Shown: piece by piece, positions 1-64,000 of the stretch | Layout of the letters: each line of letters opens with the position of its first letter | How positions within the stretch are numbered: the first letter of the stretch is position 1 | From: Pseudarthrobacter phenanthrenivorans Sphe3 | Lineage (GTDB): Bacteria > Actinomycetota > Actinomycetes > Actinomycetales > Micrococcaceae | DNA: 64,000 bases | Reading direction: 5' to 3' | Assembly (NCBI RefSeq): GCF_000189535.1 | Contig: NC_015145.1 | Span: forward strand, 1,798,001 to 1,862,000 | Notes under the pieces: model-generated | What the model saw: only the letters and a program-made list of their open reading frames with translations | What the model was told of the DNA's origin: nothing | The model's database searches: none | Made by a program: the position numbers and the translations under genes

Positions 1-686
1 GCTGCGTCCACGGTCACGTTGCCGGCCGCCAGGACCAGGCCGTCCTTTGAGGAGATGCCGTCGTTGTAGTTGCCGTCAACGGCCAGGGAACCGGTGCCGG
101 CGACGGTGAGGTCCGCCATGGAATACAGCGCGGCGTTCGGCGCGTCCGTTCCCTGGTCCGCGTACGTGGCGGCGTCGCTGAGGCTGTTGGAGGTCCCGTC
201 CTCGAGGTAGAGGATGGCTTCGTTGGCGCTCTGCACTACAAATGGGGAGCCGGTGGTGCTGGTGATGTCCGCTCCGTCAAGGATGATGCGGACCACATCT
301 TCTTCGCCGGCTGCCACCACGATCTGCCCGTCGGAGAGTGAGCCGCTGAGGCGGTAGGTGCCGGCCGCGGTGATCGTGACGGTGTCGCCGTCGACGACGT
401 TTATGGAGTCTGACGGGCCGGTTGTCACGCTGCTGGCGCCATCGGCGAGGGTCAGGGCTACTTCGGCGGCGGCGTCCCAGGCGAGGTCGTCGGCGTCGTA
501 GTGGGTGTCGGCGGCCAGAGTGTCCAAGGAGACGGCCTGCGTGGTGCCGGAGGTGGTGGCAGAGGAGGTGCCGGTGCCGCTGATGGCCGAGACGCCGGTG
601 GGGGAGTTACTTGCTGCCGAGCAGCCGGCCAGGCCGATGGTGACGGCGAGGGCGGCGACGGAGAGGTGGGTGCGGAGGTTTTTCAT
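1..686 (-). CDS. Carbohydrate-binding (DUF4353-like) lipoprotein, 3' end outside window
   Basis: Reading the minus strand from the ATG at 684-686 gives a protein that begins MKNLRTHLSVAALAVTIGLA and then GCSAAS, a lipoprotein signal with lipobox LAGC, so it is probably anchored on the outer face of the membrane. The mature part is rich in Thr, Ser, Gly and Asp, with repeated beta-strand patterns such as ITAAGTYRLSGSLSDGQIVV and VDGNYNDGISSKDGL, typical of DUF4353 carbohydrate-binding (beta-helix-like) proteins. AAAGGA precedes the start. It lies 64 bp downstream of the VTC gene in the same direction and likely shares its operon; in Gram-positive bacteria such proteins often accompany DUF4956 and VTC genes. 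The C-terminus runs off the left edge, so total length is unknown. The family call is from sequence pattern; function is unproven. Confidence 0.75.
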   Translation of the reverse strand, partial: MKNLRTHLSVAALAVTIGLAGCSAASNSPTGVSAISGTGTSSATTSGTTQAVSLDTLAADTHYDADDLAWDAAAEVALTLADGASSVTTGPSDSINVVDGDTVTITAAGTYRLSGSLSDGQIVVAAGEEDVVRIILDGADITSTTGSPFVVQSANEAILYLEDGTSNSLSDAATYADQGTDAPNAALYSMADLTVAGTGSLAVDGNYNDGISSKDGLVLAAGNVTVDA

Positions 687-750
687 GGTGGGTCCTTTGG
701 GAAGTCTTGGGTGAGGCTTGAAGAGGGGCGGGGGAAGCCCAGTCGGGGGG

Positions 751-1536
751 CTAAGCGGTGGGGCGGAGGGACAGGTCGCGGGTTAGCGTGCGGTTCCAGC
801 GGTTGGCGGGAAGGTCCGGGCAAAGGGCGGCCATCCCGGTGGCGAACTTGGAGATCCGGGAGGGCCTGATGCCGTGGGCCCAGAGGTGTCGATCGAGCGG
901 GCCGGCAGTGGAGCCGGATTTGGTCTCGAGGATGACGGCGTCTTCCAGGACCCAAGCGGAGTGGGCGGGGCGTTGCCAGGTCACGCCGGTATCGATCGTT
1001 GCCCGGCTTCCAGATTCCGGCAGGTACAGCGTGGTTCGGTTGTAACGGGTTTCCAGCACTGGCCCGAGACGGCCGGACGGCATGGCACCCACTGAGGCAG
1101 TGAGTGTTTCACGGACGTAGTCCAGGCCCTCAGGGGTGAGCCGGGCGCGGTCTTGAAGGTGGTACGGGATGCGCTCTTTGACGGTTGCATCGCGGGCGCC
1201 TTCGGTTTTGACCTCCAGGAAGCTCACCGCGCTGTCGACGTAGGTCCTGGTACGGATTTTGTAGCGGCGCCGGCGGCCACGGGCTGCGAGCATGTAGCTG
1301 TCGAGGTTTGGGGTGTCAAAGTAGACGGAATCGTAGGCGAAGCTGCGGGAGCCGCCCATTTCCAGTACTCGAACATCGGCCTGTAGCGTGCCCAGCAGGT
1401 GGCGGGCGAGCCCTGCGGGAACCACGTATTTGCGGTCTACGCGGGTCTGGAGCGCGGCTTCGCTGTTGAGTTCTTCCAGCCCTACCGGGGGGAGGGAACG
1501 AAGAGCGCCGCTGACGTCCGTTCCGGTGGTGCTCAT
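751..1536 (-). CDS. VTC-domain (polyphosphate polymerase-like) protein
   Basis: This 261-residue protein matches the bacterial VTC domain, related to the catalytic tunnel domain of the yeast vacuolar transporter chaperone that makes polyphosphate. Visible hallmarks are the N-terminal TRVDRKYVVP, the YDSVYFDTPNLDSYM strand, the basic RGRRRRYKIRTRTY run, the acidic FLEVKTEG and a late AVILETKSG; these charged residues line the triphosphate tunnel in the family. The start at 1536 overlaps the stop of DUF4956 as ATGA, giving translational coupling; the longer open frame upstream is antisense noise. Bacterial VTC-domain proteins beside DUF4956 have no settled reaction, so polyphosphate synthesis or sensing is inference. 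Confidence 0.85.
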   Translation of the reverse strand: MSTTGTDVSGALRSLPPVGLEELNSEAALQTRVDRKYVVPAGLARHLLGTLQADVRVLEMGGSRSFAYDSVYFDTPNLDSYMLAARGRRRRYKIRTRTYVDSAVSFLEVKTEGARDATVKERIPYHLQDRARLTPEGLDYVRETLTASVGAMPSGRLGPVLETRYNRTTLYLPESGSRATIDTGVTWQRPAHSAWVLEDAVILETKSGSTAGPLDRHLWAHGIRPSRISKFATGMAALCPDLPANRWNRTLTRDLSLRPTA

Positions 1537-2210
1537 GCGGCACCTGCCCGGGCTGTGCCGTGGGAGTAGGCGGGAGCCGTGGTGCCCGGCTCTACGGACG
1601 GGTTGTCCGAATGGTGAGGCGCCGTAGTCGTGATGGCCGGGATGCCGGCGGGGGCCGTGAAGACGCTGGGGGAGTAGGCGTACCGGACGTCGACGATGGT
1701 TTTGTCGTTGACCAGGTCGAGCTCCTGGACGGTGGCAGAGTGGACCTTGCCGTGCAGGACTTCCTCGAGCCGGGCGTGGAGTTCGCCGTCTTCGGCGATG
1801 GCGCGGTCCAGGACTACGGTCTGGTGGCGGTGGGCCGGCAGGACGCGGGGGTGGTCTCCCACGAACATGACCAGCAGGATCAGGGCCATCAGTGAAACGG
1901 TCAGCCAGAGGGGTTCGATGCCCAGGCCTGCGATCAGGCCCAGGGCCAGGGCGGAGAAGTAGTAGGCGACCTCGTGCTGGGCCAGCTCGGTGGAGCGGAG
2001 CCTGATGATGGACAGGACGCCGAAGAGCCCGAGTCCCAGGCCGAGCCCGGCGGCTGATCCTGATAGCGCGGTGGCGACAGCCAGGACGCCGACGTTCATG
2101 CCCAGGTACGAGACCACTAGGTCGCGGCGGCGGTGGCGCCGGAGGTACAGGGCGAAGGTCAGGAGGCTGATGGCCGCGAGGTCGGCAAGGATGAAGATTA
2201 CTGGGTTCAT
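1533..2210 (-). CDS. DUF4956 domain membrane protein
   Basis: A 225-residue integral membrane protein with about four hydrophobic segments in the first 120 residues: MNPVIFILADLAAISLLTFA, a Gly/Leu-rich second span, then YYFSALALGLIAGLGI and LTVSLMALILLVMFVG. Between them lies the family's GVLSIIRLRSTELAQHEVAY motif. The C-terminal 100 residues are soluble, with an alpha/beta stretch (ARLEEVLHGKVHSATVQELD) and a low-complexity tail. GGAG precedes the ATG at 2210. It is the first intact gene of a coupled run DUF4956-VTC-lipoprotein, a conserved set of unknown role possibly tied to surface polymers or polyphosphate. The GtrA stub just upstream on the same strand may once have been the preceding cistron. 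Confidence 0.85.
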   Translation of the reverse strand: MNPVIFILADLAAISLLTFALYLRRHRRRDLVVSYLGMNVGVLAVATALSGSAAGLGLGLGLFGVLSIIRLRSTELAQHEVAYYFSALALGLIAGLGIEPLWLTVSLMALILLVMFVGDHPRVLPAHRHQTVVLDRAIAEDGELHARLEEVLHGKVHSATVQELDLVNDKTIVDVRYAYSPSVFTAPAGIPAITTTAPHHSDNPSVEPGTTAPAYSHGTARAGAA

Positions 2211-2284
2211 GGGATTCTCCGGGGTGTTTATATGGGCTGGTTTTTACTTTCCGGGCCCAAGCTGTGCAGGTGCTGTGACGGAAC

Positions 2285-2475
2285 CTAGCCGGATGTATGA
2301 GTGCGGACCGGTACTTCATTCGATGTGCTGGCGGTCGCTTCACGGGCTGGATTTCGCTCGAAAAGCCACCGCTGCTGCACCGCGAAGCTTGCGGCCAGCA
2401 GGACGGTTTCGGCCAGGATCTTGGCCGGCAGTGCCGGCAGGCCGGCGGCTTCGAGGGCCCAGATCAGGCCGAAGT
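2285..2475 (-). pseudogene. 3' stub of a GtrA-like/glycosyltransferase membrane protein
   Basis: On the minus strand the frame ending at TAG 2285-2287 reads FGLIWALEAAGLPALPAKIL, then AETVLLAASFAVQQRWLFER and a short polar tail. This is the typical C-terminal transmembrane end of GtrA-family proteins (small flippase-like domains, often fused to a GT2 glycosyltransferase). Only about 62 residues remain; upstream of roughly 2475 the sequence abruptly becomes an HMG-CoA lyase fragment on the opposite strand. No start codon or RBS remains, so it is a truncated gene. Its 75-bp distance to DUF4956 suggests it was once the upstream cistron of that operon. Confidence 0.6.
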
Positions 2476-3269
2476 TTCATCAAAGAGCTTGTTAAGGCTG
2501 GCCTGCCTGTTGTAGAAGCGACCAGCTTTGTGTCGCCCAGGTGGGTGCCCCAACTTTCCGACGCGGCGGAGGTGCTCACGGAACTTGACGACCTCACCAG
2601 GCATCCCGTTCTGGTCCCCAATATGCGCGGACTTGAACGGGCCAGGGAGAGCGGAGTGAAGTCCGTAGCGGTCTTTGTCAGCGCCACAGAGGCGTTCGCC
2701 CGGAAGAACCTCAACATGAGCCGTGCCTCAGCGTGTGAGACGGCGGCGAAGTCGTTACTGAAGCGATCAAAAACGGCATGACAGCACGGGGTTACGTGTC
2801 CATGTGCTTCGGGGACCCTTGGGAAGGACCAGTCGGGACAAGTGCAGTGGCCGAAGTTTCCCGTCAATTGCTGGACGCGGGCTGTTACGAAATCAGCCTC
2901 GGCGATACCATTGGCGTCGCCACCGCCGGGCACGTAAAAGCCTTGGTAGAGGAGCACGTGCAAGGCGGCGTGCCGCTGGAACGCCTTGCCCTGCACTTCC
3001 ATGACACCTACGGGCAAGCGCTCAGCAATGTCCTTGCCGGAATCCAATCCGGGGTTACCTACTTCGATGCATCCACCGGCGGCATCGGTGGATGCCCGTT
3101 CGCCGGAAGCGCCACCGGCAACCTTGCGATGGAAGAACTCCTGTGGCTACTTCACGGCCTGGGGATCAATACTGGTGTTGACCTGGAAGCAGTGGTGCGG
3201 GCGGGTCAAACCATGACTGACTTCTTGAACCGCCCGCCCTCACGTATCGCCCAGGCCATGACCGGCTGA
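2476..3269 (+). pseudogene. Hydroxymethylglutaryl-CoA lyase, 5'-truncated and frameshifted
   Basis: HMG-CoA lyase (HMGL/DRE-TIM family) cleaves 3-hydroxy-3-methylglutaryl-CoA or similar acyl-CoAs to acetyl-CoA and a keto acid. The first frame starts inside the gene with FIKELVKAGLPVVEATSFVS, and continues through FVSATEAFARKNLNMS. Near 2750 one base appears lost: the old frame stops at 2781, while the +1 frame resumes with EVVTEAIKNGMTARGYVSMC and runs to the TGA at 3267-3269. The second part retains the metal-site HFHDTYG and the catalytic-loop GGIGGCPFAGSA. The N-terminal roughly 30 residues (R-E-V-G-x-R-D motif) are missing at the junction with the GtrA stub. Two independent lesions make it non-functional. 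It converges on the CoA-transferase/carboxyltransferase operon and may have belonged to that pathway. Confidence 0.85.
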
Positions 3270-3361
3270 TACTTCCAGCCTGAACATCTGGCTCCATAAG
3301 GGCCGCCCCCGCGGTGTGGGCGGTGGGACGGCTTCCCGCCGAAGATCAGGCATGGCATTTG

Positions 3362-4930
3362 TCAGGTTGGGGTGTGCTGCAGCCGGACGACAGGTACTGG
3401 TCCTCGCAGGATCGTTCTTCCGAGGTTGCGGTATTTGCGGGCCCGCGAGGCGACCAGTTGGGAGACGGGAACTGCGGCTACTGAGGCGAGTTCGTATTCG
3501 ATGGCGTGCGCCATGCGTGAGCAGAATTCCCGGGGCTCCAGTGAGGCGTCGTTCCGTTCATCGACGATGTGGTCCACCAGCCCGTTTGCGTATAGTGCTG
3601 CTACGTTGACGCCTTGCGCCTGTGCCATGGCGGGGGCGTAGGCGGTGGTGCGGTGGACGATGGCGCTGGCGCCTTCGGGTGGCAGCGGAGAGAGCCAGCT
3701 GTGCTGGGCGGCGATGGTCCTGTCGGCTGGCAGTAGCGCCAGCGCACCTCCGCCGGCGCCTTGTCCGAGCAGGACGGAGACCGATGGTGATTGCAGGCCG
3801 ATCAGGTCGTGCAGGGAGCGGGCGATTTCGCCGGCGAGACCGCCTTCTTCTGCTTCCTGGGAGAGGGCTGCGCCGGCGGTGTCGATGACGGTGAGCAGCG
3901 GCAGCCGCAGTTCCTCGGCGAGTTTGGCACCGCGGCGTTCCTCGCGCAGGGAGCCGGGACCCATTCCCGCGGCGGCCTTCCGCAGGGGACGGGCGTGTCC
4001 GAGGACGATGCAGGACTGGGTTCCGAAGCGGGCCAGGGCCAGCAGCAGGCCTGGGTCTTTTTCGCCCTGCCCGGTGCCGTTCAGCGGGAGGGCATCTGTG
4101 GCGCCGTATCTGAGGAGCTGGCGGAGGCCGGGGCGACGGGGCTGGCGGGAGATTTTTATTGAGGTCCACGCATCCACGTCGGCGGGTCGGACGGTCAAGG
4201 TGGCCGGCGCCTGCGGCCATCCCATGGAGCCGGAAGCCCGCGGAGGCATAAGGATTTCCAGCGCCCGGCCCACCAACCCGGCGAGCTCTCCGGGCTCCAC
4301 GACGCCGTCGATGAGTCCTTTGTTGAACAGGTTCTCGGCGACCTGTACGTTGTCCGGGAAGGCTTCTCCGTGCAGCGCCTCGTAAACGCGCGGGCCCAGG
4401 AAGCCGAGCAGGGAGCCGGGTTCGGCGACGTTAATATGCCCGAGGGATCCCCAGGAGGCCATCACGCCACCGGTGGTTGGGTGTCGCAGGTAGACCAGGT
4501 AAGGCAGCCCGGCCTGGCGATGTGCCCGCACGGCCGCGGTGATTCTGACCATGGACAGGAAGGCCAGGGTTCCTTCCTGCATTCGGGTCCCGCCTGAGGC
4601 AGTGCCGGCCAGCAAGGGCAGGCCTTCGGCCGTGGCCCGTTCCACCGCAGCGACGATCCGTTCCGCCGCGGCGTGGCCGATTGATCCGGCCAGGAAGTTG
4701 AACTCGCTGACGATCAGCGCCACCCGGCGGCCGCGGATTAGTCCGGCACCGGTGAGCACGGATTCGTCGGCGCCGCTGCGCTCACGGGCCTTAGTGAGGT
4801 CGTTTGCGTAGTCGTCAGTCAACGCGGGCTGCTGAGGTTCGGCATCCCAGGAGACGAACGACCCTTCATCCACCACGGTGTCCAGCAGCTCGGCGGCGCT
4901 GAGGTGGCGGACTTTTTCCGTTGTCGGCAT
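3362..4930 (-). CDS. AccD/AccA-fused acyl-CoA carboxyltransferase
   Basis: A 522-residue carboxyl transferase that moves the carboxyl group of carboxybiotin onto an acyl-CoA. The N-terminal half is AccD/PccB-beta-like with TASGGTRMQEG (about residues 125-135) and the GGVMASWGSLGHINVAEPGS loop. The C-terminal half is AccA-like with TVIDTAGAALSQEAEEGG, LLGQGAGGGALALLP and SPLPPEGASAI. Domain order and length suit a fused beta-alpha subunit. The ATG lies one base after the stop of the CoA-transferase gene, so it is the last gene of that operon. No biotin carboxylase or biotin carrier gene is visible here, so partners must come from elsewhere. The IS110 insertion two genes up may be polar on it. 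Confidence 0.85.
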   Translation of the reverse strand: MPTTEKVRHLSAAELLDTVVDEGSFVSWDAEPQQPALTDDYANDLTKARERSGADESVLTGAGLIRGRRVALIVSEFNFLAGSIGHAAAERIVAAVERATAEGLPLLAGTASGGTRMQEGTLAFLSMVRITAAVRAHRQAGLPYLVYLRHPTTGGVMASWGSLGHINVAEPGSLLGFLGPRVYEALHGEAFPDNVQVAENLFNKGLIDGVVEPGELAGLVGRALEILMPPRASGSMGWPQAPATLTVRPADVDAWTSIKISRQPRRPGLRQLLRYGATDALPLNGTGQGEKDPGLLLALARFGTQSCIVLGHARPLRKAAAGMGPGSLREERRGAKLAEELRLPLLTVIDTAGAALSQEAEEGGLAGEIARSLHDLIGLQSPSVSVLLGQGAGGGALALLPADRTIAAQHSWLSPLPPEGASAIVHRTTAYAPAMAQAQGVNVAALYANGLVDHIVDERNDASLEPREFCSRMAHAIEYELASVAAVPVSQLVASRARKYRNLGRTILRGPVPVVRLQHTPT

Positions 4931-4931
4931 G

Positions 4932-5132
4932 CTAATGCACTCCCGCGGGGTCGGCGGGGACAAGGCCGAGCCATTCCCGGATGGGCCCGGCGTCGGCGTC
5001 CAGCAGGGGCGGGGCCGCGTGCTCGGTGATGGTCGTTTCGGCGGTGCCGCCGGGCGCGAAGAAGCGTAGCGGCGGGCCGGGCAGGCTGACCTTGCCGAGC
5101 AGCGGGTGCTCCACATTCACGACGAGGCCTTG
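4932..5132 (-). pseudogene. CaiB/BaiF CoA-transferase, 3' part cut off by IS110 insertion
   Basis: The minus strand reads GLVVNVEHPLLGKVSLPGPP, then LRFFAPGG and TITEHAAPPLLDADAGPIRE, ending at TAG 4932-4934. This is the standard C-terminal end of family III CoA-transferases. Joining 5132 to 6590 restores a continuous reading frame (EQVAS-QGLVV), which shows that this and the segment at 6590-7603 are one gene interrupted by the insertion element. The gene ends one base before the carboxyltransferase start. Confidence 0.9.
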
Positions 5133-6589
5133 GGAATCTCAATGTTTCTGTCAAGCCGCCTGAGCGGTGATGCGTGGCATTGGTTCCTGGTAGATGGTGT
5201 GGTCACGGAGCATCGCCCAGAGGACGTTGATGCGACGTCTGGCGAGGGCGATGAGGGCCTGTTTATGCGACTTTCCTTCTCCGCGCTTCCGGTCGTAATA
5301 GGTTCTTGAGGCCGCGCTGTTCTTCAAGCTGGAGAGGGCGGCGAGGTAACAGGTCCGCAGGAGCCTGCGGTTAAAGCGACGTGGTCGGTGCAGGTTCCCG
5401 CTGATTCGTCCGGAATCGCGCGGGACGGGAGCCAGCCCCGCGACGCTGGCGAGCCGGTCGACTGAGTCAAACGCGTCCAGGTTGCCGCCGATGTTCGCGA
5501 GAAAAGTAGCTGCGAGTACGGGGCCGAAGCCCGGCATGGTGAGCAAAACATCGGCGCTGTCGTGCTTCCCGAACAGGTCCGTGATCTGGGCATCGATGCC
5601 GGCGATCTCCGCATCGAGAGTGCTGATTTGCCCGGCCAGCCGGACGACCAGGGCAGAGCCTGTGGTCTGAGTTGGCAGTACGGTGTGCTGGGAGTTTGCG
5701 GCTATCAGTGCCTTCTCTGCCATCTTGGCACTATTGCGGCAGCCGCGTTTCCTCAGCCAACCGGTGAGCCGAGCTAGTCCGATCCGCCGGATGCCCTCGG
5801 GTGTCTGGTAGCCGCCCAGGAGGACCAGGGGCGCCTGTTTGGAGTAGTCGAACGCACGCTCGAGAGCCGGGAAATATTCCAGCAAGGTGGCGCGGAGCCT
5901 GTTGATCGCCCGGACACGGTCGCAGATCAGATCCGTACGGCGGGCGGTGAGGAGCCGCAGGTCAACGCTGATCTGGTCCGTGCGGCGGACTGGTTGGAGG
6001 TCCGTGCGCATCCGTGCCTGGTCAGCGATGATCCTGGCATCTTTCGCGTCGGTCTTGCCATCTCCGCGGTAGGTCTCCGCAGCGTGATGCACGATCCGTC
6101 CAGGTATATAGAGCAGTTGCTGGGCGTGCGCGGCCAACAACTCGATCAACAGGGCCGCTCCGCCGGAATTCAGATCCGTGGCCCAGCAGACTTCGCCCCC
6201 GGCCGCGATCTCCGCGATCGTGGCTATGAGTTCGAGCACTGCGTTTTCGTCGTTCTCGACCCGTTTCGAGAGCAGCACGGTCCCCGTCTGATCGATCACG
6301 ACGCAATGATGTGCTCTTTTGCCTGAGTCGATTCCTACCCAGAATGCCGGCATGTTCAGTCTCCTTCGATCAGCTCCAATTTCGGTTGGCCCTGTCGATA
6401 ACTACGCCGGCACGTCCTTACCCAACGATCAATGTCGTAATTCTCAATCAGCGGTCGAGTCATCGGCGGGCAGCGGGCGGCCATTCCCAGTGAGCCATCC
6501 AAGCGGCAGGGCGACCTAGGCCATACCCGCCACCCGAGGGTGATCGAAACACTACGACAGCTCCGAAATCACCCACAACAAAATCGTAA
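5133..6589 (-). mobile_element. IS110-family insertion sequence, about 1.46 kb
   Basis: The element carries one transposase gene (5151-6353, minus strand) with a short left end and about 236 bp of non-coding right end. The borders are deduced from the host gene: removing 5133-6589 rejoins the CaiB/BaiF frame exactly. A GG pair is present on both sides, so the border could slide by two bases and at most a 2-bp target duplication exists. I see no terminal inverted repeats, as expected for IS110 members, which use a DEDD transposase and recently described bridge RNAs from non-coding ends. The 236-bp right end is where such an RNA could lie, but I did not fold it. Confidence 0.85.
5151..6353 (-). 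CDS. IS110-family DEDD transposase
   Basis: A full-length 400-residue transposase. The N-terminal RuvC-like DEDD domain begins MPAFWVGIDSGKRAHHCVVI (first Asp at residue 9) and contains DGKTDAKDARIIADQ around residue 95-110, the family's second acidic cluster. The C-terminal Transposase_20 domain has LLTMPGFGPVLAATFLANIG followed by FDSVDRLASVAGLAPVPRDS, which holds the conserved serine region. The frame is uninterrupted, so the element may be active. Its insertion splits the CoA-transferase gene. Confidence 0.95.
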   Translation of the reverse strand: MPAFWVGIDSGKRAHHCVVIDQTGTVLLSKRVENDENAVLELIATIAEIAAGGEVCWATDLNSGGAALLIELLAAHAQQLLYIPGRIVHHAAETYRGDGKTDAKDARIIADQARMRTDLQPVRRTDQISVDLRLLTARRTDLICDRVRAINRLRATLLEYFPALERAFDYSKQAPLVLLGGYQTPEGIRRIGLARLTGWLRKRGCRNSAKMAEKALIAANSQHTVLPTQTTGSALVVRLAGQISTLDAEIAGIDAQITDLFGKHDSADVLLTMPGFGPVLAATFLANIGGNLDAFDSVDRLASVAGLAPVPRDSGRISGNLHRPRRFNRRLLRTCYLAALSSLKNSAASRTYYDRKRGEGKSHKQALIALARRRINVLWAMLRDHTIYQEPMPRITAQAA

Positions 6590-7603
6590 GGAGGCGACCT
6601 GCTCCCACGCGTACACCTCGTCCAGGGAGCGGACCTTCCCGGCCGGGATCCCGGCGTCGTTCAGCTTTTCCAGCAGCTCAGCGGCGCCGTAGCCGGCAAA
6701 TACGTGTTCGACGGCGGCGATCACCTCGGCACGGTTCCGCACCCTTTCGGCGTTGCTGGCGAAGCCGGGGGCGGCAGGGTCCAGGCCGAAGGCGGCGGCG
6801 AAGGAGGCCCAGAGCTTTTCGCTACCGACGCTGATCTGGATACTGCCGTCCTTGCAGTTGAACAGACCGTACGGGGCGATGGAGGGGTGGTGGTTGCCCT
6901 GCGCCTGCGGAACTTCACCGGCAACGGTGGTCCTGGTGCCCTGGAAGGCATGGACCCCGATCAGCGATGCCAGCAGCGATGTGCGGACCACCTTGCCGCG
7001 GCCGGTCTTGTCCCGTTCCACGAGGGCTGCGAGTACTCCGGTGGCGCCGTTCATGCCGGCGAGCAGGTCGGCGATGGGGACGCCTACGCGCTGGGGGTCG
7101 TCCGGGCCGGAACCGGTGAGGGACATCAGGCCGGCCTCGCCCTGGAGGATCTGGTCGTAGCCGCTGCGCCGGGACTCGGGTCCGTCGTGGCCGAACCCGG
7201 TGATGGAGAGGATGATCAGGCGCGGGTTGATACCGTGCATCGCCGCGGCGGAGAAGCCCAACCGGTCCATCACGCCGGGGCGGAAATTTTCAATCAGGAC
7301 GTCGGCCCGCTCCAGCAGTCCGCGCAGGACGGTCTGCCCGTCGGCGCTCTTCAAGTCCAGCGCGATGGACTCCTTGTTGCGGTTGCAGGACATGAAGTAG
7401 GTGGACTGGAGGTCGTCCTCGGGGCCGACGAAGGGTGGGCCCCAGCCGCGGGTGTCGTCCCCGGTTCCCGGGTTTTCCACCTTGATGACACGGGCGCCGA
7501 GGTCCGCGAGCATCATGCCGGCGTGCGGGCCGGCCAGGGCACGGCTCAGATCAATAACCGTATGCCCGGCAAGGGGGCCTTCGGGATGGTCTGCTATGTT
7601 CAT
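6590..7603 (-). pseudogene. CaiB/BaiF CoA-transferase, 5' part interrupted by IS110
   Basis: Family III CoA-transferases move CoA between organic acids. This 5' part starts at ATG 7601-7603 (overlapping the previous gene as ATGA) and shows the family's start DLSRALAGPHAGMMLADLGA followed by RVIKVENPGTGDDTRGWGPP, then SCNRNKESIALDLKSADG, ENFRPGVMDRLG and GYDQILQGEAGLMSLTG. It is intact to VRSLDEVYAWEQVAS, after which the frame enters the IS and stops at 6569. With the 3' piece at 4932-5132 it would give about 404 residues, normal for the family. The insertion removes the C-terminal substrate-lid region, so activity is unlikely. Confidence 0.9.
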
Positions 7604-8868
7604 GTACCGGTTCCTGTCGAATATGCGGTCTGGTGCTGACGGAGCAGCTCCCGTCCGTAGTCGTTGCCGTTTGGGGTGCGCATTAGGGTGTGGATGTGGA
7701 ACGGGGCAGGCTCCTTGTTGTTGAGAAACACTCCACAGTGGTGGTCGAGTTCCAGCACCAGCACGGGGCTCTGTAGCCGGTAGTAGAAGGGGTCCGCAGG
7801 GCCGTAGCCGCCGATCCACGAAAACCAGGTCTCGTCGTAGTGACTGGCTATCTCGCGGCGGCGCGCCGCCGCGGGGCCATCCGGAAGGTATGCAGTGAAG
7901 TCCGCGATGATGGCATCGACCAGTCGCCGTGCCTGTTCGTTCATGTCCCGTACCCTGATTCCCTCGTAGGGGATGACCCGGTTGTCCTGGAAGGCACCGG
8001 CGAGGTGGCGCTCATCTCCGGGGTGGATTCTGCCTTCCGGCATCGTCGGGTCCACCATGTGCTCGTAGATCTGGGCCTCGGCGCGCTGGGGGGCGGGAAG
8101 CGTCTCCATCAAACGGCGCGCCAGGGCGATCCTTTCAGTGAAAACGTAGGTGCCCGCGAAAGGGCCATGGTCGATGCCATTTGGTTCTGCCCCGAAGAAA
8201 ATCGGAGTGATTACCATTTGGGTCCCCACCACAAGGCAGTTCAGTGCTACGTGATGACCGAACAGCTGCCATCCCCAGGGTTCGCTGAGAGATGGTTGCC
8301 CGTAGAGAGCGATGTTATAGCTGTATTCGTTCATGAGGGCGGGCAGGCCGACCTCTTCGCCGAGGAAGCCGTTGATCCGCATGAGGGCGCGAACAAGTTC
8401 GTAGCCGCGCGGGCTCAGGCTCGCCTCCACCAAAGCGAGTACAAGCTGGCGCGTCCGTTCGTCTTGTTCCTCGAGGCGCAGGCCAGTGTCGTGTTGCATG
8501 AACTCCGGGTTGGCCCAGGTTTGCCATTCCACCGCGTCTGGTGAATAGGAGAGCTTTTCCCGCTGCTCCGGGCTTAGATAGGCGAGCATCTCGTGGCCCG
8601 CGGCCGTCATCGCAGCGACTGGTGCCTCTTCACCTGTCCTGGCCGGCTGGAGCCTGTAGAGGCCTTCCCTGAGTGACCCGTTGTTCGTCACTCCTCGAAA
8701 GGGCTGGAAGTAGAGCGGTTCCCAACCCCGGATGAGCTCACCGGTGAAGGCATCCGCCTTTGCTGCCTCCCGGTATCCGCGGGCGTCAAGGCCCTTGAGA
8801 CCTGAGATCCGGGGATCGTCCGGTGCATAAAAGTGGCGGCGGAAGTCCGCGGTCGTATCCACACTCAT
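7600..8868 (-). CDS. DUF3500 family protein
   Basis: A 422-residue soluble protein of the DUF3500 family, whose biochemical role is not established. Features seen: a Trp/Phe-rich middle (SEPWGWQLFGHHVALNCLVV), a DHGPFAGTYVFTERIALARR stretch, and a conserved C-terminus with His-rich strands LVLELDHHCGVFLNNKEPAP, FHIHTLMRTPNGNDYGRELL. The clustered His, Asp and Glu residues could form a metal site, which is inference. It is coupled by ATGA overlaps to FAH (upstream) and CoA-transferase (downstream), and a second FAH/DUF3500 pair existed at 31.3-32 kb, so the two families likely act in consecutive steps. No signal peptide was seen. Confidence 0.85.
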   Translation of the reverse strand: MSVDTTADFRRHFYAPDDPRISGLKGLDARGYREAAKADAFTGELIRGWEPLYFQPFRGVTNNGSLREGLYRLQPARTGEEAPVAAMTAAGHEMLAYLSPEQREKLSYSPDAVEWQTWANPEFMQHDTGLRLEEQDERTRQLVLALVEASLSPRGYELVRALMRINGFLGEEVGLPALMNEYSYNIALYGQPSLSEPWGWQLFGHHVALNCLVVGTQMVITPIFFGAEPNGIDHGPFAGTYVFTERIALARRLMETLPAPQRAEAQIYEHMVDPTMPEGRIHPGDERHLAGAFQDNRVIPYEGIRVRDMNEQARRLVDAIIADFTAYLPDGPAAARRREIASHYDETWFSWIGGYGPADPFYYRLQSPVLVLELDHHCGVFLNNKEPAPFHIHTLMRTPNGNDYGRELLRQHQTAYSTGTGT

Positions 8869-9737
8869 GAAGCGTTCCCTGCGGTATGGCGGGTTTCGTT
8901 TCCAACGATCGGTGTAGTCAGGACGCCGAGTTTATCGATCTCGACCTCGACGGTGTCACCGGGTTGGAGGAGCCACTGAGGGTTTCGTGCGTATCCGACG
9001 CCTTCGGGCGTACCGGTGCAGATGATGTCGCCGGGGCGGAGAGTGAACGTATGAGAAATATGGGAAAGTGTTTCTCCGAGCTCGTAGATCATGTCACGGC
9101 AGTTTCCGTCCTGCACCACGATGCCGTTGACACGGGTCTGGACCCGCAGTCCATCGCGCAGGTCGCCCACCTCGTTTGCCGTAACGAGCGGACCAAGTGG
9201 TCCGCTGGCGTCGCCATTTTTCCCAAGGATCCACTGTGAAGTCAGTTTCTGTGCCCGCCGAGAAGTCAGGTCGTTGAATACGGAGTACCCCAAAACGGCG
9301 CTTCGCGCGGTCTCGGCATCAGCATCAATAAGTGTCTGGCCCACGTATGCAGCGATTTCGCCTTCCCAGTCCAGGCCATCTTCATTGGAAGGGACGGGTG
9401 CAGGGCGTCCGCCAACGCTGAGGGACTGGGTCCAGCGCGCGAACAGCGTGGGATGGGGCGGAAGGGCCTCATTTTTATAGGTTCCCTCGGCGGCATGCGC
9501 CCGGTAATTGAGGCCGATGCAGATCACGCGGGCGTCGGGCAGGACAGGTGGCACGACTTCAACGTCCTCCATATCGAGGGGGGCCTCGTTGGGGGATGAA
9601 CCGTCTGTAAGGGCACCGTAGGGATCAGCCCAAAACTCCTGGACACTCGCCAGGACATGCAGCTTATTGGATTCCCTGTCCAGGACGGCCAGGTGGACGC
9701 CCGCGTGTGTAGGTGTTTTCACTCCGATGAGTTTCAA
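8865..9737 (-). CDS. Fumarylacetoacetate hydrolase (FAH) family protein
   Basis: FAH-family enzymes hydrolyse C-C bonds of acylpyruvates or decarboxylate/isomerise ring-cleavage products. The protein has the conserved core PDARVICIGLNYRAHAAEGT, then GLDWEGEIAAYVG, the metal-binding and oxyanion region DLTSRRAQ-KLTSQWILGKNGDA, and the C-terminal LRPGDIICTGTPEGVG plus LLQPGDTVEVEIDKLGVL. I chose the TTG at 9735-9737 (290 residues) because a GAGAAG-type RBS precedes it and the family usually begins MKLIG-like; the longer ATG frame would invade the upstream gene. The end overlaps DUF3500 (ATGA). In this operon it probably acts after the FAD monooxygenase. Confidence 0.88.
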   Translation of the reverse strand: MKLIGVKTPTHAGVHLAVLDRESNKLHVLASVQEFWADPYGALTDGSSPNEAPLDMEDVEVVPPVLPDARVICIGLNYRAHAAEGTYKNEALPPHPTLFARWTQSLSVGGRPAPVPSNEDGLDWEGEIAAYVGQTLIDADAETARSAVLGYSVFNDLTSRRAQKLTSQWILGKNGDASGPLGPLVTANEVGDLRDGLRVQTRVNGIVVQDGNCRDMIYELGETLSHISHTFTLRPGDIICTGTPEGVGYARNPQWLLQPGDTVEVEIDKLGVLTTPIVGNETRHTAGNAS

Positions 9738-9771
9738 GTTCTTCTCGTTCCGTTGTGGTTGGAAGGGTGTC

Positions 9772-11493
9772 TTAGAGGGCTGCGCCGGCGCGGATGGAGC
9801 TGGCTGACGCAGGTGGGGAAGCATCACCACTGGGCACAGACACATGGTTTATTGAGCCAGTGGAAGTGTGCAGTGCGGCCGCGGCAGCCTGTGGATTGTC
9901 GCCCCGCCATGCGATGTGCTGGTCGGGGCGCACCAGGATTGCCGTCGGTCCGCCCAGTTCGACCGGCCACGTTCCCTCCAACACCCGGAGCGTGATCGGG
10001 ATACCGGATAAGGCCAGCTCCTCAAGGAGGCCGGCGAACCGCTCGGCACCGTTGGCTGGCACGAGCAGCGTGAAGCCCCGGTCGTCGAGTACGTCATAAA
10101 GGGATGTCGTGGCGTCAAGCCAGGCGTGGGGAAGGAGGCAACCCGGTGTTGTCGATGGTTCATAGACGACGGGATCCTCGGTTGGTGGCTGGGAGCCGTC
10201 AGGTGTGACGATTTGGGAACCGACATAGGTGTAGCCGAGCACGAGGCCGAGGGAGTGGAACTCGCTGCGTTTGATAGTGAGTTCCCTGCTTGCCCTGGCG
10301 CGGGCCTCCTCACCTTCCGGGCCGTCCCCGGCGAGGGCTGAATCAGCGAAGTCGTAGGCGAGGGACTTACCGTTGGACGCCGCGTCCTGGATAGTCCGTG
10401 CCGCAACGGGGCGTCGTTCGGATTCGTAGCTGTCCAGCAGCTTTGGGTCAGCCCACCCCTGTAGGACGCCTGCCAGCTTCCACGCCAGGTTCGCTGCGTC
10501 CCCGACGCACGTGTTGAAGCCGTGACCGCCCCACGGCGGATTGAGGTGTGCGGCGTCCCCGACGAGGAAGATGCCACCTTCGGCGTATCGCTCGGCAAGC
10601 AACATGCGGGCCGTCCACGGATCCTCGGCGATGATTTCGACGTCAATGTCGGTGCCGGCCATTGCTCGGATGGACGCCGCAGGGTCGGTGTTCGCCCCGC
10701 TGCGATCGACGCCCTGGAAAATGGCCCACCAGGTGCCGTGCAGATCCGCTTGGCCGATCATGCCGGGGGACTGCGGATCCATAATCCAGTACTGGACCGC
10801 AGGGCCCAGTGTTGCCGTTCGCTCCAGGTGCTGCGAACGAAAGAGTACGCTGTGGTTTGACCGTGCTGCCGAGGAGCCCTGCAGTTGGATCCCGAGAGAT
10901 TTACGCACAATGGATGTTCCTCCGTCGGCTCCGATGACGAAATTGGCAGCCAGGCTCCTGGAACCCCCTGAAGTGTCTGAAATTTCAACGATGTGGCTGC
11001 CGTCCAAGCCTCCACGAGGGATGACGCGGTCGACGCGGGCTCCGGTGTACAGGGTGATGAGGTTTGATTCAGCGGCTGCCTCGCGAAGCAGATTCTCAAG
11101 GACGGGTTGGGGGACCTGCTGACCGCACTCGGGTTGCGGGCCGTAGTTGCCGAGCTCGAGCTGGAAGGCGTTCTTGAAACGGGCGACCTCATGGCCTGTG
11201 AGGCTCGAACAGAAGATGACGTCCTGACTGTACTGAACGGGAAGCGGTGCGGCCTCGCGAAGCCGATCTGCCAGTCCGAGGCGGCGCAGGTGTGTCATCG
11301 TGCGCGCGTTGGTGGTCTTCGCGCGGGGCCGGTAGGGGTCGACAGACATCCGGGGCTCGATCACGAGGCTCTGGATACCGCGATGAGCGAGGTCAAGTGC
11401 AAGGAAGAGGCCGCTCGGACCACCCCCGGCTATCAGGACTGGAACAGTGCCGGGCAGAACGCCCAGGGACTGCGGGGATGAAATATGGGACAT
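9772..11493 (-). CDS. FAD-dependent aromatic-ring monooxygenase
   Basis: A class A flavoprotein hydroxylase of about 573 residues in the PheA/MhpA/TfdB group. Visible motifs: VPVLIAGGGPSGLFLALDLA (GxGxxG FAD fold, near residue 18-37), the DG motif FVIGADGGTSIVR, and the GD motif IFLVGDAAHLNPPWGGHGFN followed by TCVGDAANLAWKLAG (about residue 310-340). The C-terminal thioredoxin-like domain (LLVPANGAERF to LVRPDQHIAWRG) matches the phenol-hydroxylase group. I chose ATG 11493 over 11520 because GAGAG lies just upstream. It likely hydroxylates a phenolic intermediate delivered by the aromatic transporter gene preceding it; the substrate is unknown. An A-ring phenolic fragment of flavonoid origin is one possibility. 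Confidence 0.88.
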   Translation of the reverse strand: MSHISSPQSLGVLPGTVPVLIAGGGPSGLFLALDLAHRGIQSLVIEPRMSVDPYRPRAKTTNARTMTHLRRLGLADRLREAAPLPVQYSQDVIFCSSLTGHEVARFKNAFQLELGNYGPQPECGQQVPQPVLENLLREAAAESNLITLYTGARVDRVIPRGGLDGSHIVEISDTSGGSRSLAANFVIGADGGTSIVRKSLGIQLQGSSAARSNHSVLFRSQHLERTATLGPAVQYWIMDPQSPGMIGQADLHGTWWAIFQGVDRSGANTDPAASIRAMAGTDIDVEIIAEDPWTARMLLAERYAEGGIFLVGDAAHLNPPWGGHGFNTCVGDAANLAWKLAGVLQGWADPKLLDSYESERRPVAARTIQDAASNGKSLAYDFADSALAGDGPEGEEARARASRELTIKRSEFHSLGLVLGYTYVGSQIVTPDGSQPPTEDPVVYEPSTTPGCLLPHAWLDATTSLYDVLDDRGFTLLVPANGAERFAGLLEELALSGIPITLRVLEGTWPVELGGPTAILVRPDQHIAWRGDNPQAAAAALHTSTGSINHVSVPSGDASPPASASSIRAGAAL

Positions 11494-11531
11494 GGTTTGC
11501 TCTCGTGTATGTGAAGACACTCAGAAATTGG

Positions 11532-12824
11532 TCAGGCGACCGGCTGAGCGGCAGGCGTCGGCGACTGGGTGCGGGTCTTGGAAGGCAGGGTGAACATGAA
11601 CGCAGCGCCGATGACGGCGGGGACCGCGAAAGCGGCTGCTGCAACGGGGACTCCGCCGCCTCCGCTCACGAGGAGGGCACCGTAGGTCGGGCCGACGATA
11701 GCGCCGACGCGGCCAATGGCCAGCGCCCATCCCAGACCGGTAGCACGCACGGCCGCCGGATAGTACTGGGCGATGTAGTCATTGATCATGTTCTGTGTAC
11801 CGAGGCCGCCGAACCCTGCGACTGCTGTCAGGATCATGACGACCGCGCTGGGCGGATTCAGAGACAGCAGAAGCAGCGCGACGGCTGCGCTCACGAATCC
11901 GGCGATTGCCAGCGGCTTAGGGCCGAACTTCTGGCTTGCTCCCGAGCCGACTACAGTGCCGATTACTGCCCCTACGGAGTAAGCGAGCAGGAAGGACACC
12001 GAGGAGCCGATGCCATATCCAGCGGAACGCATGATCTGTGGAAGCCAGGTGCTGACGCCGAAGATTGTCAGCAGGCTCAGAAAGGTGACGGCCCAGAACG
12101 TGAGAGTCGGCCGGCGGAGCTGCCGAGAGACGAGAGCACGGACAGGGGAGGTCGGTTCAGCGCTACCCACTGGGGCCTCTGAAGCGGGTGTGAGCGAATA
12201 GTGCGCCTCGATACGAGCGGCTTCAGCTTCGCGGCCACGGGCCCGCAGGAACGAGGGGGACTCAGGGAGCCGGAGGTATGCGAACGGTATCAGCAGCAAA
12301 CCGGCCGCGCCGACGGCGTAGACCGGACGGAACCCGCTGCTCTCAAGCAAGGCCAACGACGTGAGGGAAGCGAGGACGGTCCCGATGGCAGGGGCTGTCA
12401 GTACGAAACCCAGCGTTAGCGACTTGCGGCCAGGGGCAGCAAATTCGTTGGTGAGGGCAACAGCAGTTGGGAGTAGCCCTCCGATTCCGAAGCAGGCCAC
12501 GAAGCGGAACGCAGCAAACACCTCCCAGGACGGCGCCAGCGAGCAGGCGAGCATCGCAACGGAAAAGAGGGCCAGCGCGGAGATAAAAATCCGCCGGCGA
12601 CCGAGCCGGTCAGTGAGTGTACCAACCACGAGAGAACCAAGCAGCATGCCAACGAGGGCGAAACTGCCAACAGCCCCCGCGGCACCCGTAGTGACTCCAA
12701 ATGGCGAAGGACCGATGATCCCGGGCAGCGTTGCGCCGTAAACATAAAGGTCATAGCCATCGGCAACGAGACCGAGCCAACAAATAAAGAAGATCCAAAA
12801 TACTGGCTTCCTGGTGGAGTTCAT
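11532..12824 (-). CDS. MFS transporter, aromatic acid:H+ symporter (AAHS) type
   Basis: A roughly 430-residue major facilitator with 12 predicted spans. The first span carries GLVADGYDLYVYGATLPGII, matching the acidic DGxD motif typical of AAHS (PcaK/BenK/MhpT) transporters, and the loop GTLTDRLGRRRIF is the MFS signature between spans 2 and 3. A second-half LGTQNMINDYIAQYYPAAVR also fits the family. The ATG at 12824 fits the usual length best; an upstream in-frame ATG at 12860 would add a polar tail. It is the first gene of the minus-strand operon leading to the monooxygenase, divergent from an IclR gene, and likely imports the operon's aromatic acid substrate. Confidence 0.87.
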   Translation of the reverse strand: MNSTRKPVFWIFFICWLGLVADGYDLYVYGATLPGIIGPSPFGVTTGAAGAVGSFALVGMLLGSLVVGTLTDRLGRRRIFISALALFSVAMLACSLAPSWEVFAAFRFVACFGIGGLLPTAVALTNEFAAPGRKSLTLGFVLTAPAIGTVLASLTSLALLESSGFRPVYAVGAAGLLLIPFAYLRLPESPSFLRARGREAEAARIEAHYSLTPASEAPVGSAEPTSPVRALVSRQLRRPTLTFWAVTFLSLLTIFGVSTWLPQIMRSAGYGIGSSVSFLLAYSVGAVIGTVVGSGASQKFGPKPLAIAGFVSAAVALLLLSLNPPSAVVMILTAVAGFGGLGTQNMINDYIAQYYPAAVRATGLGWALAIGRVGAIVGPTYGALLVSGGGGVPVAAAAFAVPAVIGAAFMFTLPSKTRTQSPTPAAQPVA

Positions 12825-12867
12825 CTTTGATTCCAATCCAGAGGGACATTGTGAACTCAACTACCTT

Positions 12868-12888
12868 CGCCGAACGCGGAATTCGGCG
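12868..12888. promoter_or_regulatory. Inverted repeat in divergent MFS/IclR promoter
   Basis: CGCCGAA at 12868-12874 is mirrored by TTCGGCG at 12882-12888 with 7 bp between. It sits in the short divergent intergenic region and could be a regulator site for the IclR protein or another factor. No protein-binding evidence exists here. Confidence 0.4.
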
Positions 12889-12898
12889 GGAGAGCGCA

Positions 12899-12913
12899 TT
12901 TCACTGAGTGAAC
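12899..12913. promoter_or_regulatory. Putative IclR-type operator, TTTCA-N5-TGAAC
   Basis: TTTCACTGAGTGAAC contains a perfect 13-bp palindrome (TTCACT-G-AGTGAA) 40 bp before the GTG of the IclR gene. The same half sites with the same 5-bp spacer occur in three other divergent promoter regions of this window (15342, 25484, 33171), so it is a candidate autoregulatory and operon operator. Confidence 0.55.
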
Positions 12914-12952
12914 TAATATTGGTGGTCGAGAACACACGAGGAGGGGATCCAG

Positions 12953-13741
12953 GTGTCTGGTAGGCCCGGTCATAGCGGCGAGCCCGGGGAACCTGTGGTC
13001 CGCCGCGCCCTAAACGTCCTGGCCCAATTTTCTGATGAACGCCGCACCCTCGGGCTCGCGGAGATCTCCCGGCTCGCCGGCCTGTCCACGGCGACAGCCC
13101 TGCGGATCGTACGCCATCTTACGGAGTGGGGTGCGCTGGAGCGCCTCGAGGACGGGCGGTATGTCATCGGAGTGCGGCTCTGGGAGATCGCATCTCTTTC
13201 ACCAAGGGGCCATGGAGTGCGGGCGATCGCCCTTCCTTTCCTCGAAGATCTCTACGAAGTGACCCGACACCATGTGCTTTTGGCGGTCCGGGAAGGTTCA
13301 TCTGCGGTGCTCGTGGATCGATTGTCCTCCCACGCTGCCGCCGAGGTCGCCTATCGAGTGGGCGGGCGACTTCCCCTTCGCTCAACAGCTGTGGGCCAGG
13401 TTCTCCTGGCCCACAGCGACCAGGAGTTTCAGCAAACGATACTCGCGGACAGCGAAGACGATGGCTCTGGGTACGACGTCAGCCCTGCCCACCTGCGCGT
13501 AGTCCTTGCCGAGATCAACAAAGCAGGCGCGGCCATAGTTGAACGCTCAAGTCCTTCCCACACGGTTTCAGTCGCAGCACCGATATACGGCGCTTCGGGA
13601 CAGGTGCTCGCAGCACTCTCCATCGTGGTCCCCGCGACTTCTATCCAAACCCACCAGGTCGTACCGCTAGTCCGGGCATCCGCCCGTGCCATCTCACGCA
13701 GCCTCGGGCACATTCCTCGCAAAACACCTACTAACCGGTAA
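12953..13741 (+). CDS. IclR-family transcriptional regulator (first paralogue)
   Basis: A 262-residue IclR regulator: N-terminal winged HTH (VVRRALNVLAQFSDERRTLG, LAEISRLAGLSTATALRIVR) and C-terminal effector-binding domain (IASLSPRGHGVRAIALPFLE, VLLAVREGSSAVLVDRLSS, YRVGGRLPLRSTAVGQVLLA). Start is GTG 12953 with a strong GAGGAGGGG RBS. It is divergent from the MFS/monooxygenase operon, the classic arrangement for local control by a ring-type effector. It is closely similar to the second IclR at 24573-25421, notably in the VTRHHVLLAVR region, so the two may bind overlapping sites or effectors. Confidence 0.93.
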   Translation: MSGRPGHSGEPGEPVVRRALNVLAQFSDERRTLGLAEISRLAGLSTATALRIVRHLTEWGALERLEDGRYVIGVRLWEIASLSPRGHGVRAIALPFLEDLYEVTRHHVLLAVREGSSAVLVDRLSSHAAAEVAYRVGGRLPLRSTAVGQVLLAHSDQEFQQTILADSEDDGSGYDVSPAHLRVVLAEINKAGAAIVERSSPSHTVSVAAPIYGASGQVLAALSIVVPATSIQTHQVVPLVRASARAISRSLGHIPRKTPTNR

Positions 13742-13959
13742 TCGGGCTTGACGCACCGTAAGCTCCGACGATGTAAAAGAGGAACGGCCCCGCAGATTCC
13801 AGCCGGGAGGTCTCCATCGGAACACCTACCCGCTGAGGATTATTAGGAGATTCAACCTGATAACACGTGCGCCCAGGTCCGCCGCCCAGTGGTCCGGGCA
13901 TGGAAGCGGATCCTTTCGAGAAAGGGAAGGTCTTGTCCGAGGAAAGCGGGCGCCGGCGG

Positions 13960-15246
13960 TCAGGCGGGCTGCGGGGCCTTGCCTGCCTCAAAAGCATCCG
14001 GCTGCGCCGCATGCAGCCGTGCCTGGCGACCCAGCCAACGCGCGCTTTCCTTGGGGGTTCTTTCCTGCGTTTTCCGGTCCACGGCAATCAGGCCGAACTT
14101 TGGTCCGTAGCCAAACACCCACTCAAAATTGTCGAAAGCCGTCCAGGCGATGTAGCCGCGGACGTCGATTCCGTCGGCCAGGCAGGCGGCAACGCTATCA
14201 ACCGCGGCGCGAAGGTAGTCCACCCGCTGGGTGTCGTCTTCGGTGGCGAGGCCGTTTTCCGTCACGATAACCGGGGTGCCGGCAACCCGGTGGGCCTCCC
14301 TAATGGTTGCTTCGAGGGCCTGCGGATAGATTTCCTCGCCCATCTGGTTGACCGCCACGCCTGCCGGGGCCGGTGCGTGTCCTTCGGGTCCGTAGACGGT
14401 GCGGCCGTAGGTCTGGATGCCTACGAAGTCGTCGCCGCGGGATGCTTCCAGAAAGCGTTCGTTGACGTCCCGGCGCACCTGGGCAGCAAGTTTCTCGCCG
14501 CCGTCGATGGACTGGATGTCTGAGTTGGCCAGGGTCCAGCCCACCAGGAGGTCCGGGCGGTGCGCCTTGATGGCTGCGGTTCCGGCTCGGTGCGCAGCCA
14601 GCTTCACGTCGAATGCCGCCTCAGTGGAGCAGAACTGGAACGGTGCAACAGTGCCCGCGTCCACGCCCAGGCGGGTAGCCGCGGCCGCCCAAACAGGGAC
14701 CGAACCGCGGTCCTCCGGTGCCACGCCGCCGATGCCGAAGGATTCCAGCAGCCATGGCAGGTTGGGTTCGTTCAGGGTGCAGGCGACGCCGATGAGGTCG
14801 CCCAGGTGAGCCATCACCTTGTCGCAGTAGCGGGCGAACAACGCGGCAGTCCGTGCGCCTTCCCAGCCGCCGACGGCCAGGAGCCAGCGCGGTGACGTGA
14901 AGTGGTGGAATGTGACCACGGGGGTGAGCCCGTGGTCGCGGCAGGCCTCCAGCATCCGGCGGTAGTGGTCCAGCTCTGCCGTTGAAAAGCGGCCTTCTTC
15001 CGGCTCAACGCGGGCCCACTCGATGGAGAAGCGGTAGCTGGTGAATCCCAAGCCAGCGATCAGGGCGATGTCCTCGCGGTACCGGTGGTAGTGGTCCACG
15101 GCGTCCCCCGACGGCTCCGAGAACATGGTGCCCGGGAGGTGCTCAAGGAACCAGGTGTCGCTGTTGACGTTGTTCCCTTCCACCTGGTGTCCGGCGCTGG
15201 CTACGCCCCAGAGGAAGTCCTGCGGGAAGGGTGATGCGGTGGTCAT
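13960..15246 (-). CDS. GH1 family beta-glucosidase
   Basis: A 428-residue glycoside hydrolase family 1 enzyme, retaining mechanism. It opens with PQDFLWGVASAGHQVEG, has TPVVTFHHFTSPRWL, the acid/base glutamate in CTLNEPN (near residue 158) and the nucleophile glutamate in VIVTENGLA (near residue 328), then GYIAWTAFDNFEWVFGYGPK. No signal peptide, so it acts in the cytoplasm on an imported glycoside. AAAGGA precedes the ATG. It is divergent from the ABC importer and near two rhamnosidases; removal of the glucose from a rhamnoglucoside-type substrate is a reasonable inference. It is slightly short for GH1 but all core strands appear present. Confidence 0.93.
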   Translation of the reverse strand: MTTASPFPQDFLWGVASAGHQVEGNNVNSDTWFLEHLPGTMFSEPSGDAVDHYHRYREDIALIAGLGFTSYRFSIEWARVEPEEGRFSTAELDHYRRMLEACRDHGLTPVVTFHHFTSPRWLLAVGGWEGARTAALFARYCDKVMAHLGDLIGVACTLNEPNLPWLLESFGIGGVAPEDRGSVPVWAAAATRLGVDAGTVAPFQFCSTEAAFDVKLAAHRAGTAAIKAHRPDLLVGWTLANSDIQSIDGGEKLAAQVRRDVNERFLEASRGDDFVGIQTYGRTVYGPEGHAPAPAGVAVNQMGEEIYPQALEATIREAHRVAGTPVIVTENGLATEDDTQRVDYLRAAVDSVAACLADGIDVRGYIAWTAFDNFEWVFGYGPKFGLIAVDRKTQERTPKESARWLGRQARLHAAQPDAFEAGKAPQPA

Positions 15247-15341
15247 GAAGGTCCTTTCGGTTCAGCGCAGAAAAAGCGCGCAGGGCGTCTCTGCCCTGGC
15301 TTTCAATCCTGATCGGCAGCGTGACCGGTGCCACAATACTT

Positions 15342-15356
15342 TTTCAATCAATGACA
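15342..15356. promoter_or_regulatory. Putative IclR-type operator, TTTCA-N5-TGACA
   Basis: TTTCAATCAATGACA lies between the divergent GH1 gene and ABC importer operon. Nine of ten half-site bases match TTTCA-N5-TGAAA. It resembles the site at 25484 closely, sharing a CAATGA core. Confidence 0.5.
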
Positions 15357-15463
15357 TTCTCATGTGGAGCCCCGTTGCCTGCGCCTGATGCTGGTGGGGA
15401 GCCGGCGAGCAGCCGACCCCCAAGACCACTCTCTCCGTTGTCACGAATGCAAAGGCGCACCAC

Positions 15464-17020
15464 ATGAAACTCCCCAACCCCACAGCCCGTGCCGGCTCCG
15501 CCGTTCTGGCCGGAGCGCTCCTGCTGGGATCGCTGACCGCCTGTGGCGGAGGCTCCGGCCAGGCCGGCGCGAAAGCGGATACCAGCACCCTGACCCTGGC
15601 CATTGACAGTGACTCTGCTTCCTTCGGCTTCGACCCGCTGCGCGTTTCGGCAGCCCAGCGGCAGTTTTTTGAAGGCCTTTACGAGAGCCTGATGACGCTG
15701 CAGCCGGATGGTTCCACGGGGCCGGGCCTGGCCAAGGAGTTCAGCTACAACGCTGACAACACGGTCCTGACGCTGACGCTCAAGGAAGGTGTGACCTTCA
15801 CAGACGGTTCCAAGCTCGACGCTGAGCTGGTCAAAGCCAACCTGGACCGCCGGTCCGATCCCGCACTGAGCGCATACTCCGCCGTGGCCAAGGGCGGTGC
15901 CCAGGAGATCACCTCGGTGGACGTGGTCAGTCCTACCCAGGTGGCCCTGACCTTCGCCAAGCCGCAGCCGGGTTTTGAAAAGAACCTCGCTTCCACCACC
16001 GGCATGATCGTGGGCAAGAACGGCGTGACCGGCTCGGCCAGCCTGGCGGCCACTCCGGCCGGCTCCGGTCCCTACACGCTGGACCCCGCCACGGTTAAAG
16101 GCAACAAGTACGTGCTGGTAAAGAACGAAAAGAGCCCCGAAGCTTCCAAGTACGCCTTCGACAAGGTCATCTTCAGCGTGGTGCTGGATCCGCAGGCACG
16201 GGCAAACGCGCTGGTTTCCGGCCAGGCGGACGTGGCCATGCTGACCTCCTCAACCGTCGACTTCGCCAAATCCAAGGGTGTTGGGGTGTCCCAGGTTGGC
16301 GGCACCGTGAACACCATGATCTCCTTCGACAAGATCGGCAAGACCGCCCCCGCGTTCGCGGAGGAGAAGGTCCGCCAGGCCATCCAGTACGCCATCAACC
16401 GCCAGGCCCTTGTGGACGCATTGCACAAGGGTGACATCCCGGCCTGGAACGCCCTGCCCAAGGATTCCCCAGGCTTCACCAAGGACCTCGAAACCAAGTT
16501 CGCCTACAACCCGGACAAGGCGAAGAGCCTGCTGGCCGAAGCCGGCTACCCGGACGGCTTTGAGTTCACCATCATCGCCGGCGCCCAGACGCAGACGGAC
16601 CTGCAGGCTGTCCAGAAAGACCTTGCCGCCGTCGGAATCACCATGAACGTGAAGATGGCCGCCAGCACTGACGAAGCCTTCGCCGCCGTTGCCACCACGC
16701 CCCTCGGCTATGCACCGCTGAACTGGGACAACCCCGTGGGGGTGATGTACGGGGCAGTCCTGAACGGCTTCACCAACGTGCAGAAGGCCACCGACGAGCA
16801 GCTCAGCGCTGCCACAGGCGAACTCGCCGCCGCCAAGGATGACGCCGCCGTCAAGGCCGCGGCCACCAAGCTGAACACCCGTTTGGTGGAATCGGGCTGG
16901 ATGATCCCGCTGTACGAGGCGCTCACCAACCAGGGCTACAACACCAGGAAGGTGGCGCCGGTGGAATTCGCCGGCACCAACGCCTACCCGCTCCTCTCGT
17001 CCTACAAGCCGGCCAGCTAA
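15464..17020 (+). CDS. ABC importer substrate-binding lipoprotein (family 5, peptide/opine/glycoside type)
   Basis: A 518-residue SBP_bac_5 protein. The signal peptide ends in GSLTACGGGS (lipobox LTAC), so it is a membrane-anchored receptor. The mature chain has STLTLAIDSDSASFGFDPLR, LVKANLDRRSDPALSAYSAV (usual family position of the strand before the ligand cleft), IQYAINRQALVDALHKGD and YNPDKAKSLLAEAGYPDGFE, all typical of DppA/OppA. It heads an operon with two permease domains and two ATPases. Family 5 proteins bind peptides, opines or oligosaccharides; neighbours here (GH1, GH78) argue for a glycoside ligand, which is inference. Confidence 0.92.
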   Translation: MKLPNPTARAGSAVLAGALLLGSLTACGGGSGQAGAKADTSTLTLAIDSDSASFGFDPLRVSAAQRQFFEGLYESLMTLQPDGSTGPGLAKEFSYNADNTVLTLTLKEGVTFTDGSKLDAELVKANLDRRSDPALSAYSAVAKGGAQEITSVDVVSPTQVALTFAKPQPGFEKNLASTTGMIVGKNGVTGSASLAATPAGSGPYTLDPATVKGNKYVLVKNEKSPEASKYAFDKVIFSVVLDPQARANALVSGQADVAMLTSSTVDFAKSKGVGVSQVGGTVNTMISFDKIGKTAPAFAEEKVRQAIQYAINRQALVDALHKGDIPAWNALPKDSPGFTKDLETKFAYNPDKAKSLLAEAGYPDGFEFTIIAGAQTQTDLQAVQKDLAAVGITMNVKMAASTDEAFAAVATTPLGYAPLNWDNPVGVMYGAVLNGFTNVQKATDEQLSAATGELAAAKDDAAVKAAATKLNTRLVESGWMIPLYEALTNQGYNTRKVAPVEFAGTNAYPLLSSYKPAS

Positions 17021-17031
17021 TACCCGCACCT

Positions 17032-17068
17032 GCCGGGCCGCCCCTATCACCAGGAGGGGCCGCCCGGC
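17032..17068 (+). promoter_or_regulatory. Strong intercistronic stem-loop between binding-protein and permease genes
   Basis: GCCGGGCCGCCCCT (17032-17045) pairs with AGGGGCCGCCCGGC (17055-17068), 13 of 14 positions, 9-nt loop. It lies 12 bp after the binding-protein stop. In many ABC operons such a hairpin protects the binding-protein mRNA or partly stops transcription so the receptor is made in excess. No T-run follows. Confidence 0.6.
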
Positions 17069-17093
17069 AAGGGCCTGACCGATGGAGGTCACC

Positions 17094-18035
17094 ATGGCAC
17101 TATTCATCACCAGGCGCCTGCTTATGGCGCTGGCCACCGTGCTGGTGGTCGCGGTGCTGGCGTTCCTGCTGGTGCACGCAATGCCGGGCAGCCCCGGTGC
17201 CGTGTCCCTCGGCGCCGGCGCCACCCAGGAAGCGATTGATGAGGTCAACCAGCGGCTCGGCTGGAACGATCCGCTCCCGGTACAGTTCTTCACCTGGCTC
17301 GGCGCCGCCGTCCAGGGCGACTTCGGAATTTCACTTATCGACGGGCGCTCCGTCACCGCCGACCTCGCCAGCAGGCTTCCGGTGACTGCTTCCCTCGCCG
17401 CAGGAGCAACCCTGCTCAGCGCCGTCCTGGGCATTGCACTGGGCGTCACGGCGGCAGTCCGCGGCGGCTCCGTGGACCGCATCATCGGCGGCGTCTGCGG
17501 CATGGCCGTGGCCCTCCCGGCGTTCTGGATCGGCATCATCTTCGTCTACCTCCTCGCCGTGCAGTCCTCCGTCTTCCCGGCCACCGGCTACGTTCCGTTC
17601 GAGGTTTCCCCGCAGGACTGGGCGCTCTCGCTTGCGCTGCCGGTGATCACCCTGGCTGTGGGCGGCGGAGCGTTCATTGCCCGCCAAACCAGGGCATCCA
17701 TGCTTGAGGCGCTGCAGCAGGAACACATCCGAACCCTCCGGGCCACGGCCACTCCCACCTGGAAGATCCTCTACGTCCACGCCCTGCGCTACGCCAGCCT
17801 TCCCATCGTCGCCGGCATCGCGCTGCAGTTCATCCAGCTTTTCGGCGGATCCGTGATCGCCGAGCAGCTGTTCGCCATGCCTGGCCTGGGCCAGGCTGTC
17901 CAGACATCCGTCAGCACCCATGACGCCCCGTCCGTGCAGGGCGTGGTGGTGATCGCCACTGTGGTGGTGGTTGCCGTGAACCTGGTGCTGGAACTCGCCA
18001 CCAAGTTCCTCGACCCGAAGTTGCGTGCCTCATGA
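17094..18035 (+). CDS. ABC importer permease, DppB type
   Basis: A 313-residue inner-membrane permease with six spans. It starts MALFITRRLLMALATVLVVA, and contains LGWNDPLPVQFFTWLGAAVQ (family loop), and the EAA-like cytoplasmic motif in LRATATPTWKILYVHALRYA. I prefer ATG 17094 because GGAGG lies directly before it; the ATG at 17082 is within that RBS. The end overlaps the next gene as ATGA. It pairs with the permease half of the following fusion protein. Confidence 0.92.
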   Translation: MALFITRRLLMALATVLVVAVLAFLLVHAMPGSPGAVSLGAGATQEAIDEVNQRLGWNDPLPVQFFTWLGAAVQGDFGISLIDGRSVTADLASRLPVTASLAAGATLLSAVLGIALGVTAAVRGGSVDRIIGGVCGMAVALPAFWIGIIFVYLLAVQSSVFPATGYVPFEVSPQDWALSLALPVITLAVGGGAFIARQTRASMLEALQQEHIRTLRATATPTWKILYVHALRYASLPIVAGIALQFIQLFGGSVIAEQLFAMPGLGQAVQTSVSTHDAPSVQGVVVIATVVVVAVNLVLELATKFLDPKLRAS

Positions 18036-20107
18036 TCCCCAACGTTGCCCCTGCCCCTGCAGACTCGGCGGAGCCGACGGCGGCTGCCGTCCTTCCCACG
18101 GCTCCGCGCCAGAGTGCGGCCAGGAAATTCGCAGGCAGCAAGCTGTTCGCCTCGCCGGGGAGCATCGCAGGGGTCGTCTGGCTGGCCGCGCTGGTTGCCG
18201 CTTCCGTGACGGCGCCACTGTGGCTGCCGTACAAGACCGAGGACCAGGACTTCACCGCCGTCCTCTCCGGCCCCACTGCCGCGCACTGGCTCGGCACCGA
18301 CGAACTCGGCCGGGATCTGCTGAGCCGGATCTTCGCCTCCGCAGCCGGGACGCTGGGGACGTCGATGATCACGGTGATTGTCGCCGTCGGCCTCGGAACC
18401 CTCCTGGCGATGCTTGCCGCAGCTGCCGGCGAACGGGTAGAGAACGCCGTCAGCCGGGTCACTGAAATCATGATGTCCCTTCCCGGCACCGTAATCATCC
18501 TGGCCGTCATCGGCGCCGTAGGAACGAACATCCCCCTGATCATGGCCATCCTTGGCGTGCTGATTTCCGCCGGGATGTACCGGGTGATGCTGGGCCAGGC
18601 CAAGTCCCTGCAGTCCCAGCTGTACGTGGACGCGGCCAAGGTAGACGGCATGGGCACGGCCGGCATCAGTTTCCGGCACGTGCTGCCCGGGTTGACCAAC
18701 ACCATCGTGGTGCAGGCGGCGCTGATCTTCGCCGTCGGCATGCTGATCCAGGCCGGCCTTGCCTTCATCGGGTTCGGACCGCCCATCCCGGAGCCCAGCT
18801 GGGGCGGCATGATCCAGGGTGCCTCCCAGCACGTCTATGACGCTCCCTGGATGATGGTGCCCACCGGGGCCGTGCTCGCCCTGACCGTCCTCGCCGCGAA
18901 CGCCATCGGCAACTCCCTGGGCAAGGCGCCCAACGCCGCCGCACCGCACCTGCCTTCCGCAGCAGCACGGCGGCAGCGGGCCAATGCCGTGGCCGCCATA
19001 GCCGCTGATGCACCGGCTCCCGCAGAGGTGCCGAAGGGTACGCTCAGCGTCCGCAACCTGTCCGTGGGCGTCGAGAACGGTGTCCGCCTGGTAACGGACG
19101 TCTCCTTCGATGTCGAACCGGGAACCGTGCTGGGCCTGGTGGGCGAATCCGGCTGTGGAAAGACCATGACCGCGCTGTCCCTGTTGGGCCTGCTGCCCTC
19201 CGGAGTGTCCGTGACCGGTGGCCAGATCCTGTGGAACGGCAGGAACCTTGCTGCGGCCACGGACAAGGAAATGGAAGGAATCCGCGGCCGCGAGATCGCG
19301 CTCATCTCGCAGGAGCCCATGCGCGCCCTGGACCCGATGTTCACGGTGGGTTACCAGCTCACCGCCACCGTCCGGAGGCTTCGCGGCATGGGACGGGTGG
19401 AAGCGAAAGCTGAAGCAACCAGCCTGCTGGAGAAGGTGGGCATCGTGGACTCTGCCCGGATCCTGAAGACCTACCCGCACCAGATCAGCGGCGGCATGGC
19501 CCAGCGCGTGGCGATCGCCCTGGCGCTCGCCGGGCGGCCGCGTCTCCTCGTGGCGGATGAACCCACCACAGCGCTGGACGTCACGGTGCAGGCCGAGATC
19601 CTCTCGCTGCTGCGCAGCCTGGTCAAGGAAACCGGAATGTCCGTCGTGATGGTTACCCACGACTTGGGCGTGGTGGCTGACCTCTGCGACCAGGTGGCCG
19701 TGATGTACGCCGGTGAGGTGGTGGAGAACGGCCGGACGGACAGCATCCTGGATAACCCGCGCCACCCCTATACCCTTGCCCTGCTGGCCGCGGACCCGCA
19801 TGCCAACCACGCCGCGGACATGCCCGAACGCCTTGCGACCATCAGCGGCCAAGTCCCGCAGCCCAAGGACTGGCCCAGCACCTGCAGGTTTGCGGCGCGT
19901 TGCCAGTTCGCTGGTTCTGCATGCATGGTTCCGGTTCCGCTGGCGCCCTCCGGAACCGGAGAGGGCCTGGTCCGCTGCGTCAAGGCCGACGAACTCGCCG
20001 TCGAAGGCCTGGACTGGGTGGCCACCGACGTGCCCAGCCACCACGTCCTGAACCTGGTTGAAGCCCGAACTGTGGACCACAGGACTGTCGAAAAGGATCA
20101 CGCATGA
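18032..20107 (+). CDS. Fused ABC permease (DppC type) and ATPase (DppD type)
   Basis: A 691-residue fusion. Residues 1-300 are a DppC-like permease: a proline/alanine-rich start, [37 protein letters not shown], then [20 protein letters not shown]. After an alanine-rich linker (about 305-330) residues 330-690 are a DppD-like ATPase: Walker [18 protein letters not shown]-loop [11 protein letters not shown], signature [15 protein letters not shown], Walker [14 protein letters not shown] and the H-loop MVTHDLGVV. The C-terminal oligopeptide-binding Cys region ([14 protein letters not shown]) may carry an Fe-S cluster as in relatives. Separate genes are the norm; fusion fixes stoichiometry. Coupled on both sides by 4-bp overlaps. 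Confidence 0.92.
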
Positions 20108-21114
20108 GCACCGCAACCACCGTCCGCCCGGAAGCACCGCCGCCCGGTGCCGCCCAGCCGCTGCTGGAAGTCAAGGACCTGGTGGTCCGTTACGGGCGGG
20201 GCCGCAAGGCAGCCGCGGCGCCCGCCGCCGTCGACCGCGTCAGCCTCAGCATCGCCCCCGGCGAGACCGTGGGGCTGGTGGGGGAGTCCGGCTCGGGCAA
20301 GTCCACCATCGGCAAGGCCATCCTTGGCCTGCAAAAGGTTGCCGGCGGGTCCGTCACCTACCAGGGCAGGGACATCACCTCAGCCGGCGGCGCCCAGCGC
20401 AGGGCCTTGGGCGGCGAGCTGCGGGCGGTCTTCCAGGACCCCAACTCCTCGCTGAACCCGCGGAACACGGTGGGCTCCTCGCTGGCGGAACCGCTCCGGC
20501 TCCGCGGGATGTCCGCAGCGGAGGCCCGGGCCAAGGCGGAAGACATGATGGAGCGGGTCGGCCTGCCCCGTGAGGCCGTGGACCGCTACCCCAGCCAGTT
20601 CTCGGGAGGCCAGCGGCAGCGCATCTCCGTGGCCCGCGCCCTGATCTGCGATCCCCGGCTGGTGGTTTGCGATGAGGCAGTGAGCGCGCTGGACCTCTCC
20701 ACCCAGGCGCAGGTGTTGAACCTCCTGGCCGACCTCCGGGATGAGCGGGGCCTCAGCTACCTGTTCATCGCCCATGACATCGCCGTGGTCCAGTTCCTGG
20801 CACAGCGCGTGGTGGTGCTTTACCGTGGGCAGGTCATGGAAAGCGGGCCCTCTGCCGCCGTCACGGAAAACCCCAGGCACCCGTTCACCCAGGCGCTCGT
20901 GGCGGCCTCCCCGGTGCCGCGGCCCGCCGAGCAGGCCGCCCGCCGGCAGGCCCGGGAGTCGCTGGGCGTGCGGACAGGAGCAGCAGCAGTGCCGGGGCCT
21001 GGCGGCTGCCCCTTCCGGCTCCGCTGCCCATTGGCCACGGAACTCTGCGCCACCGAGCGGCCGGCCCTCCGCCGGGTGGGTGGCTCCGACGTGGCCTGCC
21101 ACTACGCCTCCTGA
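20104..21114 (+). CDS. ABC importer ATPase, DppF type
   Basis: A 336-residue ATPase that completes the importer. Walker A GLVGESGSGKSTIGKAILGL, Q-loop VFQDPNSSLNPRNTV, signature SQFSGGQRQRISVARAL, Walker B RLVVCDEAVSALD, H-loop FIAHDIAVV and a C-terminal Cys motif GGCPFRLRCPLATELC. The start overlaps the stop of the fusion gene (ATGA). With the fusion's ATPase half it gives the two nucleotide-binding domains needed. Confidence 0.93.
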   Translation: MSTATTVRPEAPPPGAAQPLLEVKDLVVRYGRGRKAAAAPAAVDRVSLSIAPGETVGLVGESGSGKSTIGKAILGLQKVAGGSVTYQGRDITSAGGAQRRALGGELRAVFQDPNSSLNPRNTVGSSLAEPLRLRGMSAAEARAKAEDMMERVGLPREAVDRYPSQFSGGQRQRISVARALICDPRLVVCDEAVSALDLSTQAQVLNLLADLRDERGLSYLFIAHDIAVVQFLAQRVVVLYRGQVMESGPSAAVTENPRHPFTQALVAASPVPRPAEQAARRQARESLGVRTGAAAVPGPGGCPFRLRCPLATELCATERPALRRVGGSDVACHYAS

Positions 21115-21190
21115 CACGATTCCCGGGAATTTCTCCCGATGGGCCCTGCATCACCCCGAGACAACATTCAACGAGAGAACTGGAGCACTG

Positions 21191-22111
21191 ATGACGAAGC
21201 AGCGGCAAGGGCCGGATAACGTCAGCGACCGGATCGTCATGCTGGGAGTAAACGGTGGCCCAGTTGTCGGTCCCGACGAAGCCAAACCTGCCTTGGCGCT
21301 GGTGGTCAATGACGCCGTGTACCTTGTTGACTGCGGGCTTGATGCATCCCGCCAGCTGGTCAACGCCGGATTGGGATTCGCCGGCATTCGAAACGTCTTC
21401 ATTACGCACCACCACCTGGACCACACCTCCGGGCTGCCTGGACTCCTGCTGCACGGATGGGCAGCCCGGCCGCCGCTGCCGGCAGTGAACATCTGGGGGC
21501 CGCCAGGGACCAAGAAAAAAGCAACAAACCTCCTCGCCGGCTTTGCTGACGAAATCGCTCTCTTCGAGTCCGGCGGCGGCTTCGGTGCCTTCACGGCACC
21601 GGATGGTCACGACGTGGAGGTGCCCTTGGACGGGAGCATCACACCTGTCATGGAAGACGACAACGTCCGTGTTGATGCCACCCGGGTGTTCCACGGCCCC
21701 GAGGTGGCGAACGCCTATGCCTACCGGTTTACGGTCAAAAGCACGGGCAAGGTGGCGGTCTTTTCAGGTGACACCGCCGCTCACGATGCAAATCTTGCCG
21801 CCATCGCCAGGGGATGTGATGTGCTGATCCATGAAACGCAGGACAACAGCGCCATTGAGCGTATTGCAGCCGGGCTTCCCCATTCCCGTGGTGAGGAGCT
21901 GAAGAAGCATCTTTTCGAGGCGCACTCCAGCGTCCTTGACCTGCCTGCTGTCGCCCTTGCGGCGCAGGCTAAGAAGCTCGTGTTCAGCCACTACACGCCT
22001 GTTGCGCAACCGGCGGCCATCTGGCTTGCCATGGCTGCGCCGGTGGCGGAAGCCATCGGGTACACCGGAGAAATCATCGCCCCGCAAGCCCTGGACGTTA
22101 TACCGCTCTGA
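21191..22111 (+). CDS. MBL-fold metal-dependent hydrolase
   Basis: A 306-residue metallo-beta-lactamase-fold protein with the zinc motif THHHLDHTSG (about residues 72-82), a SGDTAAHDANL Asp site, and a late FSHYTPV histidine. An early VVNDAVYLVDCGLD strand is typical. Similar proteins include RNase Z-like hydrolases, arylsulfatases and lactonases; the exact reaction is unknown. GGAG precedes the ATG. It is placed between the importer and a rhamnosidase gene in one direction, so it likely acts on an imported or hydrolysed product, possibly an ester or lactone. A 12-bp palindrome ATTCCCGGGAAT lies upstream at 21119-21130. Confidence 0.85.
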   Translation: MTKQRQGPDNVSDRIVMLGVNGGPVVGPDEAKPALALVVNDAVYLVDCGLDASRQLVNAGLGFAGIRNVFITHHHLDHTSGLPGLLLHGWAARPPLPAVNIWGPPGTKKKATNLLAGFADEIALFESGGGFGAFTAPDGHDVEVPLDGSITPVMEDDNVRVDATRVFHGPEVANAYAYRFTVKSTGKVAVFSGDTAAHDANLAAIARGCDVLIHETQDNSAIERIAAGLPHSRGEELKKHLFEAHSSVLDLPAVALAAQAKKLVFSHYTPVAQPAAIWLAMAAPVAEAIGYTGEIIAPQALDVIPL

Positions 22112-22121
22112 TCGGGGCTGC

Positions 22122-22157
22122 CCTGGGACATCAACAAAACCTGGAACATCAACAAAA
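22122..22157 (+). repeat. Tandem 18-bp direct repeat before rhamnosidase gene
   Basis: CCTGGGACATCAACAAAA (22122-22139) is immediately followed by CCTGGAACATCAACAAAA (22140-22157), 17 of 18 identical. It lies between the MBL-hydrolase stop and the rhamnosidase start. It could be a tandem regulator site, a recent slippage duplication or a leader feature; the A-rich ends contrast with the GC-rich surroundings. Confidence 0.8.
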
Positions 22158-22183
22158 AGCACTTAGAACGGACCATTCATTCC

Positions 22184-24469
22184 ATGACTTCCACTCCCTG
22201 GCAAGCAGCCATGATCACCCCCAACGAAGACTTCGACGGCGCCCCGCTGCTCCGGAAGGAGTTCCGGCTCGAGGCGGGGCATGGAGCGGTGGTAAGGGCT
22301 ACCCTGCGCGCCACCGCATTCGGGGTCTACGAGGCACTGATCAACGGGGTGCCGGTGGGCCAGGACGTGCTGAGCCCGGGCTGGAGCTCGTACGAGTGGC
22401 GGCTCCGTTACCGCAGCTACGACGTGACCTCCCTCCTCCGGCCGACCAGTGTGATTGGTGTTGAACTGGGAAACGGCTGGTACCGCGGCCGGCTGGCGTG
22501 GCACGGCATGTCCAACCTCTACGGGGACCAGTTGGGCTTCTTCGGGCAGCTGGACATCGAGTTCGAGGACGGACACGTCCAGACGGTCGCCTCCGAGTCC
22601 TCCTGGCAGTCCGGCCCCTCGGCCACCACGTTCAACGATCTCTATGACGGGCAGACCATCGACGCCCGCCGGAACCAGCCGGGCTGGGCGGAGGCAGGTT
22701 TCGACGCCGGTACGTGGGCCGGGGTGCACACGCTGGAGTTCGACGCCGGCCGGCTGGCTAAGCCGGTAGCCCCGCCCGTGGTGCGTGCCGCCGTCGTGCG
22801 TCCCGCGGAAATCTTCACGTCTCCTGCCGGGAAGACTCTCGTGGACTTTGGCCAAAACCTGGTGGGTTGGCTGCGGTTCACGGTCAAGGGCGAGGCCGGG
22901 CACAGCATCACGGTGCGCCACGCCGAGGTGCTGGAAAACGGCGAGCTGGGCGTCCGTCCCCTGCGGAGCGCCAAGGCCACGGACATGTTCATCCTGTCAG
23001 GCGGCGAGGACTCCTTCGAGCCGACCAAAACGTTCCACGGCTTCCGGTACGCAGAAATCTCCGGCTGGCCCGGAACGCTTACCGCTGATGACCTCGAAGC
23101 CGTGGTGGTGCACACCGACCTGCAGCGCACCGGCACCTTCGAGTGTTCAAATGAACTCGTGAACCAGCTGCACCGCAACATCGTCTGGGGCCTGCGGGGC
23201 AACTTCCTGGACCTGCCCACGGACTGCCCGCAGCGCGACGAGCGGCTCGGCTGGACCGGCGACATCGCCGTGTTCGCACCCACCGCTGCCTACCTGTACG
23301 ACGTCAAGGGCTTCCTGCAGGACTGGCTGCTGGACCTCGCAGCCGAGCAGAAGGCGGCCGGCGGGCTGGTGCCCATCACCGTTCCCGACGCCCTTAAGTA
23401 CTGCCCGCAGCCGCCGGAGTTCCCGGCGCCTGAGTCCTCCGCGCTGTGGAGTGAGGCGTCCGTCTGGGTGCCGTGGGCACTGTGGGAGGCCTACGGCGAC
23501 CCGGGCGTGCTGCAGAACCAGTACGAATCGATGGTTTCGCACACCCGCCGGGTGGAGGGCCTGCTATCACCCGCCGGACTGTGGGACTCAGGCTTCCAGT
23601 TCGGTGACTGGCTGGATCCGGATGCCGCGCCGGACCAGCCGTGGGCAGCCAAGGCGGACACCGGCGTTGTGGCCACCGCCTGCCTGTACCGGACCGCGCG
23701 CATCACCGCCCAGGCAGCAGGTTTGTTGGGCAGGCACGACGACGAGGCCCACTTCGAGGCGCTCGCCGCCCGGGTGCGTGCTGCCTTCGCCAAGCACTAC
23801 GTGGCAGCCGATGGCACCATCCGCAGCGACTGCACCACCATCTACGCCCTGGCGATCGCCTTCGATGTCCTGGCCACCCCGGAACTGCGGGAGTTCGCCG
23901 GCAACCGGCTGGCGGAACTGGTCCGGGACAACGGCTACCGGGTGTCCACGGGGTTCGCCGGAACGCCGTTCATCACGCACGCACTCACGGACACCGGCCA
24001 CGTCGACGAGGCCTACCGGCTGCTGCTGGAGGAAGGCTGCCCGTCCTGGCTCTATCCGGTGACCATGGGCGCCACCACGGTGTGGGAACGCTGGGACTCC
24101 ATGCTGCCGGACGGCACCATCAACCCCGGCGAGATGACCAGCTTCAACCACTACGCCCTGGGTGCGGTGGCGGACTGGATGCACAAAAGCATCGGCGGCA
24201 TCAGTGCCGCGGCCCCGGGCTACAGCAGGGTCCGGATCGCACCCGTCCCGGGCGGTGGCATCGACTGGGCCAGCACGTCCCTGGAAACACCGCACGGAAC
24301 CATCCGCGTTGAATGGAAGCACGACGACGGTGCGTTCCGCCTCGAGGCGACGTTACCTGGGGGAATGGAGGCCGACGTCGTACTTCCTGGCGGTGCACAG
24401 CACACTGTCAGTGGCGGCACGCACAGCTTCACCGCACCTGCGGCGCTGGTCGTCCCGACAGGGGCGTAG
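22184..24469 (+). CDS. GH78 alpha-L-rhamnosidase (first copy)
   Basis: A 761-residue family 78 glycoside hydrolase releasing terminal alpha-L-rhamnose. N-terminal beta-sandwich (rhamnose-binding region, about residues 20-150) holds FGVYEALINGVPVGQDVLSP and ELGNGWYRGRLAW. The (alpha/alpha)6 barrel has LDLPTDCPQRDERLGWTGD (about 341-359, with the general acid glutamate) and MGATTVWERWDSM (about 628-640, with the general base glutamate). C-terminal beta domain follows. No signal peptide, so intracellular. It lacks the extra N-terminal domain of the second copy, suggesting different linkage or aglycone preference. Downstream of the importer and MBL hydrolase. Confidence 0.93.
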   Translation: MTSTPWQAAMITPNEDFDGAPLLRKEFRLEAGHGAVVRATLRATAFGVYEALINGVPVGQDVLSPGWSSYEWRLRYRSYDVTSLLRPTSVIGVELGNGWYRGRLAWHGMSNLYGDQLGFFGQLDIEFEDGHVQTVASESSWQSGPSATTFNDLYDGQTIDARRNQPGWAEAGFDAGTWAGVHTLEFDAGRLAKPVAPPVVRAAVVRPAEIFTSPAGKTLVDFGQNLVGWLRFTVKGEAGHSITVRHAEVLENGELGVRPLRSAKATDMFILSGGEDSFEPTKTFHGFRYAEISGWPGTLTADDLEAVVVHTDLQRTGTFECSNELVNQLHRNIVWGLRGNFLDLPTDCPQRDERLGWTGDIAVFAPTAAYLYDVKGFLQDWLLDLAAEQKAAGGLVPITVPDALKYCPQPPEFPAPESSALWSEASVWVPWALWEAYGDPGVLQNQYESMVSHTRRVEGLLSPAGLWDSGFQFGDWLDPDAAPDQPWAAKADTGVVATACLYRTARITAQAAGLLGRHDDEAHFEALAARVRAAFAKHYVAADGTIRSDCTTIYALAIAFDVLATPELREFAGNRLAELVRDNGYRVSTGFAGTPFITHALTDTGHVDEAYRLLLEEGCPSWLYPVTMGATTVWERWDSMLPDGTINPGEMTSFNHYALGAVADWMHKSIGGISAAAPGYSRVRIAPVPGGGIDWASTSLETPHGTIRVEWKHDDGAFRLEATLPGGMEADVVLPGGAQHTVSGGTHSFTAPAALVVPTGA

Positions 24470-24544
24470 GCGCCTGTGGCTGGTGTCTTCGCAACAGAAG
24501 GTGCGGTCCTGGTCCGGCGCCTCTGCCATTCCGGCAAGCACCGA

Positions 24545-24561
24545 GGGGCCGTCCCGGCCCC
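24545..24561. terminator. Candidate bidirectional terminator hairpin
   Basis: GGGGCCG-TCC-CGGCCCC forms a perfect 7-bp stem with a 3-nt loop between the convergent rhamnosidase (ends 24469) and IclR (ends 24573) genes. There is no T-run, so it is only a candidate. Confidence 0.35.
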
Positions 24562-24572
24562 AAGGCAGTAGT

Positions 24573-25421
24573 TCATCCCTCCGAGTGCGTCCGCACGGCA
24601 GGGCTGGTTTCGGCGTGGTGGCCCAGGTTCCTGGACACGGCCCGCGCCGTTGCCCGGACGGCCGGAGCCAGCACGTTGGGCGGTGTGGAGCCGTCCGGCA
24701 CCACGATGGACAGGGCCGCCACCACGGAGCCCTGGGCGTCAAAGATCGGCGACGCCACGGACACTGTCTTCGAGGGCAGCGAACGCCGGATCATGGCCAC
24801 GCCGGTACGCCGCACATCCGACAGCGTCCGGCGCAGCTGGCCTTCCGGCATGTGGTCCACGCCGGGCTCGTTTTCCGGCGGTTTCCGCAGCGTCGCCTCC
24901 TGGAACTGCTGGTCAGCACCGGCCAGCAACACCAGCCCCACGGCGGTGGACCGCAGCGGCGCCCGTCCGCCCACCCGGTACGCCACCTCGGTTGCATCCT
25001 TTGAGGACAACCGCTCGATCAGCACCGCTTCCTCGTTGTCCCGCACCGCCAGCAGGACGTGATGCCGCGTGACTTCGAACAGGTCCTCAAGGTAGGGGAG
25101 CGCGATCTCCCGGACCCCGTGGCCGCGCGGCGACAGCGACGCCACCTCCCACAGCCGGACGCCCACGACATACCGGCCGTCGTCCAGCCGCTCCAGTGCG
25201 CCCCACGCCACCAGCCGGGCGATCAGCCGCAGGGCCGTGGGAGCGGGCATCCCGGCATGGCGGGCAAGTTCAGAGAGGGTCAGCGCACGACGGCGGTCGG
25301 AAAAGACTGCGAGGAGGCTCAGCGCCCGGTCAATCACAGGTTCGCCCTGCTTGGGCCGCTTGCCGCGGACGGGAGGGGTGTCCGGATCGGAATCTGCGTA
25401 GGTGTCCGGGGGGACAGTCAT
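24573..25421 (-). CDS. IclR-family transcriptional regulator (second paralogue)
   Basis: A 282-residue IclR regulator. HTH: VIDRALSLLAVFSDRRRALT and LSELARHAGMPAPTALRLIA. Effector domain: VASLSPRGHGVREIALPYLE, VTRHHVLLAVRDNEEAVLIE and YRVGGRAPLRSTAVGLVLLA. These stretches are near-identical to the IclR at 12953. It is divergent from the second rhamnosidase, with a candidate operator (25484) between. AAGGA precedes the ATG. Likely senses a breakdown product of the glycoside and controls the rhamnosidase/esterase operon. Confidence 0.93.
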   Translation of the reverse strand: MTVPPDTYADSDPDTPPVRGKRPKQGEPVIDRALSLLAVFSDRRRALTLSELARHAGMPAPTALRLIARLVAWGALERLDDGRYVVGVRLWEVASLSPRGHGVREIALPYLEDLFEVTRHHVLLAVRDNEEAVLIERLSSKDATEVAYRVGGRAPLRSTAVGLVLLAGADQQFQEATLRKPPENEPGVDHMPEGQLRRTLSDVRRTGVAMIRRSLPSKTVSVASPIFDAQGSVVAALSIVVPDGSTPPNVLAPAVRATARAVSRNLGHHAETSPAVRTHSEG

Positions 25422-25483
25422 GGCTTAGGTCCTTGCGCCGTTGGAAGTTCGGACCGGAGTCCGTGAGCCGCAACACAATATCA

Positions 25484-25498
25484 TTCCAACCAATGAAA
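25484..25498. promoter_or_regulatory. Putative IclR-type operator, TTCCA-N5-TGAAA
   Basis: TTCCAACCAATGAAA lies between the divergent second IclR gene and second rhamnosidase gene. Nine of ten half-site positions match TTTCA-N5-TGAAA, with the same 5-bp spacer as the three other sites. Confidence 0.5.
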
Positions 25499-25570
25499 GG
25501 AGACTGGGTAGGGCTGCATGCCGGCAACGAAGCTGGAAGTCCAGCTAATCCACCTTCAGGAGCCTCCCGC

Positions 25571-28309
25571 ATGACCGCCATCAGTCCCGACGCTGCCGTC
25601 GGCGAACGCCTGCCGGCCCCTGCCGCCCCCACCAGGCTTCGTGTCGAACACCTCCGCGAGGCATTCGGCATCACCACTACCCGGCCACGCCTCAGCTGGA
25701 CCCCGCCCCGCGGAGCAACAGGGCAGGTTGCCTATCGGATCACCGCAACCAACGGCTGGGATACGGGCCGCGTGGATTCCGCGCAGCACCTCCTGGTCCC
25801 ATACTCCGGCCCGGCATTGGAAGCCCGCAGCCGGTTCGAATGGCAGGTGCGGACCTGGACCATCGACGCCGGCGGCAGCGAAAATGTAAGCTCCTGGTCT
25901 GAACCCATGCCCGTGGAGCTGGGACTCCTGGACCCCACGGACTGGACCGCGCAGTGGATCGGCCCGTCCGAACCCGAGGTTCACGCCCCGGGTGAACGCC
26001 CGGGCTATGGCTTCCACAAGACCTTCACCCTTGCGTCAGTCCCGGAAGCGGCACGCGCCTACGCTACCGCCCACGGCATCTACGAGCTGTTCCTCAACGG
26101 CGAGCGGGTGGGCGACCAACAGCTCACGCCCGGCTCCACCAGCTACAACACCACCCTGCAGGTGCAGGCCTACGACGTCACCTCCCTGCTGCGCCCCGGC
26201 ATCAACACCGTCATGGCCGTCCTCACCGACGGGTGGTACCGCGGAACCTTCGGATTCACGCGCGACGCCGACATGTACGGCACTCAGACCGCCCTCCTCG
26301 CGCAGCTGGAGATTCAGTCCGGGAACGGCAGGACGGTCATCGGCACCGATGAGTCCTGGCTGGTGACCGGGACGGAGATCGTTCGCGCCGACCTGATGGC
26401 AGGGCAGTACGTGGATTTCCGGGGCGGACGCAGCGCGGCGGCAAACGTAGGCGCCGCGCCTAAGGCGAGTGCCGCCGTCGTCCGTCACGGCAGCTATGAC
26501 ACACTGGCGGGACCGGTGGCGCCGCCCACCCGGGTCATTGAAGAGCTCGCCCCGGTGTCCATCATCCGCCTGGCCAACGGGCACCAAGTGGTGGACTTCG
26601 GCCAGAATCTCCACGGCTGGGTCCGGCTAAACCGGCTCGCGCCCGGACACCCCGTCACCCTCGTGTACGGCGAAGCGCTGGACGCCGGCGGTGACGTCAC
26701 CCAGGACCACCTGCGCCCCCTCGACTTCCGGCGGCCCGGGCAGTTCCTGCCCGCCGGGCAGGTTGACCAGGTGACGGCGTCGGGCGCCCCCGCGGAGGTG
26801 TTTGAGCCGCGGCATACCACGCACGGCTTCCAGTACGTGTCCGTTCAGGGCCTTCCCGGGGACCTGGCCGGGCATGACATCACCGCCTGCCTGGTCCACA
26901 CGGACCTGGAACCCCTGGGCACGTTCAGGTGCAGCGACGGGCGCCTGAACAGGCTCCATGAGATCGTCCGCTGGAGCTTCCGGGACAATGCATGCGAGGT
27001 GCCCACCGACTGCCCGCAGCGGGAAAAGGCCGGCTGGACCGGGGACTGGCAGTTGTTCGTCCCCACCGCTGCCTACCTCTATGACGTGACAGGTTTCTCC
27101 CGCAAATGGCTGAGGGACGTCCGCGCGGACCAGTGGGACAACGGCGTCATCGCCAACATCTCCCCATCGCCCGGCCCCGGCGCCACGTCCGCGGATTTCA
27201 TGGCGTTCGTGAACGGTTCAGCAGGCTGGGGCGATGCGATCGTCATGGTGCCGTGGGAGGTGTACCGGGCTTCCGGCGATGCGGAGATACTGGCCGAGAA
27301 CTGGGCGGCCATGAACCGTTGGCTCGGCTTTGTCCGCAATACCGCTGAATCCCGCCGGCACCCCGCCCGCGCTGCGGCAAGTCCGGTTCCCGCCGCCCAT
27401 GAGCAGTACCTCTGGGACACCGGCTTCCACTGGGGCGAATGGATGGAACCGGGCGGCCCGGAACCGGACCTGTTCGCTGCCCGGTCCGCAGACCACGGCA
27501 TCGTGGCCACCGCCTACTACCGCAACACCACAGCACTGATGGCGAGGATCGCCGACGTCCTTGGCCTCCCGGAGGAGTCCCTTGCGCTCGCCGCCCTCTC
27601 GGAGAACATCCGGCAGGCGTGGGAAACGGAGTACCTGGACTCATCAGGGCAGGTAACAGAACCCAGCCAGGCCAACTGCGTCCGCGCACTCGCATTCGAT
27701 CTCGTCAGCCCCGGGCGGCGCCCAGTCGTCACAGCCCAGCTTGTTTCGCTGGTCCGGGCCGCGGGCACGCACGTGGGAACGGGCTTCCTGGCCACGCCCC
27801 ACCTGCTCCCGGTCCTGGCGGACAACGGCCAGCTCGACCTGGCTTATGAGTTGTTGATGCAGGATTCGGAACCCTCCTGGCTCGTCATGGTGGACCGCGG
27901 CGCCACCACAATGTGGGAGCTCTGGAACGGCATCGACGCCGCTGGCGCCCCGCACCAGTCGCTCAACCACTACAGCAAGGGCGCGGTGGCCTCTTTCCTC
28001 CACCGCTACACAGCCGGACTGCGGCAGGCGCCCGGCAGCGCGGGGTATGAGCGGATCATCATCGAGCCCCGTCCGGGCGCCGGGCTCACCTCTGCCGCCA
28101 CGTCTCACCAGGGCCCGCGGGGCCTGATCCAGGTGGAGTGGAAAAAGGACGACGGCGGCCTGCAGCTTCGTGCCGGGGTCCCTGCCGGGACCACCGCGGA
28201 AGTCCGGCTGCCCGTGGGGCCGCCTGCCGTCGTCGGGCCCGGAACGCACCACTTCACCGTCCCAGCCTGGGACGGAACCCGACCCCAGCCCGTAAGGAGC
28301 ATGCAATGA
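25571..28309 (+). CDS. GH78 alpha-L-rhamnosidase (second, longer copy)
   Basis: A 912-residue family 78 enzyme. It begins with a fibronectin-like N domain ([39 protein letters not shown]), then the Bac_rhamnosid_N sandwich ([32 protein letters not shown]), the barrel with [18 protein letters not shown] (about 477-493; general acid glutamate) and [14 protein letters not shown] (about 776-789; general base). I chose ATG 25571, which follows AGGAG and fits the family; the longer open frame upstream covers the promoter. No signal peptide. It starts an operon with three alpha/beta hydrolases and ends with an ATGA overlap into the first of them. Confidence 0.93.
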
Positions 28310-29313
28310 GCATCAGCGAAACGACCGAGGCCTGCGACACCACACGGGTTGATCCTGCCCGGCCTGATCCTGCCCGGCCCGGCGGGGTAGACGTTCCCCC
28401 TTTTCCCGTCTTTGATCCGCCCGGCGTCCCCGAGGACGTATCGGACGTGTCGGCCGTGCGCCGCGAAGTCACGTACGCCAAGGCGATTGGCTTCCGGCCG
28501 CTCAAGATGGACATCTGGCTGCCGCGCCAGGCAGGCGCTTCCGTGCCGCTGGTGGTGTGGATCCACGGCGGCGCCTTCCAGCTGGGCGACCGCCGTGAAC
28601 TGCCGCCCACCTTCGCGCCGGACTCGGTGTTCCGGCTGCTCAACGAGGCCGGCATTGCCTGCGCCACTGTCGATTACCGCCATTCGCTGGAAGCACCTTT
28701 CCCGGCGCAGCTGCACGACCTGAAGGCTGCCGTCCGCTACCTGCGGGAGTTCGCAGCGGACCTCGGCGTGGATCCGGAACGCTTCGGGGCATGGGGCGAA
28801 TCGGCCGGCGGCCACCTCGCCGCACTGCTGGGCCTGGCCGGGGGCCGGGAGGACCTGCACGGCGGGCTCGGTGTGCAGGGGCACTCCAGCAGCGTCAGCG
28901 CCGTCGTCGACTTCTATGGCGTCTCCTCGCTCGTCGATATCCCGCCTATCAGCATGCCGCCGGGCCTGTTCCCGCCCGCATTGACAGCTGCGGTTCCAGC
29001 CGGGATGTCCCTGCAGCCCGAACAGATGCTGGTGGGTGGCTCCAAGGATCCCGCGCTCCTGGCTGCGGCGAGCCCGGTCAGTTACGTGACCGCCGAGGCG
29101 CCGCCCTTCCTGCTGATCCACGGGGACAGCGACGGCCTGGTGCCGCACTCGCAGACCGACCTCCTGGCAGCCGCGCTTGCAGGCGCCGGCGTTGAGCACG
29201 AGGTGGTCACGGTCAAGGGCGGGGACCACTGCTTCTTCGGCGCGGAGGACCAGCTGGATGCCATCCTTGCTGCCGCCGTCGGGTTCTTTGCTGCCAAGCT
29301 GGGCCGGCGATGA
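28306..29313 (+). CDS. Alpha/beta hydrolase (esterase, HSL/BD-FAE type)
   Basis: A 335-residue serine hydrolase. Oxyanion motif VVWIHGGAF (about 83-91), nucleophile elbow [14 protein letters not shown] (Ser near 165), acid in [12 protein letters not shown] (about 270) and His in KGGDHCFFG (about 306): a full catalytic triad. A Pro/Asp-rich N-terminus with a repeated DPARP segment precedes the fold. Start ATG 28306 overlaps the rhamnosidase stop. In context it may cleave an acyl ester or depside bond of the substrate; the substrate is not determined by sequence. Confidence 0.88.
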
Positions 29314-30323
29314 CGGCCGGGCGGCGCGAGTCTCCGGCTCCTGCCCGCGACAGTGAGGTTCCGCCCGGGGACGCGCTTGCTCCGGACGCCGGGTTTGCCC
29401 AGTACCTGGCCGCCCCCGAAGGGCCGCAAACCCTGCCGGGCCAGGCAGGCCCGGACGTTGCGATCCGCACGGTGGCCGCGGAAGGACGCCGTGGACCGGT
29501 GGCTATCCGGATTTATGGGGAGCCTTCGCAGGCTGCGGGGCCGGCGCTGGTGTGGCTGCACGGCGGCGGCTTTGTCAGCGGCAGCCTGGACATGCCCGAA
29601 TCCGATTACCTGGGCCGGGTGCTGGCGTCGTCCGGAATACCGGTGTTGTCCGTCGACTACCGGCTGGCCCGCGACGGCGTGCACTTCCCGGTACCGCACG
29701 AGGACACGCTCGCCGCCTGGTTTTGGATCCGCCGGAACGCCGCCGAACTGGGACTGGATCCCGGGCTCCTGTGCCTGGGCGGCGCCGGCGCGGGGGGAAA
29801 CCTCGCGGTGGGCGCTGCGCTGTACCTGACCGATGCCGGAAAGCCGCTCCCGGCCAAGCTCCTGCTTGCCTACCCCTTCCTGCACGCAGAATTGCCACCC
29901 CCTGCAGGCGGGCTGGACGAGGAGGTGATGGCCACACTGCCCAGGTACCTGCGCTTCACCCTCGAGGACTGCGTGCGCCAGGCGGAAAACTACGTGGGCG
30001 GACCGGTCAGCATGGCGTCCTCGTATGCGATGCCAGGTTACGCCGACCCGTCCGGGCTGCCGCCCACGGCCATGGTGGCGTGTGAATACGACGACGCCCG
30101 CGGCTCTTCGGAGCTCTTCGCCGACAACCTTCGGCAGGCAGGCGTGCCTGTGTCCTTCTTCCTGGCCCGTGGCGCCGTCCACGGCCATCTCAATCACGCC
30201 GCTGGCAGCCCGGAAGCGCAGCCAGTACTGGACTTCCTGGCCACGGAGCTGGCGGCGGCGAAGGCGCTGTTTCATTCAGCGAAACCGGCCACGCGGGGCG
30301 GGCTTCCCGTACGGGAAGGTTGA
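29310..30323 (+). CDS. Alpha/beta hydrolase-fold protein lacking the nucleophile serine
   Basis: A 337-residue member of the hormone-sensitive lipase-like family: [15 protein letters not shown] oxyanion motif (about 81-95), [18 protein letters not shown] and a C-terminal half with [20 protein letters not shown] and the His in AVHGHLNHA. At the elbow, where relatives have GDSAGG, the sequence reads [12 protein letters not shown], so the catalytic Ser is Gly and the preceding Asp is Ala. Asp and His of the triad remain. The frame is otherwise intact and coupled by ATGA to the first esterase. It is probably inactive as an esterase, or has another role (binding, or subunit of its neighbour). A sequencing error would have to change more than one codon. 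Confidence 0.85.
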
Positions 30324-30393
30324 CTGGTGACGCGGTCCACACAGGTGGTCCGGCGCATGAACGAAACGGCGCGGTACAAACATGGAGTCAACG

Positions 30394-31260
30394 ATGACGG
30401 CAGGGCGGGTTATAAAAGGCATCGAGTTTGCCCGCCCCGGGGGTTCCTTCCCGCTGCTGCTGGACCTCTACATCCCCGCCGCCCCGCAGTCCGGGGCGTT
30501 GCCAGCGGTGGTCCATTTCCACGGAGGCGGCTGGCGGGTGGGAGGCCGATCCTCCCTGGGCCCGCAGATGGATTCGCTGGGCGTGAGCCCGATTGAGCGG
30601 CTCGTGGACGCTGGATTCGTGGTGGCCTCTGCCGAGTACCGGCTGAGCTCCGTGGCGCACTTTCCGGCCCAGCTGCTGGATGCCAAAGCCGCCATCCGTT
30701 GGCTCCGCGGGCATGCCGCGGAATACGCCGTGGACCCGGACCGGATCTACGCCTGGGGTGACTCCGCAGGCGGACACCTGGCCAGCCTGGTGGGCTTGAC
30801 CGCCGGGTCCGCCGCATACGCCGGCGACCGCGCGGACGTGAGTGACGCCGTCGCCGCCGTCGCCGCCTGGTACCCGCCCACGGACCTCCTCACTATGGGA
30901 GCACAACGGCTCCCGAATGCCGTTGCCAGCGCCGACGATCCCGGGTCCCGCGAGGCGCTGCTCCTCGGCGCCCAGCCGGCCCAGGCTCCGGATAAGGCTG
31001 CAGCAGCTAGCCCGATCACCTATGCCGGCAACCCCGCCCCGCCCTTCTTTTTGGCCCACGGCACGGCCGACCGCTTCGTCCCGCCCGCCCAATCCATAAC
31101 GCTGGCCGCGGCGCTGGAAGCCGCCGGCACCGCCGTCGAACTTCTCCTCATTGAAGGCGCCGACCACATGTGGCAGCTGCCGGGGCAGGACCCGACCGCA
31201 GCCGCCAAGGCCGCCGCCGCAACCATCGACTTTTTCCGCCGCCAGGGACACAAACCCTGA
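30394..31260 (+). CDS. Alpha/beta hydrolase (esterase, BD-FAE/CocE-like small esterase type)
   Basis: A 288-residue serine hydrolase with HFHGGGWRVGG (about 41-51), EYRLSSVAHFPAQLLDAKAA, nucleophile elbow AWGDSAGGHLASL (Ser near 123), acid FLAHGTADRFVPP (about 222) and His EGADHMWQLPG (about 255): an intact triad. I prefer the ATG at 30394 because GGAG lies 6 bp before it; an in-frame ATG at 30382 has no RBS. Related to feruloyl-esterase-like and isoprenylcysteine-methylesterase-like proteins. It could hydrolyse aromatic esters; the substrate is unknown. Confidence 0.87.
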   Translation: MTAGRVIKGIEFARPGGSFPLLLDLYIPAAPQSGALPAVVHFHGGGWRVGGRSSLGPQMDSLGVSPIERLVDAGFVVASAEYRLSSVAHFPAQLLDAKAAIRWLRGHAAEYAVDPDRIYAWGDSAGGHLASLVGLTAGSAAYAGDRADVSDAVAAVAAWYPPTDLLTMGAQRLPNAVASADDPGSREALLLGAQPAQAPDKAAAASPITYAGNPAPPFFLAHGTADRFVPPAQSITLAAALEAAGTAVELLLIEGADHMWQLPGQDPTAAAKAAAATIDFFRRQGHKP

Positions 31261-31274
31261 TTTGAAACCCTCCC

Positions 31275-31960
31275 ATGCAGTTTGTTGGCATCACCCACCG
31301 CGGCGAATCCTGGGCCGCGGCCCTCGTCGATGTGCAGTTCTTCCACTCGCTCCCGTCACGGAATTCTGGACGGACCCCCTGGGCTGACAGGACAAGGCCC
31401 TGACGCTCACGGCCGACGCCGGCCCGCCCCTTGAGCGTGGCAGCGCCACCCAAGTGCCGCTAGTCCCCGCCTCGGCGCGCGTGATCTGCGTGGGCCTGAA
31501 CTACAAGGCCCACGCTGCCGAGGGCAGCTATAGGGACCAGGACCTGCCGCCGTACCCTACGCTGTTCGGACGCTGGACTGCGTCACTTTCCGTGGGCAAC
31601 GTGCCCGTGCCCGTTCCCGGCGGGGAAGACGGCCTGGACTGGGAAGGGGAGGTGGCCGCGTACATCGGCCGGCGCGTGGAATCAGCGGACGAGGCCGAAG
31701 CCGCAGAGGCCGTTTTTGGCTACTCCACCTTCAATGACATCACCGCCCGCCGCGCACAGAAGCTCACCAGCCAGTGGACGCTGGTGGTGCTGGAGCTGGA
31801 CCACCACACCGGAGTTTTCCTCAGCAACGACGAACCCCCGCCGGTCCACATGCATGGTGTGGTCCGCACCCCCTCCGGCAACGACTACGGCCGCGATTGC
31901 TCCAGAACTGCCGTTTTCAACGCCCGGAACGGCATCTGCCCAGCAGCCGATGGTCCCTAA
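31275..31960 (+). pseudogene. Chimeric relic: FAH 5' part fused in frame to DUF3500 3' part
   Basis: The sequence starts like a FAH-family protein (MQFVGITHRGESWAAALVD), changes frame near 31340 (another frame reads PVTEFWTDPLG then TGA at 31385-31387), and resumes as FAH with ARVICVGLNYKAHAAEGSYR through GLDWEGEVAAYIG to RRAQKLTSQWTL. At about 31782 it continues without break as the C-terminus of DUF3500 (VVLELDHHTGVFLSNDEPPP, VRTPSGNDYGRD), then loses homology before the TAA at 31958-31960. Each part is closely similar to the intact FAH (8865-9737) and DUF3500 (7600-8868). A deletion of about 1.5 kb joining two neighbouring genes explains it. Almost certainly non-functional. Confidence 0.88.
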
Positions 31961-31968
31961 ACCCGGCT

Positions 31969-32006
31969 GGCCCGGACTCCCTTTCGGAAGTCCGGGCCAT
32001 GTTTTT
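31969..32006 (+). terminator. Rho-independent terminator
   Basis: GGCCCGGACT (31969-31978) and AGTCCGGGCC (31989-31998) form a perfect 10-bp stem with a 10-nt loop, followed by GTTTTT at 32001-32006. It ends the rhamnosidase-esterase operon just before the convergent quercetinase gene. Confidence 0.85.
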
Positions 32007-32018
32007 GTCCTGGGATCG

Positions 32019-33089
32019 CTAGGAGATTTCCAGCGCGATCCGGCGCTGTGGCGGCGGCCCCACCACGGTGAGGTCCATCTCGGCCTGGGCGCGGCCGAAG
32101 CCTTCCATGTCCATGTAGGGCTGGCCTCCCTCGGTGTACATGTAGTCCTCGGTGGGCTTGTTGAAGTACTCGAAGAAGCCATTGAAGACCGACGGTGTGA
32201 GGAAGCCCAGCATCTGGGTGTTGTGCGAGTCCAGGGCGAAGGAGTGGATGGTGCCGGCTGGGGCGTGGACGAAGTCGCCCTTAGTCAGCAGCATCTCCCG
32301 GCCGTTCGCGTAGAGCCACATCCGGCCCTCGGTGACGAGGAAGTTCTCGGTGTGCTGTTCGTGGAAGTGCAGCGGGATGTAGGGCGTTTTGGCGCCTTTG
32401 GTGTGTACGGCGAAGTAGTTGGAGCCGGTGTTGGCGGGCCGGGACAGGTAGGTGAACATGGTCTGGTAGCTAACCATGCGCTCGCCCTCGTGAGCACTGA
32501 GGAAGTAGGGGCTCTGCGTGGGCGGCAGGCCGGCGTCGTGCTTGAACACCGGTTCCACCCGCTCAACCTCCGGGAAGGTGATCCCGAATTCTGCGCCCAC
32601 TGCGGCCTGTTCGTGGAGGCTGGCCGTGTGGCCGGCGCGGACAGGCGGAACGTGGGAGTCGATGGGCGTGCCGACCCGCTCGTAGTAAGCCTCCACGCCG
32701 CCGGGTGTCATCCAGTTGAGGAAGCGCGTGTAATGGCTCGCCATTCGGTAGGCATGGGGCGTGTTGGGCGGGATGACCACCGAGTCGCCGGGGGTGAGGA
32801 TGCGGCTTTCGCCAGGAAGCCAGACGTGGAGGATGCCGTCGAAAACGTAGAGGGTTTTGTGCTCTATTTCGTGGCTGACGAACGGTGAATCGGCGCCCAT
32901 GCCGCCGGAAATGTACGCGGCGCTGAAGATGCCGCCGGTGTCCGCGGCCCGGGCGATGACCGTCACCAGCTGGCCGTTGATCTCGTAGCGGGCACCTTCG
33001 CCTGACGCCATGTAGTAGGGGACAGCTTCGCCGGGCAGGGTGTTGGCCACCGGCAGCTGCTGGTTCATTTCCTCCACGCTGAGGGACAT
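32019..33089 (-). CDS. Bicupin quercetin 2,3-dioxygenase-like enzyme
   Basis: A 356-residue two-cupin protein matching flavonol 2,4-dioxygenases (quercetinases), which open the flavonol C ring to a depside and release CO. First cupin: FVSHEIEHKTLYVFDGILHV with PGDSVVIPPNTPHAYR; its metal motif is less canonical. Second cupin: YIPLHFHEQHTENFLVTEGR (about 236-255) with KGDFVHAPAGTIHSF, carrying the H-x-H, E, H ligand set. Internal GEGARYEINGQLVTVIARA is also typical. ATG 33089 has AAGGA upstream; longer frames upstream are spurious. Convergent with the rhamnosidase operon and next to a type-B esterase remnant. Substrate could be another flavonol or phenol, but the setting supports quercetin-type chemistry. 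Confidence 0.8.
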   Translation of the reverse strand: MSLSVEEMNQQLPVANTLPGEAVPYYMASGEGARYEINGQLVTVIARAADTGGIFSAAYISGGMGADSPFVSHEIEHKTLYVFDGILHVWLPGESRILTPGDSVVIPPNTPHAYRMASHYTRFLNWMTPGGVEAYYERVGTPIDSHVPPVRAGHTASLHEQAAVGAEFGITFPEVERVEPVFKHDAGLPPTQSPYFLSAHEGERMVSYQTMFTYLSRPANTGSNYFAVHTKGAKTPYIPLHFHEQHTENFLVTEGRMWLYANGREMLLTKGDFVHAPAGTIHSFALDSHNTQMLGFLTPSVFNGFFEYFNKPTEDYMYTEGGQPYMDMEGFGRAQAEMDLTVVGPPPQRRIALEIS

Positions 33090-33170
33090 GGTTCCTTCTT
33101 TCGACTCGTCCGGCAGGGCCGGAATGTGACCTCCATCATTGCCTGCGCTTTCCTTTGACAAGAGACCAGA

Positions 33171-33185
33171 TTTCAATGGGTGAAA
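33171..33185. promoter_or_regulatory. Putative IclR-type operator, TTTCA-N5-TGAAA
   Basis: TTTCAATGGGTGAAA is a perfect 5+5 palindrome between the divergent quercetinase and carboxylesterase genes. It matches the half sites and spacing of the sites at 12899, 15342 and 25484 and is the best member of the set. Confidence 0.6.
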
Positions 33186-33258
33186 GCCAAGTGTGCGGTT
33201 CATGGTCGGGCTGCGAAGCTGGCAGTTGGACCTACACCCCACCAGGAGCCTTGCCCCC

Positions 33259-34513
33259 ATGAGCCTTTCCCGCACTGTGACCATCGCCGAGGGACGGGTC
33301 CGCGGCACTGCGACCGTTGTTGAACGGCGCGGCGTCAGCCGGTTCCTGGGGATTCCCTATGCCGGTTCGCCGGCTGGGTCCGCCCGCTTCCGCCCGCCGG
33401 TTCCTGCTTCCGGCTGGGCCGGGGTGCGCGACTGTACCGGGCCTGGCCCTGCAGCGCCGCAGAACCCTGAGGTTCCCGCTCCTCCCGGCCGGAAGCCGCG
33501 GACGTGGAGCGAGGACGGGTGCCTGAACCTGAATGTGTGGACGCCTGATGCGTGCGGTTCGGGGCTTCCGGTGATGGTGTGGATTCACGGCGGCGCCTAT
33601 GTTTCGGGTGCGGCGGGCAATCATGCAGAGCGGGACGGCCGAGAGGTTCCGGAGTGCGGCGGATTCTGCCCGGCTCAGCCGGGAGTTCCTGTCACTGTGT
33701 GAGGTTGGGGACGCGCGGGAGTTGCTGGTGCTTCCGGTGGAGCGGCTGCTCGAGGCCCAGGAGAAGCTGGTGCAGCAATTTGGCGCGGAGACGTATGCCG
33801 TGCCGCTGCCGTTCCAGCCTGCGGTCGGGACGCCGTCGCTTCCTTTGCCTCCGCTGGAGGCGGTGCGGGCAGGCATGAACTCCGGCGTGGACCTGCTGGT
33901 GGGGACGAACCTGAACGAGGGATCGTTCGCCGTCGAGATGCGGCCGAAGGACCCGTTGGATCCGCCGTACGCCGGGCGGGCTGCGGCGGTTTTAAGGGAT
34001 TTTGGTGCGCCCGGCCGTTTGGAGGAATACGCGCAGGCTGTTGCTCTTGTCCTGGGGGCCGAGGCTTCCGGGAAGGAGTTGCTGGAGGCAGTTGTTTCCG
34101 ATGCGGTGTACCGGCAGCCCAGCAACCGGCTGCTTGACGCCCGGCATGGCTCGACGGGGAGGACCTTTTCCTACCTGTTCACCTGGCGGAGTCCCGCGAT
34201 GGGCGGCAAGCTGGGCGCCTGCCACGCGCTGGACATCCCGTTCGTTTTCCGGCAGCTTGGCTCGCCCGAGGCGGAGTTTCTGACGCGGGGGAGGGCGCCG
34301 CAGGGCTTGGGAGATGCCATGAGCTCGGCGTGGGCCGCGTTCGCCCGGGCCGGTCTGCCCGCCGCTCCCGGCCTGCCGCCCTGGCCGGATTACCGGTACG
34401 GACGCCAGGCGATGATCCTGGACGAGGTTCTCCGGGTGGAGGAGGACCCGCGCTCGGAACTGCGTGAGTTCTGGGCGGATGTGCTTGCAACGTCGGGAAG
34501 CGCTGCCGTGTAG
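33259..34513 (+). pseudogene. Type-B carboxylesterase with internal deletion of the active site
   Basis: The 5' part reads VTIAEGRVRGTATVVERRGV, SRFLGIPYAGSPAG, EDGCLNLNVWTPDA and MVWIHGGAYVSGAAG, the normal start of a type-B carboxylesterase. At about 33620 the sequence jumps, in a new frame, to RAIMQSGTAERF, which in relatives lies roughly 100 residues later, just after the nucleophile elbow. The old frame stops at 33702; the new frame runs through VDLLVGTNLNEGSFAVEM and GACHALDIPFVFRQLG to the TAG at 34511-34513. The deleted part contains the GESAGG serine, so the gene is dead. It was probably the divergent partner of the quercetinase gene, a fitting place for a depside esterase. Confidence 0.88.
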
Positions 34514-34733
34514 GCGATAGAGCCGACGGAGAAGAAGCCGCCCCCTCCATCCAGGGGCAGTGCAGAAGTCGGACCGGAAACAGGGTTATCGTCGAGTACA
34601 TCCACAGGAGCGGTGGAACGTCCCGAATTCTGCTCAAGGCGGCACTGGTGCAATTGACCTGCTGGATTCTGTGGCGTCTTCAGCCAAAACTCATCGGTCA
34701 CTGTGCTGAAATCATGGCGTTGCACGTTGTGTC

Positions 34734-35252
34734 CTACGCCGGTGTTTGAGTTTGAAGGCCCCAGGTCAGCTTTCGGATTTCCTCGCTATGGAGTCCGCTA
34801 AGCGCGGCGAGTTCGAAGGCGTCCATGACTCCAAGCTTGCGTGCCGCAGCTAGTAGCTTCAGCCGCTGCCGTTCGAGGACTGCCTTCGATTTCTCGAGCT
34901 CTGCCAGCTCGGCCCTGAGCGACTCAATCAAGGCACGTTGGCCTTCGGGCGGTTCGCCTGATGACACGAGGTCATCGTAGGACAGACCGATGGTCCTGAC
35001 TGTCCAGCGCGTCAGTCCTGCGGCTTCGGCCAAGCGGGCGACCTTCATTCCGTCACGGAGCGCTTGCGCGACGTGTTGGTTCAGGCGTGCGGACAGGGGC
35101 CGGCTGCTGCTTGCGTTGAAGGCCAGTCGCTGCCGGTTCGCCCTGAGCAGTTTCCGAAGCTTTTCCGCCTGCAGCGCAGTCTTGTCAGGTTTGGGTGTTC
35201 CGCGGTAGCGATATTGGCCGCTACCGGCGTGATGCGTAACGGCCAAGAGCAC
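34734..35252 (-). CDS. Hypothetical protein with HTH and coiled coil
   Basis: A 172-residue basic protein not assigned to a named family. Residues about 65-100 (VAQALRDGMKVARLAEAAGL, TRWTVRTIGLSYDDL) look like a resolvase/Fis-type helix-turn-helix. Residues about 105-145 are a charged coiled coil (ALIESLRAELAELEKSKAVL). The N-terminus is rich in Arg/Lys. The C-terminus has LSGLHSEEIRKLTWG. It could be a small DNA-binding protein. It stands alone between the esterase relic and the aminotransferase operon; the 220 bp downstream (34514-34733) hold nothing I can assign. Confidence 0.55.
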   Translation of the reverse strand: MLLAVTHHAGSGQYRYRGTPKPDKTALQAEKLRKLLRANRQRLAFNASSSRPLSARLNQHVAQALRDGMKVARLAEAAGLTRWTVRTIGLSYDDLVSSGEPPEGQRALIESLRAELAELEKSKAVLERQRLKLLAAARKLGVMDAFELAALSGLHSEEIRKLTWGLQTQTPA

Positions 35253-35478
35253 TCCTCGGTTTCGGATATTGCCGGGCGGGCCAACTTAGAGGCTAGACAG
35301 AATGAAGCGGCCGCGGAAATACCAATAGTGCGTGGACCCATAACCGGAACGTGTGGATGGGCCAGCCATAAGGGACGCTTATCCGCCCACGCACTTTAGG
35401 TCTTATCCACCCCAGCGGGATTTCCCTATTGTCGAAGGAAACGAGCCCCGCTCGCTCCTGACTCCCTAGGAAGAGACC

Positions 35479-36687
35479 ATGCCAGAATTTGTACCTGCCT
35501 TGCGGGTGTCCCGCATCAAGTCCTCAGCCAGTGTGGCTGCTGCGGCCCGCGTGCGTGAGCTCAAGGCGGAAGGACGCCGTATCCTCGACCTGACAGTCGG
35601 CGAGCCGGACTTCGACACCCCGGAGCACATCAAGGCAGCCGCCGTGGAGGCCATCACCCGCGGTGAAACCAAGTACACTTCGGTCACCGGAACCCCGGCG
35701 CTGCAGAAGGCCATCCTCCAGACCCTCGAGCAGCGCACCGGCCTGCTCTACACGCCGGCTGAGATCACCATCGGCGGGGGAGCCAAGCAGGTCATCTTCA
35801 CCGCATTCATGGCCTCCCTCGACGCCGGCGACGAAGTGATTGTTCCCGCCCCTTACTGGGTTTCCTACCCTGACATGGTGCTGGCCAACGACGGCACGCC
35901 GGTTGTCGTTCCCTGCGGCGAAGATTCCGGATTCAAGCTCACCCCGGAGGCCCTGGCGGGTGCCATCACCGGCCGGACCAAGTGGGTCATCCTCAACGCA
36001 CCGTCCAATCCCACCGGCGCCGTCTACTCCCGTGCCGAATTGCGGGCGCTCGCCGACGTCCTTGCCGGGCACCCGCACGTCTCTGTCCTGGCGGACGAGA
36101 TCTATGACCAGATCTGTTTCGGCGAAGGCAAGCTGGCCAGCCTGGTGGAGGTGGCCCCGGAACTCAAGGATAGGATCCTGGCCGTCAGTGGCGTGTCCAA
36201 GGCCTACGCCATGACCGGCTGGCGGCTGGGATACGCGGCCGGGCCGGCGCCGGTGATTGCCGCCATCAACAAGCTGCAGTCCCAGATTTCCTCCTGCCCG
36301 TCCTCCGTGAGCCAGGCCGCCGCCGCTGCCGCCCTCACCGGCAGCCAGCGCTTCGTCCGGGACAGCGTGGAAATTTACCGCAAGCGGCGGGACACCGCCG
36401 TCGCCGCCCTGAACGCTGTCGATGGCCTGTCATGCACGACGCCGGATGGCGCCTTCTATGCCTACGTCAACTGTGGTGGGGTCATCGGCAAAACAACGCC
36501 CGAAGGACGAGTCATCAGTAGCGACCAGGACTTCACCCTCTACCTGCTTGATGCAGCCTCCGTGGCTGTGATCCAGGGCTCCGCCTACGGCTTGGGCCCG
36601 TACTTCCGGATCTCCTATGCCACCAGCTTGGACATCATCGAGGAATCCATTGCCGCCATCGACAAGGCCGTCCAAGCCCTCAACTGA
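35479..36687 (+). CDS. Class I pyridoxal-phosphate aminotransferase (aspartate aminotransferase-like)
   Basis: A 402-residue fold-type I aminotransferase. Seen: ILDLTVGEPDFDTPEHIKAA, TKYTSVTGTPALQKAI, VPAPYWVSYPDMVLANDGTP, LNAPSNPTGAVYS (Asn of the PLP site), the PLP lysine in AVSGVSKAYAMTGWRLGYAA (near residue 241) and FRISYATS (substrate Arg). This is the bacterial Iβ/Iγ-like aspartate/prephenate aminotransferase type. GGAAG precedes the ATG. The next gene is an RraA-type aldolase that can yield or consume oxaloacetate, so transamination of oxaloacetate is a plausible link. The substrate remains inferred. Confidence 0.9.
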   Translation: MPEFVPALRVSRIKSSASVAAAARVRELKAEGRRILDLTVGEPDFDTPEHIKAAAVEAITRGETKYTSVTGTPALQKAILQTLEQRTGLLYTPAEITIGGGAKQVIFTAFMASLDAGDEVIVPAPYWVSYPDMVLANDGTPVVVPCGEDSGFKLTPEALAGAITGRTKWVILNAPSNPTGAVYSRAELRALADVLAGHPHVSVLADEIYDQICFGEGKLASLVEVAPELKDRILAVSGVSKAYAMTGWRLGYAAGPAPVIAAINKLQSQISSCPSSVSQAAAAAALTGSQRFVRDSVEIYRKRRDTAVAALNAVDGLSCTTPDGAFYAYVNCGGVIGKTTPEGRVISSDQDFTLYLLDAASVAVIQGSAYGLGPYFRISYATSLDIIEESIAAIDKAVQALN

Positions 36688-36714
36688 TCCAACCCCATCG
36701 AAGGAAATAACGCC

Positions 36715-37392
36715 GTGATCCACGTAAAAACCACCATCGACCGTCCCAGTGCCGACGCCGTCAGCCGGCTCGCGAAGTTCTCGTCAGCCACTATCCACGA
36801 GGCACAGGGCCGTAGAGGCGCATTGAGCTCCCGCATCAAGCCCATCGACAGGGCCATGTCCTTCTGCGGACCCGCCACCACCGTCCGCTGCGCCCCCAAG
36901 GACAACCTGATGTTGCAGGTGGCCATCCACTACGCCCAGCCGGGGGACGTCATCCTGGCTTCCGCAGGGGAGTACGAGGAAGCCGGGACGTTCGGCGACG
37001 TCCTGGGCAACGCAATGAAGGCCAAGGGCCTGGCCGGGCTGGTGACGGACTCCGGTGTCCGCGACACCCAGGACCTCATTGAACTCGGGCTGCCCGTCTT
37101 TTCCGGCAGCGTGTCCATCAAGGGCACGGTTAAGGAGACCATCGGCCCCATCAACCACCCTGTGGTCTTTGGTGACGAAATCGTCTATCCCGGTGACGTC
37201 CTGCGCGGTGACGCCGATGGTGTGGTGGTGGTCCGCAGGGACGAGATTGAGGAGGTCATCCGCCTCTCCCAGGAACGTGACGACGCCGAGCGTGAGCTCA
37301 TTGACCTGTACAAGGCAGGCGGCACCACCATCGATCTCTGCAACCTCACGGACGTCCTGAAAGCCAAAGGCCTGCTGGTGGAACAGGCCTAG
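36715..37392 (+). CDS. RraA-like 4-carboxy-4-hydroxy-2-oxoadipate aldolase/oxaloacetate decarboxylase
   Basis: A 225-residue protein of the RraA/HMG-CHA aldolase family, which splits 4-carboxy-4-hydroxy-2-oxoadipate to pyruvate and oxaloacetate at the end of protocatechuate 4,5- or gallate meta-cleavage, and also decarboxylates oxaloacetate. Motifs: SSATIHEAQGRRGALSSRIK, the phosphate/metal loop ASAGEYEEAGTFGDVLGNAM, GLVTDSGVRDTQDLIELGLP (Arg-Asp pair) and YPGDVLRGDADGVVVVRRDE. GTG start at 36715 with AAGGAA. It follows the aminotransferase by 27 bp. Regulatory RraA homologues lack the acidic GEYEEAG segment, so an enzyme is more likely. Confidence 0.85.
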   Translation: MIHVKTTIDRPSADAVSRLAKFSSATIHEAQGRRGALSSRIKPIDRAMSFCGPATTVRCAPKDNLMLQVAIHYAQPGDVILASAGEYEEAGTFGDVLGNAMKAKGLAGLVTDSGVRDTQDLIELGLPVFSGSVSIKGTVKETIGPINHPVVFGDEIVYPGDVLRGDADGVVVVRRDEIEEVIRLSQERDDAERELIDLYKAGGTTIDLCNLTDVLKAKGLLVEQA

Positions 37393-37418
37393 CCGGGCTT
37401 TCCAGCGAAGCACACGTG

Positions 37419-37449
37419 CAGCCGCCGGCGTGGCAGTGGCCGGCGGCTG
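37419..37449 (+). terminator. Stem-loop after aldolase gene
   Basis: CAGCCGCCGGC (37419-37429) pairs perfectly with GCCGGCGGCTG (37439-37449), 9-nt loop, 27 bp after the aldolase stop. There is no T-run, as is common in high-GC actinobacteria. Confidence 0.6.
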
Positions 37450-37868
37450 AGCGCTTGACCGCCGCGCCGGCTGCGGAGTTGGTCGCATGCCCCGCGACAG
37501 ATATCGATCCGGCGGCTGGGAGGGGCGCCCTGCGAACGTCCTGGACCGTCGACAGTGGCCGGAGTCCTGCCGCCCGTGGCGCAGGCATTTAACGACGGGC
37601 TCGAACTGACGTCAGCCAACGTCTTGGTGGGCGGGAACGGGTCGGAAATCAACGATAATGGAAGCGATAGCCCTGCCCCACTGTTTGTCTCCCGAAGGCG
37701 GCTCAACCGGTGCACGGCACAGCACCAGGGCCCCTGAATCCCTGCTGGCCGAAACAATGCGGGGCTGGGAGGAGCTGGACCTTGTGGGCAGCTGGCGTTC
37801 GTTCCTTGATGCGCTCCAACGGTACCTCCGGCATCTCTAGTCCAGGCCGGCGCAGAACCGGCCGCGGC
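37450..37868. other. Intergenic stretch without a recognisable gene
   Basis: I see only short open frames with no RBS or family pattern. Nothing repeated or structured stands out beyond the hairpin at its left edge. It separates the aldolase gene from the small minus-strand gene at 37869. Confidence 0.5.
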
Positions 37869-38099
37869 CTACCGTGCGGGTAGTGGATACTCCGGCGGAC
37901 CGAAGACCGCATCCTCCAGGTACCATACGGTGGACCCCCGGCCGCCGGCGGGCATGATGCTGCCTTCGAACACAAACACAGGCTCAACGGACCGGTCCTC
38001 GGGCCGCCAAAAACCGTTGGCGGGGCAGTGGAAACCGGTTTTGGCCATTAGGGCCGCGCTTTTACCCGAATTTCTCCCCAAGGTGTTTATCTTTTTCAC
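37869..38099 (-). CDS. Small conserved-looking hypothetical protein
   Basis: A 76-residue protein from GTG 38099 (GGGAG six bases upstream). The middle reads KTGFHCPANGFWRPEDRSVE, PVFVFEGSIMPAGGRGSTVW, a compact beta-type pattern with a Cys and many Gly/Pro that looks under selection and resembles small actinobacterial proteins of unknown function. It ends with a proline-rich tail. An ATG at 38048 is an alternative start. Single gene between the aldolase and LysR genes. Confidence 0.55.
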   Translation of the reverse strand: MKKINTLGRNSGKSAALMAKTGFHCPANGFWRPEDRSVEPVFVFEGSIMPAGGRGSTVWYLEDAVFGPPEYPLPAR

Positions 38100-38231
38100 G
38101 GTACACTCCCATTGATCCGCATAAGAATTGATTCGCCGTAATTGTCCGGCTTTTCTTAGATTCTAGGATCGGGGGAAGCAGAGTACTAAGACCAATGATG
38201 AGTGACGCGATAAGCGGAAGCTATGGACCAG

Positions 38232-39152
38232 CTAACGTGAATATTTACTGCTCAGCATTTCCTGCAGCATTTCCTTCACAACGAGCAGGACAGCGGACGC
38301 CGCCTCGGACAGTGGATCATGGTCGGGGGTGCACAGCGCAATCTTGCACTGCAGCGCCGGGTCCACAATGCGCAACACCTGGAAGTCCTCCTCGTGGAAC
38401 AGGGCATCGGCAGCGGACTTGGGCATGATGGTGGCACCAAGATCAGCCCGCAGTAGCCTGGCGAGGGAGGGGACAGACTCCACTTCCCCCACCAGCCTGA
38501 GCTTGAGGCCCTTGCTGGCGAAGCCGGCCTCCACCGCCTGGCGCAGGGTGTGGATCTGCTCGGGCAGGAACAGTCCGTGGCGGGCCACCTCCTCAAGCGT
38601 GATGCCGCCGTCGGCGTGCTGCACGCGCTCCCTGCCCGCATTGACCACGAAGTGCAGGTCTTCCACGATCATCGTGGTGAACTGCACGCCGCGGATAGGC
38701 CCGGGCTCGTAGATCAGTGCCATGTCCAGGCGGCCGTTCTTGATGGCCTCGCTGAGCACGCCACCGTAAATTTCCGTGACGTGCAGGACGATGTCCGGAT
38801 ACCGGCTGGCCACCTCGCTGATGATCTGCGGCGTCAGGCTTGAAGCCATGCTGTAGGGCGCGATGGCAACGGACACCCGGCCGGACGGTGCCGCCCCGGA
38901 CCTGGCGACGTCCTGCCGCGCCTGGTCCACCAGGCGCAGGATGGACTGGGCATGCCGGTACAGCGTGTGCCCGGCGGCGGTGGGCTTTACCCCCTGCTTG
39001 CTGCGGATCAGCAGGCGCTGCTTGAGGTCGTTCTCAAGCGCCGAAACCTGCTGGCTCAGGGCCGGCTGGGCCACATGCAGCGCTGCCGCGGCCTTGGTGA
39101 TGCTTCCTGAATCCACAATCTGCACGAAGTACGCAAGCTTCCGCGTATCCAT
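38232..39152 (-). CDS. LysR-family transcriptional regulator
   Basis: A 306-residue LysR regulator. HTH: MDTRKLAYFVQIVDSGSITK and AAAALHVAQPALSQQVSALE; the effector domain follows from about residue 90 (GRVSVAIAPYSMASSLTPQI). The HTH and the VHVTEIYGG-type region resemble the NAC/CbbR-like subgroup. I chose ATG 39152, with AAGG upstream, over the longer frame (39248), which would extend into the promoter. It is divergent from the spermidine/putrescine-type ABC operon and most likely controls it. Confidence 0.92.
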   Translation of the reverse strand: MDTRKLAYFVQIVDSGSITKAAAALHVAQPALSQQVSALENDLKQRLLIRSKQGVKPTAAGHTLYRHAQSILRLVDQARQDVARSGAAPSGRVSVAIAPYSMASSLTPQIISEVASRYPDIVLHVTEIYGGVLSEAIKNGRLDMALIYEPGPIRGVQFTTMIVEDLHFVVNAGRERVQHADGGITLEEVARHGLFLPEQIHTLRQAVEAGFASKGLKLRLVGEVESVPSLARLLRADLGATIMPKSAADALFHEEDFQVLRIVDPALQCKIALCTPDHDPLSEAASAVLLVVKEMLQEMLSSKYSR

Positions 39153-39459
39153 GGCCGCCTTCTCTCTCTGCGGCGTCCCATAAAGGTCATAACCGGATGC
39201 TATGGAGGGATACGCAACTGGTCTTTGTGTGATGCATATCTCTGACATTAGGTTGAACCCAGAACGCTATTTCATGAGCAATCCATTCTAACCCCGGCCA
39301 AGCATGCGATTTAACGATGATGTCAGACGCATTATGCATAAAGGTCCTGTTTACCGGAATAGGCGTTTTCTTTTACATCACCGAAATATGCACTCAATAG
39401 CTTCAAAGCAACCAAGGATCCGTCACCAGCCCGGATTCTTCTTGAGAAAGAGACAACAA
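39153..39459. promoter_or_regulatory. Divergent LysR/ABC promoter region with TTATGCATAA palindrome
   Basis: This 307-bp region is AT-richer than its surroundings. It holds a perfect 10-bp palindrome TTATGCATAA (39332-39341) and a second ATGCAT about 110 bp left (in GATGCATATC near 39230). The two could be LysR regulator half sites on either side of the promoters. Exact -35/-10 boxes are not assigned. Confidence 0.45.
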
Positions 39460-40539
39460 ATGCGAGCAACTATCAAAGGCAAAGTGGCGGCCGTGGCTGC
39501 CCTTTCCGCAGCAGTACTGGTTCTTTCCGGCTGCGGGGGCGGCAGCCAGGCAGCAAGCAGCAGCGCCACCTCAGGCGAAGTGAACCTCATTGCCTACTCG
39601 GGCGTGTGGCAGGACCAGTACACCGCAGCGGTCATCGAACCGTTCAAGGCGAAGTACCCGGACATCAAGATCAACTACGCCTCCAAGCGGTCCTCCGCCG
39701 AGATGCTCAGCGCCCTGCAGGGACAGAAGAACAACCCCGCAACCGACGTCGCCATCATGGACAATTCCGTTTCCACCACCGGTAACAAGCAGGGACTCTT
39801 CGAAAAGATCGACGCCGAAGCGGTCCCGAACCTTGCCAACGTCGCCGAAAAGTTCCGGGACAAGGAAGGGTACGGCCCGGTTGCCATGCTCGACGCAGTA
39901 GGCCTGGTGTACGACACTGCAACCTTCCCCGAAGCACCGGATAGCTGGAAGGTTCTGTGGGATCCAGCCTACGCGGGCAAAATCAACGTGAATGCCCCGC
40001 CCTCCCTGCTGGGCCTGTCACTGACCGCCATCACCTCCAAGATGGAGGGCGAGGACTACACCAAGAGCATTGACTCCGCGGTGACCCGCCTCAAGGAAAT
40101 GGCGCCGGGCGTGCAGACCTTCGCGCCGAACCCGGACGAATACCAGAACGTCATCACCGGCCAGACCGTCCTGGGCCTCGGCCAGAATGCGCGCGGCCAG
40201 TTCTACAGCGACCAGAGCAACAAGAAGATGGGCGTTACCTTCCCCAAGGAGGGCACGGTCTACCAGATCAACACGATCAACCTGGTGAAGGACGCCCCGC
40301 ACTCGGCCGCGGCCAAGACATTCATCGACTACGCACTCTCCGCTGAAGCGCAGACGGCATTCGCCAAGGCCCTGTTCTACGCGCCCTCCGTCACCAACGC
40401 CGAGCTGCCCGCCGACGTCAAGGACCGTGTGGTTCCCACTGACGGGTCCCTGAACATCGTTCCCCTGGACGTCGAATTCCTGTCCTCGGCCCGCGACAAG
40501 TGGACCGACACCTGGAAGCGCCAAATCATCACCAAGTAG
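39460..40539 (+). CDS. ABC importer substrate-binding lipoprotein (spermidine/putrescine type)
   Basis: A 359-residue PotD/iron-type binding protein. Signal MRATIKGKVAAVAALSAAVL ends in VLSGCGGGS (lipobox LSGC). Mature part: VNLIAYSGVWQDQYTAAVIE, FKAKYPDIKINYASKRSSAE, VAMLDAVGLVYDTATFPEAP and WKVLWDPAYAGKINVNAPPS. This fits the family of extracellular solute-binding proteins for polyamines, phosphonates or opines. Start at 39460 follows an AGAAAGAG RBS. It heads the four-gene importer operon. Confidence 0.9.
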   Translation: MRATIKGKVAAVAALSAAVLVLSGCGGGSQAASSSATSGEVNLIAYSGVWQDQYTAAVIEPFKAKYPDIKINYASKRSSAEMLSALQGQKNNPATDVAIMDNSVSTTGNKQGLFEKIDAEAVPNLANVAEKFRDKEGYGPVAMLDAVGLVYDTATFPEAPDSWKVLWDPAYAGKINVNAPPSLLGLSLTAITSKMEGEDYTKSIDSAVTRLKEMAPGVQTFAPNPDEYQNVITGQTVLGLGQNARGQFYSDQSNKKMGVTFPKEGTVYQINTINLVKDAPHSAAAKTFIDYALSAEAQTAFAKALFYAPSVTNAELPADVKDRVVPTDGSLNIVPLDVEFLSSARDKWTDTWKRQIITK

Positions 40540-40589
40540 CACCTGCCGGTGCCCCTCCCCACACTTCCCCTTCAGGAGAACTGAACCCC

Positions 40590-41714
40590 GTGACTGAATC
40601 AAAACTGTCGATCGTAGATCTGACCAAACGATACGCAGCAGGTCTGGAACCCGCCGTCGACCGCCTGAACATGGAAGTTGAGGAGGGGCACCTCGTGGCA
40701 CTCCTCGGTCCGTCCGGCTGCGGCAAAACTACTACCCTCCGCATGGTTGCCGGCCTCATGGACCCCACCGCAGGATCCATAGTGGTGGACGGCCAGGAAA
40801 TCACCCACACCCCTGTCAACAAACGCGGCATGGGCATGGTATTCCAGTCCTACGCCCTGTTCCCGCACATGAACGTGGAACAGAACGTGGCCTTCGGGCT
40901 GGAAATGCGGCAGGTGTCCAAGGCTGAGCAGAAGGCACGCGTCGCGGCCGCGCTGGACATGGTCCAGCTGGGCCACCTCGGCAAGCGGCAGACCAAGGAG
41001 CTCTCCGGCGGCCAGCAGCAGCGCATCGCGCTGGCCCGTGCACTGGTGGTGGAGCCCACCCTGCTCCTGCTCGACGAGCCGCTGTCCAACCTTGACGCCA
41101 AGCTCCGCGAAACAATGCGCACCGAAATCCGTTCGATTCAGCAACGCACCCGGGCAACCACCCTCTTCGTCACCCACGACCAGGACGAGGCTCTTGACAT
41201 GGCGGACCGGATCGCCGTCATGAACGGGGGGCTGATTGAACAGTTCGGTTCCCCCACCGAGGTGTACGAGCGTCCGCGCACCCATTTCGTGGCCAACTTC
41301 ATCGGCCAGGCCAACTTCCTGACCGGCCGCGTCGGGGCTGAGACGGGCCGCGCCAACCTGGCAGGGGAAAGCTACTACAAGGTGGACGTCGAAGGGCTGG
41401 GGCAGTTCGGCGCCATCGGCTCCACCGGCCTGGCCGGCAGCACGCATGAACTGGTCATCCGCCCGCACCGGCTCAACGTGTCCCTACACCCGGGGGCAGC
41501 GCACGCACCGCTCGCCGGGACGATCGAACGGGTCAGCTACACCGGCGACGCGCTGGCTGTTGCCGTCCGGGTGGGTGGGAAGCAACTGCAGGCGCAGATG
41601 CTGACCAGCAGCGGTGATCTGCCCCGCATCGGGGACGCCGCATACCTCTCCTGGAACCCGGAAGATGCCTACCTCCTCCCGACCCCAGCCAAGTTGGAGA
41701 GGCTTGCGGCATGA
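40590..41714 (+). CDS. ABC importer ATPase (PotA type)
   Basis: A 374-residue ATPase with GTG start 40590. Walker A LLGPSGCGKTTTLRMVAGLM, Q-loop MVFQSYALFPHMNV, signature ELSGGQQQRIALARAL, Walker B LLLLDEPLSNLDAKLRE, H-loop LFVTHDQDEALDMADR. The C-terminal TOBE domain (about residues 280-374) contains ELVIRPHRLNVSL. The end overlaps the next gene as ATGA. Typical for spermidine/putrescine importers. Confidence 0.92.
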   Translation: MTESKLSIVDLTKRYAAGLEPAVDRLNMEVEEGHLVALLGPSGCGKTTTLRMVAGLMDPTAGSIVVDGQEITHTPVNKRGMGMVFQSYALFPHMNVEQNVAFGLEMRQVSKAEQKARVAAALDMVQLGHLGKRQTKELSGGQQQRIALARALVVEPTLLLLDEPLSNLDAKLRETMRTEIRSIQQRTRATTLFVTHDQDEALDMADRIAVMNGGLIEQFGSPTEVYERPRTHFVANFIGQANFLTGRVGAETGRANLAGESYYKVDVEGLGQFGAIGSTGLAGSTHELVIRPHRLNVSLHPGAAHAPLAGTIERVSYTGDALAVAVRVGGKQLQAQMLTSSGDLPRIGDAAYLSWNPEDAYLLPTPAKLERLAA

Positions 41715-42631
41715 CAGTCCTCGAAGCCCCCGCAGCACCGGAAAGGCCCAAGGCGCAGGACGAAGGGCAGTTGGAGAAGGCCACCGAACGGCGCAACCGG
41801 CGCACCTACCTGGCCCTGCTGCTTCCGGGCCTGCTCGGCCTGCTGGTCAGCTTCGTTTTCCCGCTGGCGTACATGGTCCGGATGTCCTTCAACCAAGGCA
41901 GCCCGGACGGCGTCATCGTCGAAACATTCACGCTGGACACCTACATCCAGCCCCTCACCGACCCTTATTACTGGAGGGTCACGCTGGACACCTTCCAGAT
42001 GGGGGTTGTCGTCGGCATCCTCTGCGTCATCGTGTCCTACCCCGTGGCACTGTTCCTTGCCCGCAGCACGAGCAAATACCGTGGCCTGCTCATCGCCATC
42101 GCCATTGCTCCGCTGCTCACCTCTGCCGTGGTCCGCACCTACGGGTGGATGGTGATCCTGGGAACCAACGGCCTGATCAACTCCTCCTTGGATGGGCTCG
42201 GCCTGATCGACACCCCGCTGGAGCTCACCAACAACATGACCGGCGTGACCATCGGCCTCGTGGAGATCTTCATGCCCTACGCAATCCTGGCCATGATCTC
42301 CGGCTTCGGCCGGCTCAGCCCCCAGCTCGAGGAAGCCGCGGGGTCATTGGGCGCCAGCAAATTCAAGGTCTTCACGAAGGTGACCCTTCCGCTGTGCCTT
42401 CCCGGCCTCCTGACGGCGTTCCTGCTGGTCTTCGTCCTCTCCATCAGCACCTTCATCACGCCTCGCCTGCTGGGTGGGGGCAGCGTTCAGGTCCTGGCCA
42501 CGGAGATCTACGACCAAACCACCGGGCTGCTCAACTGGCCGTTCGCGGCCGCCCTGTCCGTCATCCTGCTGGTGCTGTTCGGCCTCATCATCGCCGTCTA
42601 CCAGCGCCTCACCAAGAAGATCGGAGGCTGA
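41711..42631 (+). CDS. ABC importer permease (PotB type)
   Basis: A 306-residue permease with about six spans. After a charged N-terminal 30 residues the first span LALLLPGLLGLLVSFVFPLA begins; DPYYWRVTLDTFQMGVVVGI and LAMISGFGRLSPQLEEAAGS (EAA loop: EEAAGSLGASKFKVFTKVTL) follow. The ATG at 41711 is coupled to the ATPase stop. It forms a heteromer with the following permease. Confidence 0.92.
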   Translation: MTVLEAPAAPERPKAQDEGQLEKATERRNRRTYLALLLPGLLGLLVSFVFPLAYMVRMSFNQGSPDGVIVETFTLDTYIQPLTDPYYWRVTLDTFQMGVVVGILCVIVSYPVALFLARSTSKYRGLLIAIAIAPLLTSAVVRTYGWMVILGTNGLINSSLDGLGLIDTPLELTNNMTGVTIGLVEIFMPYAILAMISGFGRLSPQLEEAAGSLGASKFKVFTKVTLPLCLPGLLTAFLLVFVLSISTFITPRLLGGGSVQVLATEIYDQTTGLLNWPFAAALSVILLVLFGLIIAVYQRLTKKIGG

Positions 42632-42633
42632 CC

Positions 42634-43464
42634 GTGAGCAGTGCCAACCTAACCGGCGCCAAGGTGTTCAAAGCGCGCTTCAATCCCGCCAAACCGGCCT
42701 TCGGGCTGCTGGTGTTCCTGCTCTACCTGTTCCTGCTGGCCCCGCTGCTGATCGTGTTCGTGGTGTCCTTCGCTTCGAACCAGTACCTCTCGTTTCCGCC
42801 GGAAGGATTCACTCTGAAGTGGTACGAGATGCTTCCGGAGGAAAGCACTTTCATGGAGGGCATGAAGGTCAGCCTGATCGTGGCGGTGATTGTCACGCTC
42901 ATTGTGCTGGCACTCGGCGTGCCTGCAGCGCTGGCTTTGGACCGGTTCGAGTTCAAGGCCAAGGCAGCCGTCCAGTCCTTCTTCCTCTCGCCGCTGCTGA
43001 TACCCAGCATCGTCCTGGCCCTGGGCATGGTCCTGCTCTTCGGGCCCTTGGAGTTGAACAACACCTATGCCGGCATCATCATCGGACACGTCGCCATCAC
43101 CATCCCATTCGTCATCAGGACCACGCTGATGAGCCTGGCCACCACGGACACGTCGTGTGAAGCTGCCGCCCGCATTCTGGGCGCCGGTTCGTGGACAGTC
43201 TTCCGGCGGGTGACCCTGCCCATCATCCAGCCGGGTGTGATCGCCGGCGGCGTCATAGCCTTCATCGTCTCGTTCGACGAAGCAGTTATTTCGCTGTTTG
43301 TGGCCGAGTCGGGTCTGCCAACGCTGCCCGTGCAGGTGCTGCGTTACGTGGAGAACTCCGCAGATGCCGCCGTCGCTGCGCTGTCCGTCATCCTGATCCT
43401 GATCTCGCTTGCCGTGGTGGTCGTCGTCGAACGCGTCATGGGGCTGCGCAAGGCGCTTCGCTGA
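42634..43464 (+). CDS. ABC importer permease (PotC type)
   Basis: A 276-residue permease with GTG start at 42634 and GGAGG just before it. It has spans LLVFLLYLFLLAPLLIVFVV and IVAVIVTLIVLALGVPAALA, and the EAA loop SCEAAARILGAGSWTVFRRV followed by TLPIIQPGVIAGGVIAFIVS. It completes the importer. A long intergenic hairpin follows. Confidence 0.92.
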   Translation: MSSANLTGAKVFKARFNPAKPAFGLLVFLLYLFLLAPLLIVFVVSFASNQYLSFPPEGFTLKWYEMLPEESTFMEGMKVSLIVAVIVTLIVLALGVPAALALDRFEFKAKAAVQSFFLSPLLIPSIVLALGMVLLFGPLELNNTYAGIIIGHVAITIPFVIRTTLMSLATTDTSCEAAARILGAGSWTVFRRVTLPIIQPGVIAGGVIAFIVSFDEAVISLFVAESGLPTLPVQVLRYVENSADAAVAALSVILILISLAVVVVVERVMGLRKALR

Positions 43465-43493
43465 CGCCATCCCACGCGCTGGAACGATCCGAC

Positions 43494-43540
43494 AGACACT
43501 CCTGCCCGGTCCGCAACAGCGGGCCGTGCAGGAGTGTCTT
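43494..43540 (+). terminator. Long terminator-like hairpin after ABC operon
   Basis: AGACACTCCTGC (43494-43505) pairs perfectly with GCAGGAGTGTCT (43528-43539), 12 bp, with a further CCCG/CGGG inside, followed by only one T. It likely ends the ABC transcript; PxpA then starts from its own promoter or by readthrough. Confidence 0.75.
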
Positions 43541-43747
43541 CACGTGGCAGGGGTCATAACAGGGTCGTATCCCGTGACACCTATTACGTCTTTGTGTGAT
43601 CAAAGTCCCGGTGCCAGACTTTTTCTACAAGCCCGGTACCCCGGGCCACGGGACCCAAGCCGTACCGGCTGGTTCCCCCACTTCCGCTTCCGGCAGTTGC
43701 CGCTGTGCCCTGGCCAGCGCTGCGCCATCACCCCAAGGAGGGCTCAC

Positions 43748-44536
43748 ATGGGACCCATTGTCGATCTCGTTGCAGATCTCGGAGAAGGCTTCGGCGCCTA
43801 CTCGATGGGCGACGACGCAGCCCTGCTGGAAGTGGTTTCCAGCGCCAACATCGCCTGCGGCTTCCACGCCGGCGACCCGGACATCATGGCCGCCACTGTG
43901 GCCGAATGCGTTCGCCGCGGCGTCAGCATCGGGGCGCACCCAAGCTTCCCGGACCTGCGGGGCTTCGGCCGCCGCGCAATGGACCTGACGGGCACCGAAG
44001 TCCGCAATGACGTCCTGTACCAGTTTGGGGCCCTGAACGCCTTCGCCGCCTACCATGGCGCCCCCGTCGTCCATGTTGCACCCCACGGCCGGCTGGGCAA
44101 TCTTGTGGCCACCCGTGCCGACTATGCAGACGCCGTGGCAGACGCCGCCGCCCGCATCAACCCGGAGCTCATCGTCCTGGCACAGGACGGCGAACTGGCC
44201 GATGCCGCCGCAGCCCGCGGGCTGCCCGTGGGAATCGTGGGTATCGCCGACCGCGCTTACCAGGCCGACGGCACCCTGGTGCCGCGCAGCCAGCCGGGCG
44301 CCGTCATCCATGACCAGCCAACCATCGTGGACCGCACCATCCGGATGGTCTGTGAGGGCGTCATCGAAACCGTCGCCGGAACGGACCTGCCCATCGTCGC
44401 GGACACCGTCCTGCTCCACGGGGACACCCCCGGCGCCGTGCGGCTGGCCCGCCAGGTCCGTGCGGAACTGGAACGCGCCGGGGTGACCATCGCCCCGCTC
44501 ACGCAGGTGCTGGCCGCCAAAGTGGAAGCCGCCTGA
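43748..44536 (+). CDS. pxpA: 5-oxoprolinase subunit A (LamB/YcsF family)
   Basis: A 262-residue LamB/YcsF protein, subunit of the ATP-dependent 5-oxoprolinase that opens 5-oxoproline to glutamate. Motifs: VDLVADLGEGFGAYSMGDDA, ANIACGFHAGDPDIMAATVA, SIGAHPSFPDLRGFGRRAMD and VHVAPHGRLGNLVATRADYA, with a C-terminal ADTVLLHGDTPGAVRLARQV. The metal-type residues D, H, H, H are present; the usual KPHG reads VAPHGRLGN. AAGGAGG precedes the ATG. Followed by PxpB after 1 bp. Confidence 0.92.
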   Translation: MGPIVDLVADLGEGFGAYSMGDDAALLEVVSSANIACGFHAGDPDIMAATVAECVRRGVSIGAHPSFPDLRGFGRRAMDLTGTEVRNDVLYQFGALNAFAAYHGAPVVHVAPHGRLGNLVATRADYADAVADAAARINPELIVLAQDGELADAAAARGLPVGIVGIADRAYQADGTLVPRSQPGAVIHDQPTIVDRTIRMVCEGVIETVAGTDLPIVADTVLLHGDTPGAVRLARQVRAELERAGVTIAPLTQVLAAKVEAA

Positions 44537-44537
44537 C

Positions 44538-45269
44538 ATGCCCGCCACTCCTACTCCAGCACAGCCTCCGGTGGAGGTGTTCGAATCCGGTGACGCCGCC
44601 CTGCGCGTCGTCGCGTCCTCCCCGGACCGGGAAGCCAACTGGGCCACCGTCCACGCCCTTGCCGGGTGGCTGGACGCTGCCGGGCCAGACGGCGTGCACG
44701 GGGCAGTGCCCACCTACGATTCGCTGCTCGTGGAATTCGATCCAGCCGTCACGTCAGCACGCCAGGTCCGGGCCTTTGTCCTCCTGGGCCTGCGCCAGCT
44801 CGAATTCACCGGCGCCCCTGCCCGCGCACCCCGGGAATTCCGCGTTCCGGTAGTGTACGGCGGGGAATACGGCCCCGACCTGGAGCGCGTTGCCGAGCAG
44901 CAGCAGCTCTCCGCCGAGGAAATCATCCGGCTGCACACCACCAAGTCCTACGTGATCCGTTGCCTGGGCGCACCGGCCGGTTCGCCGATGATGGACGGCC
45001 CGGACTTCCCGTTCCCCGTTCCGCGGCTGAAGGATCCCCGGCTGTCCGTACCGGCAGGCGCCGTCTCGGTGGCCGGCCGGCAGGCTGTCATTGCCCCCGC
45101 GGTTGCACCCGGCGGCTGGTGCGTGATCGGACAGACTCCACTGACTGTCCTGGACGCCACCACTGAGCCGCTGGTTCCCTACGTTCCCGGTGACACGCTG
45201 CGGTTCCACCAGGTCCAGCCCGAAGACTTCGCGGACTACGCCGGCCGGAAGCTGGAGGCAGCGCGATGA
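44538..45269 (+). CDS. pxpB: 5-oxoprolinase subunit B (KipI-like)
   Basis: A 243-residue allophanate hydrolase subunit 1/KipI family protein. Motifs: VPTYDSLLVEFDPAVTSARQ, the beta strand RVPVVYGGEYGPDLERVAEQ and the C-terminal PAVAPGGWCVIGQTPLTVLD with a PGDTLRFHQV strand. It lies between PxpA and PxpC, overlapping PxpC by ATGA, the normal order for the three-part enzyme. Confidence 0.92.
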   Translation: MPATPTPAQPPVEVFESGDAALRVVASSPDREANWATVHALAGWLDAAGPDGVHGAVPTYDSLLVEFDPAVTSARQVRAFVLLGLRQLEFTGAPARAPREFRVPVVYGGEYGPDLERVAEQQQLSAEEIIRLHTTKSYVIRCLGAPAGSPMMDGPDFPFPVPRLKDPRLSVPAGAVSVAGRQAVIAPAVAPGGWCVIGQTPLTVLDATTEPLVPYVPGDTLRFHQVQPEDFADYAGRKLEAAR

Positions 45270-46273
45270 GCCTGATGATCCAGCAGCCCGGCAACTCCGT
45301 GGTTACGGACCTGGGTCGCTTCCGGGGCCCCCGGTTCGGGCTCCCCGTCAATGGCGCTCTGGACCAGTTTTCCGCCCGCGCCGCCAACATCCTCGCCGGC
45401 AACGACGACAACGCCCCGCTGCTGGAAGTGACAGCACTGGACTTCCGCATGCGCGCCACCACGGACCTCCTCATCGCCGTCACCGGCGCACCGCTGCACC
45501 TCACCGTGGGCGGGCGCGAGTGCCAGCAGTGGGAGCCTGTATCCGTACGGGCGGGGGATACGGTGGCGCTGCGCAGGATCGACGGCGGACTCCGCGCCTA
45601 TGTGGCTGTCCACGGTTCTGTGGAGGCACCGGTGCTCCTGGGCAGCTGCGCGCCGGACACCGTGATCGGCTTCGGCCTGCGGCTGACCGAGGGCACGGAA
45701 CTGAAAACCTTCACTACTGTTCCGCCCATCCGCCAGCCGTATTTCGACCTCCCGCTGTTCCGCCTGGGCCTTACCCGGCCCGAATTCAGCAGTACCGCGG
45801 TGGTGGAAGTGACCGACGGCCCGGACGTGGACGAGTTCGGCAGCACTGCTGACCTGCTCTACAGCACGGAGTACACCGTCAGCGCCCGGAGCAACCACAT
45901 CGGCCTCCGGCTCGGCGGAGCACTTCCCGAACGCCAGTCCAGCGCCGAGGTGCTGTCCCGAGGCGTCCCGGTGGGCGCCATCGAGGTGCCGTCCCGGGAA
46001 GAACTCCTGGTGCTGCACCGCGGACGCGGAGTGACCGCCGGCTACCCTGTCCTTGCCGTGGTGACCAGCCGTTCGCTGGACGTGCTGGCGCAGGCTCGGC
46101 CCGGCCACAAAATCAGGTTCAAGAAAACTTCCGTCCCCGAAGCGACAGCGAAGCACCGGGCGGCGCTGAGGGAACTGGAAACGCTGCGTTCTACTATCGG
46201 CACAGTGTTCCCACTCCTTGGCATCGGCGGCCGGCCGGGCTGGCAACAGCTCGCACCCGCCGCCGGAAGTTAA
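45266..46273 (+). CDS. pxpC: 5-oxoprolinase subunit C (KipA-like)
   Basis: A 335-residue allophanate hydrolase subunit 2/KipA family protein. Motifs: VVTDLGRFRGPRFGLPVNGA, LDQFSARAANILAGNDDNAP (the fold's glycine-rich segment), LLIAVTGAPLHLTVGG, and RSNHIGLRLGGALPERQSSA with SREELLVLHRGRGVTAGYPV. It completes PxpABC. The operon's proximity to a polyamine/amino-acid-type importer and an aminotransferase suggests use of a pyroglutamate-like or lactam compound. Confidence 0.92.
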   Translation: MSLMIQQPGNSVVTDLGRFRGPRFGLPVNGALDQFSARAANILAGNDDNAPLLEVTALDFRMRATTDLLIAVTGAPLHLTVGGRECQQWEPVSVRAGDTVALRRIDGGLRAYVAVHGSVEAPVLLGSCAPDTVIGFGLRLTEGTELKTFTTVPPIRQPYFDLPLFRLGLTRPEFSSTAVVEVTDGPDVDEFGSTADLLYSTEYTVSARSNHIGLRLGGALPERQSSAEVLSRGVPVGAIEVPSREELLVLHRGRGVTAGYPVLAVVTSRSLDVLAQARPGHKIRFKKTSVPEATAKHRAALRELETLRSTIGTVFPLLGIGGRPGWQQLAPAAGS

Positions 46274-46328
46274 AAGCCCTCGCTTCACCCGCCAAGCATT
46301 GTTACCATCCCCTTAAGTAAGGAAAGCC

Positions 46329-47666
46329 ATGTCCACCTCTACGCACGCGGCCCAGCCGCAGGAGCGGCTCAGCAGCAGGCAGACCCGCAAAGTTGTCACT
46401 GCCGGCTGCGTCGGTATCTTCGTGGAACTCTATGACAACGGCATCTTCGCCTTTATGGCCGGAACGCTTGCCCTCGTCTTCCTGGCGCCCGGGAACCCGG
46501 ACAACGCCCTCCTCTTCGTCTTCGCCGGCTACGCCGTCTCCTTCTTTGTCCGCCCCCTGGGCGCCGTCGTCTGCGGTTACCTGGGTGACCGGATCGGGCG
46601 GCAGAAGCTCCTCGTCTTTGTCATCCTGCTGATCAGCGTGGCAACGGCGGGCATCGGCCTGCTGCCTCCTTACGCAGCCATCGGCATCGCGGCCCCCATC
46701 ATGCTGGTGCTGCTCCGCATGCTGCAGGGCTTCTCCGTGGGCGGCGAAGCTGCCGGCGCCATGACGTTCCTTGCCGAGCACGCCCCCGAAGGCAAGCGCG
46801 GTGTCATCACCTCCTACGCCCAGATCGCCTCCTTCGCAGCACTGCTGACCGGCACCCTGGTTGCCTACTCCATGTCCCCGTGGCTCACGCAGGAAGCAAT
46901 CGACGGCGGCGGGTTCGGCGCGTTCGCCTGGCGCATCCCGTTCCTGGTGGCCATTCCGATGGGCATCATCGGCTGGTACATCCGCAAGGCCATCAGTGAC
47001 ACCCCCAACTTCGAAAAACTCAAGGAAGAAGGCGGGCTGTCCAAGAACCCGTTGAAGGAAGCCTTCGCCTCACCCGAACACCGCCGCGCCATGCTGCTGG
47101 CCCTCTTCATCCCGCTGATGAACGGCTCCGGCTACTACGTCCTGTTCTCCTACATGCCCACCTTCCTGAAGGGAAAGCAGCTCAACTTCACCATCGGCGA
47201 GGCCCTGCTGGTTACCGCGTGCAGCCTGGTGGTCATCTGCATCGCCATCCCCTTCATGGGCGCCCTCTCGGACCGCGTGGGCCGCAAGAAGGTCATCGCC
47301 GGTGCCGCCATCGCCATGGCCGTCCTGGGTATTCCGTCCTACGCGCTCATCGCCACCGGCGAGATGGCCTTCGCCATCCTGGGCGCCTCGATCATGGCAG
47401 TGGTCTTCGCGGGACATACGGCGGTGATCCACATCCTGATCGTGGAGCTGTTCCCCACCCGCGTACGGTACTCGGCCTACGGCCTCGGCTACAACATCTC
47501 GTCCGCACTCTTCGGTGGTACCGCGCCGCTGCTGATGACCTGGCTGATCTCGTCCACCGGCAACATCTACATGCCCGCCTTCTACGCGGTCATCACCGCA
47601 TTGGGCACGCTGGCTGCCGTCAGCACCGTCAAGGATCGGGCTCACCTGCCGCTCCGCGACGCCTGA
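46329..47666 (+). CDS. MFS transporter, metabolite:H+ symporter (MHS) family
   Basis: A 445-residue proton symporter of the MHS (ShiA/KgtP/ProP-like) family with 12 spans. Seen: VGIFVELYDNGIFAFMAGTL in span 1, FVRPLGAVVCGYLGDRIGRQ (family signature between spans 2-3), LRMLQGFSVGGEAAGAMTFL, and GALSDRVGRKKVIAGAAIAM in the second half. AAGGAAA precedes the ATG. Downstream are sugar-acid dehydrogenases, so the ligand may be an aldonate such as idonate or gluconate, or a 2-hydroxyacid. The family alone does not give the substrate. Confidence 0.88.
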   Translation: MSTSTHAAQPQERLSSRQTRKVVTAGCVGIFVELYDNGIFAFMAGTLALVFLAPGNPDNALLFVFAGYAVSFFVRPLGAVVCGYLGDRIGRQKLLVFVILLISVATAGIGLLPPYAAIGIAAPIMLVLLRMLQGFSVGGEAAGAMTFLAEHAPEGKRGVITSYAQIASFAALLTGTLVAYSMSPWLTQEAIDGGGFGAFAWRIPFLVAIPMGIIGWYIRKAISDTPNFEKLKEEGGLSKNPLKEAFASPEHRRAMLLALFIPLMNGSGYYVLFSYMPTFLKGKQLNFTIGEALLVTACSLVVICIAIPFMGALSDRVGRKKVIAGAAIAMAVLGIPSYALIATGEMAFAILGASIMAVVFAGHTAVIHILIVELFPTRVRYSAYGLGYNISSALFGGTAPLLMTWLISSTGNIYMPAFYAVITALGTLAAVSTVKDRAHLPLRDA

Positions 47667-47732
47667 CTTATCCCTTACCAAGACTTCCCACCACACCTGC
47701 AGCACTTGGCTGCACCCTCATTGGAGATCCCC

Positions 47733-48482
47733 GTGACTTTTTCTGACTACTCAACCGCCCTGGTGACCGGTGCCTCCACCGGTATGGGCGCCGCCATCGC
47801 CGAACGCCTGGCAAAGCGCGGGCTGACTGTGCATGCCCTGGCCCGGAACGAGGACCGCCTGAAGGAACTGGCGGACAAGACAGGCGCCGTGCCCCATGTT
47901 GTGGACCTGACGGACACCGCGGCGCTGACTGCCGCCGTCGAAAACCTGCAGGTCGATGTCCTGGTGAACTGCGCCGGCGTCTCCCGCCCCGGCAATATCC
48001 TGGACTCCAGCGAGGACGACATCGACGAGCTCGTGGACGTCAACCTCCGCGGCCTGCTCCAGCTGACCCGCCTAGTGCTGCCGGGCATGGTGGAACGCGA
48101 CCTGGGGCACGTCATCAACGTCAGCTCCATCGCCGGCACCTACAACTTTTACGGCCACACGGTGTACCACGCCACCAAGGCCGCGGTGCACCAGGTCTCC
48201 CGCCAGCTCCGCAACGACACGGTGGGCAAGCGCGTCCGCGTCACCGAAATCTGTCCCGGCCGGGTGGAGACAGAAATCTTCGGCCGCAACATGGGCGGCA
48301 CGCCGGAGGCGATGGAGGAGGCGTGGAAGACCTACTACGAGGGCTACGAATCCCTGACCACCGATGACATCGTCAACGCCATGGATTACGCCATCGAAAC
48401 GCCCCGCCACGTTAATGTTGGCATGCTGGAGCTTATGCCCACGTTCCAGGTCCCCGGCGGCCTCACCTTCGACCGGCGCTAG
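47733..48482 (+). CDS. Short-chain dehydrogenase/reductase
   Basis: A 249-residue SDR with GTG start at 47733 (GGAG upstream). Cofactor motif LVTGASTGMGAAIAERLAKR, VLVNCAGVSRP (NxAG), catalytic Ser/Tyr/Lys in NVSSIAGTYNFYGHTVYHAT then KAAVH, and PGRVETEIFG. Length and pattern resemble NADP-dependent serine/3-hydroxy acid dehydrogenases (YdfG type). It lies between the MHS transporter and a 2-hydroxyacid dehydrogenase in one direction and presumably oxidises an imported hydroxy acid or reduces a keto intermediate. Confidence 0.9.
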   Translation: MTFSDYSTALVTGASTGMGAAIAERLAKRGLTVHALARNEDRLKELADKTGAVPHVVDLTDTAALTAAVENLQVDVLVNCAGVSRPGNILDSSEDDIDELVDVNLRGLLQLTRLVLPGMVERDLGHVINVSSIAGTYNFYGHTVYHATKAAVHQVSRQLRNDTVGKRVRVTEICPGRVETEIFGRNMGGTPEAMEEAWKTYYEGYESLTTDDIVNAMDYAIETPRHVNVGMLELMPTFQVPGGLTFDRR

Positions 48483-48518
48483 CCCAGTCCTTACCGCTCC
48501 AGATTGATAGGTTCCTCC

Positions 48519-49463
48519 ATGCAAACAGTCCGTACCGTCAGCTTCCCCGACCAGCAGCTCCTCGACGACCTCTCGCCCCTGCCTGACGGGCTGCGGGGAG
48601 TTGTCTGGGATCTGAAGGAGGATCCCGACGGCGGGACGCTGGCTGAGATCGACGGCGTCATCCTGCCGTACATCAACGCCGGCGAAGTACTGGGATCCCT
48701 CGCCAGAGTGGAGCAGCTGAAATTCGTCCAGACCCAGTCCACCGGCTACGACGGCGTCATCGAGGCCGCCGGCCCGGACGCAGGCGTTGCGAATGCCTCC
48801 GGAGTCCACGCTGCGGCGACGGCGGAGCTTGCCATCGGCCTGATCCTGGCCAAGCTGCGCGGCATCGACCAGGCGGTCAGGGACCAGCAGCACGGCCTCT
48901 GGCGGCCGGAGCGGCGCCAGTCCCTGGCGGACCGGCGGGTGCTCCTGGTGGGCGTGGGCGGAATCGGCCACGAGATCGCCCGCCGCCTAGAGCCCTTCGA
49001 AGTCAACGTCACCCGGGTGGGGAGTTCCGCCCGGACCGATGAGCACGGCGAGGTCCACGCGTCCTCGGAACTGACGGCACTCGCCGCCGACCACGACATC
49101 CTTGTCTCCGTGCTGCCGCTGAACGGTCACACGCACCAGCTGATCGGCGAAGAGGTCCTGGCCGCGCTCCCGGACGGTGCCCTGGTGGTGAACGTGGGCC
49201 GCGGCGCCGTGGTGGACACCGCTGCCCTGACCAAGGAAGTACTGTCCGGCCGCCTGCAGTGCGCCCTCGACGTCGTCGATCCCGAGCCGCTGCCGCAGGA
49301 CCACCCGCTGTGGACCACCACCAACGCCCTGATCACCCCGCATGTGGGCGGCAACGCCTCGGCCTTCCAGCCGCGGATCCTCAAACTCCTCCGGAAGCAG
49401 CTCGAGGCGCTCGCCGCGGGCCACGCCCCGGCCAACCTGGTGCAGGCAGGTCCCTTCGCATGA
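48519..49463 (+). CDS. D-isomer-specific 2-hydroxyacid dehydrogenase
   Basis: A 314-residue NAD(P)-dependent 2-hydroxyacid dehydrogenase. Rossmann motif RVLLVGVGGIGHEIARRLEP (about 143-162), SVLPLNGHTHQLIGEEVLAA, VVNVGRGAVVDTAAL (substrate Arg region), DVVDPEPLPQDHPLW (Glu) and ITPHVGGNASAF (His). Two ATGs (48504, 48519) are possible; 48519 fits the family start. It ends overlapping the next SDR (ATGA). A role in reducing 2-keto sugar acids or glyoxylate-type products fits the operon. Confidence 0.9.
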   Translation: MQTVRTVSFPDQQLLDDLSPLPDGLRGVVWDLKEDPDGGTLAEIDGVILPYINAGEVLGSLARVEQLKFVQTQSTGYDGVIEAAGPDAGVANASGVHAAATAELAIGLILAKLRGIDQAVRDQQHGLWRPERRQSLADRRVLLVGVGGIGHEIARRLEPFEVNVTRVGSSARTDEHGEVHASSELTALAADHDILVSVLPLNGHTHQLIGEEVLAALPDGALVVNVGRGAVVDTAALTKEVLSGRLQCALDVVDPEPLPQDHPLWTTTNALITPHVGGNASAFQPRILKLLRKQLEALAAGHAPANLVQAGPFA

Positions 49464-50230
49464 GTTCTCTTTTCGACCTGACCGGCCGCGTTGCGCTTGT
49501 CACCGGTTCCAGCCGCGGCATCGGCAACGCGCTCGCCAGGGCATTGGCCGACGCCGGGGCAACGGTTGTGCTGAACGGCATCAACGGGGAGCGGCTCAAG
49601 GATGCCGCGGCAGCAATGGCTGGCGACTTCGCGCCCGGGCGCATCCGCAGTGTCGCCTTTGATGTCACGCGCGACGCCGAGGCGGCGCGAGGAGTTGCGT
49701 GGGTGGAAGAGAACGTGGGGCCGCTGGAGATCCTGGTGAACAACGCGGGCATCCAGCACCGGGTGCCCATGCTGGACCTGGACGTGAAGGACTGGGAGCG
49801 CGTGATTACCACGGACCTGACCAGCGCTTTCCTGGTGGGCAGGGAAGCGGCGCGCTTCATGATTCCGCGGGGCCACGGCAAGATCATCAACATCTGCTCG
49901 GTCCAGACGGACCTGGCCCGGCCAACCATCGCACCGTACATTGCAGCCAAGGGCGGGCTGCGGAACCTGACCCGGGCCATGACAGCCGAGTGGGCGTCGT
50001 CCGGTCTGCAGATCAACGGGATCGCTCCGGGCTACATCCACACCGAGATGACGCAGAACCTGGTGGACGATGAGCAGTTCAACTCCTGGATCCTGGGCCG
50101 CACGCCCGCGAACCGGTGGGGGACCGTGCAGGACCTTGCCGGGCCGGCCGTGTGGCTGGCGTCCAGCGGCTCCGACTTCGTGAACGGGCAGACGATTTTT
50201 ATCGACGGCGGAATGACGGTGGTGGTCTGA
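49460..50230 (+). CDS. SDR, gluconate 5-dehydrogenase (IdnO)-like
   Basis: A 256-residue SDR: ALVTGSSRGIGNALARALAD, LEILVNNAGIQHRVPMLDLD, active site SVQTDLARPTIAPYIAAKGG and C-terminal NGQTIFIDGGMTVVV. The IQHR after NNAG and the KGG after the catalytic Tyr match gluconate 5-dehydrogenases, which reduce 5-keto-D-gluconate to D-gluconate in idonate catabolism. It overlaps the following IdnD-like gene by one base and is followed by gluconokinase, giving the IdnO-IdnD-GntK logic. Confidence 0.87.
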   Translation: MSSLFDLTGRVALVTGSSRGIGNALARALADAGATVVLNGINGERLKDAAAAMAGDFAPGRIRSVAFDVTRDAEAARGVAWVEENVGPLEILVNNAGIQHRVPMLDLDVKDWERVITTDLTSAFLVGREAARFMIPRGHGKIINICSVQTDLARPTIAPYIAAKGGLRNLTRAMTAEWASSGLQINGIAPGYIHTEMTQNLVDDEQFNSWILGRTPANRWGTVQDLAGPAVWLASSGSDFVNGQTIFIDGGMTVVV

Positions 50231-51312
50231 TGACACTGGATACAGCACTCCCCAACCAGGCTCTTCCCATTACTGGCCCGGCCGTGGTGGCCCATGCCGC
50301 CAACGACCTCCGGATCGACAAGCTCACCCTCGCCGCTCCCGCTTCGGATGAAGCAGTGATCGAGGTCCACTACGGAGGCATTTGCGGCTCGGACCTGCAT
50401 TACTGGCTGCACGGCGCCGCCGGCGAATCCATCCTGAAGGCACCGCTGGTGCTGGGGCACGAGATTTCCGGAACCGTTGTCCGGGCGGCAGCTGACGGAA
50501 CCGGCCCAGCCGCCGGCACCCCGGTGGCGGTCCACCCGGCCACTCCCGGCCCGGGCGCCGCACGGTACCCGGCGGACCGGCCCAACCTGTCGCCGGGCTG
50601 CACCTACCTGGGCAGCGCCGCCCGGTTCCCGCACACGGACGGGGCATTCAGCCGGTACGTGAACCTCCCCACCCGGATGCTCCGCACCCTGCCGGACAGC
50701 ATCGACCTCCGCACGGCCGCCCTGATCGAGCCCGCTTCCGTGGCGTGGCACGCGGTGGCCCGGGCCGGGGACGTGGCCGGGAAATCCGCGCTGGTGATCG
50801 GCAGCGGCCCCATCGGCGCCCTTGCCGTCGCTGTCCTGAAGCGGGCGGGCGCAAGCCGCATCACCGCCGTCGACATGCACGAAAAGCCACTGGAAATCGC
50901 TAAAGCCGTGGGAGCGGACCAGGTAATCACCGCTGCCGATGCCGAGGCGATCGCCGCTGTGGAGGCCGACGTCGTGATTGAATCCTCCGGCAACCACCAC
51001 GGCCTGGCGTCGGCCATCCAGGGCGCAACCCGCGGCGGCACCGTGGTGATGGTGGGGCTGCTGCCCACCGGGCCGCAGCCGGTGCTGATCTCGCTGGCAA
51101 TTACGCGGGAACTCGAGCTGAAGGGGTCATTCCGGTTCAACGACGAGATCGACAACGTCATCGCCGCCCTCGCCGACGGCACCTTGCACATCGAGCCCGT
51201 CATCACGCATGAGTACCCCGTGGAACAGGCGCTGGAAGCCTTTGGCGTCGCCCGCAACTCAGCCGAGTCGGGGAAAGTCCTGCTCAGCTTCGGTGCAGTG
51301 AGGGCATCATGA
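50230..51312 (+). CDS. L-idonate 5-dehydrogenase (zinc alcohol dehydrogenase family)
   Basis: A 360-residue medium-chain dehydrogenase. Zinc-site motifs YGGICGSDLHYWLHG (Cys) and LVLGHEISGTVV (His/Glu); the structural Cys lobe is reduced, as in idonate dehydrogenases. EPASVAWHAVARAG, then the cofactor loop ALVIGSGPIGALAVAVLKRA. The HYWLHG segment is characteristic of IdnD. It oxidises L-idonate to 5-ketogluconate. Coupled upstream (TGATG) and downstream (ATGA). Confidence 0.88.
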   Translation: MTLDTALPNQALPITGPAVVAHAANDLRIDKLTLAAPASDEAVIEVHYGGICGSDLHYWLHGAAGESILKAPLVLGHEISGTVVRAAADGTGPAAGTPVAVHPATPGPGAARYPADRPNLSPGCTYLGSAARFPHTDGAFSRYVNLPTRMLRTLPDSIDLRTAALIEPASVAWHAVARAGDVAGKSALVIGSGPIGALAVAVLKRAGASRITAVDMHEKPLEIAKAVGADQVITAADAEAIAAVEADVVIESSGNHHGLASAIQGATRGGTVVMVGLLPTGPQPVLISLAITRELELKGSFRFNDEIDNVIAALADGTLHIEPVITHEYPVEQALEAFGVARNSAESGKVLLSFGAVRAS

Positions 51313-51839
51313 GCCAGCTGCCGGCCCTGGTGGTAATGGGCGTTTCGGGGTGCGGAAAGTCAACTGTGGGTTCCCTGTTGGGGGAGAGGCTGGGGGTTCC
51401 GTTCTTCGACGGCGATGACTTCCACCCGCCCGCCAACAAGGCCAAAATGGCCGCCGGAATTCCCTTGAACGACGACGACAGGGCGCCCTGGCTTACTGAA
51501 ATCGGTATGGCGCTGGTGAGCCCTGCCGGGGAAGCAGGCTCCAGCGTCATCGCCTGCTCCGCGCTCAAGCGCAGTTACCGGGACCTCCTGCGCAGCTTCG
51601 CCCCCGATACGGTGTTCATTCATCTCACCGGCGACGCAGCAACCATTTCAGACCGGTTGAGCAGCAGGGAACACGAGTACATGCCGGGCAGCCTGCTCGC
51701 CTCCCAGCTGGCAACCCTCGAACCGCTCGAACCCGATGAGCCGCACATTGCCATGGACATCCGAGAGGACCCGGAATCACTGGTGAACCGACTTGTTCGC
51801 CACTTGGTCGACTTGCCAAGCAAGGTGCGCATTTCTTGA
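51309..51839 (+). CDS. Gluconokinase (GntK/IdnK type)
   Basis: A 176-residue small gluconokinase. P-loop VVMGVSGCGKSTVGSLLGER, FFDGDDFHPPANKAKMAAGI, PLNDDDRAPWL, SVIACSALKRSYRDLLR and REHEYMPGSLLASQLATLEP, all hallmarks. It phosphorylates D-gluconate to 6-phosphogluconate, closing the idonate route. Last gene of the operon; an inverted repeat follows at 51915. Confidence 0.94.
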   Translation: MSQLPALVVMGVSGCGKSTVGSLLGERLGVPFFDGDDFHPPANKAKMAAGIPLNDDDRAPWLTEIGMALVSPAGEAGSSVIACSALKRSYRDLLRSFAPDTVFIHLTGDAATISDRLSSREHEYMPGSLLASQLATLEPLEPDEPHIAMDIREDPESLVNRLVRHLVDLPSKVRIS

Positions 51840-51914
51840 TGGATCGTCGAGCTGGGCGGGCGACCTTCCGCCGCAAAGAACTCGCCGCGAGGTGAGCGGG
51901 CAACAGCGGGTCGT

Positions 51915-51940
51915 CCTTGACGCCTCCTCGTTCGTCAAGG
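51915..51940 (+). terminator. Candidate terminator hairpin after gluconokinase
   Basis: CCTTGAC (51915-51921) and GTCAAGG (51934-51940) form a 7-bp stem with a 12-nt loop, 75 bp after the gluconokinase stop. No T-run. Confidence 0.4.
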
Positions 51941-51973
51941 GCTGGCTGATCGCACCACGCTCTGGGTGGGCCC

Positions 51974-52246
51974 TTGGGGTGGTTGCTGGCTTACCTGCTG
52001 CGCCCTGTACGGAGGCAGTGGATTCACATCGGAGCGTTCTTTGTGATGCCGACCCTGGCCTTCTGGGCGGTGGCCGGCCAACTCGGCTTCGGCTGGCACC
52101 CCGGCTGGCTGGGACTATGGGCGGCAACCGTAGGTGCGGCCGCGGCGGTTGGCCGATGGTCCGTCCGCAAAGACGCGATCACCGCTGGCCCCGGGCCACT
52201 CCGAGCGCATGGAGATCAAGAGAAAGTTGGCAGTTGTGGGAAGTAA
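51974..52246 (+). CDS. Possible membrane-protein fragment
   Basis: The frame from TTG 51974 reads GWLLAYLLRPVRRQWIHIGA, FFVMPTLAFWAVAGQLGFGW and HPGWLGLWAATVGAAAAVGR, which looks like two membrane spans of an authentic protein. There is no convincing RBS and it overlaps the next gene, so it may be a relic or have a non-standard start. No family recognised. Confidence 0.4.
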   Translation: MGWLLAYLLRPVRRQWIHIGAFFVMPTLAFWAVAGQLGFGWHPGWLGLWAATVGAAAAVGRWSVRKDAITAGPGPLRAHGDQEKVGSCGK

Positions 52247-52586
52247 TCGCCGGCGCCCCTGGAAGGGGGCGCTGATCTTCAGCGGACTGGTCTTGTTGGC
52301 CACTGTGGCCGTGATGGTCTTCGTGCCAACGAAGCAGGTGCTGCTGGAAATCGGAGCCATGTCCGCAGGCCTGCTCGCAGCTGCCCTCCTCGTGCGGTTC
52401 GGCGTGACCAAGCGGTGGATGAGCTCCGTCGTTCTCGTTGTGTTCATCGCAGTGTGGTTCGCACTAGGCACGGCAGGATATGCCTGGTTCGGCGGGTTCC
52501 TGGCGGGAGCATCTGCGGGGGTCGCTTGGGGCCGCACGGTTGAAAACCGCGCAAAGGCTGCCACATCCCAACGAAGGACTTCATAG
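52209..52586 (+). CDS. Small integral membrane protein, unknown function
   Basis: A 125-residue protein, start ATG 52209, with spans GALIFSGLVLLATVAVMVFV, VLLEIGAMSAGLLAAALLVR, WMSSVVLVVFIAVWFALGTA and GYAWFGGFLAGASAGVAWGR. Basic residues flank the first span. No family recognised. It lies in a group of small membrane and lipoprotein genes; the RBS is weak, and an earlier in-frame start at 52134 is possible. Confidence 0.6.
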   Translation: MEIKRKLAVVGSNRRRPWKGALIFSGLVLLATVAVMVFVPTKQVLLEIGAMSAGLLAAALLVRFGVTKRWMSSVVLVVFIAVWFALGTAGYAWFGGFLAGASAGVAWGRTVENRAKAATSQRRTS

Positions 52587-52598
52587 GGGAGGGGCCAG

Positions 52599-52998
52599 AT
52601 GAAGCCCCTGTCTGAAGCAGGGCGTCGTAAGGCCGGAACCATCGCCTGGATCCTGCTTGTCCTCGCCTCGCTGGGTCCTGATTGGTATCGGCCTGGCGCA
52701 GACCATGTTATTCATTTGGGCGCCCGAGCCGGCAATGCTCGAGAAGGCGCGGATCGGTGGTCTGTTCATCACGGCCGGCTGCGCGCTGTCACTCACGGCT
52801 GCCGCCTGGTCTCACCTCCGCAGCAACCCTGTCTGGGTGAGCATCTTTGTTGGATTACCGGGGCTTCTCGTTGGTTGGGCAGTAGTGGAGGACCCCTATA
52901 GCCTGCTGCGACACCTGGCTGCCGTCGTGTCATTCCCCCTGGCGCTGGGCGGGATTACCGAGGTCATCAGGGTCCGCGGCCGCCGGCAGCAGGACTGA
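52599..52998 (+). pseudogene. Small membrane protein gene with probable frameshift
   Basis: A strong GGGAGGGG RBS precedes ATG 52599, and the frame reads MKPLSEAGRRKAGTIAWILL, VLASLG, then becomes non-protein-like. The +1 frame takes over near 52672 with VLIGIGLAQTMLFIWAPEPA and runs through GLFITAGCALSLTAAAWSHL and FVGLPGLLVGWAVVEDPYSL to 52998. One inserted base in the CTGGGTCC region would explain it. Joined, it would be a four-span protein of about 132 residues. Either a decayed gene or a sequencing error; no family recognised. Confidence 0.6.
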
Positions 52999-53026
52999 AC
53001 TGGAGTCCAGCCCAGGCGAGAGCAGC

Positions 53027-53461
53027 CTAGGGTGCGGAGATGACGATGTTTTTGTGGATGGGCTTCCACCCGTCGCCGACGAGCTTGTCGACGTCAAAGC
53101 CGTCGGACATCAAGACGGTCTCAACGACCCCTGTGCCACTAACACGAACGATCTCCCTGTCATCCCTCAAGTCCGAGCATCCTGCAATCCAGGAGGCATT
53201 CCCGTCCTCCGGCAAGGCAGCGACGCAAGCGCGTTTCCCGTCGGCGCTCTTTGCTCCGAAATACCTGATCTCATTGTGCTCGACCAGGAATCTCACGCTG
53301 CTGGCAGGGATCTCCTCCTCCGGCCAGATGGTGATGCCAGCGGGAAGCTGGTCCTGTTCATTGGCTGGGCTGTCCAAGGCACTGATATTTGGGGCCGACG
53401 TGCAGCCGGCCAGCAGGAATACCGTGGCGAGTGTTGCGGTAGGAATGTGGTGGTTTTTCAT
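53027..53461 (-). CDS. Putative lipoprotein
   Basis: A 144-residue protein starting MKNHHIPTATLATVFLLAGC (lipobox LLAGC) with GAGGGGG before the ATG. The mature part (IPASSVRFLVEHNEIRYFGA, WIAGCSDLRDDREIVRVSGT) is a small alpha/beta domain with two further Cys that could pair. Unknown function. Divergent from the next lipoprotein gene. Confidence 0.75.
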   Translation of the reverse strand: MKNHHIPTATLATVFLLAGCTSAPNISALDSPANEQDQLPAGITIWPEEEIPASSVRFLVEHNEIRYFGAKSADGKRACVAALPEDGNASWIAGCSDLRDDREIVRVSGTGVVETVLMSDGFDVDKLVGDGWKPIHKNIVISAP

Positions 53462-53540
53462 AGCGCTGCCCCCTCAGGCTTATGGTCCTGCCAGCCTACA
53501 GTTCACCTCCGGTGGTGAAGGGTGGCGTAGGCTCAGGGAC

Positions 53541-54104
53541 ATGTCACGTTTTGGGGGAGCACGGCAGGTATGGTGCTCGTGTGCCTTCTTGGCGGCGGCG
53601 GTTGCGGTCGGCGCAGGGCTGACCAGTTGTGAATACCAGGACGGTTTCAGCGAGCCGTCACGTGGCGCAACAGCCGTCTCTCGAGTACCACAAGTGCCTG
53701 CAACGAAGCCTTCTCATGTTCTAGATCTTGAGCAGGGCAACCGGGCGAAGCTGGACGAGGTGCTGGGGGTCCCAACGAGGGATGCCTATCTGGACGTGAC
53801 CGAGATGATCAGTGGCAAAATGAATTCCTTCGTGGTGAACGGTCAGGTTCCCGCTGACGGAAGCTACGACATCACAATTGCCTGCATTGGCACTTCGAAA
53901 GCCAGAATGATCTTGGACCAGAGCACGCCTGGCGCGAGCCCGTTCAACCACTCCTTCGATTTCACGTGCGGCACGCCCAATGTCCGGACTGTTGAGCTGC
54001 GGTCTGGGGGAATGACGGTCGACGTCATGAACGGAGAAGTCGATGAGTCTGAGTGGGGAACGGGTGCATTCGCGTCAGTACGCATCACTGCCGCTATTCA
54101 GTGA
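53541..54104 (+). CDS. Putative lipoprotein
   Basis: A 187-residue protein from ATG 53541. Signal ends AVGAGLTSCEYQDG (lipobox LTSC). The mature part has a beta-sandwich-like pattern: VNGQVPADGSYDITIACIGT, FDFTCGTPNVRTVELRSGGM, TVDVMNGEVDESEWGTGAFA. Two Cys could form a disulfide. Many small actinobacterial lipoproteins of unknown role look like this. The longer frame upstream is antisense to the divergent lipoprotein and was rejected. Confidence 0.75.
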   Translation: MSRFGGARQVWCSCAFLAAAVAVGAGLTSCEYQDGFSEPSRGATAVSRVPQVPATKPSHVLDLEQGNRAKLDEVLGVPTRDAYLDVTEMISGKMNSFVVNGQVPADGSYDITIACIGTSKARMILDQSTPGASPFNHSFDFTCGTPNVRTVELRSGGMTVDVMNGEVDESEWGTGAFASVRITAAIQ

Positions 54105-54142
54105 TCCAGGGGCAGCTGTGGCCGGCGGAGGGACAGCAGGCC

Positions 54143-54349
54143 GTGTCGGGCCCCCGGCGGCTACGTCGAGGCCCGGAAGGCAGCATAGCCATCGCGGCCG
54201 TAGACGCCACTGCAGTGAGTTGTGGCAACCCGGTCGGGGACCTGCCGGGGAACTTCGCCGACTGGGTAACAGCCCACGGGGCCGACGAACCTGAATGGCG
54301 GGAATCCCTCGAAGAGCTGTCGGAACGTTTGCGCGCGGCCCTGCAGTAA
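54143..54349 (+). CDS. Small hypothetical protein, start uncertain
   Basis: The frame ending at 54349 has a natural-looking C-terminus (GSIAIAAVDATAVSCGNPVG, DLPGNFADWVTAHGADEPEW, RESLEELSERLRAALQ). GTG 54143 with GGAGG about 10 bp upstream is the best start I see (68 residues). No family recognised; it could be a fragment of a longer gene. Confidence 0.4.
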   Translation: MSGPRRLRRGPEGSIAIAAVDATAVSCGNPVGDLPGNFADWVTAHGADEPEWRESLEELSERLRAALQ

Positions 54350-54495
54350 GTTTTGACTACCCCGGTCTGCTCAAAACAGGGGGATTCAAGTCGTTTAAGG
54401 TCCCACAAAACGGAGCATAATGTCAGCAAGAGCCTCCGTGCTGGGAAAGGCGTCACAGGGCTGGTCGGCCGAGGCCAGCAGTCAGAGGAGCTCCC

Positions 54496-55107
54496 ATGAC
54501 AATCCTGAGAATGACACCCGAAGCTGAAGCCACCGGCCTTATCGCCGAAATCTACGAAGCCGACCGGCATTCACTTGGCTACGTGCCGAGCCACACCAAG
54601 GCCATGAGTCTGAACCCAGAGGCGTTCCTTGCCTGGGAATCACTGACCAAGGCGATCAGCAGCTCTCTCGGTCTACGCCGCTACGAGCTTGTGACCTTGG
54701 CCGCCGCCCAGGCTATCGGCTCGTCGCACTGCCGGCTTGCCCACGGGAAGAAGACCCTCAAGATCATCGGCGAAAAGCAGCTGCACGCCATCGCCAAAGA
54801 CTTTCACAACGCGGGGTTGTCGGAGGCTGAGGTGGCCATGATGGATTACGCCGTCAAGCTAAGCACCGACGTGGCCACCATGACGGACGCGGACGCCCAG
54901 CGACTGCGCGACGCCGGCTTCAGTGACCGTGAAATCGTCGACATCACCATGGCCGCGGCGGCCCGGAACTTCTTCAGCCGCGCCCTGCTGGCCATGGGTG
55001 TGGAACTCGACGTACCCGAGGGGATCAGCGAGGAACTGCAGAGCGCGCTGCTGACACCCTTGTTCCCGATGCGGGTTCCCGGAGTGGGCGGCGCCCTCAG
55101 CCGGTGA
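54496..55107 (+). CDS. Carboxymuconolactone decarboxylase/AhpD-like protein
   Basis: A 203-residue all-helical protein of the CMD/AhpD-like family. Motifs: IYEADRHSLGYVPSHTKAMS, LRRYELVTLAAAQAIGSSHC and RLAHGKKTLK, where AhpD peroxidases have CxxC-H and relatives CxxxH; here it is CRLAH. FSDREIVDITMAAAARNFFS is the C-terminal family helix. GAGGAG precedes the ATG. Likely a peroxidase-like redox protein or an uncharacterised decarboxylase-fold protein; the lone Cys argues against classical AhpD catalysis. Confidence 0.85.
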   Translation: MTILRMTPEAEATGLIAEIYEADRHSLGYVPSHTKAMSLNPEAFLAWESLTKAISSSLGLRRYELVTLAAAQAIGSSHCRLAHGKKTLKIIGEKQLHAIAKDFHNAGLSEAEVAMMDYAVKLSTDVATMTDADAQRLRDAGFSDREIVDITMAAAARNFFSRALLAMGVELDVPEGISEELQSALLTPLFPMRVPGVGGALSR

Positions 55108-55313
55108 AAATATTGCCATGCCGGTGAAACCGCTTGGAACGCTTTTCTGGGGCACGTTCCAGATGGAGTGGCTTGGCGGCTCCGCTGGAAGGGGAAACCC
55201 TGGGATATTTCCGCAACGCGGGCACGAAAAAGGTGCGCCCCGTTCGCTGAGCGCACCCTTCTCGATTCCCCTCGCAGCCGCCTCCCAAATCGACTGCCAT
55301 AGGGTCATTGCTT

Positions 55314-55901
55314 ATGAGCGATAAAACCACCGACCGCCTGTCTCATTCCCTTCAGCGCGTCATCATTGTCCACGGATACGAGGCGGCGCCGGACGCCCAC
55401 TGGTTCCCTTGGCTCCAAAACACCCTGGAGGCTGAAGGCGTCCGCGTCACTGCCGTTCCCCTCCCGGATCCAGACGCCCCGGAAGTGACAGGATGGGAGA
55501 ACGCTGTCGGTGCAGCACTCGGGGTACCGGACGCGGGAACGGTGATAGTTGCGCATTCCCTCGGTGCAATCACCGCTCTGCGCGTGCTGGCCGGCCTTTC
55601 GGAGGTGTGGGAGTTGGGCGGCATTGTCTTGGTGGCCGGGTTCGTTGAGCCACTGGAGTCATTGCCGGAACTGGACCGTTACCTTTCAATGGGAGTTGAC
55701 GTAGAACGCTTGGCCCAAAGCATTCGATCACGAACCGTGATCCGGTCTGAAACGGATCCCTTTGTTCCGCCCGCAGCCTCGGATGAGCTCGCTAAACGCC
55801 TCGACGCGCAGGTACAAGTCCACCCGGAAGCCGGACACTTCATGGCCAAAGATGGGGTGACCAGATTCCCAGCTGTGCTCGACCTGTTACGGTCGCGCTA
55901 G
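55314..55901 (+). CDS. RBBP9/YdeN-family serine hydrolase
   Basis: A 195-residue small alpha/beta hydrolase. QRVIIVHGYEAAPDAHWFPW near the start, nucleophile elbow TVIVAHSLGAITALRVLAG (GHSLG variant AHSLG), acid SETDPFVPP and His HPEAGHFMAKDG complete the triad. This family (RBBP9, YdeN) has small, often uncharacterised hydrolases. ATG 55314 was preferred. Single gene, convergent with a membrane protein gene. Confidence 0.9.
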   Translation: MSDKTTDRLSHSLQRVIIVHGYEAAPDAHWFPWLQNTLEAEGVRVTAVPLPDPDAPEVTGWENAVGAALGVPDAGTVIVAHSLGAITALRVLAGLSEVWELGGIVLVAGFVEPLESLPELDRYLSMGVDVERLAQSIRSRTVIRSETDPFVPPAASDELAKRLDAQVQVHPEAGHFMAKDGVTRFPAVLDLLRSR

Positions 55902-55909
55902 GGAAACAC

Positions 55910-56455
55910 CTAGACGACGGCGCCGTCGTTGAGGCGGGCACCTTGGCTGCGGCGGGGGAGTCCACTGGCCCACCAAGCGATAATCAGCCCTGCAGTGGCC
56001 GCCCCGCCGGCGTAGATCCAGGGCGAGGACCATGACCCTTCGGGGGTGGGAGTAGCAAAGGCAACCACGAGGGCAGCCACGGCCAGAAGTACCTCCGTTG
56101 CCGCCTGCAGGGGCTTGGCCCGGTACCCAGGGTGGGCCAGCCGGACCAGGGGGATGATCGGGAGTAGGAAAAGGCCGAGGCTGAAAATCACCCACATGAT
56201 GTTGAACGTGTAGATCGTCATGCCCAGCACCAGCAGCCCCAGGAATTTCAGCACCTGCACTGCAGGGAGCGGGTTCTCCGGAGTCCACCGGCTCAGGAGC
56301 AGCCCCCAGGCCGGGAGCCCGAGCAGCCAGCCGCCGCACCAGAAACCGATGTCCAGCAGGGCCAGTAAGACGAGCAGGGTTCCGGGTAGCAGGAATGCAA
56401 TGATCTGATGTGGTGACGGTTCTTTCCTGGTCGGGCCGAAGGTACAGGAGTCCAC
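55910..56455 (-). CDS. Integral membrane protein, unknown function
   Basis: A 181-residue protein with about five hydrophobic spans: IIAFLLPGTLLVLLALLDIG, FWCGGWLLGLPAWGLLLSRW, VLKFLGLLVLGMTIYTFNIM, WVIFSLGLFLLPIIPLVRLA and ATEVLLAVAALVVAFATP, then a final span near GGAATAGLIIAWWASGL. No conserved family signature recognised. Starts at 56455 and converges with the RBBP9-like gene. Confidence 0.7.
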   Translation of the reverse strand: MDSCTFGPTRKEPSPHQIIAFLLPGTLLVLLALLDIGFWCGGWLLGLPAWGLLLSRWTPENPLPAVQVLKFLGLLVLGMTIYTFNIMWVIFSLGLFLLPIIPLVRLAHPGYRAKPLQAATEVLLAVAALVVAFATPTPEGSWSSPWIYAGGAATAGLIIAWWASGLPRRSQGARLNDGAVV

Positions 56456-56832
56456 CCGAAATGGGCGGGAGGTCGGAGGATTTAAGGTTCCTGGCAGCCC
56501 GGGAAATCCGGAATGGCCAGTCCCTTCGCGAAAAACGTAACTACCGGTTGCCCAATACTAAGTACCCTTATTGAGCATGTCGAGGGGGTACGGGCCGAAA
56601 CAATTTCCGAGGGTTCTGCTTCAGCCCTCCATTGTCACGTCGCCCGCGAACCGGTTTGCCCAAGAGCAACACTGCAAAAGTCAGGCCCGAACAGACCTGG
56701 GTTTGCAGGAAGGCCTGGTCTCAGCGGGAAACGGAGTCAACGATCTGGCTTGGTCCGTAACGCTGCAGTAACGCTCACGTCATTAGGGTCCCACTACCTT
56801 TACATTGCGTTCACGGTGCCCGGGGAGCTGAC
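56456..56832. other. Intergenic stretch, no assignable gene
   Basis: The 377 bp before the giant-protein locus is less GC-rich than what follows and has no convincing frame with RBS. It likely contains the promoter for the 56833-63755 transcript, but I could not assign boxes. It also marks the change in composition to the right-hand block. Confidence 0.5.
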
Positions 56833-57054
56833 ATGGCCAATCTCAGGCTTTGGAAAGAGATACAGGAGCGATTGCCCAATGGACGCGATTCCTTAGCTGA
56901 TGCCGCGCAAGGGCTCGGATTCTGCGGACTCTGTAAAAAGCCGGCTACGCCAACATTGGGCCAGTTTCGAATAAGCGTTTGCTTGCCTAGCCCGGAGGAC
57001 GACGGGGGACCCTTGGCCACTGAGGACCGTTCACTTCGAACGGCGCTGTCATGA
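56833..57054 (+). CDS. Small protein coupled to the giant gene
   Basis: A 73-residue frame with a strong GGGGAG RBS before ATG 56833: MANLRLWKEIQERLPNGRDS, LADAAQGLGFCGLCKKPATP, ending ATEDRSLRTALS. A CGLC pair could bind metal. Its stop overlaps the giant gene's start (ATGA at 57051), and the giant gene lacks a good RBS of its own, so coupling supports both. Family unknown. Confidence 0.6.
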   Translation: MANLRLWKEIQERLPNGRDSLADAAQGLGFCGLCKKPATPTLGQFRISVCLPSPEDDGGPLATEDRSLRTALS

Positions 57055-60000
57055 GCCTCTGGGACGATCTCCCGTCCGACGTCCGCAACACCGGAGCACT
57101 GGATCCGCTGGAAAATGCCCTCAGGGCGATTGACACCGCCGGGCTGCCGCCGCGCGAGATCACCGATGTGGATGGCACCTGGAGCGTGCGATCCGTCGCG
57201 GTGGACGTACCGCAGCTTGCCGGGGTCAGCGTCGACCCCGCGACCGGCCGCTGGGGCGGCGCCGGGTCCTCCACGCCCATCGAGCTCACCGGCACCCAGG
57301 CCACCATCGCGTACGGCCGCCACCTGACTGGCCCGGGCGGCACCGAGGACGGCGGCTGGCACCTCGACCTGGACGTGCCCGGGATCCGGCTGCTCGTGCC
57401 CTACCTGCGGGGTGCGATGCTGGACACGCGCGGCCAGCTGGTCTTCGACCCGGCCAACCCGCAGGTCAGGTTCATCCTGCCGCGTATCGTCATCCGGACC
57501 ATGCAACTGGCCGGGGCCACGGTCGGCACCCGGCTGCGCTCGGCGTCGACCTCGGGCAACCCCGTCGACGACATCTACTCCTTCATCCGCATGACCCCGG
57601 GCCACGCGCTTATCGGCCCGGGCAATACCGTCGGCTTCGCGTTCCGCACCGCCGAGCTCGACCTCTCAGCCCTGGCGGACCCGCCCGGCCTGCCACCCGG
57701 GGCGCGAGCCGTCCCCGGCGAGTGGCAGGGACTGCACCTGCCGGAGGTCCGGCTGTTCGTGGCCCCGGACGGGCTCGAGGGCCTGGCCGTGTCGGCGGGC
57801 GTCCGGGACCTGTGGATCGGGATCGGAGTTCACGACGGCGTGACGGGGGCCTTTAGTGCCGAGGTCGTCAACCGCGGCGGCTCCCCGACAGTGCTGGCCC
57901 GGTTCATCAGCCCGGCCGGGCGGCACATCGCGGCGGTCGCCGGCGGGGCGGTCGAGGCACCGGACCAGAGCGTGTTCCTCGTCGACGCCTCGGGCGGGCT
58001 GGCCCCGCACACCATCAGGATCCAGGTCGTCGGCGGGCCGACGGTCGCGGGGGACCGGCTGCCCGTGACGGTGCCCGCGGCCGGCACTGTCGAGCTGCGG
58101 GTCACGGTTACCGACGCCGGCGGGAACTCCCACGGCCCGGCCTCCTTCCGGGCGCTGCGGCCTGCCGCCGGGGAGGGGGCAGCTCCGGCGCTGGCGAACC
58201 CGGCCGCCCTGCGGCTGCTGACGCCCGAGCGCGGGCGGATGGTCATCGTCTCCCAGACCGCCGCCGACGTGACCGTGCGGCTCGGCCCCGACGTGCCCGC
58301 CGACTGGGCGTGGCCCGGCGGCAACTCAACGGGCACCCGGGCCACCGTCCCTGTGATGGCCGGCAGTACCGCGGCGGTCTCCGGTACCCCGACCCAGCCC
58401 GCGGACGCGCGCCCGACCACGCTGGACTGCTACTTCCGGTTCAACCACCCCTTCCCGAGCGAGACCACCGACGCCTGGTGGCGCAACCCGTCCAACACCG
58501 GCTCTGCACCTGCGTCCGGGCAGACCGCCGCCCCGGCCGGGCAGGCCTTCACCGACCTTGCGCGGTCCCGGCAGGCCGACATCGGCGCAACCCCGCTCGT
58601 CGTGGACGGCTACGCCTCCTACGAGGGCAACGACACCCCCACGAAGCGGACCAGCAACCTGGAACTCAGCCGGCGCCGCCTCGACGCGGCAGTCGAAATC
58701 CTGCGCGACCTGGGCTACACCGCGACCGCAGGCACCCCCCACGGCCACGCCGACGCCCGCGACCACACGCCGCTGAACCCGCCCGAAGCGGCTCCGGCCG
58801 AGACCTCAGGGGAATGGTGGCTCGCCCGCGCCAGGGCCGCCGCGCCGCCAGCCCCGGAGACCGTCCGCGCCGAGCTGTCCCGTCCGGCGGCCAGCCAGCC
58901 GCCCGGGCAGCGCGACCCCCAGCCCCCCGATACCGGCCGGCCGGACTGCTTCCGCCGGCTCGGCGTGGAGGTCGAGCTGATCCGGACCACGTTCGTCCGG
59001 CTCGAGATCTGGGGCGAGTTCGACGTCCAGACGGCCATCGAGGCCTCGCTCGACGAGGGCGGCCAACCGCCGCTGGGCGGGCGCGGCGCCAACCCCGGCG
59101 ACGGCCTGTGCGCGTTCCGGGTCCGGCTCCGGTTGGCCACCGACCGCGAGTCCTGGCAGGTCTTCGGGGAGTTCCGTGCCCTCGAAGCGGACCTCGACGG
59201 GCTCTGGGAGGGCCGCCACACCGACGCCGGCATCGACGCCGGCAGCCTCAACGTGCTTGGAGCGCTGGCCGTGATGGGCACCCTCGCCGCCGGCGCCGCC
59301 GACCTCTCCCCGGCAGCCGGGACCCTCGTCCAGCTCGGCTCGGTCGCGCTTGGCGCCAGCAGCCTCGTGCGGACCCGCATCCTGACCCTGCGCGGCGCCG
59401 AGGTCATGGTGAGCGACGGCGTCATCGCGCCGGACGGATCAACCGCCAGCGACCGCGGCACGCAGGTCAGCGTCCTGCTGGACGTGGAGGTGCAGTTCTG
59501 GTTCGACCTGGCCGTGATCCGCGTGCCCGAGGACCGGCCGATCCGCACCCGCTACAAGGCCGTCGGCGTCCGGTCGGAGTGGGGCACCGGCACCGAGGTC
59601 GAATACGTGCCGATTCCGGTGTTCGACCCCAACCGTGGCTACGAGCTCGACATCCAGCCCGGCTCCCTCATCGCGAAGCCGCCGCTGGACGAGATCCTGC
59701 GCGTGTTCGGCGTGCGCGTCAGCCGCGACAACCCGACCTACCTCGAGGTCGAGGCAGGCATCGACGTCCCGCTGGGCCCCGTGACTGTGGACACCATCCG
59801 GGTCCGGGCGAGGCTCGACGCCGTCGAGCTGCCGCAGCTGACCAAGCTCGGCGCCACGCTCGATATCCCCGGAACGGTCCACGGCGCGGGCTCGATCGAG
59901 CTCACCGGCGCCGGGTTCAAGGCGGCGTTCGACCTGACCATCGTGCCGCTGAGTATCCGCGCCGCAGCGACCCTCGCGATCGAGACCAAGGCCGGCGTCA

Positions 60001-63000
60001 CCGGCCTCCTGATCGGTGTCGAGGTCGAGTTCCCCGCGCCCCTGCCGCTGGGCAACTCCGGCCTGGCCCTGTACGGGCTGCTCGGCGGGGTCGGCGTCAA
60101 CTACGCCCGGCTCGAGAACCCGGCGGCGCGGGTCCCGGCACTCGACTGGCTCATGGCGCAGCTTGCCCCGCCGCGCAAGAGCGTGATGCACCCGGACGGT
60201 TGGACGCACACGGCCGGCTCCTTCGCCGTCGCGGCCGGATTGCTGCTCGGGACCACCGAGGGCGGGTTCATCCTGCACCTCAAGGGCATCATCCTCATCG
60301 AGGTGCCCGGGCCGCGGTTGCTGCTCGTGATGAAGGCGGACGTCCTGAGCCTCCCGCCCGCCCTGGGCTCCGCCCAGGAGGCGACCTTCCTCGCGGTGCT
60401 GGACATAGACTTCGGTGCCGGCACGATCACCGTCGGCGTCGTCGCGGACTACTCCATCGAGCGGATCCTCCGCATCCACGTCCCGGTCACTGCATTCTTC
60501 GACGCGCGGAACCCAGAGAAGTGGCTCGTTGACCTCGGCTCCTACGACGACCGGGTGACCGTGAAGGTGCTCGACGTGTTCACCGGCACGGGCTACCTCA
60601 TGGTGCATGGCGACGGCATCGCCATCCCGCCCCTGCCGGCCACGACCGGCTTGTCCGTGGCCACCGGCTTCCACATCCAGGCCGTGCTGATGGGCTCCAA
60701 GGCCGCCCGGCTGTACGTCGAGGCGGCGGCGGGGTTCGACGCCGTGCTTGGCTTCGACCCGTTCTTCCTGGCCGGCAAGGTCTACGTCCGGGGCGAGCTG
60801 CGGCTGTTCATCGTCTCGATCGGCGTGAGCGCCGAGCTCACGCTCATGGTCGGCACGCGGATCCAGGACGGCGTGCCTCGCGACGACCCGTACCTGCATG
60901 GGGAGGTCTGCGGCAGGGTCGACTTCTTCTTCTTCAGCGTCAAGGGCTGCGTCGGGATCACCATCGGGCACGAACCGGATCCGGACCCGCCCGTGCGCGA
61001 CCTCGTCGCCGGACTGTCCCTCGCCGGGCGGACGCCGGCGCTGCTCGAGGGCACCGCCGGCCGGCCCGCCGACTCGACCGTCGGCCACGCCGCCGGGGTG
61101 GACGGTGCCATCGTCCATGGCGAGGTGCCGACCGTGCCGCTTGATGCCGTCCCCGTGCTCAGGTTCCAGGTGGCCCCCGACGCCGAGGGTCTGAGCGTGC
61201 TGGGCCAGGCACCGCTCGGCTCGACCGGGGCGGCGGGTCCCGGCGCCTGGCGCCGGATCGGGGAGCGCTGGTGGGCCTACAAGGTCACGGGCGTCACCCT
61301 CAGCGGCGCCCTCACCGCGGGCATGACGCCGTCGGTCTGGTGGAGCGCGTCGGCGCCCGGCTCGTCCACTGCCGAGCCGCCGGCGCTGGCCCTGCTGCAC
61401 TGGCTGCCGACGCCGTTCACCAGCACCGTCACGTATGGCGAGGTGCTGCGCGAGCAGGTCGAGCACCGCTGGGGGACCGTCTGCCGCCCGGCCGCGCCGC
61501 CCCAGCCGCAGCTCTGGACCTTCCTGGGTGAGGCGCTCGGGCCCAGCGCGACCGGTTGGCGGCTCGATCCGGTGCTGTGGCCGGACCCCGACGGGCTGCT
61601 GCGGACTGCCCCGGCTGGCCGCCGGCTCCGGGTCACTGAACAGTGGCGCACGGGGGACGCCGCAGCGGACCTGCTCGCGGGCGGAGCCCCGGCCGAGGTG
61701 GCCGGCGACGCCGTCGCCTGCCCCACCGACCGCACCCCGCCCGAGGACCCGTTCAGCCGCTGGGGCCGGGACAACGGCCCCCTTGACCCGACCACTTGGG
61801 CGGGTGCCGGGGCCGCCACCTACGCCGAACTGGCCGAGCTGCTCGCCGCCGGCGCCACCGTCAACGACGTGGCCGGGCATTGGCTCGAGCGCAGCCCCGA
61901 CCCCGAGGCCGGCCGGCTCAAGGGCTGCGAGGGACGCATCCTCGCCTCGCCCGTGCGCACCGACGGCGAGCCGCTGACCGGCAGCCAGGCCGACCGGGAG
62001 CTCGTTGAGCGGGCCCGGCAGGAGGCCGGCTGGCGGCCCGACCCGCTGGCCGACGCCGTCGCGTTCTCGCTCGGGGAGGACCTCGCCGCGTTCGACCTGC
62101 TGCTGCTCGTTCCCCGGGAGAAGCACCGGACCCTGCTCGTCGAGGTCCGCTCGGCGGCGGGGGAGGCCCTCGACCGCCGCGAGGTGGACTGGGCGGCGAT
62201 GGTCGGCCCCGCAAACCCCCTGCCAAAGCGCTGGGTCGCCCACGACGGGCCCTGGGCGGAGCCGGTCGAGCTGGCCGGGCGCATGGCTGCGAAGATCGCC
62301 GGGGCCGACCGGGACCGGCCGATGCCCGCCCTGATCCGCTGGGAGGAGCTGCCGGAGGGTGCGGCCGCCGTCGTCGTCGGCTGGGGCGAGGAGCACGGCC
62401 AGCAGATCCGCGCCCAGCGCTACTGGGTGGTCGCGGCTGCGGGCCTGAGCCGGGCCGAGGTGCGCCGGTACGAGTACGACGAGACGGTCGTCTCCCGCGA
62501 CCGGGACGCGCTCGAGACCGGCCTGACGCAGGACCCCTCCGACCACGCCCTGCTCAAGCCGGGGCAGACCTACGACGTCACCGTGGGCTGGACGTACGAC
62601 GTCGAGACCGGCGACGAGGTCCCGACGCGGACACCGTCCTTCGCCGACGAGCACACGCAGACCTTCCGGTTCGCGACCGCCCCGGCGTCCGAGGTCCCCG
62701 CCGACCTGGGGCCGTGGCTGCTCGACACCAACCCGGGGATGGGCGATGCCGGCGTGTTCTGCCGGGAGCCGCTGCGGATCACTCTCGCCACCCAGAACGT
62801 GCTCCGGCTGTTCGATGCCTACGACCACAGGCTCGAGGTGACCGTGCTCGCCGCATCGGGCCACCACCCGGTCCCGCCGGGCGGGGGAGTCGCTGGCCAG
62901 GCGCTCGTGCTGCCCGTCGAGGCGGTGCTCGCCGCCGGCTCGGTGCTGCAGCCCAAGGCCAACGCCGTCGTGCTCAATCCGTGGGACCGGGCCGTCGGGG

Positions 63001-63755
63001 AGCTCGTGGACGCCCTCGAGTGCATCGAGGCCGGCAACGTCACCCGGGAGGTTGAAGAGATCGTGCTGGCGTACGAGCTCGAGCCGCTGACCGACTACCT
63101 CCTCGATATCCATGCGGTGCCGGCCGGCGGCGCCGGGCCGCGGAAGCGGGTGCACCGGGCGAACTTCACCACCTCCCGCTTTGACGGGCCCGACCATCTG
63201 GCCTCGTGGATCGCGCCGGCGCCGATCGACCACCGCCTGGTCCGCGACGCCGCCCCGCTGGCCGGGCTGCCTGACAGGCCGACCGGGCGGGAGTGGGACG
63301 ACGCCGTGCAGCTGGCCGGGCTGCCCGTCCCGCAGACCCCGTCCGCGCCGGCGGTGCAGGTCTGGTGGTCGGCCGACGCCGTTCCGCAGCCGCTCGCCGT
63401 CGTCATCGAGTGCTCCGAGCAGCTCGTGCGGGAGCGCGTCATGCCGGTCCAGCTGAGCTCGCCGCCCGACGGCGTCGACCCCTCGCACGCGTGGTGGGCC
63501 GCCCGGCCGGCGACCTGGCTGGACGTGCGGCCGGCCGTGACGCCCCCGGACCCGGGGGCCGCCGCAAGCGTCGGGCGGGTGGTCAGCGGGCCCGGCGGCA
63601 CCCGGGCGATGGTGTTGCTGGCCGCGGGGCAGCGCGGCCGGCGCCTGACCCTCGAACTGGTGCAGGCCCCAGACCCGCTCGCGGCCGACCCGGGCCGGGC
63701 CGTCACGATCGTCGACGTGACCCTGACAGGGGCACCGTGGGAGGTGGAGTTCTGA
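57051..63755 (+). CDS. Giant 2,234-residue protein with OmpA-like domain and beta-rich repeats
   Basis: One uninterrupted frame. Residues 1-450: beta-rich, Gly/Pro-rich region with VDVPQLAGVSVDPATGRWGG. About 456-600: OmpA-like peptidoglycan-binding fold, LDCYFRFNHPFP, LVVDGYASYEGNDTPTKRTS, ELSRRRLDAAVEILRDLGYT. About 730-775: an Ala/Gly/Leu-rich helix (LGALAVMGTLAAGAADLSPA). About 850-1330: long beta region, LYGLLGGVGVNYARLE, GSFAVAAGLLLGTTEGGFIL and VDFFFFSVKGCVGI, resembling very large DUF6603-type proteins. About 1330-2234: Trp-rich and Ig/fibronectin-like strands (LKPGQTYDVTVGWTYDVETG). No signal peptide. Codons are strongly G/C-ending. The final TGATG couples it to the next gene. Function unknown; relatives I recall sit in contractile-tail-like or surface loci, which is inference. 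Confidence 0.8.
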   Translation: MSLWDDLPSDVRNTGALDPLENALRAIDTAGLPPREITDVDGTWSVRSVAVDVPQLAGVSVDPATGRWGGAGSSTPIELTGTQATIAYGRHLTGPGGTEDGGWHLDLDVPGIRLLVPYLRGAMLDTRGQLVFDPANPQVRFILPRIVIRTMQLAGATVGTRLRSASTSGNPVDDIYSFIRMTPGHALIGPGNTVGFAFRTAELDLSALADPPGLPPGARAVPGEWQGLHLPEVRLFVAPDGLEGLAVSAGVRDLWIGIGVHDGVTGAFSAEVVNRGGSPTVLARFISPAGRHIAAVAGGAVEAPDQSVFLVDASGGLAPHTIRIQVVGGPTVAGDRLPVTVPAAGTVELRVTVTDAGGNSHGPASFRALRPAAGEGAAPALANPAALRLLTPERGRMVIVSQTAADVTVRLGPDVPADWAWPGGNSTGTRATVPVMAGSTAAVSGTPTQPADARPTTLDCYFRFNHPFPSETTDAWWRNPSNTGSAPASGQTAAPAGQAFTDLARSRQADIGATPLVVDGYASYEGNDTPTKRTSNLELSRRRLDAAVEILRDLGYTATAGTPHGHADARDHTPLNPPEAAPAETSGEWWLARARAAAPPAPETVRAELSRPAASQPPGQRDPQPPDTGRPDCFRRLGVEVELIRTTFVRLEIWGEFDVQTAIEASLDEGGQPPLGGRGANPGDGLCAFRVRLRLATDRESWQVFGEFRALEADLDGLWEGRHTDAGIDAGSLNVLGALAVMGTLAAGAADLSPAAGTLVQLGSVALGASSLVRTRILTLRGAEVMVSDGVIAPDGSTASDRGTQVSVLLDVEVQFWFDLAVIRVPEDRPIRTRYKAVGVRSEWGTGTEVEYVPIPVFDPNRGYELDIQPGSLIAKPPLDEILRVFGVRVSRDNPTYLEVEAGIDVPLGPVTVDTIRVRARLDAVELPQLTKLGATLDIPGTVHGAGSIELTGAGFKAAFDLTIVPLSIRAAATLAIETKAGVTGLLIGVEVEFPAPLPLGNSGLALYGLLGGVGVNYARLENPAARVPALDWLMAQLAPPRKSVMHPDGWTHTAGSFAVAAGLLLGTTEGGFILHLKGIILIEVPGPRLLLVMKADVLSLPPALGSAQEATFLAVLDIDFGAGTITVGVVADYSIERILRIHVPVTAFFDARNPEKWLVDLGSYDDRVTVKVLDVFTGTGYLMVHGDGIAIPPLPATTGLSVATGFHIQAVLMGSKAARLYVEAAAGFDAVLGFDPFFLAGKVYVRGELRLFIVSIGVSAELTLMVGTRIQDGVPRDDPYLHGEVCGRVDFFFFSVKGCVGITIGHEPDPDPPVRDLVAGLSLAGRTPALLEGTAGRPADSTVGHAAGVDGAIVHGEVPTVPLDAVPVLRFQVAPDAEGLSVLGQAPLGSTGAAGPGAWRRIGERWWAYKVTGVTLSGALTAGMTPSVWWSASAPGSSTAEPPALALLHWLPTPFTSTVTYGEVLREQVEHRWGTVCRPAAPPQPQLWTFLGEALGPSATGWRLDPVLWPDPDGLLRTAPAGRRLRVTEQWRTGDAAADLLAGGAPAEVAGDAVACPTDRTPPEDPFSRWGRDNGPLDPTTWAGAGAATYAELAELLAAGATVNDVAGHWLERSPDPEAGRLKGCEGRILASPVRTDGEPLTGSQADRELVERARQEAGWRPDPLADAVAFSLGEDLAAFDLLLLVPREKHRTLLVEVRSAAGEALDRREVDWAAMVGPANPLPKRWVAHDGPWAEPVELAGRMAAKIAGADRDRPMPALIRWEELPEGAAAVVVGWGEEHGQQIRAQRYWVVAAAGLSRAEVRRYEYDETVVSRDRDALETGLTQDPSDHALLKPGQTYDVTVGWTYDVETGDEVPTRTPSFADEHTQTFRFATAPASEVPADLGPWLLDTNPGMGDAGVFCREPLRITLATQNVLRLFDAYDHRLEVTVLAASGHHPVPPGGGVAGQALVLPVEAVLAAGSVLQPKANAVVLNPWDRAVGELVDALECIEAGNVTREVEEIVLAYELEPLTDYLLDIHAVPAGGAGPRKRVHRANFTTSRFDGPDHLASWIAPAPIDHRLVRDAAPLAGLPDRPTGREWDDAVQLAGLPVPQTPSAPAVQVWWSADAVPQPLAVVIECSEQLVRERVMPVQLSSPPDGVDPSHAWWAARPATWLDVRPAVTPPDPGAAASVGRVVSGPGGTRAMVLLAAGQRGRRLTLELVQAPDPLAADPGRAVTIVDVTLTGAPWEVEF

Positions 63756-64000
63756 TGCGCGCGCACGACGTGAGGAAGTTCCGGGCCGTGGGCGCACGGC
63801 TCGACTGGCTGGACATCGCCCGCCGCATGCTGCGGGCCGGGCACGGCGAGGGGATCGACGACGCGCTGCTGGAGCGGCTCAAGGAGCGCGGCCCGGATAC
63901 CCGGCTGGCCTGGGGTTGCTCCGCAGACCTGGGCGTGCCACGCGATGCCTTCACGGTGTGGGCCCGGCCGGTGCGGGACCGCCGGCTGCAGGATGCCGGG
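63755..64000 (+). CDS. Start of a coupled gene, 3' end outside window
   Basis: Frame from ATG 63755, overlapping the giant gene's TGA by one base, reads MRAHDVRKFRAVGARLDWLD, IARRMLRAGHGEGIDDALLE, RLKERGPDTRLAWGCSADLG and continues past the edge. It has the same GC-rich codon style as the giant gene and is presumably part of the same operon. No family recognised from 82 residues. Confidence 0.7.
   Translation, partial: MRAHDVRKFRAVGARLDWLDIARRMLRAGHGEGIDDALLERLKERGPDTRLAWGCSADLGVPRDAFTVWARPVRDRRLQDAG

Follow-up and report, generated by a model that had tools for sequence, protein, structure and literature searches.

Quercetinases that leave 2,4,6-trihydroxybenzoate have long been known. In Aspergillus, the gene cluster of a DUF3500 protein reportedly also has an FAH-like gene (Martins et al. 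2024), and a short protein of the fungal pathway, with no known domain, is reported to act on 5-hydroxydienelactone. The fungal DUF3500 protein is proposed to open 1,2,3,5-tetrahydroxybenzene (PMC12388069) and is fed by an oxidatively decarboxylating monooxygenase that acts on trihydroxybenzoate (PMC12388069, PMC13094099), and the product of the route is named as 5-hydroxydienelactone (PMC12388069); a 2026 paper describes the tetrahydroxybenzene pathway as seemingly restricted to fungi. A search of the open-licence literature found no bacterial DUF3500 pathway (tetrahydroxybenzene, aerobic phloroglucinol or rutin clusters) and no description of aerobic bacterial genes that consume the 2,4,6-trihydroxybenzoate half of flavonols.

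Here we describe an island in a 64-kb stretch of the genome of the soil bacterium Pseudarthrobacter phenanthrenivorans Sphe3 (NC_015145.1, 1,798,001-1,862,000; hereafter, the window) that we interpret, with a probability of roughly 0.6, as a catabolic regulon for flavonols, probably flavonol glycosides, under IclR control and encoding a full seven-step route.

Gene content of the island

The named catabolic genes of the window were confirmed by hmmscan, and with them the families inventoried in the earlier note (two GH78, GH1, ABC, bicupin, hydrolases, transporter, FAD hydroxylase, FAH, DUF3500, CoA-transferase and carboxyltransferase), both of the paralogous IclR regulators that it had claimed (IclR2 is 60% identical to IclR1) and its three alpha/beta hydrolases (within 28138-31260, plus strand). 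The features are as follows, in window coordinates.

2473..3209, plus, HMG-CoA-lyase-like relic in two frames with an inner TGA
3362..5116, minus, ACC_CT, fused carboxyltransferase (beta + alpha) without biotin carboxylase (Pfam PF01039 + PF03255)
5151..6353, minus, IS110-family transposase between ACC_CT and the CoA-transferase (hmmscan)
6569..7819, minus, CoAT3, family III CoA-transferase (PF02515)
7600..8868, minus, DUF3500 protein, intact (PF12006, 355.5 bits, above the cut-off of 27.2)
8865..9845, minus, FAH-family hydrolase (motifs HAAE at 117, DWEGE at 159, ND at 191)
9772..11520, minus, FADhyd, class A FAD hydroxylase of PRK06126 type (NF004780, 594.8 bits, above the cut-off of 445)
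11532..12860, minus, MFS transporter of aromatic acid:H+ symporter (AAHS) type (TIGR00895, 259.9 bits, below the cut-off of 418.55)
12953..13741, plus, IclR1, regulator of the IclR family, oriented divergently to the lower operon (hmmscan)
13960..15246, minus, GH1, beta-glucosidase type (catalytic motifs NEP at 159 and ENG at 330)
15464..21114, plus, ABC importer of oligopeptide type: family 5 binding protein, permease, permease-ATPase fusion, ATPase
21053..22111, plus, metallo-beta-lactamase-fold protein
22184..24469, plus, GH78a, alpha-L-rhamnosidase (hmmscan)
24573..25421, minus, IclR2, between both GH78 genes (hmmscan)
25196..28309, plus, GH78b, alpha-L-rhamnosidase (hmmscan)
28138..29313, plus, BDFAE1, feruloyl-esterase-like alpha/beta hydrolase
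29310..30323, plus, ABH3, alpha/beta hydrolase
30382..31260, plus, BDFAE2, alpha/beta hydrolase
31275..31906, plus, remnant of the canonical gene group FAH - FADhyd - DUF3500, overlooked in the earlier note
32019..33308, minus, Qdo, bicupin related to YxaG quercetinase (hmmscan, PDB match)
33259..34513, plus, carboxylesterase relic in two pieces

The intact lower-pathway operon (6.6-12.9 kb) has the order MFS-FADhyd-FAH-DUF3500-CoAT3. It is a paralogue; of the canonical copy, which adjoins the bicupin, a deletion relic is left: about 3.17 kb is absent compared with a relative locus (L062), with the junction at a 6-base overlap, and the FAH portion of the relic contains an additional inner stop and a frame change. 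Another relative (L063) holds a 524-aa open frame where the window has the carboxylesterase relic. Past rearrangement of the island is shown by the IS110 element and several relics. The HMG-CoA-lyase relic claimed earlier is real, but it lies outside the island span and its membership of the set has no support, and this enzyme was set aside as a member of the route. The metallo-beta-lactamase-fold protein was likewise dropped as a candidate lactonase, with a match in one of the best 80 of 109 relative loci.

ACC_CT scores under every NCBIfam equivalog cut-off, and the top NCBIfam model for CoAT3, succinate-glutarate CoA-transferase, gives 310 bits, below its cut-off of 750. ACC_CT is 86-88% identical to copies adjoining the CoA-transferase and FAH genes in two relatives (L074, L077), and CoAT3 is 87-92% identical to copies in these two and in L078, with alignments that begin at residue 69-73; the real start of CoAT3 is probably about 70 codons into the annotated frame. 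IclR2 is 90-95% identical to the regulator adjoining GH78b in five relatives (L087, L090, L095, L102, L106).

Linkage in relatives and a predicted operator

Co-occurrence of these genes in Micrococcaceae, a check named in advance, was found. Among 198 genomes, a sample of the larger genus, 66 hold both the bicupin and DUF3500, four DUF3500 only, two the bicupin only and 126 neither, with the window scored as linked via its DUF3500 relic, 13 rows (distant copies and second fragments) omitted from the DUF3500 list and some of the counted genomes holding fragments only (e.g. G011, G148); the Fisher tests of co-occurrence ignore kinship. The bicupin gene lies at most 5 kb from DUF3500 in 65 of the 68 bicupin genomes, in all of these convergently and with a median gap of 159 bp.

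We further compared the best 80 of 109 confirmed relative loci, some clipped by contig ends and all counted by the best match per gene; they lean to near relatives because all were found with the window's DUF3500 as the query. The common cluster in relatives is esterase - FAH - FAD hydroxylase - DUF3500 -><- bicupin. FAH adjoins DUF3500 in 78 of these 80 loci and an FAD hydroxylase (at least 45% identity) in 58, and FAH at 50% or more is found in 71 of the 72 that are at least 15 kb long. Among the latter, the 45 loci with any bicupin-like match, weak partial matches of 29-32% included, all have both the esterase and the FAD hydroxylase (at least 45%), compared with seven and seven of the 27 loci without such a match; at a bicupin limit of 35%, the esterase is present in 40 of 41 loci from the same best 80 of 109. 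Thus, the bicupin, the esterase and the hydroxylase travel together and DUF3500 with FAH is more widespread, which suggests a peripheral and a central part, in agreement with the scheme developed below. Of the best 80 of 109 loci, no more than 15 have the CoA-transferase close to DUF3500 at the limits used, and no more than 15 the carboxyltransferase (both in 13, one alone in two and two, neither in 63), which makes the malonate end the least secure portion of that scheme. One locus (L113) contains the whole gene set, and in Brevibacterium and Microbacterium the same set is found with its genes arranged differently. Rutin, the substrate named in the earlier note, is a guess: GH78 lies within 10 kb of 21 of the 40 named core loci, GH1 within 10 kb of four and the ABC binding protein within 10 kb of four.

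In a control set of 40 arbitrarily placed 20-kb stretches from 20 same-genus genomes, there was no FAH (at least 50%) or FAD hydroxylase (at least 45%), no esterase, bicupin, DUF3500 or CoA-transferase (at least 40%), no carboxyltransferase or MFS (at least 45%) and no GH78 or IclR (at least 40%); with no identity limit, FAH appeared in one stretch and FAD hydroxylase in one. It is confirmed that the island genes belong together, beyond chance.

The palindrome TTYCA-N5-TGRAA is located upstream of five island promoters, including that of the intact lower operon:

12899..12913, no strand, predicted operator TTTCACTGAGTGAAC, in the space that separates IclR1 from the MFS-FADhyd-FAH-DUF3500-CoAT3 operon
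15342..15356, no strand, predicted operator TTTCAATCAATGACA, in the space that separates GH1 from the ABC importer
25484..25498, no strand, predicted operator TTCCAACCAATGAAA, between IclR2 and GH78b, the earliest in-frame ATG or GTG of GH78b downstream of it being 25571
30270..30284, no strand, predicted operator TTTCATTCAGCGAAA, ahead of BDFAE2, within the 3' end of ABH3
33171..33185, no strand, predicted operator TTTCAATGGGTGAAA, ahead of Qdo

The test on five promoters is circular for four of them because the motif was first spotted in four promoters of the window. The independent tests are the scoring of 33 relatives with letters fixed from the window only, which gave a mean best score of 9.2 of 10 versus 6.1 for shuffled sequence (the Y and R letters were fixed after this scoring), and the esterase promoters, where the operator has an identical placement in 33 of 33 relatives. 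Exact sites number 76 in the best 80 of 109 loci, 63 of them at esterase or bicupin promoters, and two in 796 kb of control DNA; over the genome as a whole, exact sites show no enrichment (11, versus eight for the reversed pattern). The two halves of the window share a predicted operator, and this, along with the co-occurrence in relatives, supports the earlier reading of the region as a flavonol catabolic island, on evidence that is genomic throughout.

Bicupin, DUF3500 and the proposed route

The best PDB matches of Qdo are structures of the Bacillus subtilis quercetin 2,3-dioxygenase YxaG (2h0v, 1y3t; E 1.8e-60), with homology that spans both cupin domains (Qdo residues 88-391 versus 2h0v residues 7-312); a conserved start, MSLSVEEM, is at codon 74. 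In YxaG, the N-terminal metal ligands are H62, H64, E69 and H103, and the C-terminal ones are H234, H236, E241 and H275. We aligned 53 bicupin rows (the window, 12 unnamed and 40 named loci, with shorter matches left out), of which 49 are distinct. The C-terminal 3-His-1-Glu site is conserved in the distinct rows (H234, H236 and E241 in 49/49, H275 in 48/49, the single row without the last histidine being a sequence that ends before that position). At the N-terminal site, equivalents of H62 and E69 occur in 0/49 distinct rows and those of H64 and H103 in 42/49 each; unlike in YxaG, this site is gone throughout the subfamily. The label "quercetinase-like" given to Qdo earlier fits the overall homology and the C-terminal ligands but not the N-terminal ligands, and we propose that the protein is a flavonol dioxygenase that opens the C ring with loss of CO.

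DUF3500 has at least 3,833 homologues among the 7,999 candidates scored. The sole solved one, 9x86 (ApmL / Amc20, amipurimycin biosynthesis), shares with the island protein the fold and the conserved GHH, E and HIH positions, metal-ligand positions being read from sequence conservation, but differs in that it is 23-26% identical, shorter, titled a dehydratase and biosynthetic. ApmL / Amc20 is not mentioned in the available part of the amipurimycin paper (PMC10698177), a literature search on Amc20 found nothing relevant to the function of 9x86, and a fold comparison (Foldseek top 1000, 995 aligned by VIA-align) revealed no second family. When DUF3500 matches of at least 300 aa were grouped, linkage to the bicupin was carried by two separate clades, and the window's intact copy clustered with five copies that have no bicupin nearby. 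The earlier suggestion of a new catabolic enzyme survives as far as the candidate is concerned, but the candidate is not wholly new, a fungal DUF3500 protein having already been proposed to open 1,2,3,5-tetrahydroxybenzene (PMC12388069); we propose the same ring-opening role for the island protein.

From the observed gene content, linkage, predicted operator and family membership, we infer the following reactions. Glycosides would be imported by the ABC system and trimmed by GH78 and GH1, and the bicupin would convert the flavonol to a depside and CO. An alpha/beta hydrolase, most likely BDFAE2, the best depside-esterase candidate, would then release a hydroxybenzoate and 2,4,6-trihydroxybenzoate; the hydroxybenzoate derived from quercetin would be protocatechuate, presumably consumed by pcaGH, which is encoded elsewhere in the genome (protocatechuate 3,4-dioxygenase alpha 186.5 versus 126.25 bits and beta 346.9 versus 296.4 bits, both above the NCBIfam cut-offs). 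FADhyd, as an oxidatively decarboxylating enzyme, would replace the carboxylate of 2,4,6-trihydroxybenzoate with a hydroxyl to give 1,2,3,5-tetrahydroxybenzene or, alternatively, would reach the same compound by hydroxylating phloroglucinol. DUF3500 would cleave this ring between neighbouring hydroxyls to 2,4-dihydroxymuconate, the enol of 2,4-dioxoadipate, an acylpyruvate that FAH, which keeps HxxE and the metal motifs and whose nearest solved relatives include a 2,4-diketo-acid hydrolase, might split into pyruvate and malonate. Finally, CoAT3, a candidate malonate (dicarboxylate) CoA-transferase, and ACC_CT, a candidate for malonyl-CoA decarboxylation or transcarboxylation, could take malonate to malonyl-CoA and acetyl-CoA.

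Generalized, this scheme becomes an actinobacterial central pathway through 1,2,3,5-tetrahydroxybenzene that ends in pyruvate and malonate (acetyl-CoA), with ring-opening oxygenases of a structurally new class (DUF3500), a DUF3500+FAH core with hydroxylases varying by lineage, and supply from the flavonol A ring via a bicupin that uses its C-terminal metal site only; we give it an even chance. Conceivably, though we consider it unlikely, the route is the same and DUF3500 is not the ring opener but a hydratase, dehydratase or lactone hydrolase that acts on a product opened by the FAD enzyme or another protein. Some flavoprotein oxygenases do open aromatic rings themselves, and the dehydratase title of 9x86 speaks against our main reading. 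Nevertheless, of the 27 loci without a bicupin match that span 15 kb or more (best 80 of 109), 20 lack an FAD hydroxylase of this type and still retain DUF3500 and FAH, so the hydroxylase is the exchangeable part, and 5-hydroxydienelactone, the named fungal product, requires, by our own mass balance, the addition of O2 to tetrahydroxybenzene.

It is improbable that the island serves another phloroglucinol-type or phenolic substrate, with a bicupin that is no flavonol dioxygenase: the missing N-terminal metal site and the 19 of 40 core clusters without GH78 within 10 kb are compatible with this, but YxaG is by far the closest solved relative, the C-terminal site is kept in all 49 distinct rows (one ending early), and the esterase and the FAD hydroxylase that accompany the bicupin suit a depside route. 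FAH as an L-rhamnose enzyme of the diketo-hydrolase route, merely neighbouring GH78 and with no part in aromatic-ring breakdown, seems very improbable in spite of its top NCBIfam model (NF053535, 2,4-didehydro-3-deoxy-L-rhamnonate hydrolase) and of its second solved relative (8gsr, L-2,4-diketo-3-deoxyrhamnonate hydrolase). The score, 149 bits, misses the equivalog cut-off of 500, and FAH (at least 50%) adjoins DUF3500 in all 22 loci that hold GH78 and in 56 of the 58 that do not (best 80 of 109); this role was dropped because FAH follows DUF3500 rather than GH78. As for a chance grouping of unrelated catabolic genes, which the IS110 element and the relics of a rearranged region might bring to mind, its probability is negligible, this explanation being refuted by the conserved linkage, the operators at esterase promoters and the 40-stretch control.

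Comparison with known systems

For the 2,4,6-trihydroxybenzoate half of flavonols, the island supplies a full and ordered list of candidate genes that lends itself to testing. If the proposed route is correct, it would extend to bacteria the tetrahydroxybenzene pathway of fungi, assign a function to DUF3500, a family without a settled one, contribute a ring-opening enzyme whose fold is shared by a single solved relative and yield an IclR operator for flavonol sensing in common soil and plant-associated genera.

The likeness to the fungal pathway lies in the clustering of the window's DUF3500 with FAH and a monooxygenase (8865-11520), the likeness being one of protein families. By contrast, the system described here is bacterial, is apparently under IclR control, would receive its substrate from a quercetinase-like bicupin acting with an esterase and, in some bacterial loci, includes the CoA-transferase/carboxyltransferase pair. 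With the fde genes of Herbaspirillum and the ifc genes of Variovorax, the island has in common bacterial oxidative flavonoid catabolism that involves an FAD monooxygenase (PMC11069340); in those systems, however, the flavonoid is still intact when its A ring is hydroxylated and cut by a glyoxalase-type dioxygenase, whereas in the route proposed here the C ring would be opened first.

Gene content of the window and linkage of the bicupin to DUF3500

The earlier note, made from the sequence of the window, listed the genes of a candidate rutin-like catabolic island, and hmmscan analysis of the window bore out this list. Two features were not included in it, namely, a relic beside the bicupin, in which the first half of an FAH gene is fused to a DUF3500 tail, and a palindrome common to the upstream regions of island genes. 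The features of the window considered here, some of them outside the island, are as follows.

3362-5116, minus strand: carboxyltransferase
5117-6568: IS110-family gene
6569-12860, minus strand: lower operon (CoA-transferase, DUF3500, FAH, FAD hydroxylase, MFS), with the regulator IclR1 divergent
24573-25421, minus strand: second regulator, IclR2
30382-31260, plus strand: BDFAE2 alpha/beta hydrolase, candidate depside esterase
32019-33308, minus strand: YxaG-like bicupin
33259-34513: carboxylesterase relic
35479-37392 and 38232-39248: class I/II aminotransferase, RraA-like protein and LysR regulator (the latter at 38232-39248), a set that also adjoins the bicupin cluster in five of the 80 named loci (the best 80 of 109)
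43409-46273: LamB/YcsF protein and both allophanate-hydrolase-like carboxyltransferase domains, by appearance presumably ordinary 5-oxoprolinase genes
57051-63755: open frame of 2,234 aa in DNA of ~74% G+C, with DUF6603 (45.8 bits) as the sole Pfam match

The co-occurrence in Micrococcaceae genomes that the earlier note had proposed as a check was observed among 198 same-genus genomes, which are from strains of Arthrobacter and Pseudarthrobacter: 70 contained a DUF3500 match and 68 a bicupin match (E <= 1e-20), with both present in 66, DUF3500 only in four, the bicupin only in two and neither in 126. The bicupins of the two bicupin-only genomes (G114:C1:2201722-2202771 and G146:C2:163021-164043), at 46-50% identity, represent a second, unlinked bicupin type. 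In 65 of the 68 bicupin genomes, the two genes are no more than 5 kb apart and, in all 65, convergent, with a median gap of 159 bp; in one of the remaining three, both genes are located at contig ends. As a control, 40 arbitrarily placed stretches, each of 20 kb, in 20 genomes of the genus contained no bicupin, DUF3500, FAH, FAD hydroxylase, esterase, MFS, CoA-transferase, carboxyltransferase, GH78 or IclR gene at the limits used and, at any identity, one FAH and one FAD hydroxylase.

For comparison beyond the genus, genome contigs were scanned with the window DUF3500 as the query, and the best 80 of 109 confirmed stretches were kept, with flanks of up to 10 kb per side. FAH (at least 50% identity) was found in 78 of these 80 loci, the exceptions being L161 and the short contig L089. 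The five-gene core, that is, the bicupin (at least 35%), the FAD hydroxylase (at least 45%), the esterase, FAH and DUF3500, was complete in 40 loci, and these stretches also included GH78 in 21 cases, GH1 in four and an ABC binding protein in four. A single locus of Arthrobacter sp. AQ5-06 (L113) combines the importer, esterases, the core, the CoA-transferase, the carboxyltransferase, GH78 and GH1. The gene order varies: in Brevibacterium, it is bicupin - esterase - FAD hydroxylase - MFS - FAH, with DUF3500 divergent, and in Microbacterium (L123), FAH - FAD hydroxylase - DUF3500 - CoA-transferase - carboxyltransferase, with GH78, the esterase and the bicupin farther along. A DUF3500 tree of 88 rows, of which 82 are distinct, placed the bicupin-linked forms in two supported clades that are well separated from each other: Micrococcaceae and Microbacterium make up the first and Brevibacterium the second.

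A decayed block and a paralogous operon

The canonical arrangement in relatives is an esterase - FAH - FAD hydroxylase - DUF3500 cluster facing the bicupin. Compared with L062 (Arthrobacter sp. 9AX), the FAH - FAD hydroxylase - DUF3500 block next to the window bicupin lacks ~3.17 kb; a 6-base overlap marks the deletion junction, and the FAH remnant contains both a frame change and an internal stop. Arthrobacter sp. 9AX, a strain in culture, carries one intact cluster (L098). By sequence comparison, the intact lower operon is a paralogue of this block: its DUF3500 clusters in the tree with five rows that lack a neighbouring bicupin, and the identity of its FAD hydroxylase to the canonical enzymes is 56-62%. 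The CoA-transferase and carboxyltransferase of the window mostly share 86-92% identity with their counterparts in a third locus type (L074, L077), in which the two genes are adjacent, whereas in the window they are split by the IS110-family gene; carboxyltransferase pieces in L078 show 73-81% identity. The carboxylesterase relic that adjoins the bicupin is another decayed esterase of the island; L063 has a 524-aa open frame at the same place.

A palindrome in the island promoters

The palindrome TTYCA-N5-TGRAA was first noticed in four window promoters. The window contains nine sites that deviate from it by no more than one mismatch vs 2.3 expected, and none of 100 shuffles reached nine. Five of these sites are located in five island promoters, including the gap between IclR1 and the lower operon, and the remaining four (22189, 31915, 43470, 56841) are in none of them. 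When the letters fixed in the window were scored in the bicupin promoters of 33 relatives, the mean best score was 9.2 of 10 vs 6.1 for shuffled sequences; among relatives, all 33 esterase promoters and 30 of the 33 bicupin promoters contain the exact palindrome, and 796 kb of control DNA contained two palindrome sites. The exact site is absent in the Brevibacterium, Modestobacter and other non-Micrococcaceae loci, save for one in L161 away from island genes. Because the exact pattern occurs at 11 places in the whole genome vs eight for the reversed control pattern, the motif by itself is unspecific, and it is the position that is the evidence for a predicted operator.

The putative route and its relation to known systems

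The B. subtilis quercetinase YxaG is homologous to the window bicupin across both domains (E 1.8e-60). Among the 49 distinct rows of the bicupin subfamily, with ligand positions in YxaG numbering, all C-terminal ligands of YxaG are retained (one row ends before the last ligand), whereas the equivalents of the N-terminal His62 and Glu69 are retained in none. Thus, the bicupin is a quercetinase homologue that may act as a quercetinase but is not a two-site enzyme of the YxaG type. In Modestobacter, Blastococcus and related loci (e.g. L131, L140, L145), FAH, DUF3500, the FAD hydroxylase, the esterase, IclR, GH1 and the ABC importer are clustered, and the cupin match is short, with just 29-32% identity; perhaps, a different flavonol dioxygenase takes the place of the bicupin there.

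Of the best 80 of 109 loci, 72 span 15 kb or more. Among these 72, the esterase and the island-type FAD hydroxylase are present in all 45 with any bicupin match and in seven of the 27 without one, and FAH is present in 71 of the 72. Therefore, DUF3500 and FAH look like a central core, and the bicupin, esterase and hydroxylase look like one feeder. FAH and DUF3500 are divergent in 29 of the kept loci, and both divergent gaps that were checked, in loci with no bicupin, contain an FCD/GntR regulator (L122:9243-9974, L074:10472-11509). In the gene data given for Rhodococcus RL1, DUF3500, MFS, hydroxylase and FCD proteins have near-consecutive locus tags (PMC8416521).

Quercetinase yields a depside, and depside hydrolysis gives protocatechuate and 2,4,6-trihydroxybenzoate. 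In the route proposed here, every reaction of which we infer, the bicupin would open the flavonol ring and the resulting depside would be hydrolysed to these two products. Replacement of the carboxylate of 2,4,6-trihydroxybenzoate by a hydroxyl would produce 1,2,3,5-tetrahydroxybenzene, and cleavage between adjacent hydroxyls would then yield 2,4-dihydroxymuconate, which is 2,4-dioxoadipate in its enol form. As an acylpyruvate, this product could be split into pyruvate and malonate by an acylpyruvase of the FAH family. The nearest solved relatives of FAH include L-2,4-diketo-3-deoxyrhamnonate hydrolase (8gsr) and, farther away, the acylpyruvase FAHD1. The malonate from this step would thus give an obvious use to the CoA-transferase/carboxyltransferase pair, via malonyl-CoA to acetyl-CoA. 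The weak point of the route is that this pair is missing near DUF3500 in most loci: among the best 80 of 109, both genes are present in 13, and one or the other in two and two.

Bacterial oxidative flavonoid catabolism has been divided into A-ring and C-ring routes, with quercetinases assigned to the latter, and the account of the C-ring route in the relevant part of that source includes no lower-pathway genes (PMC11069340). Open-access PMC literature yielded no bacterial counterpart of the fungal tetrahydroxybenzene/DUF3500 pathway. In fungi, as outlined in PMC12388069, gallate is converted to 1,2,3,5-tetrahydroxybenzene, and the DUF3500 protein AN10530 is proposed to convert this compound to 5-hydroxydienelactone. 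The putative island route would share with the fungal gallate pathway both this intermediate and a DUF3500 protein but would be fed from 2,4,6-trihydroxybenzoate instead.
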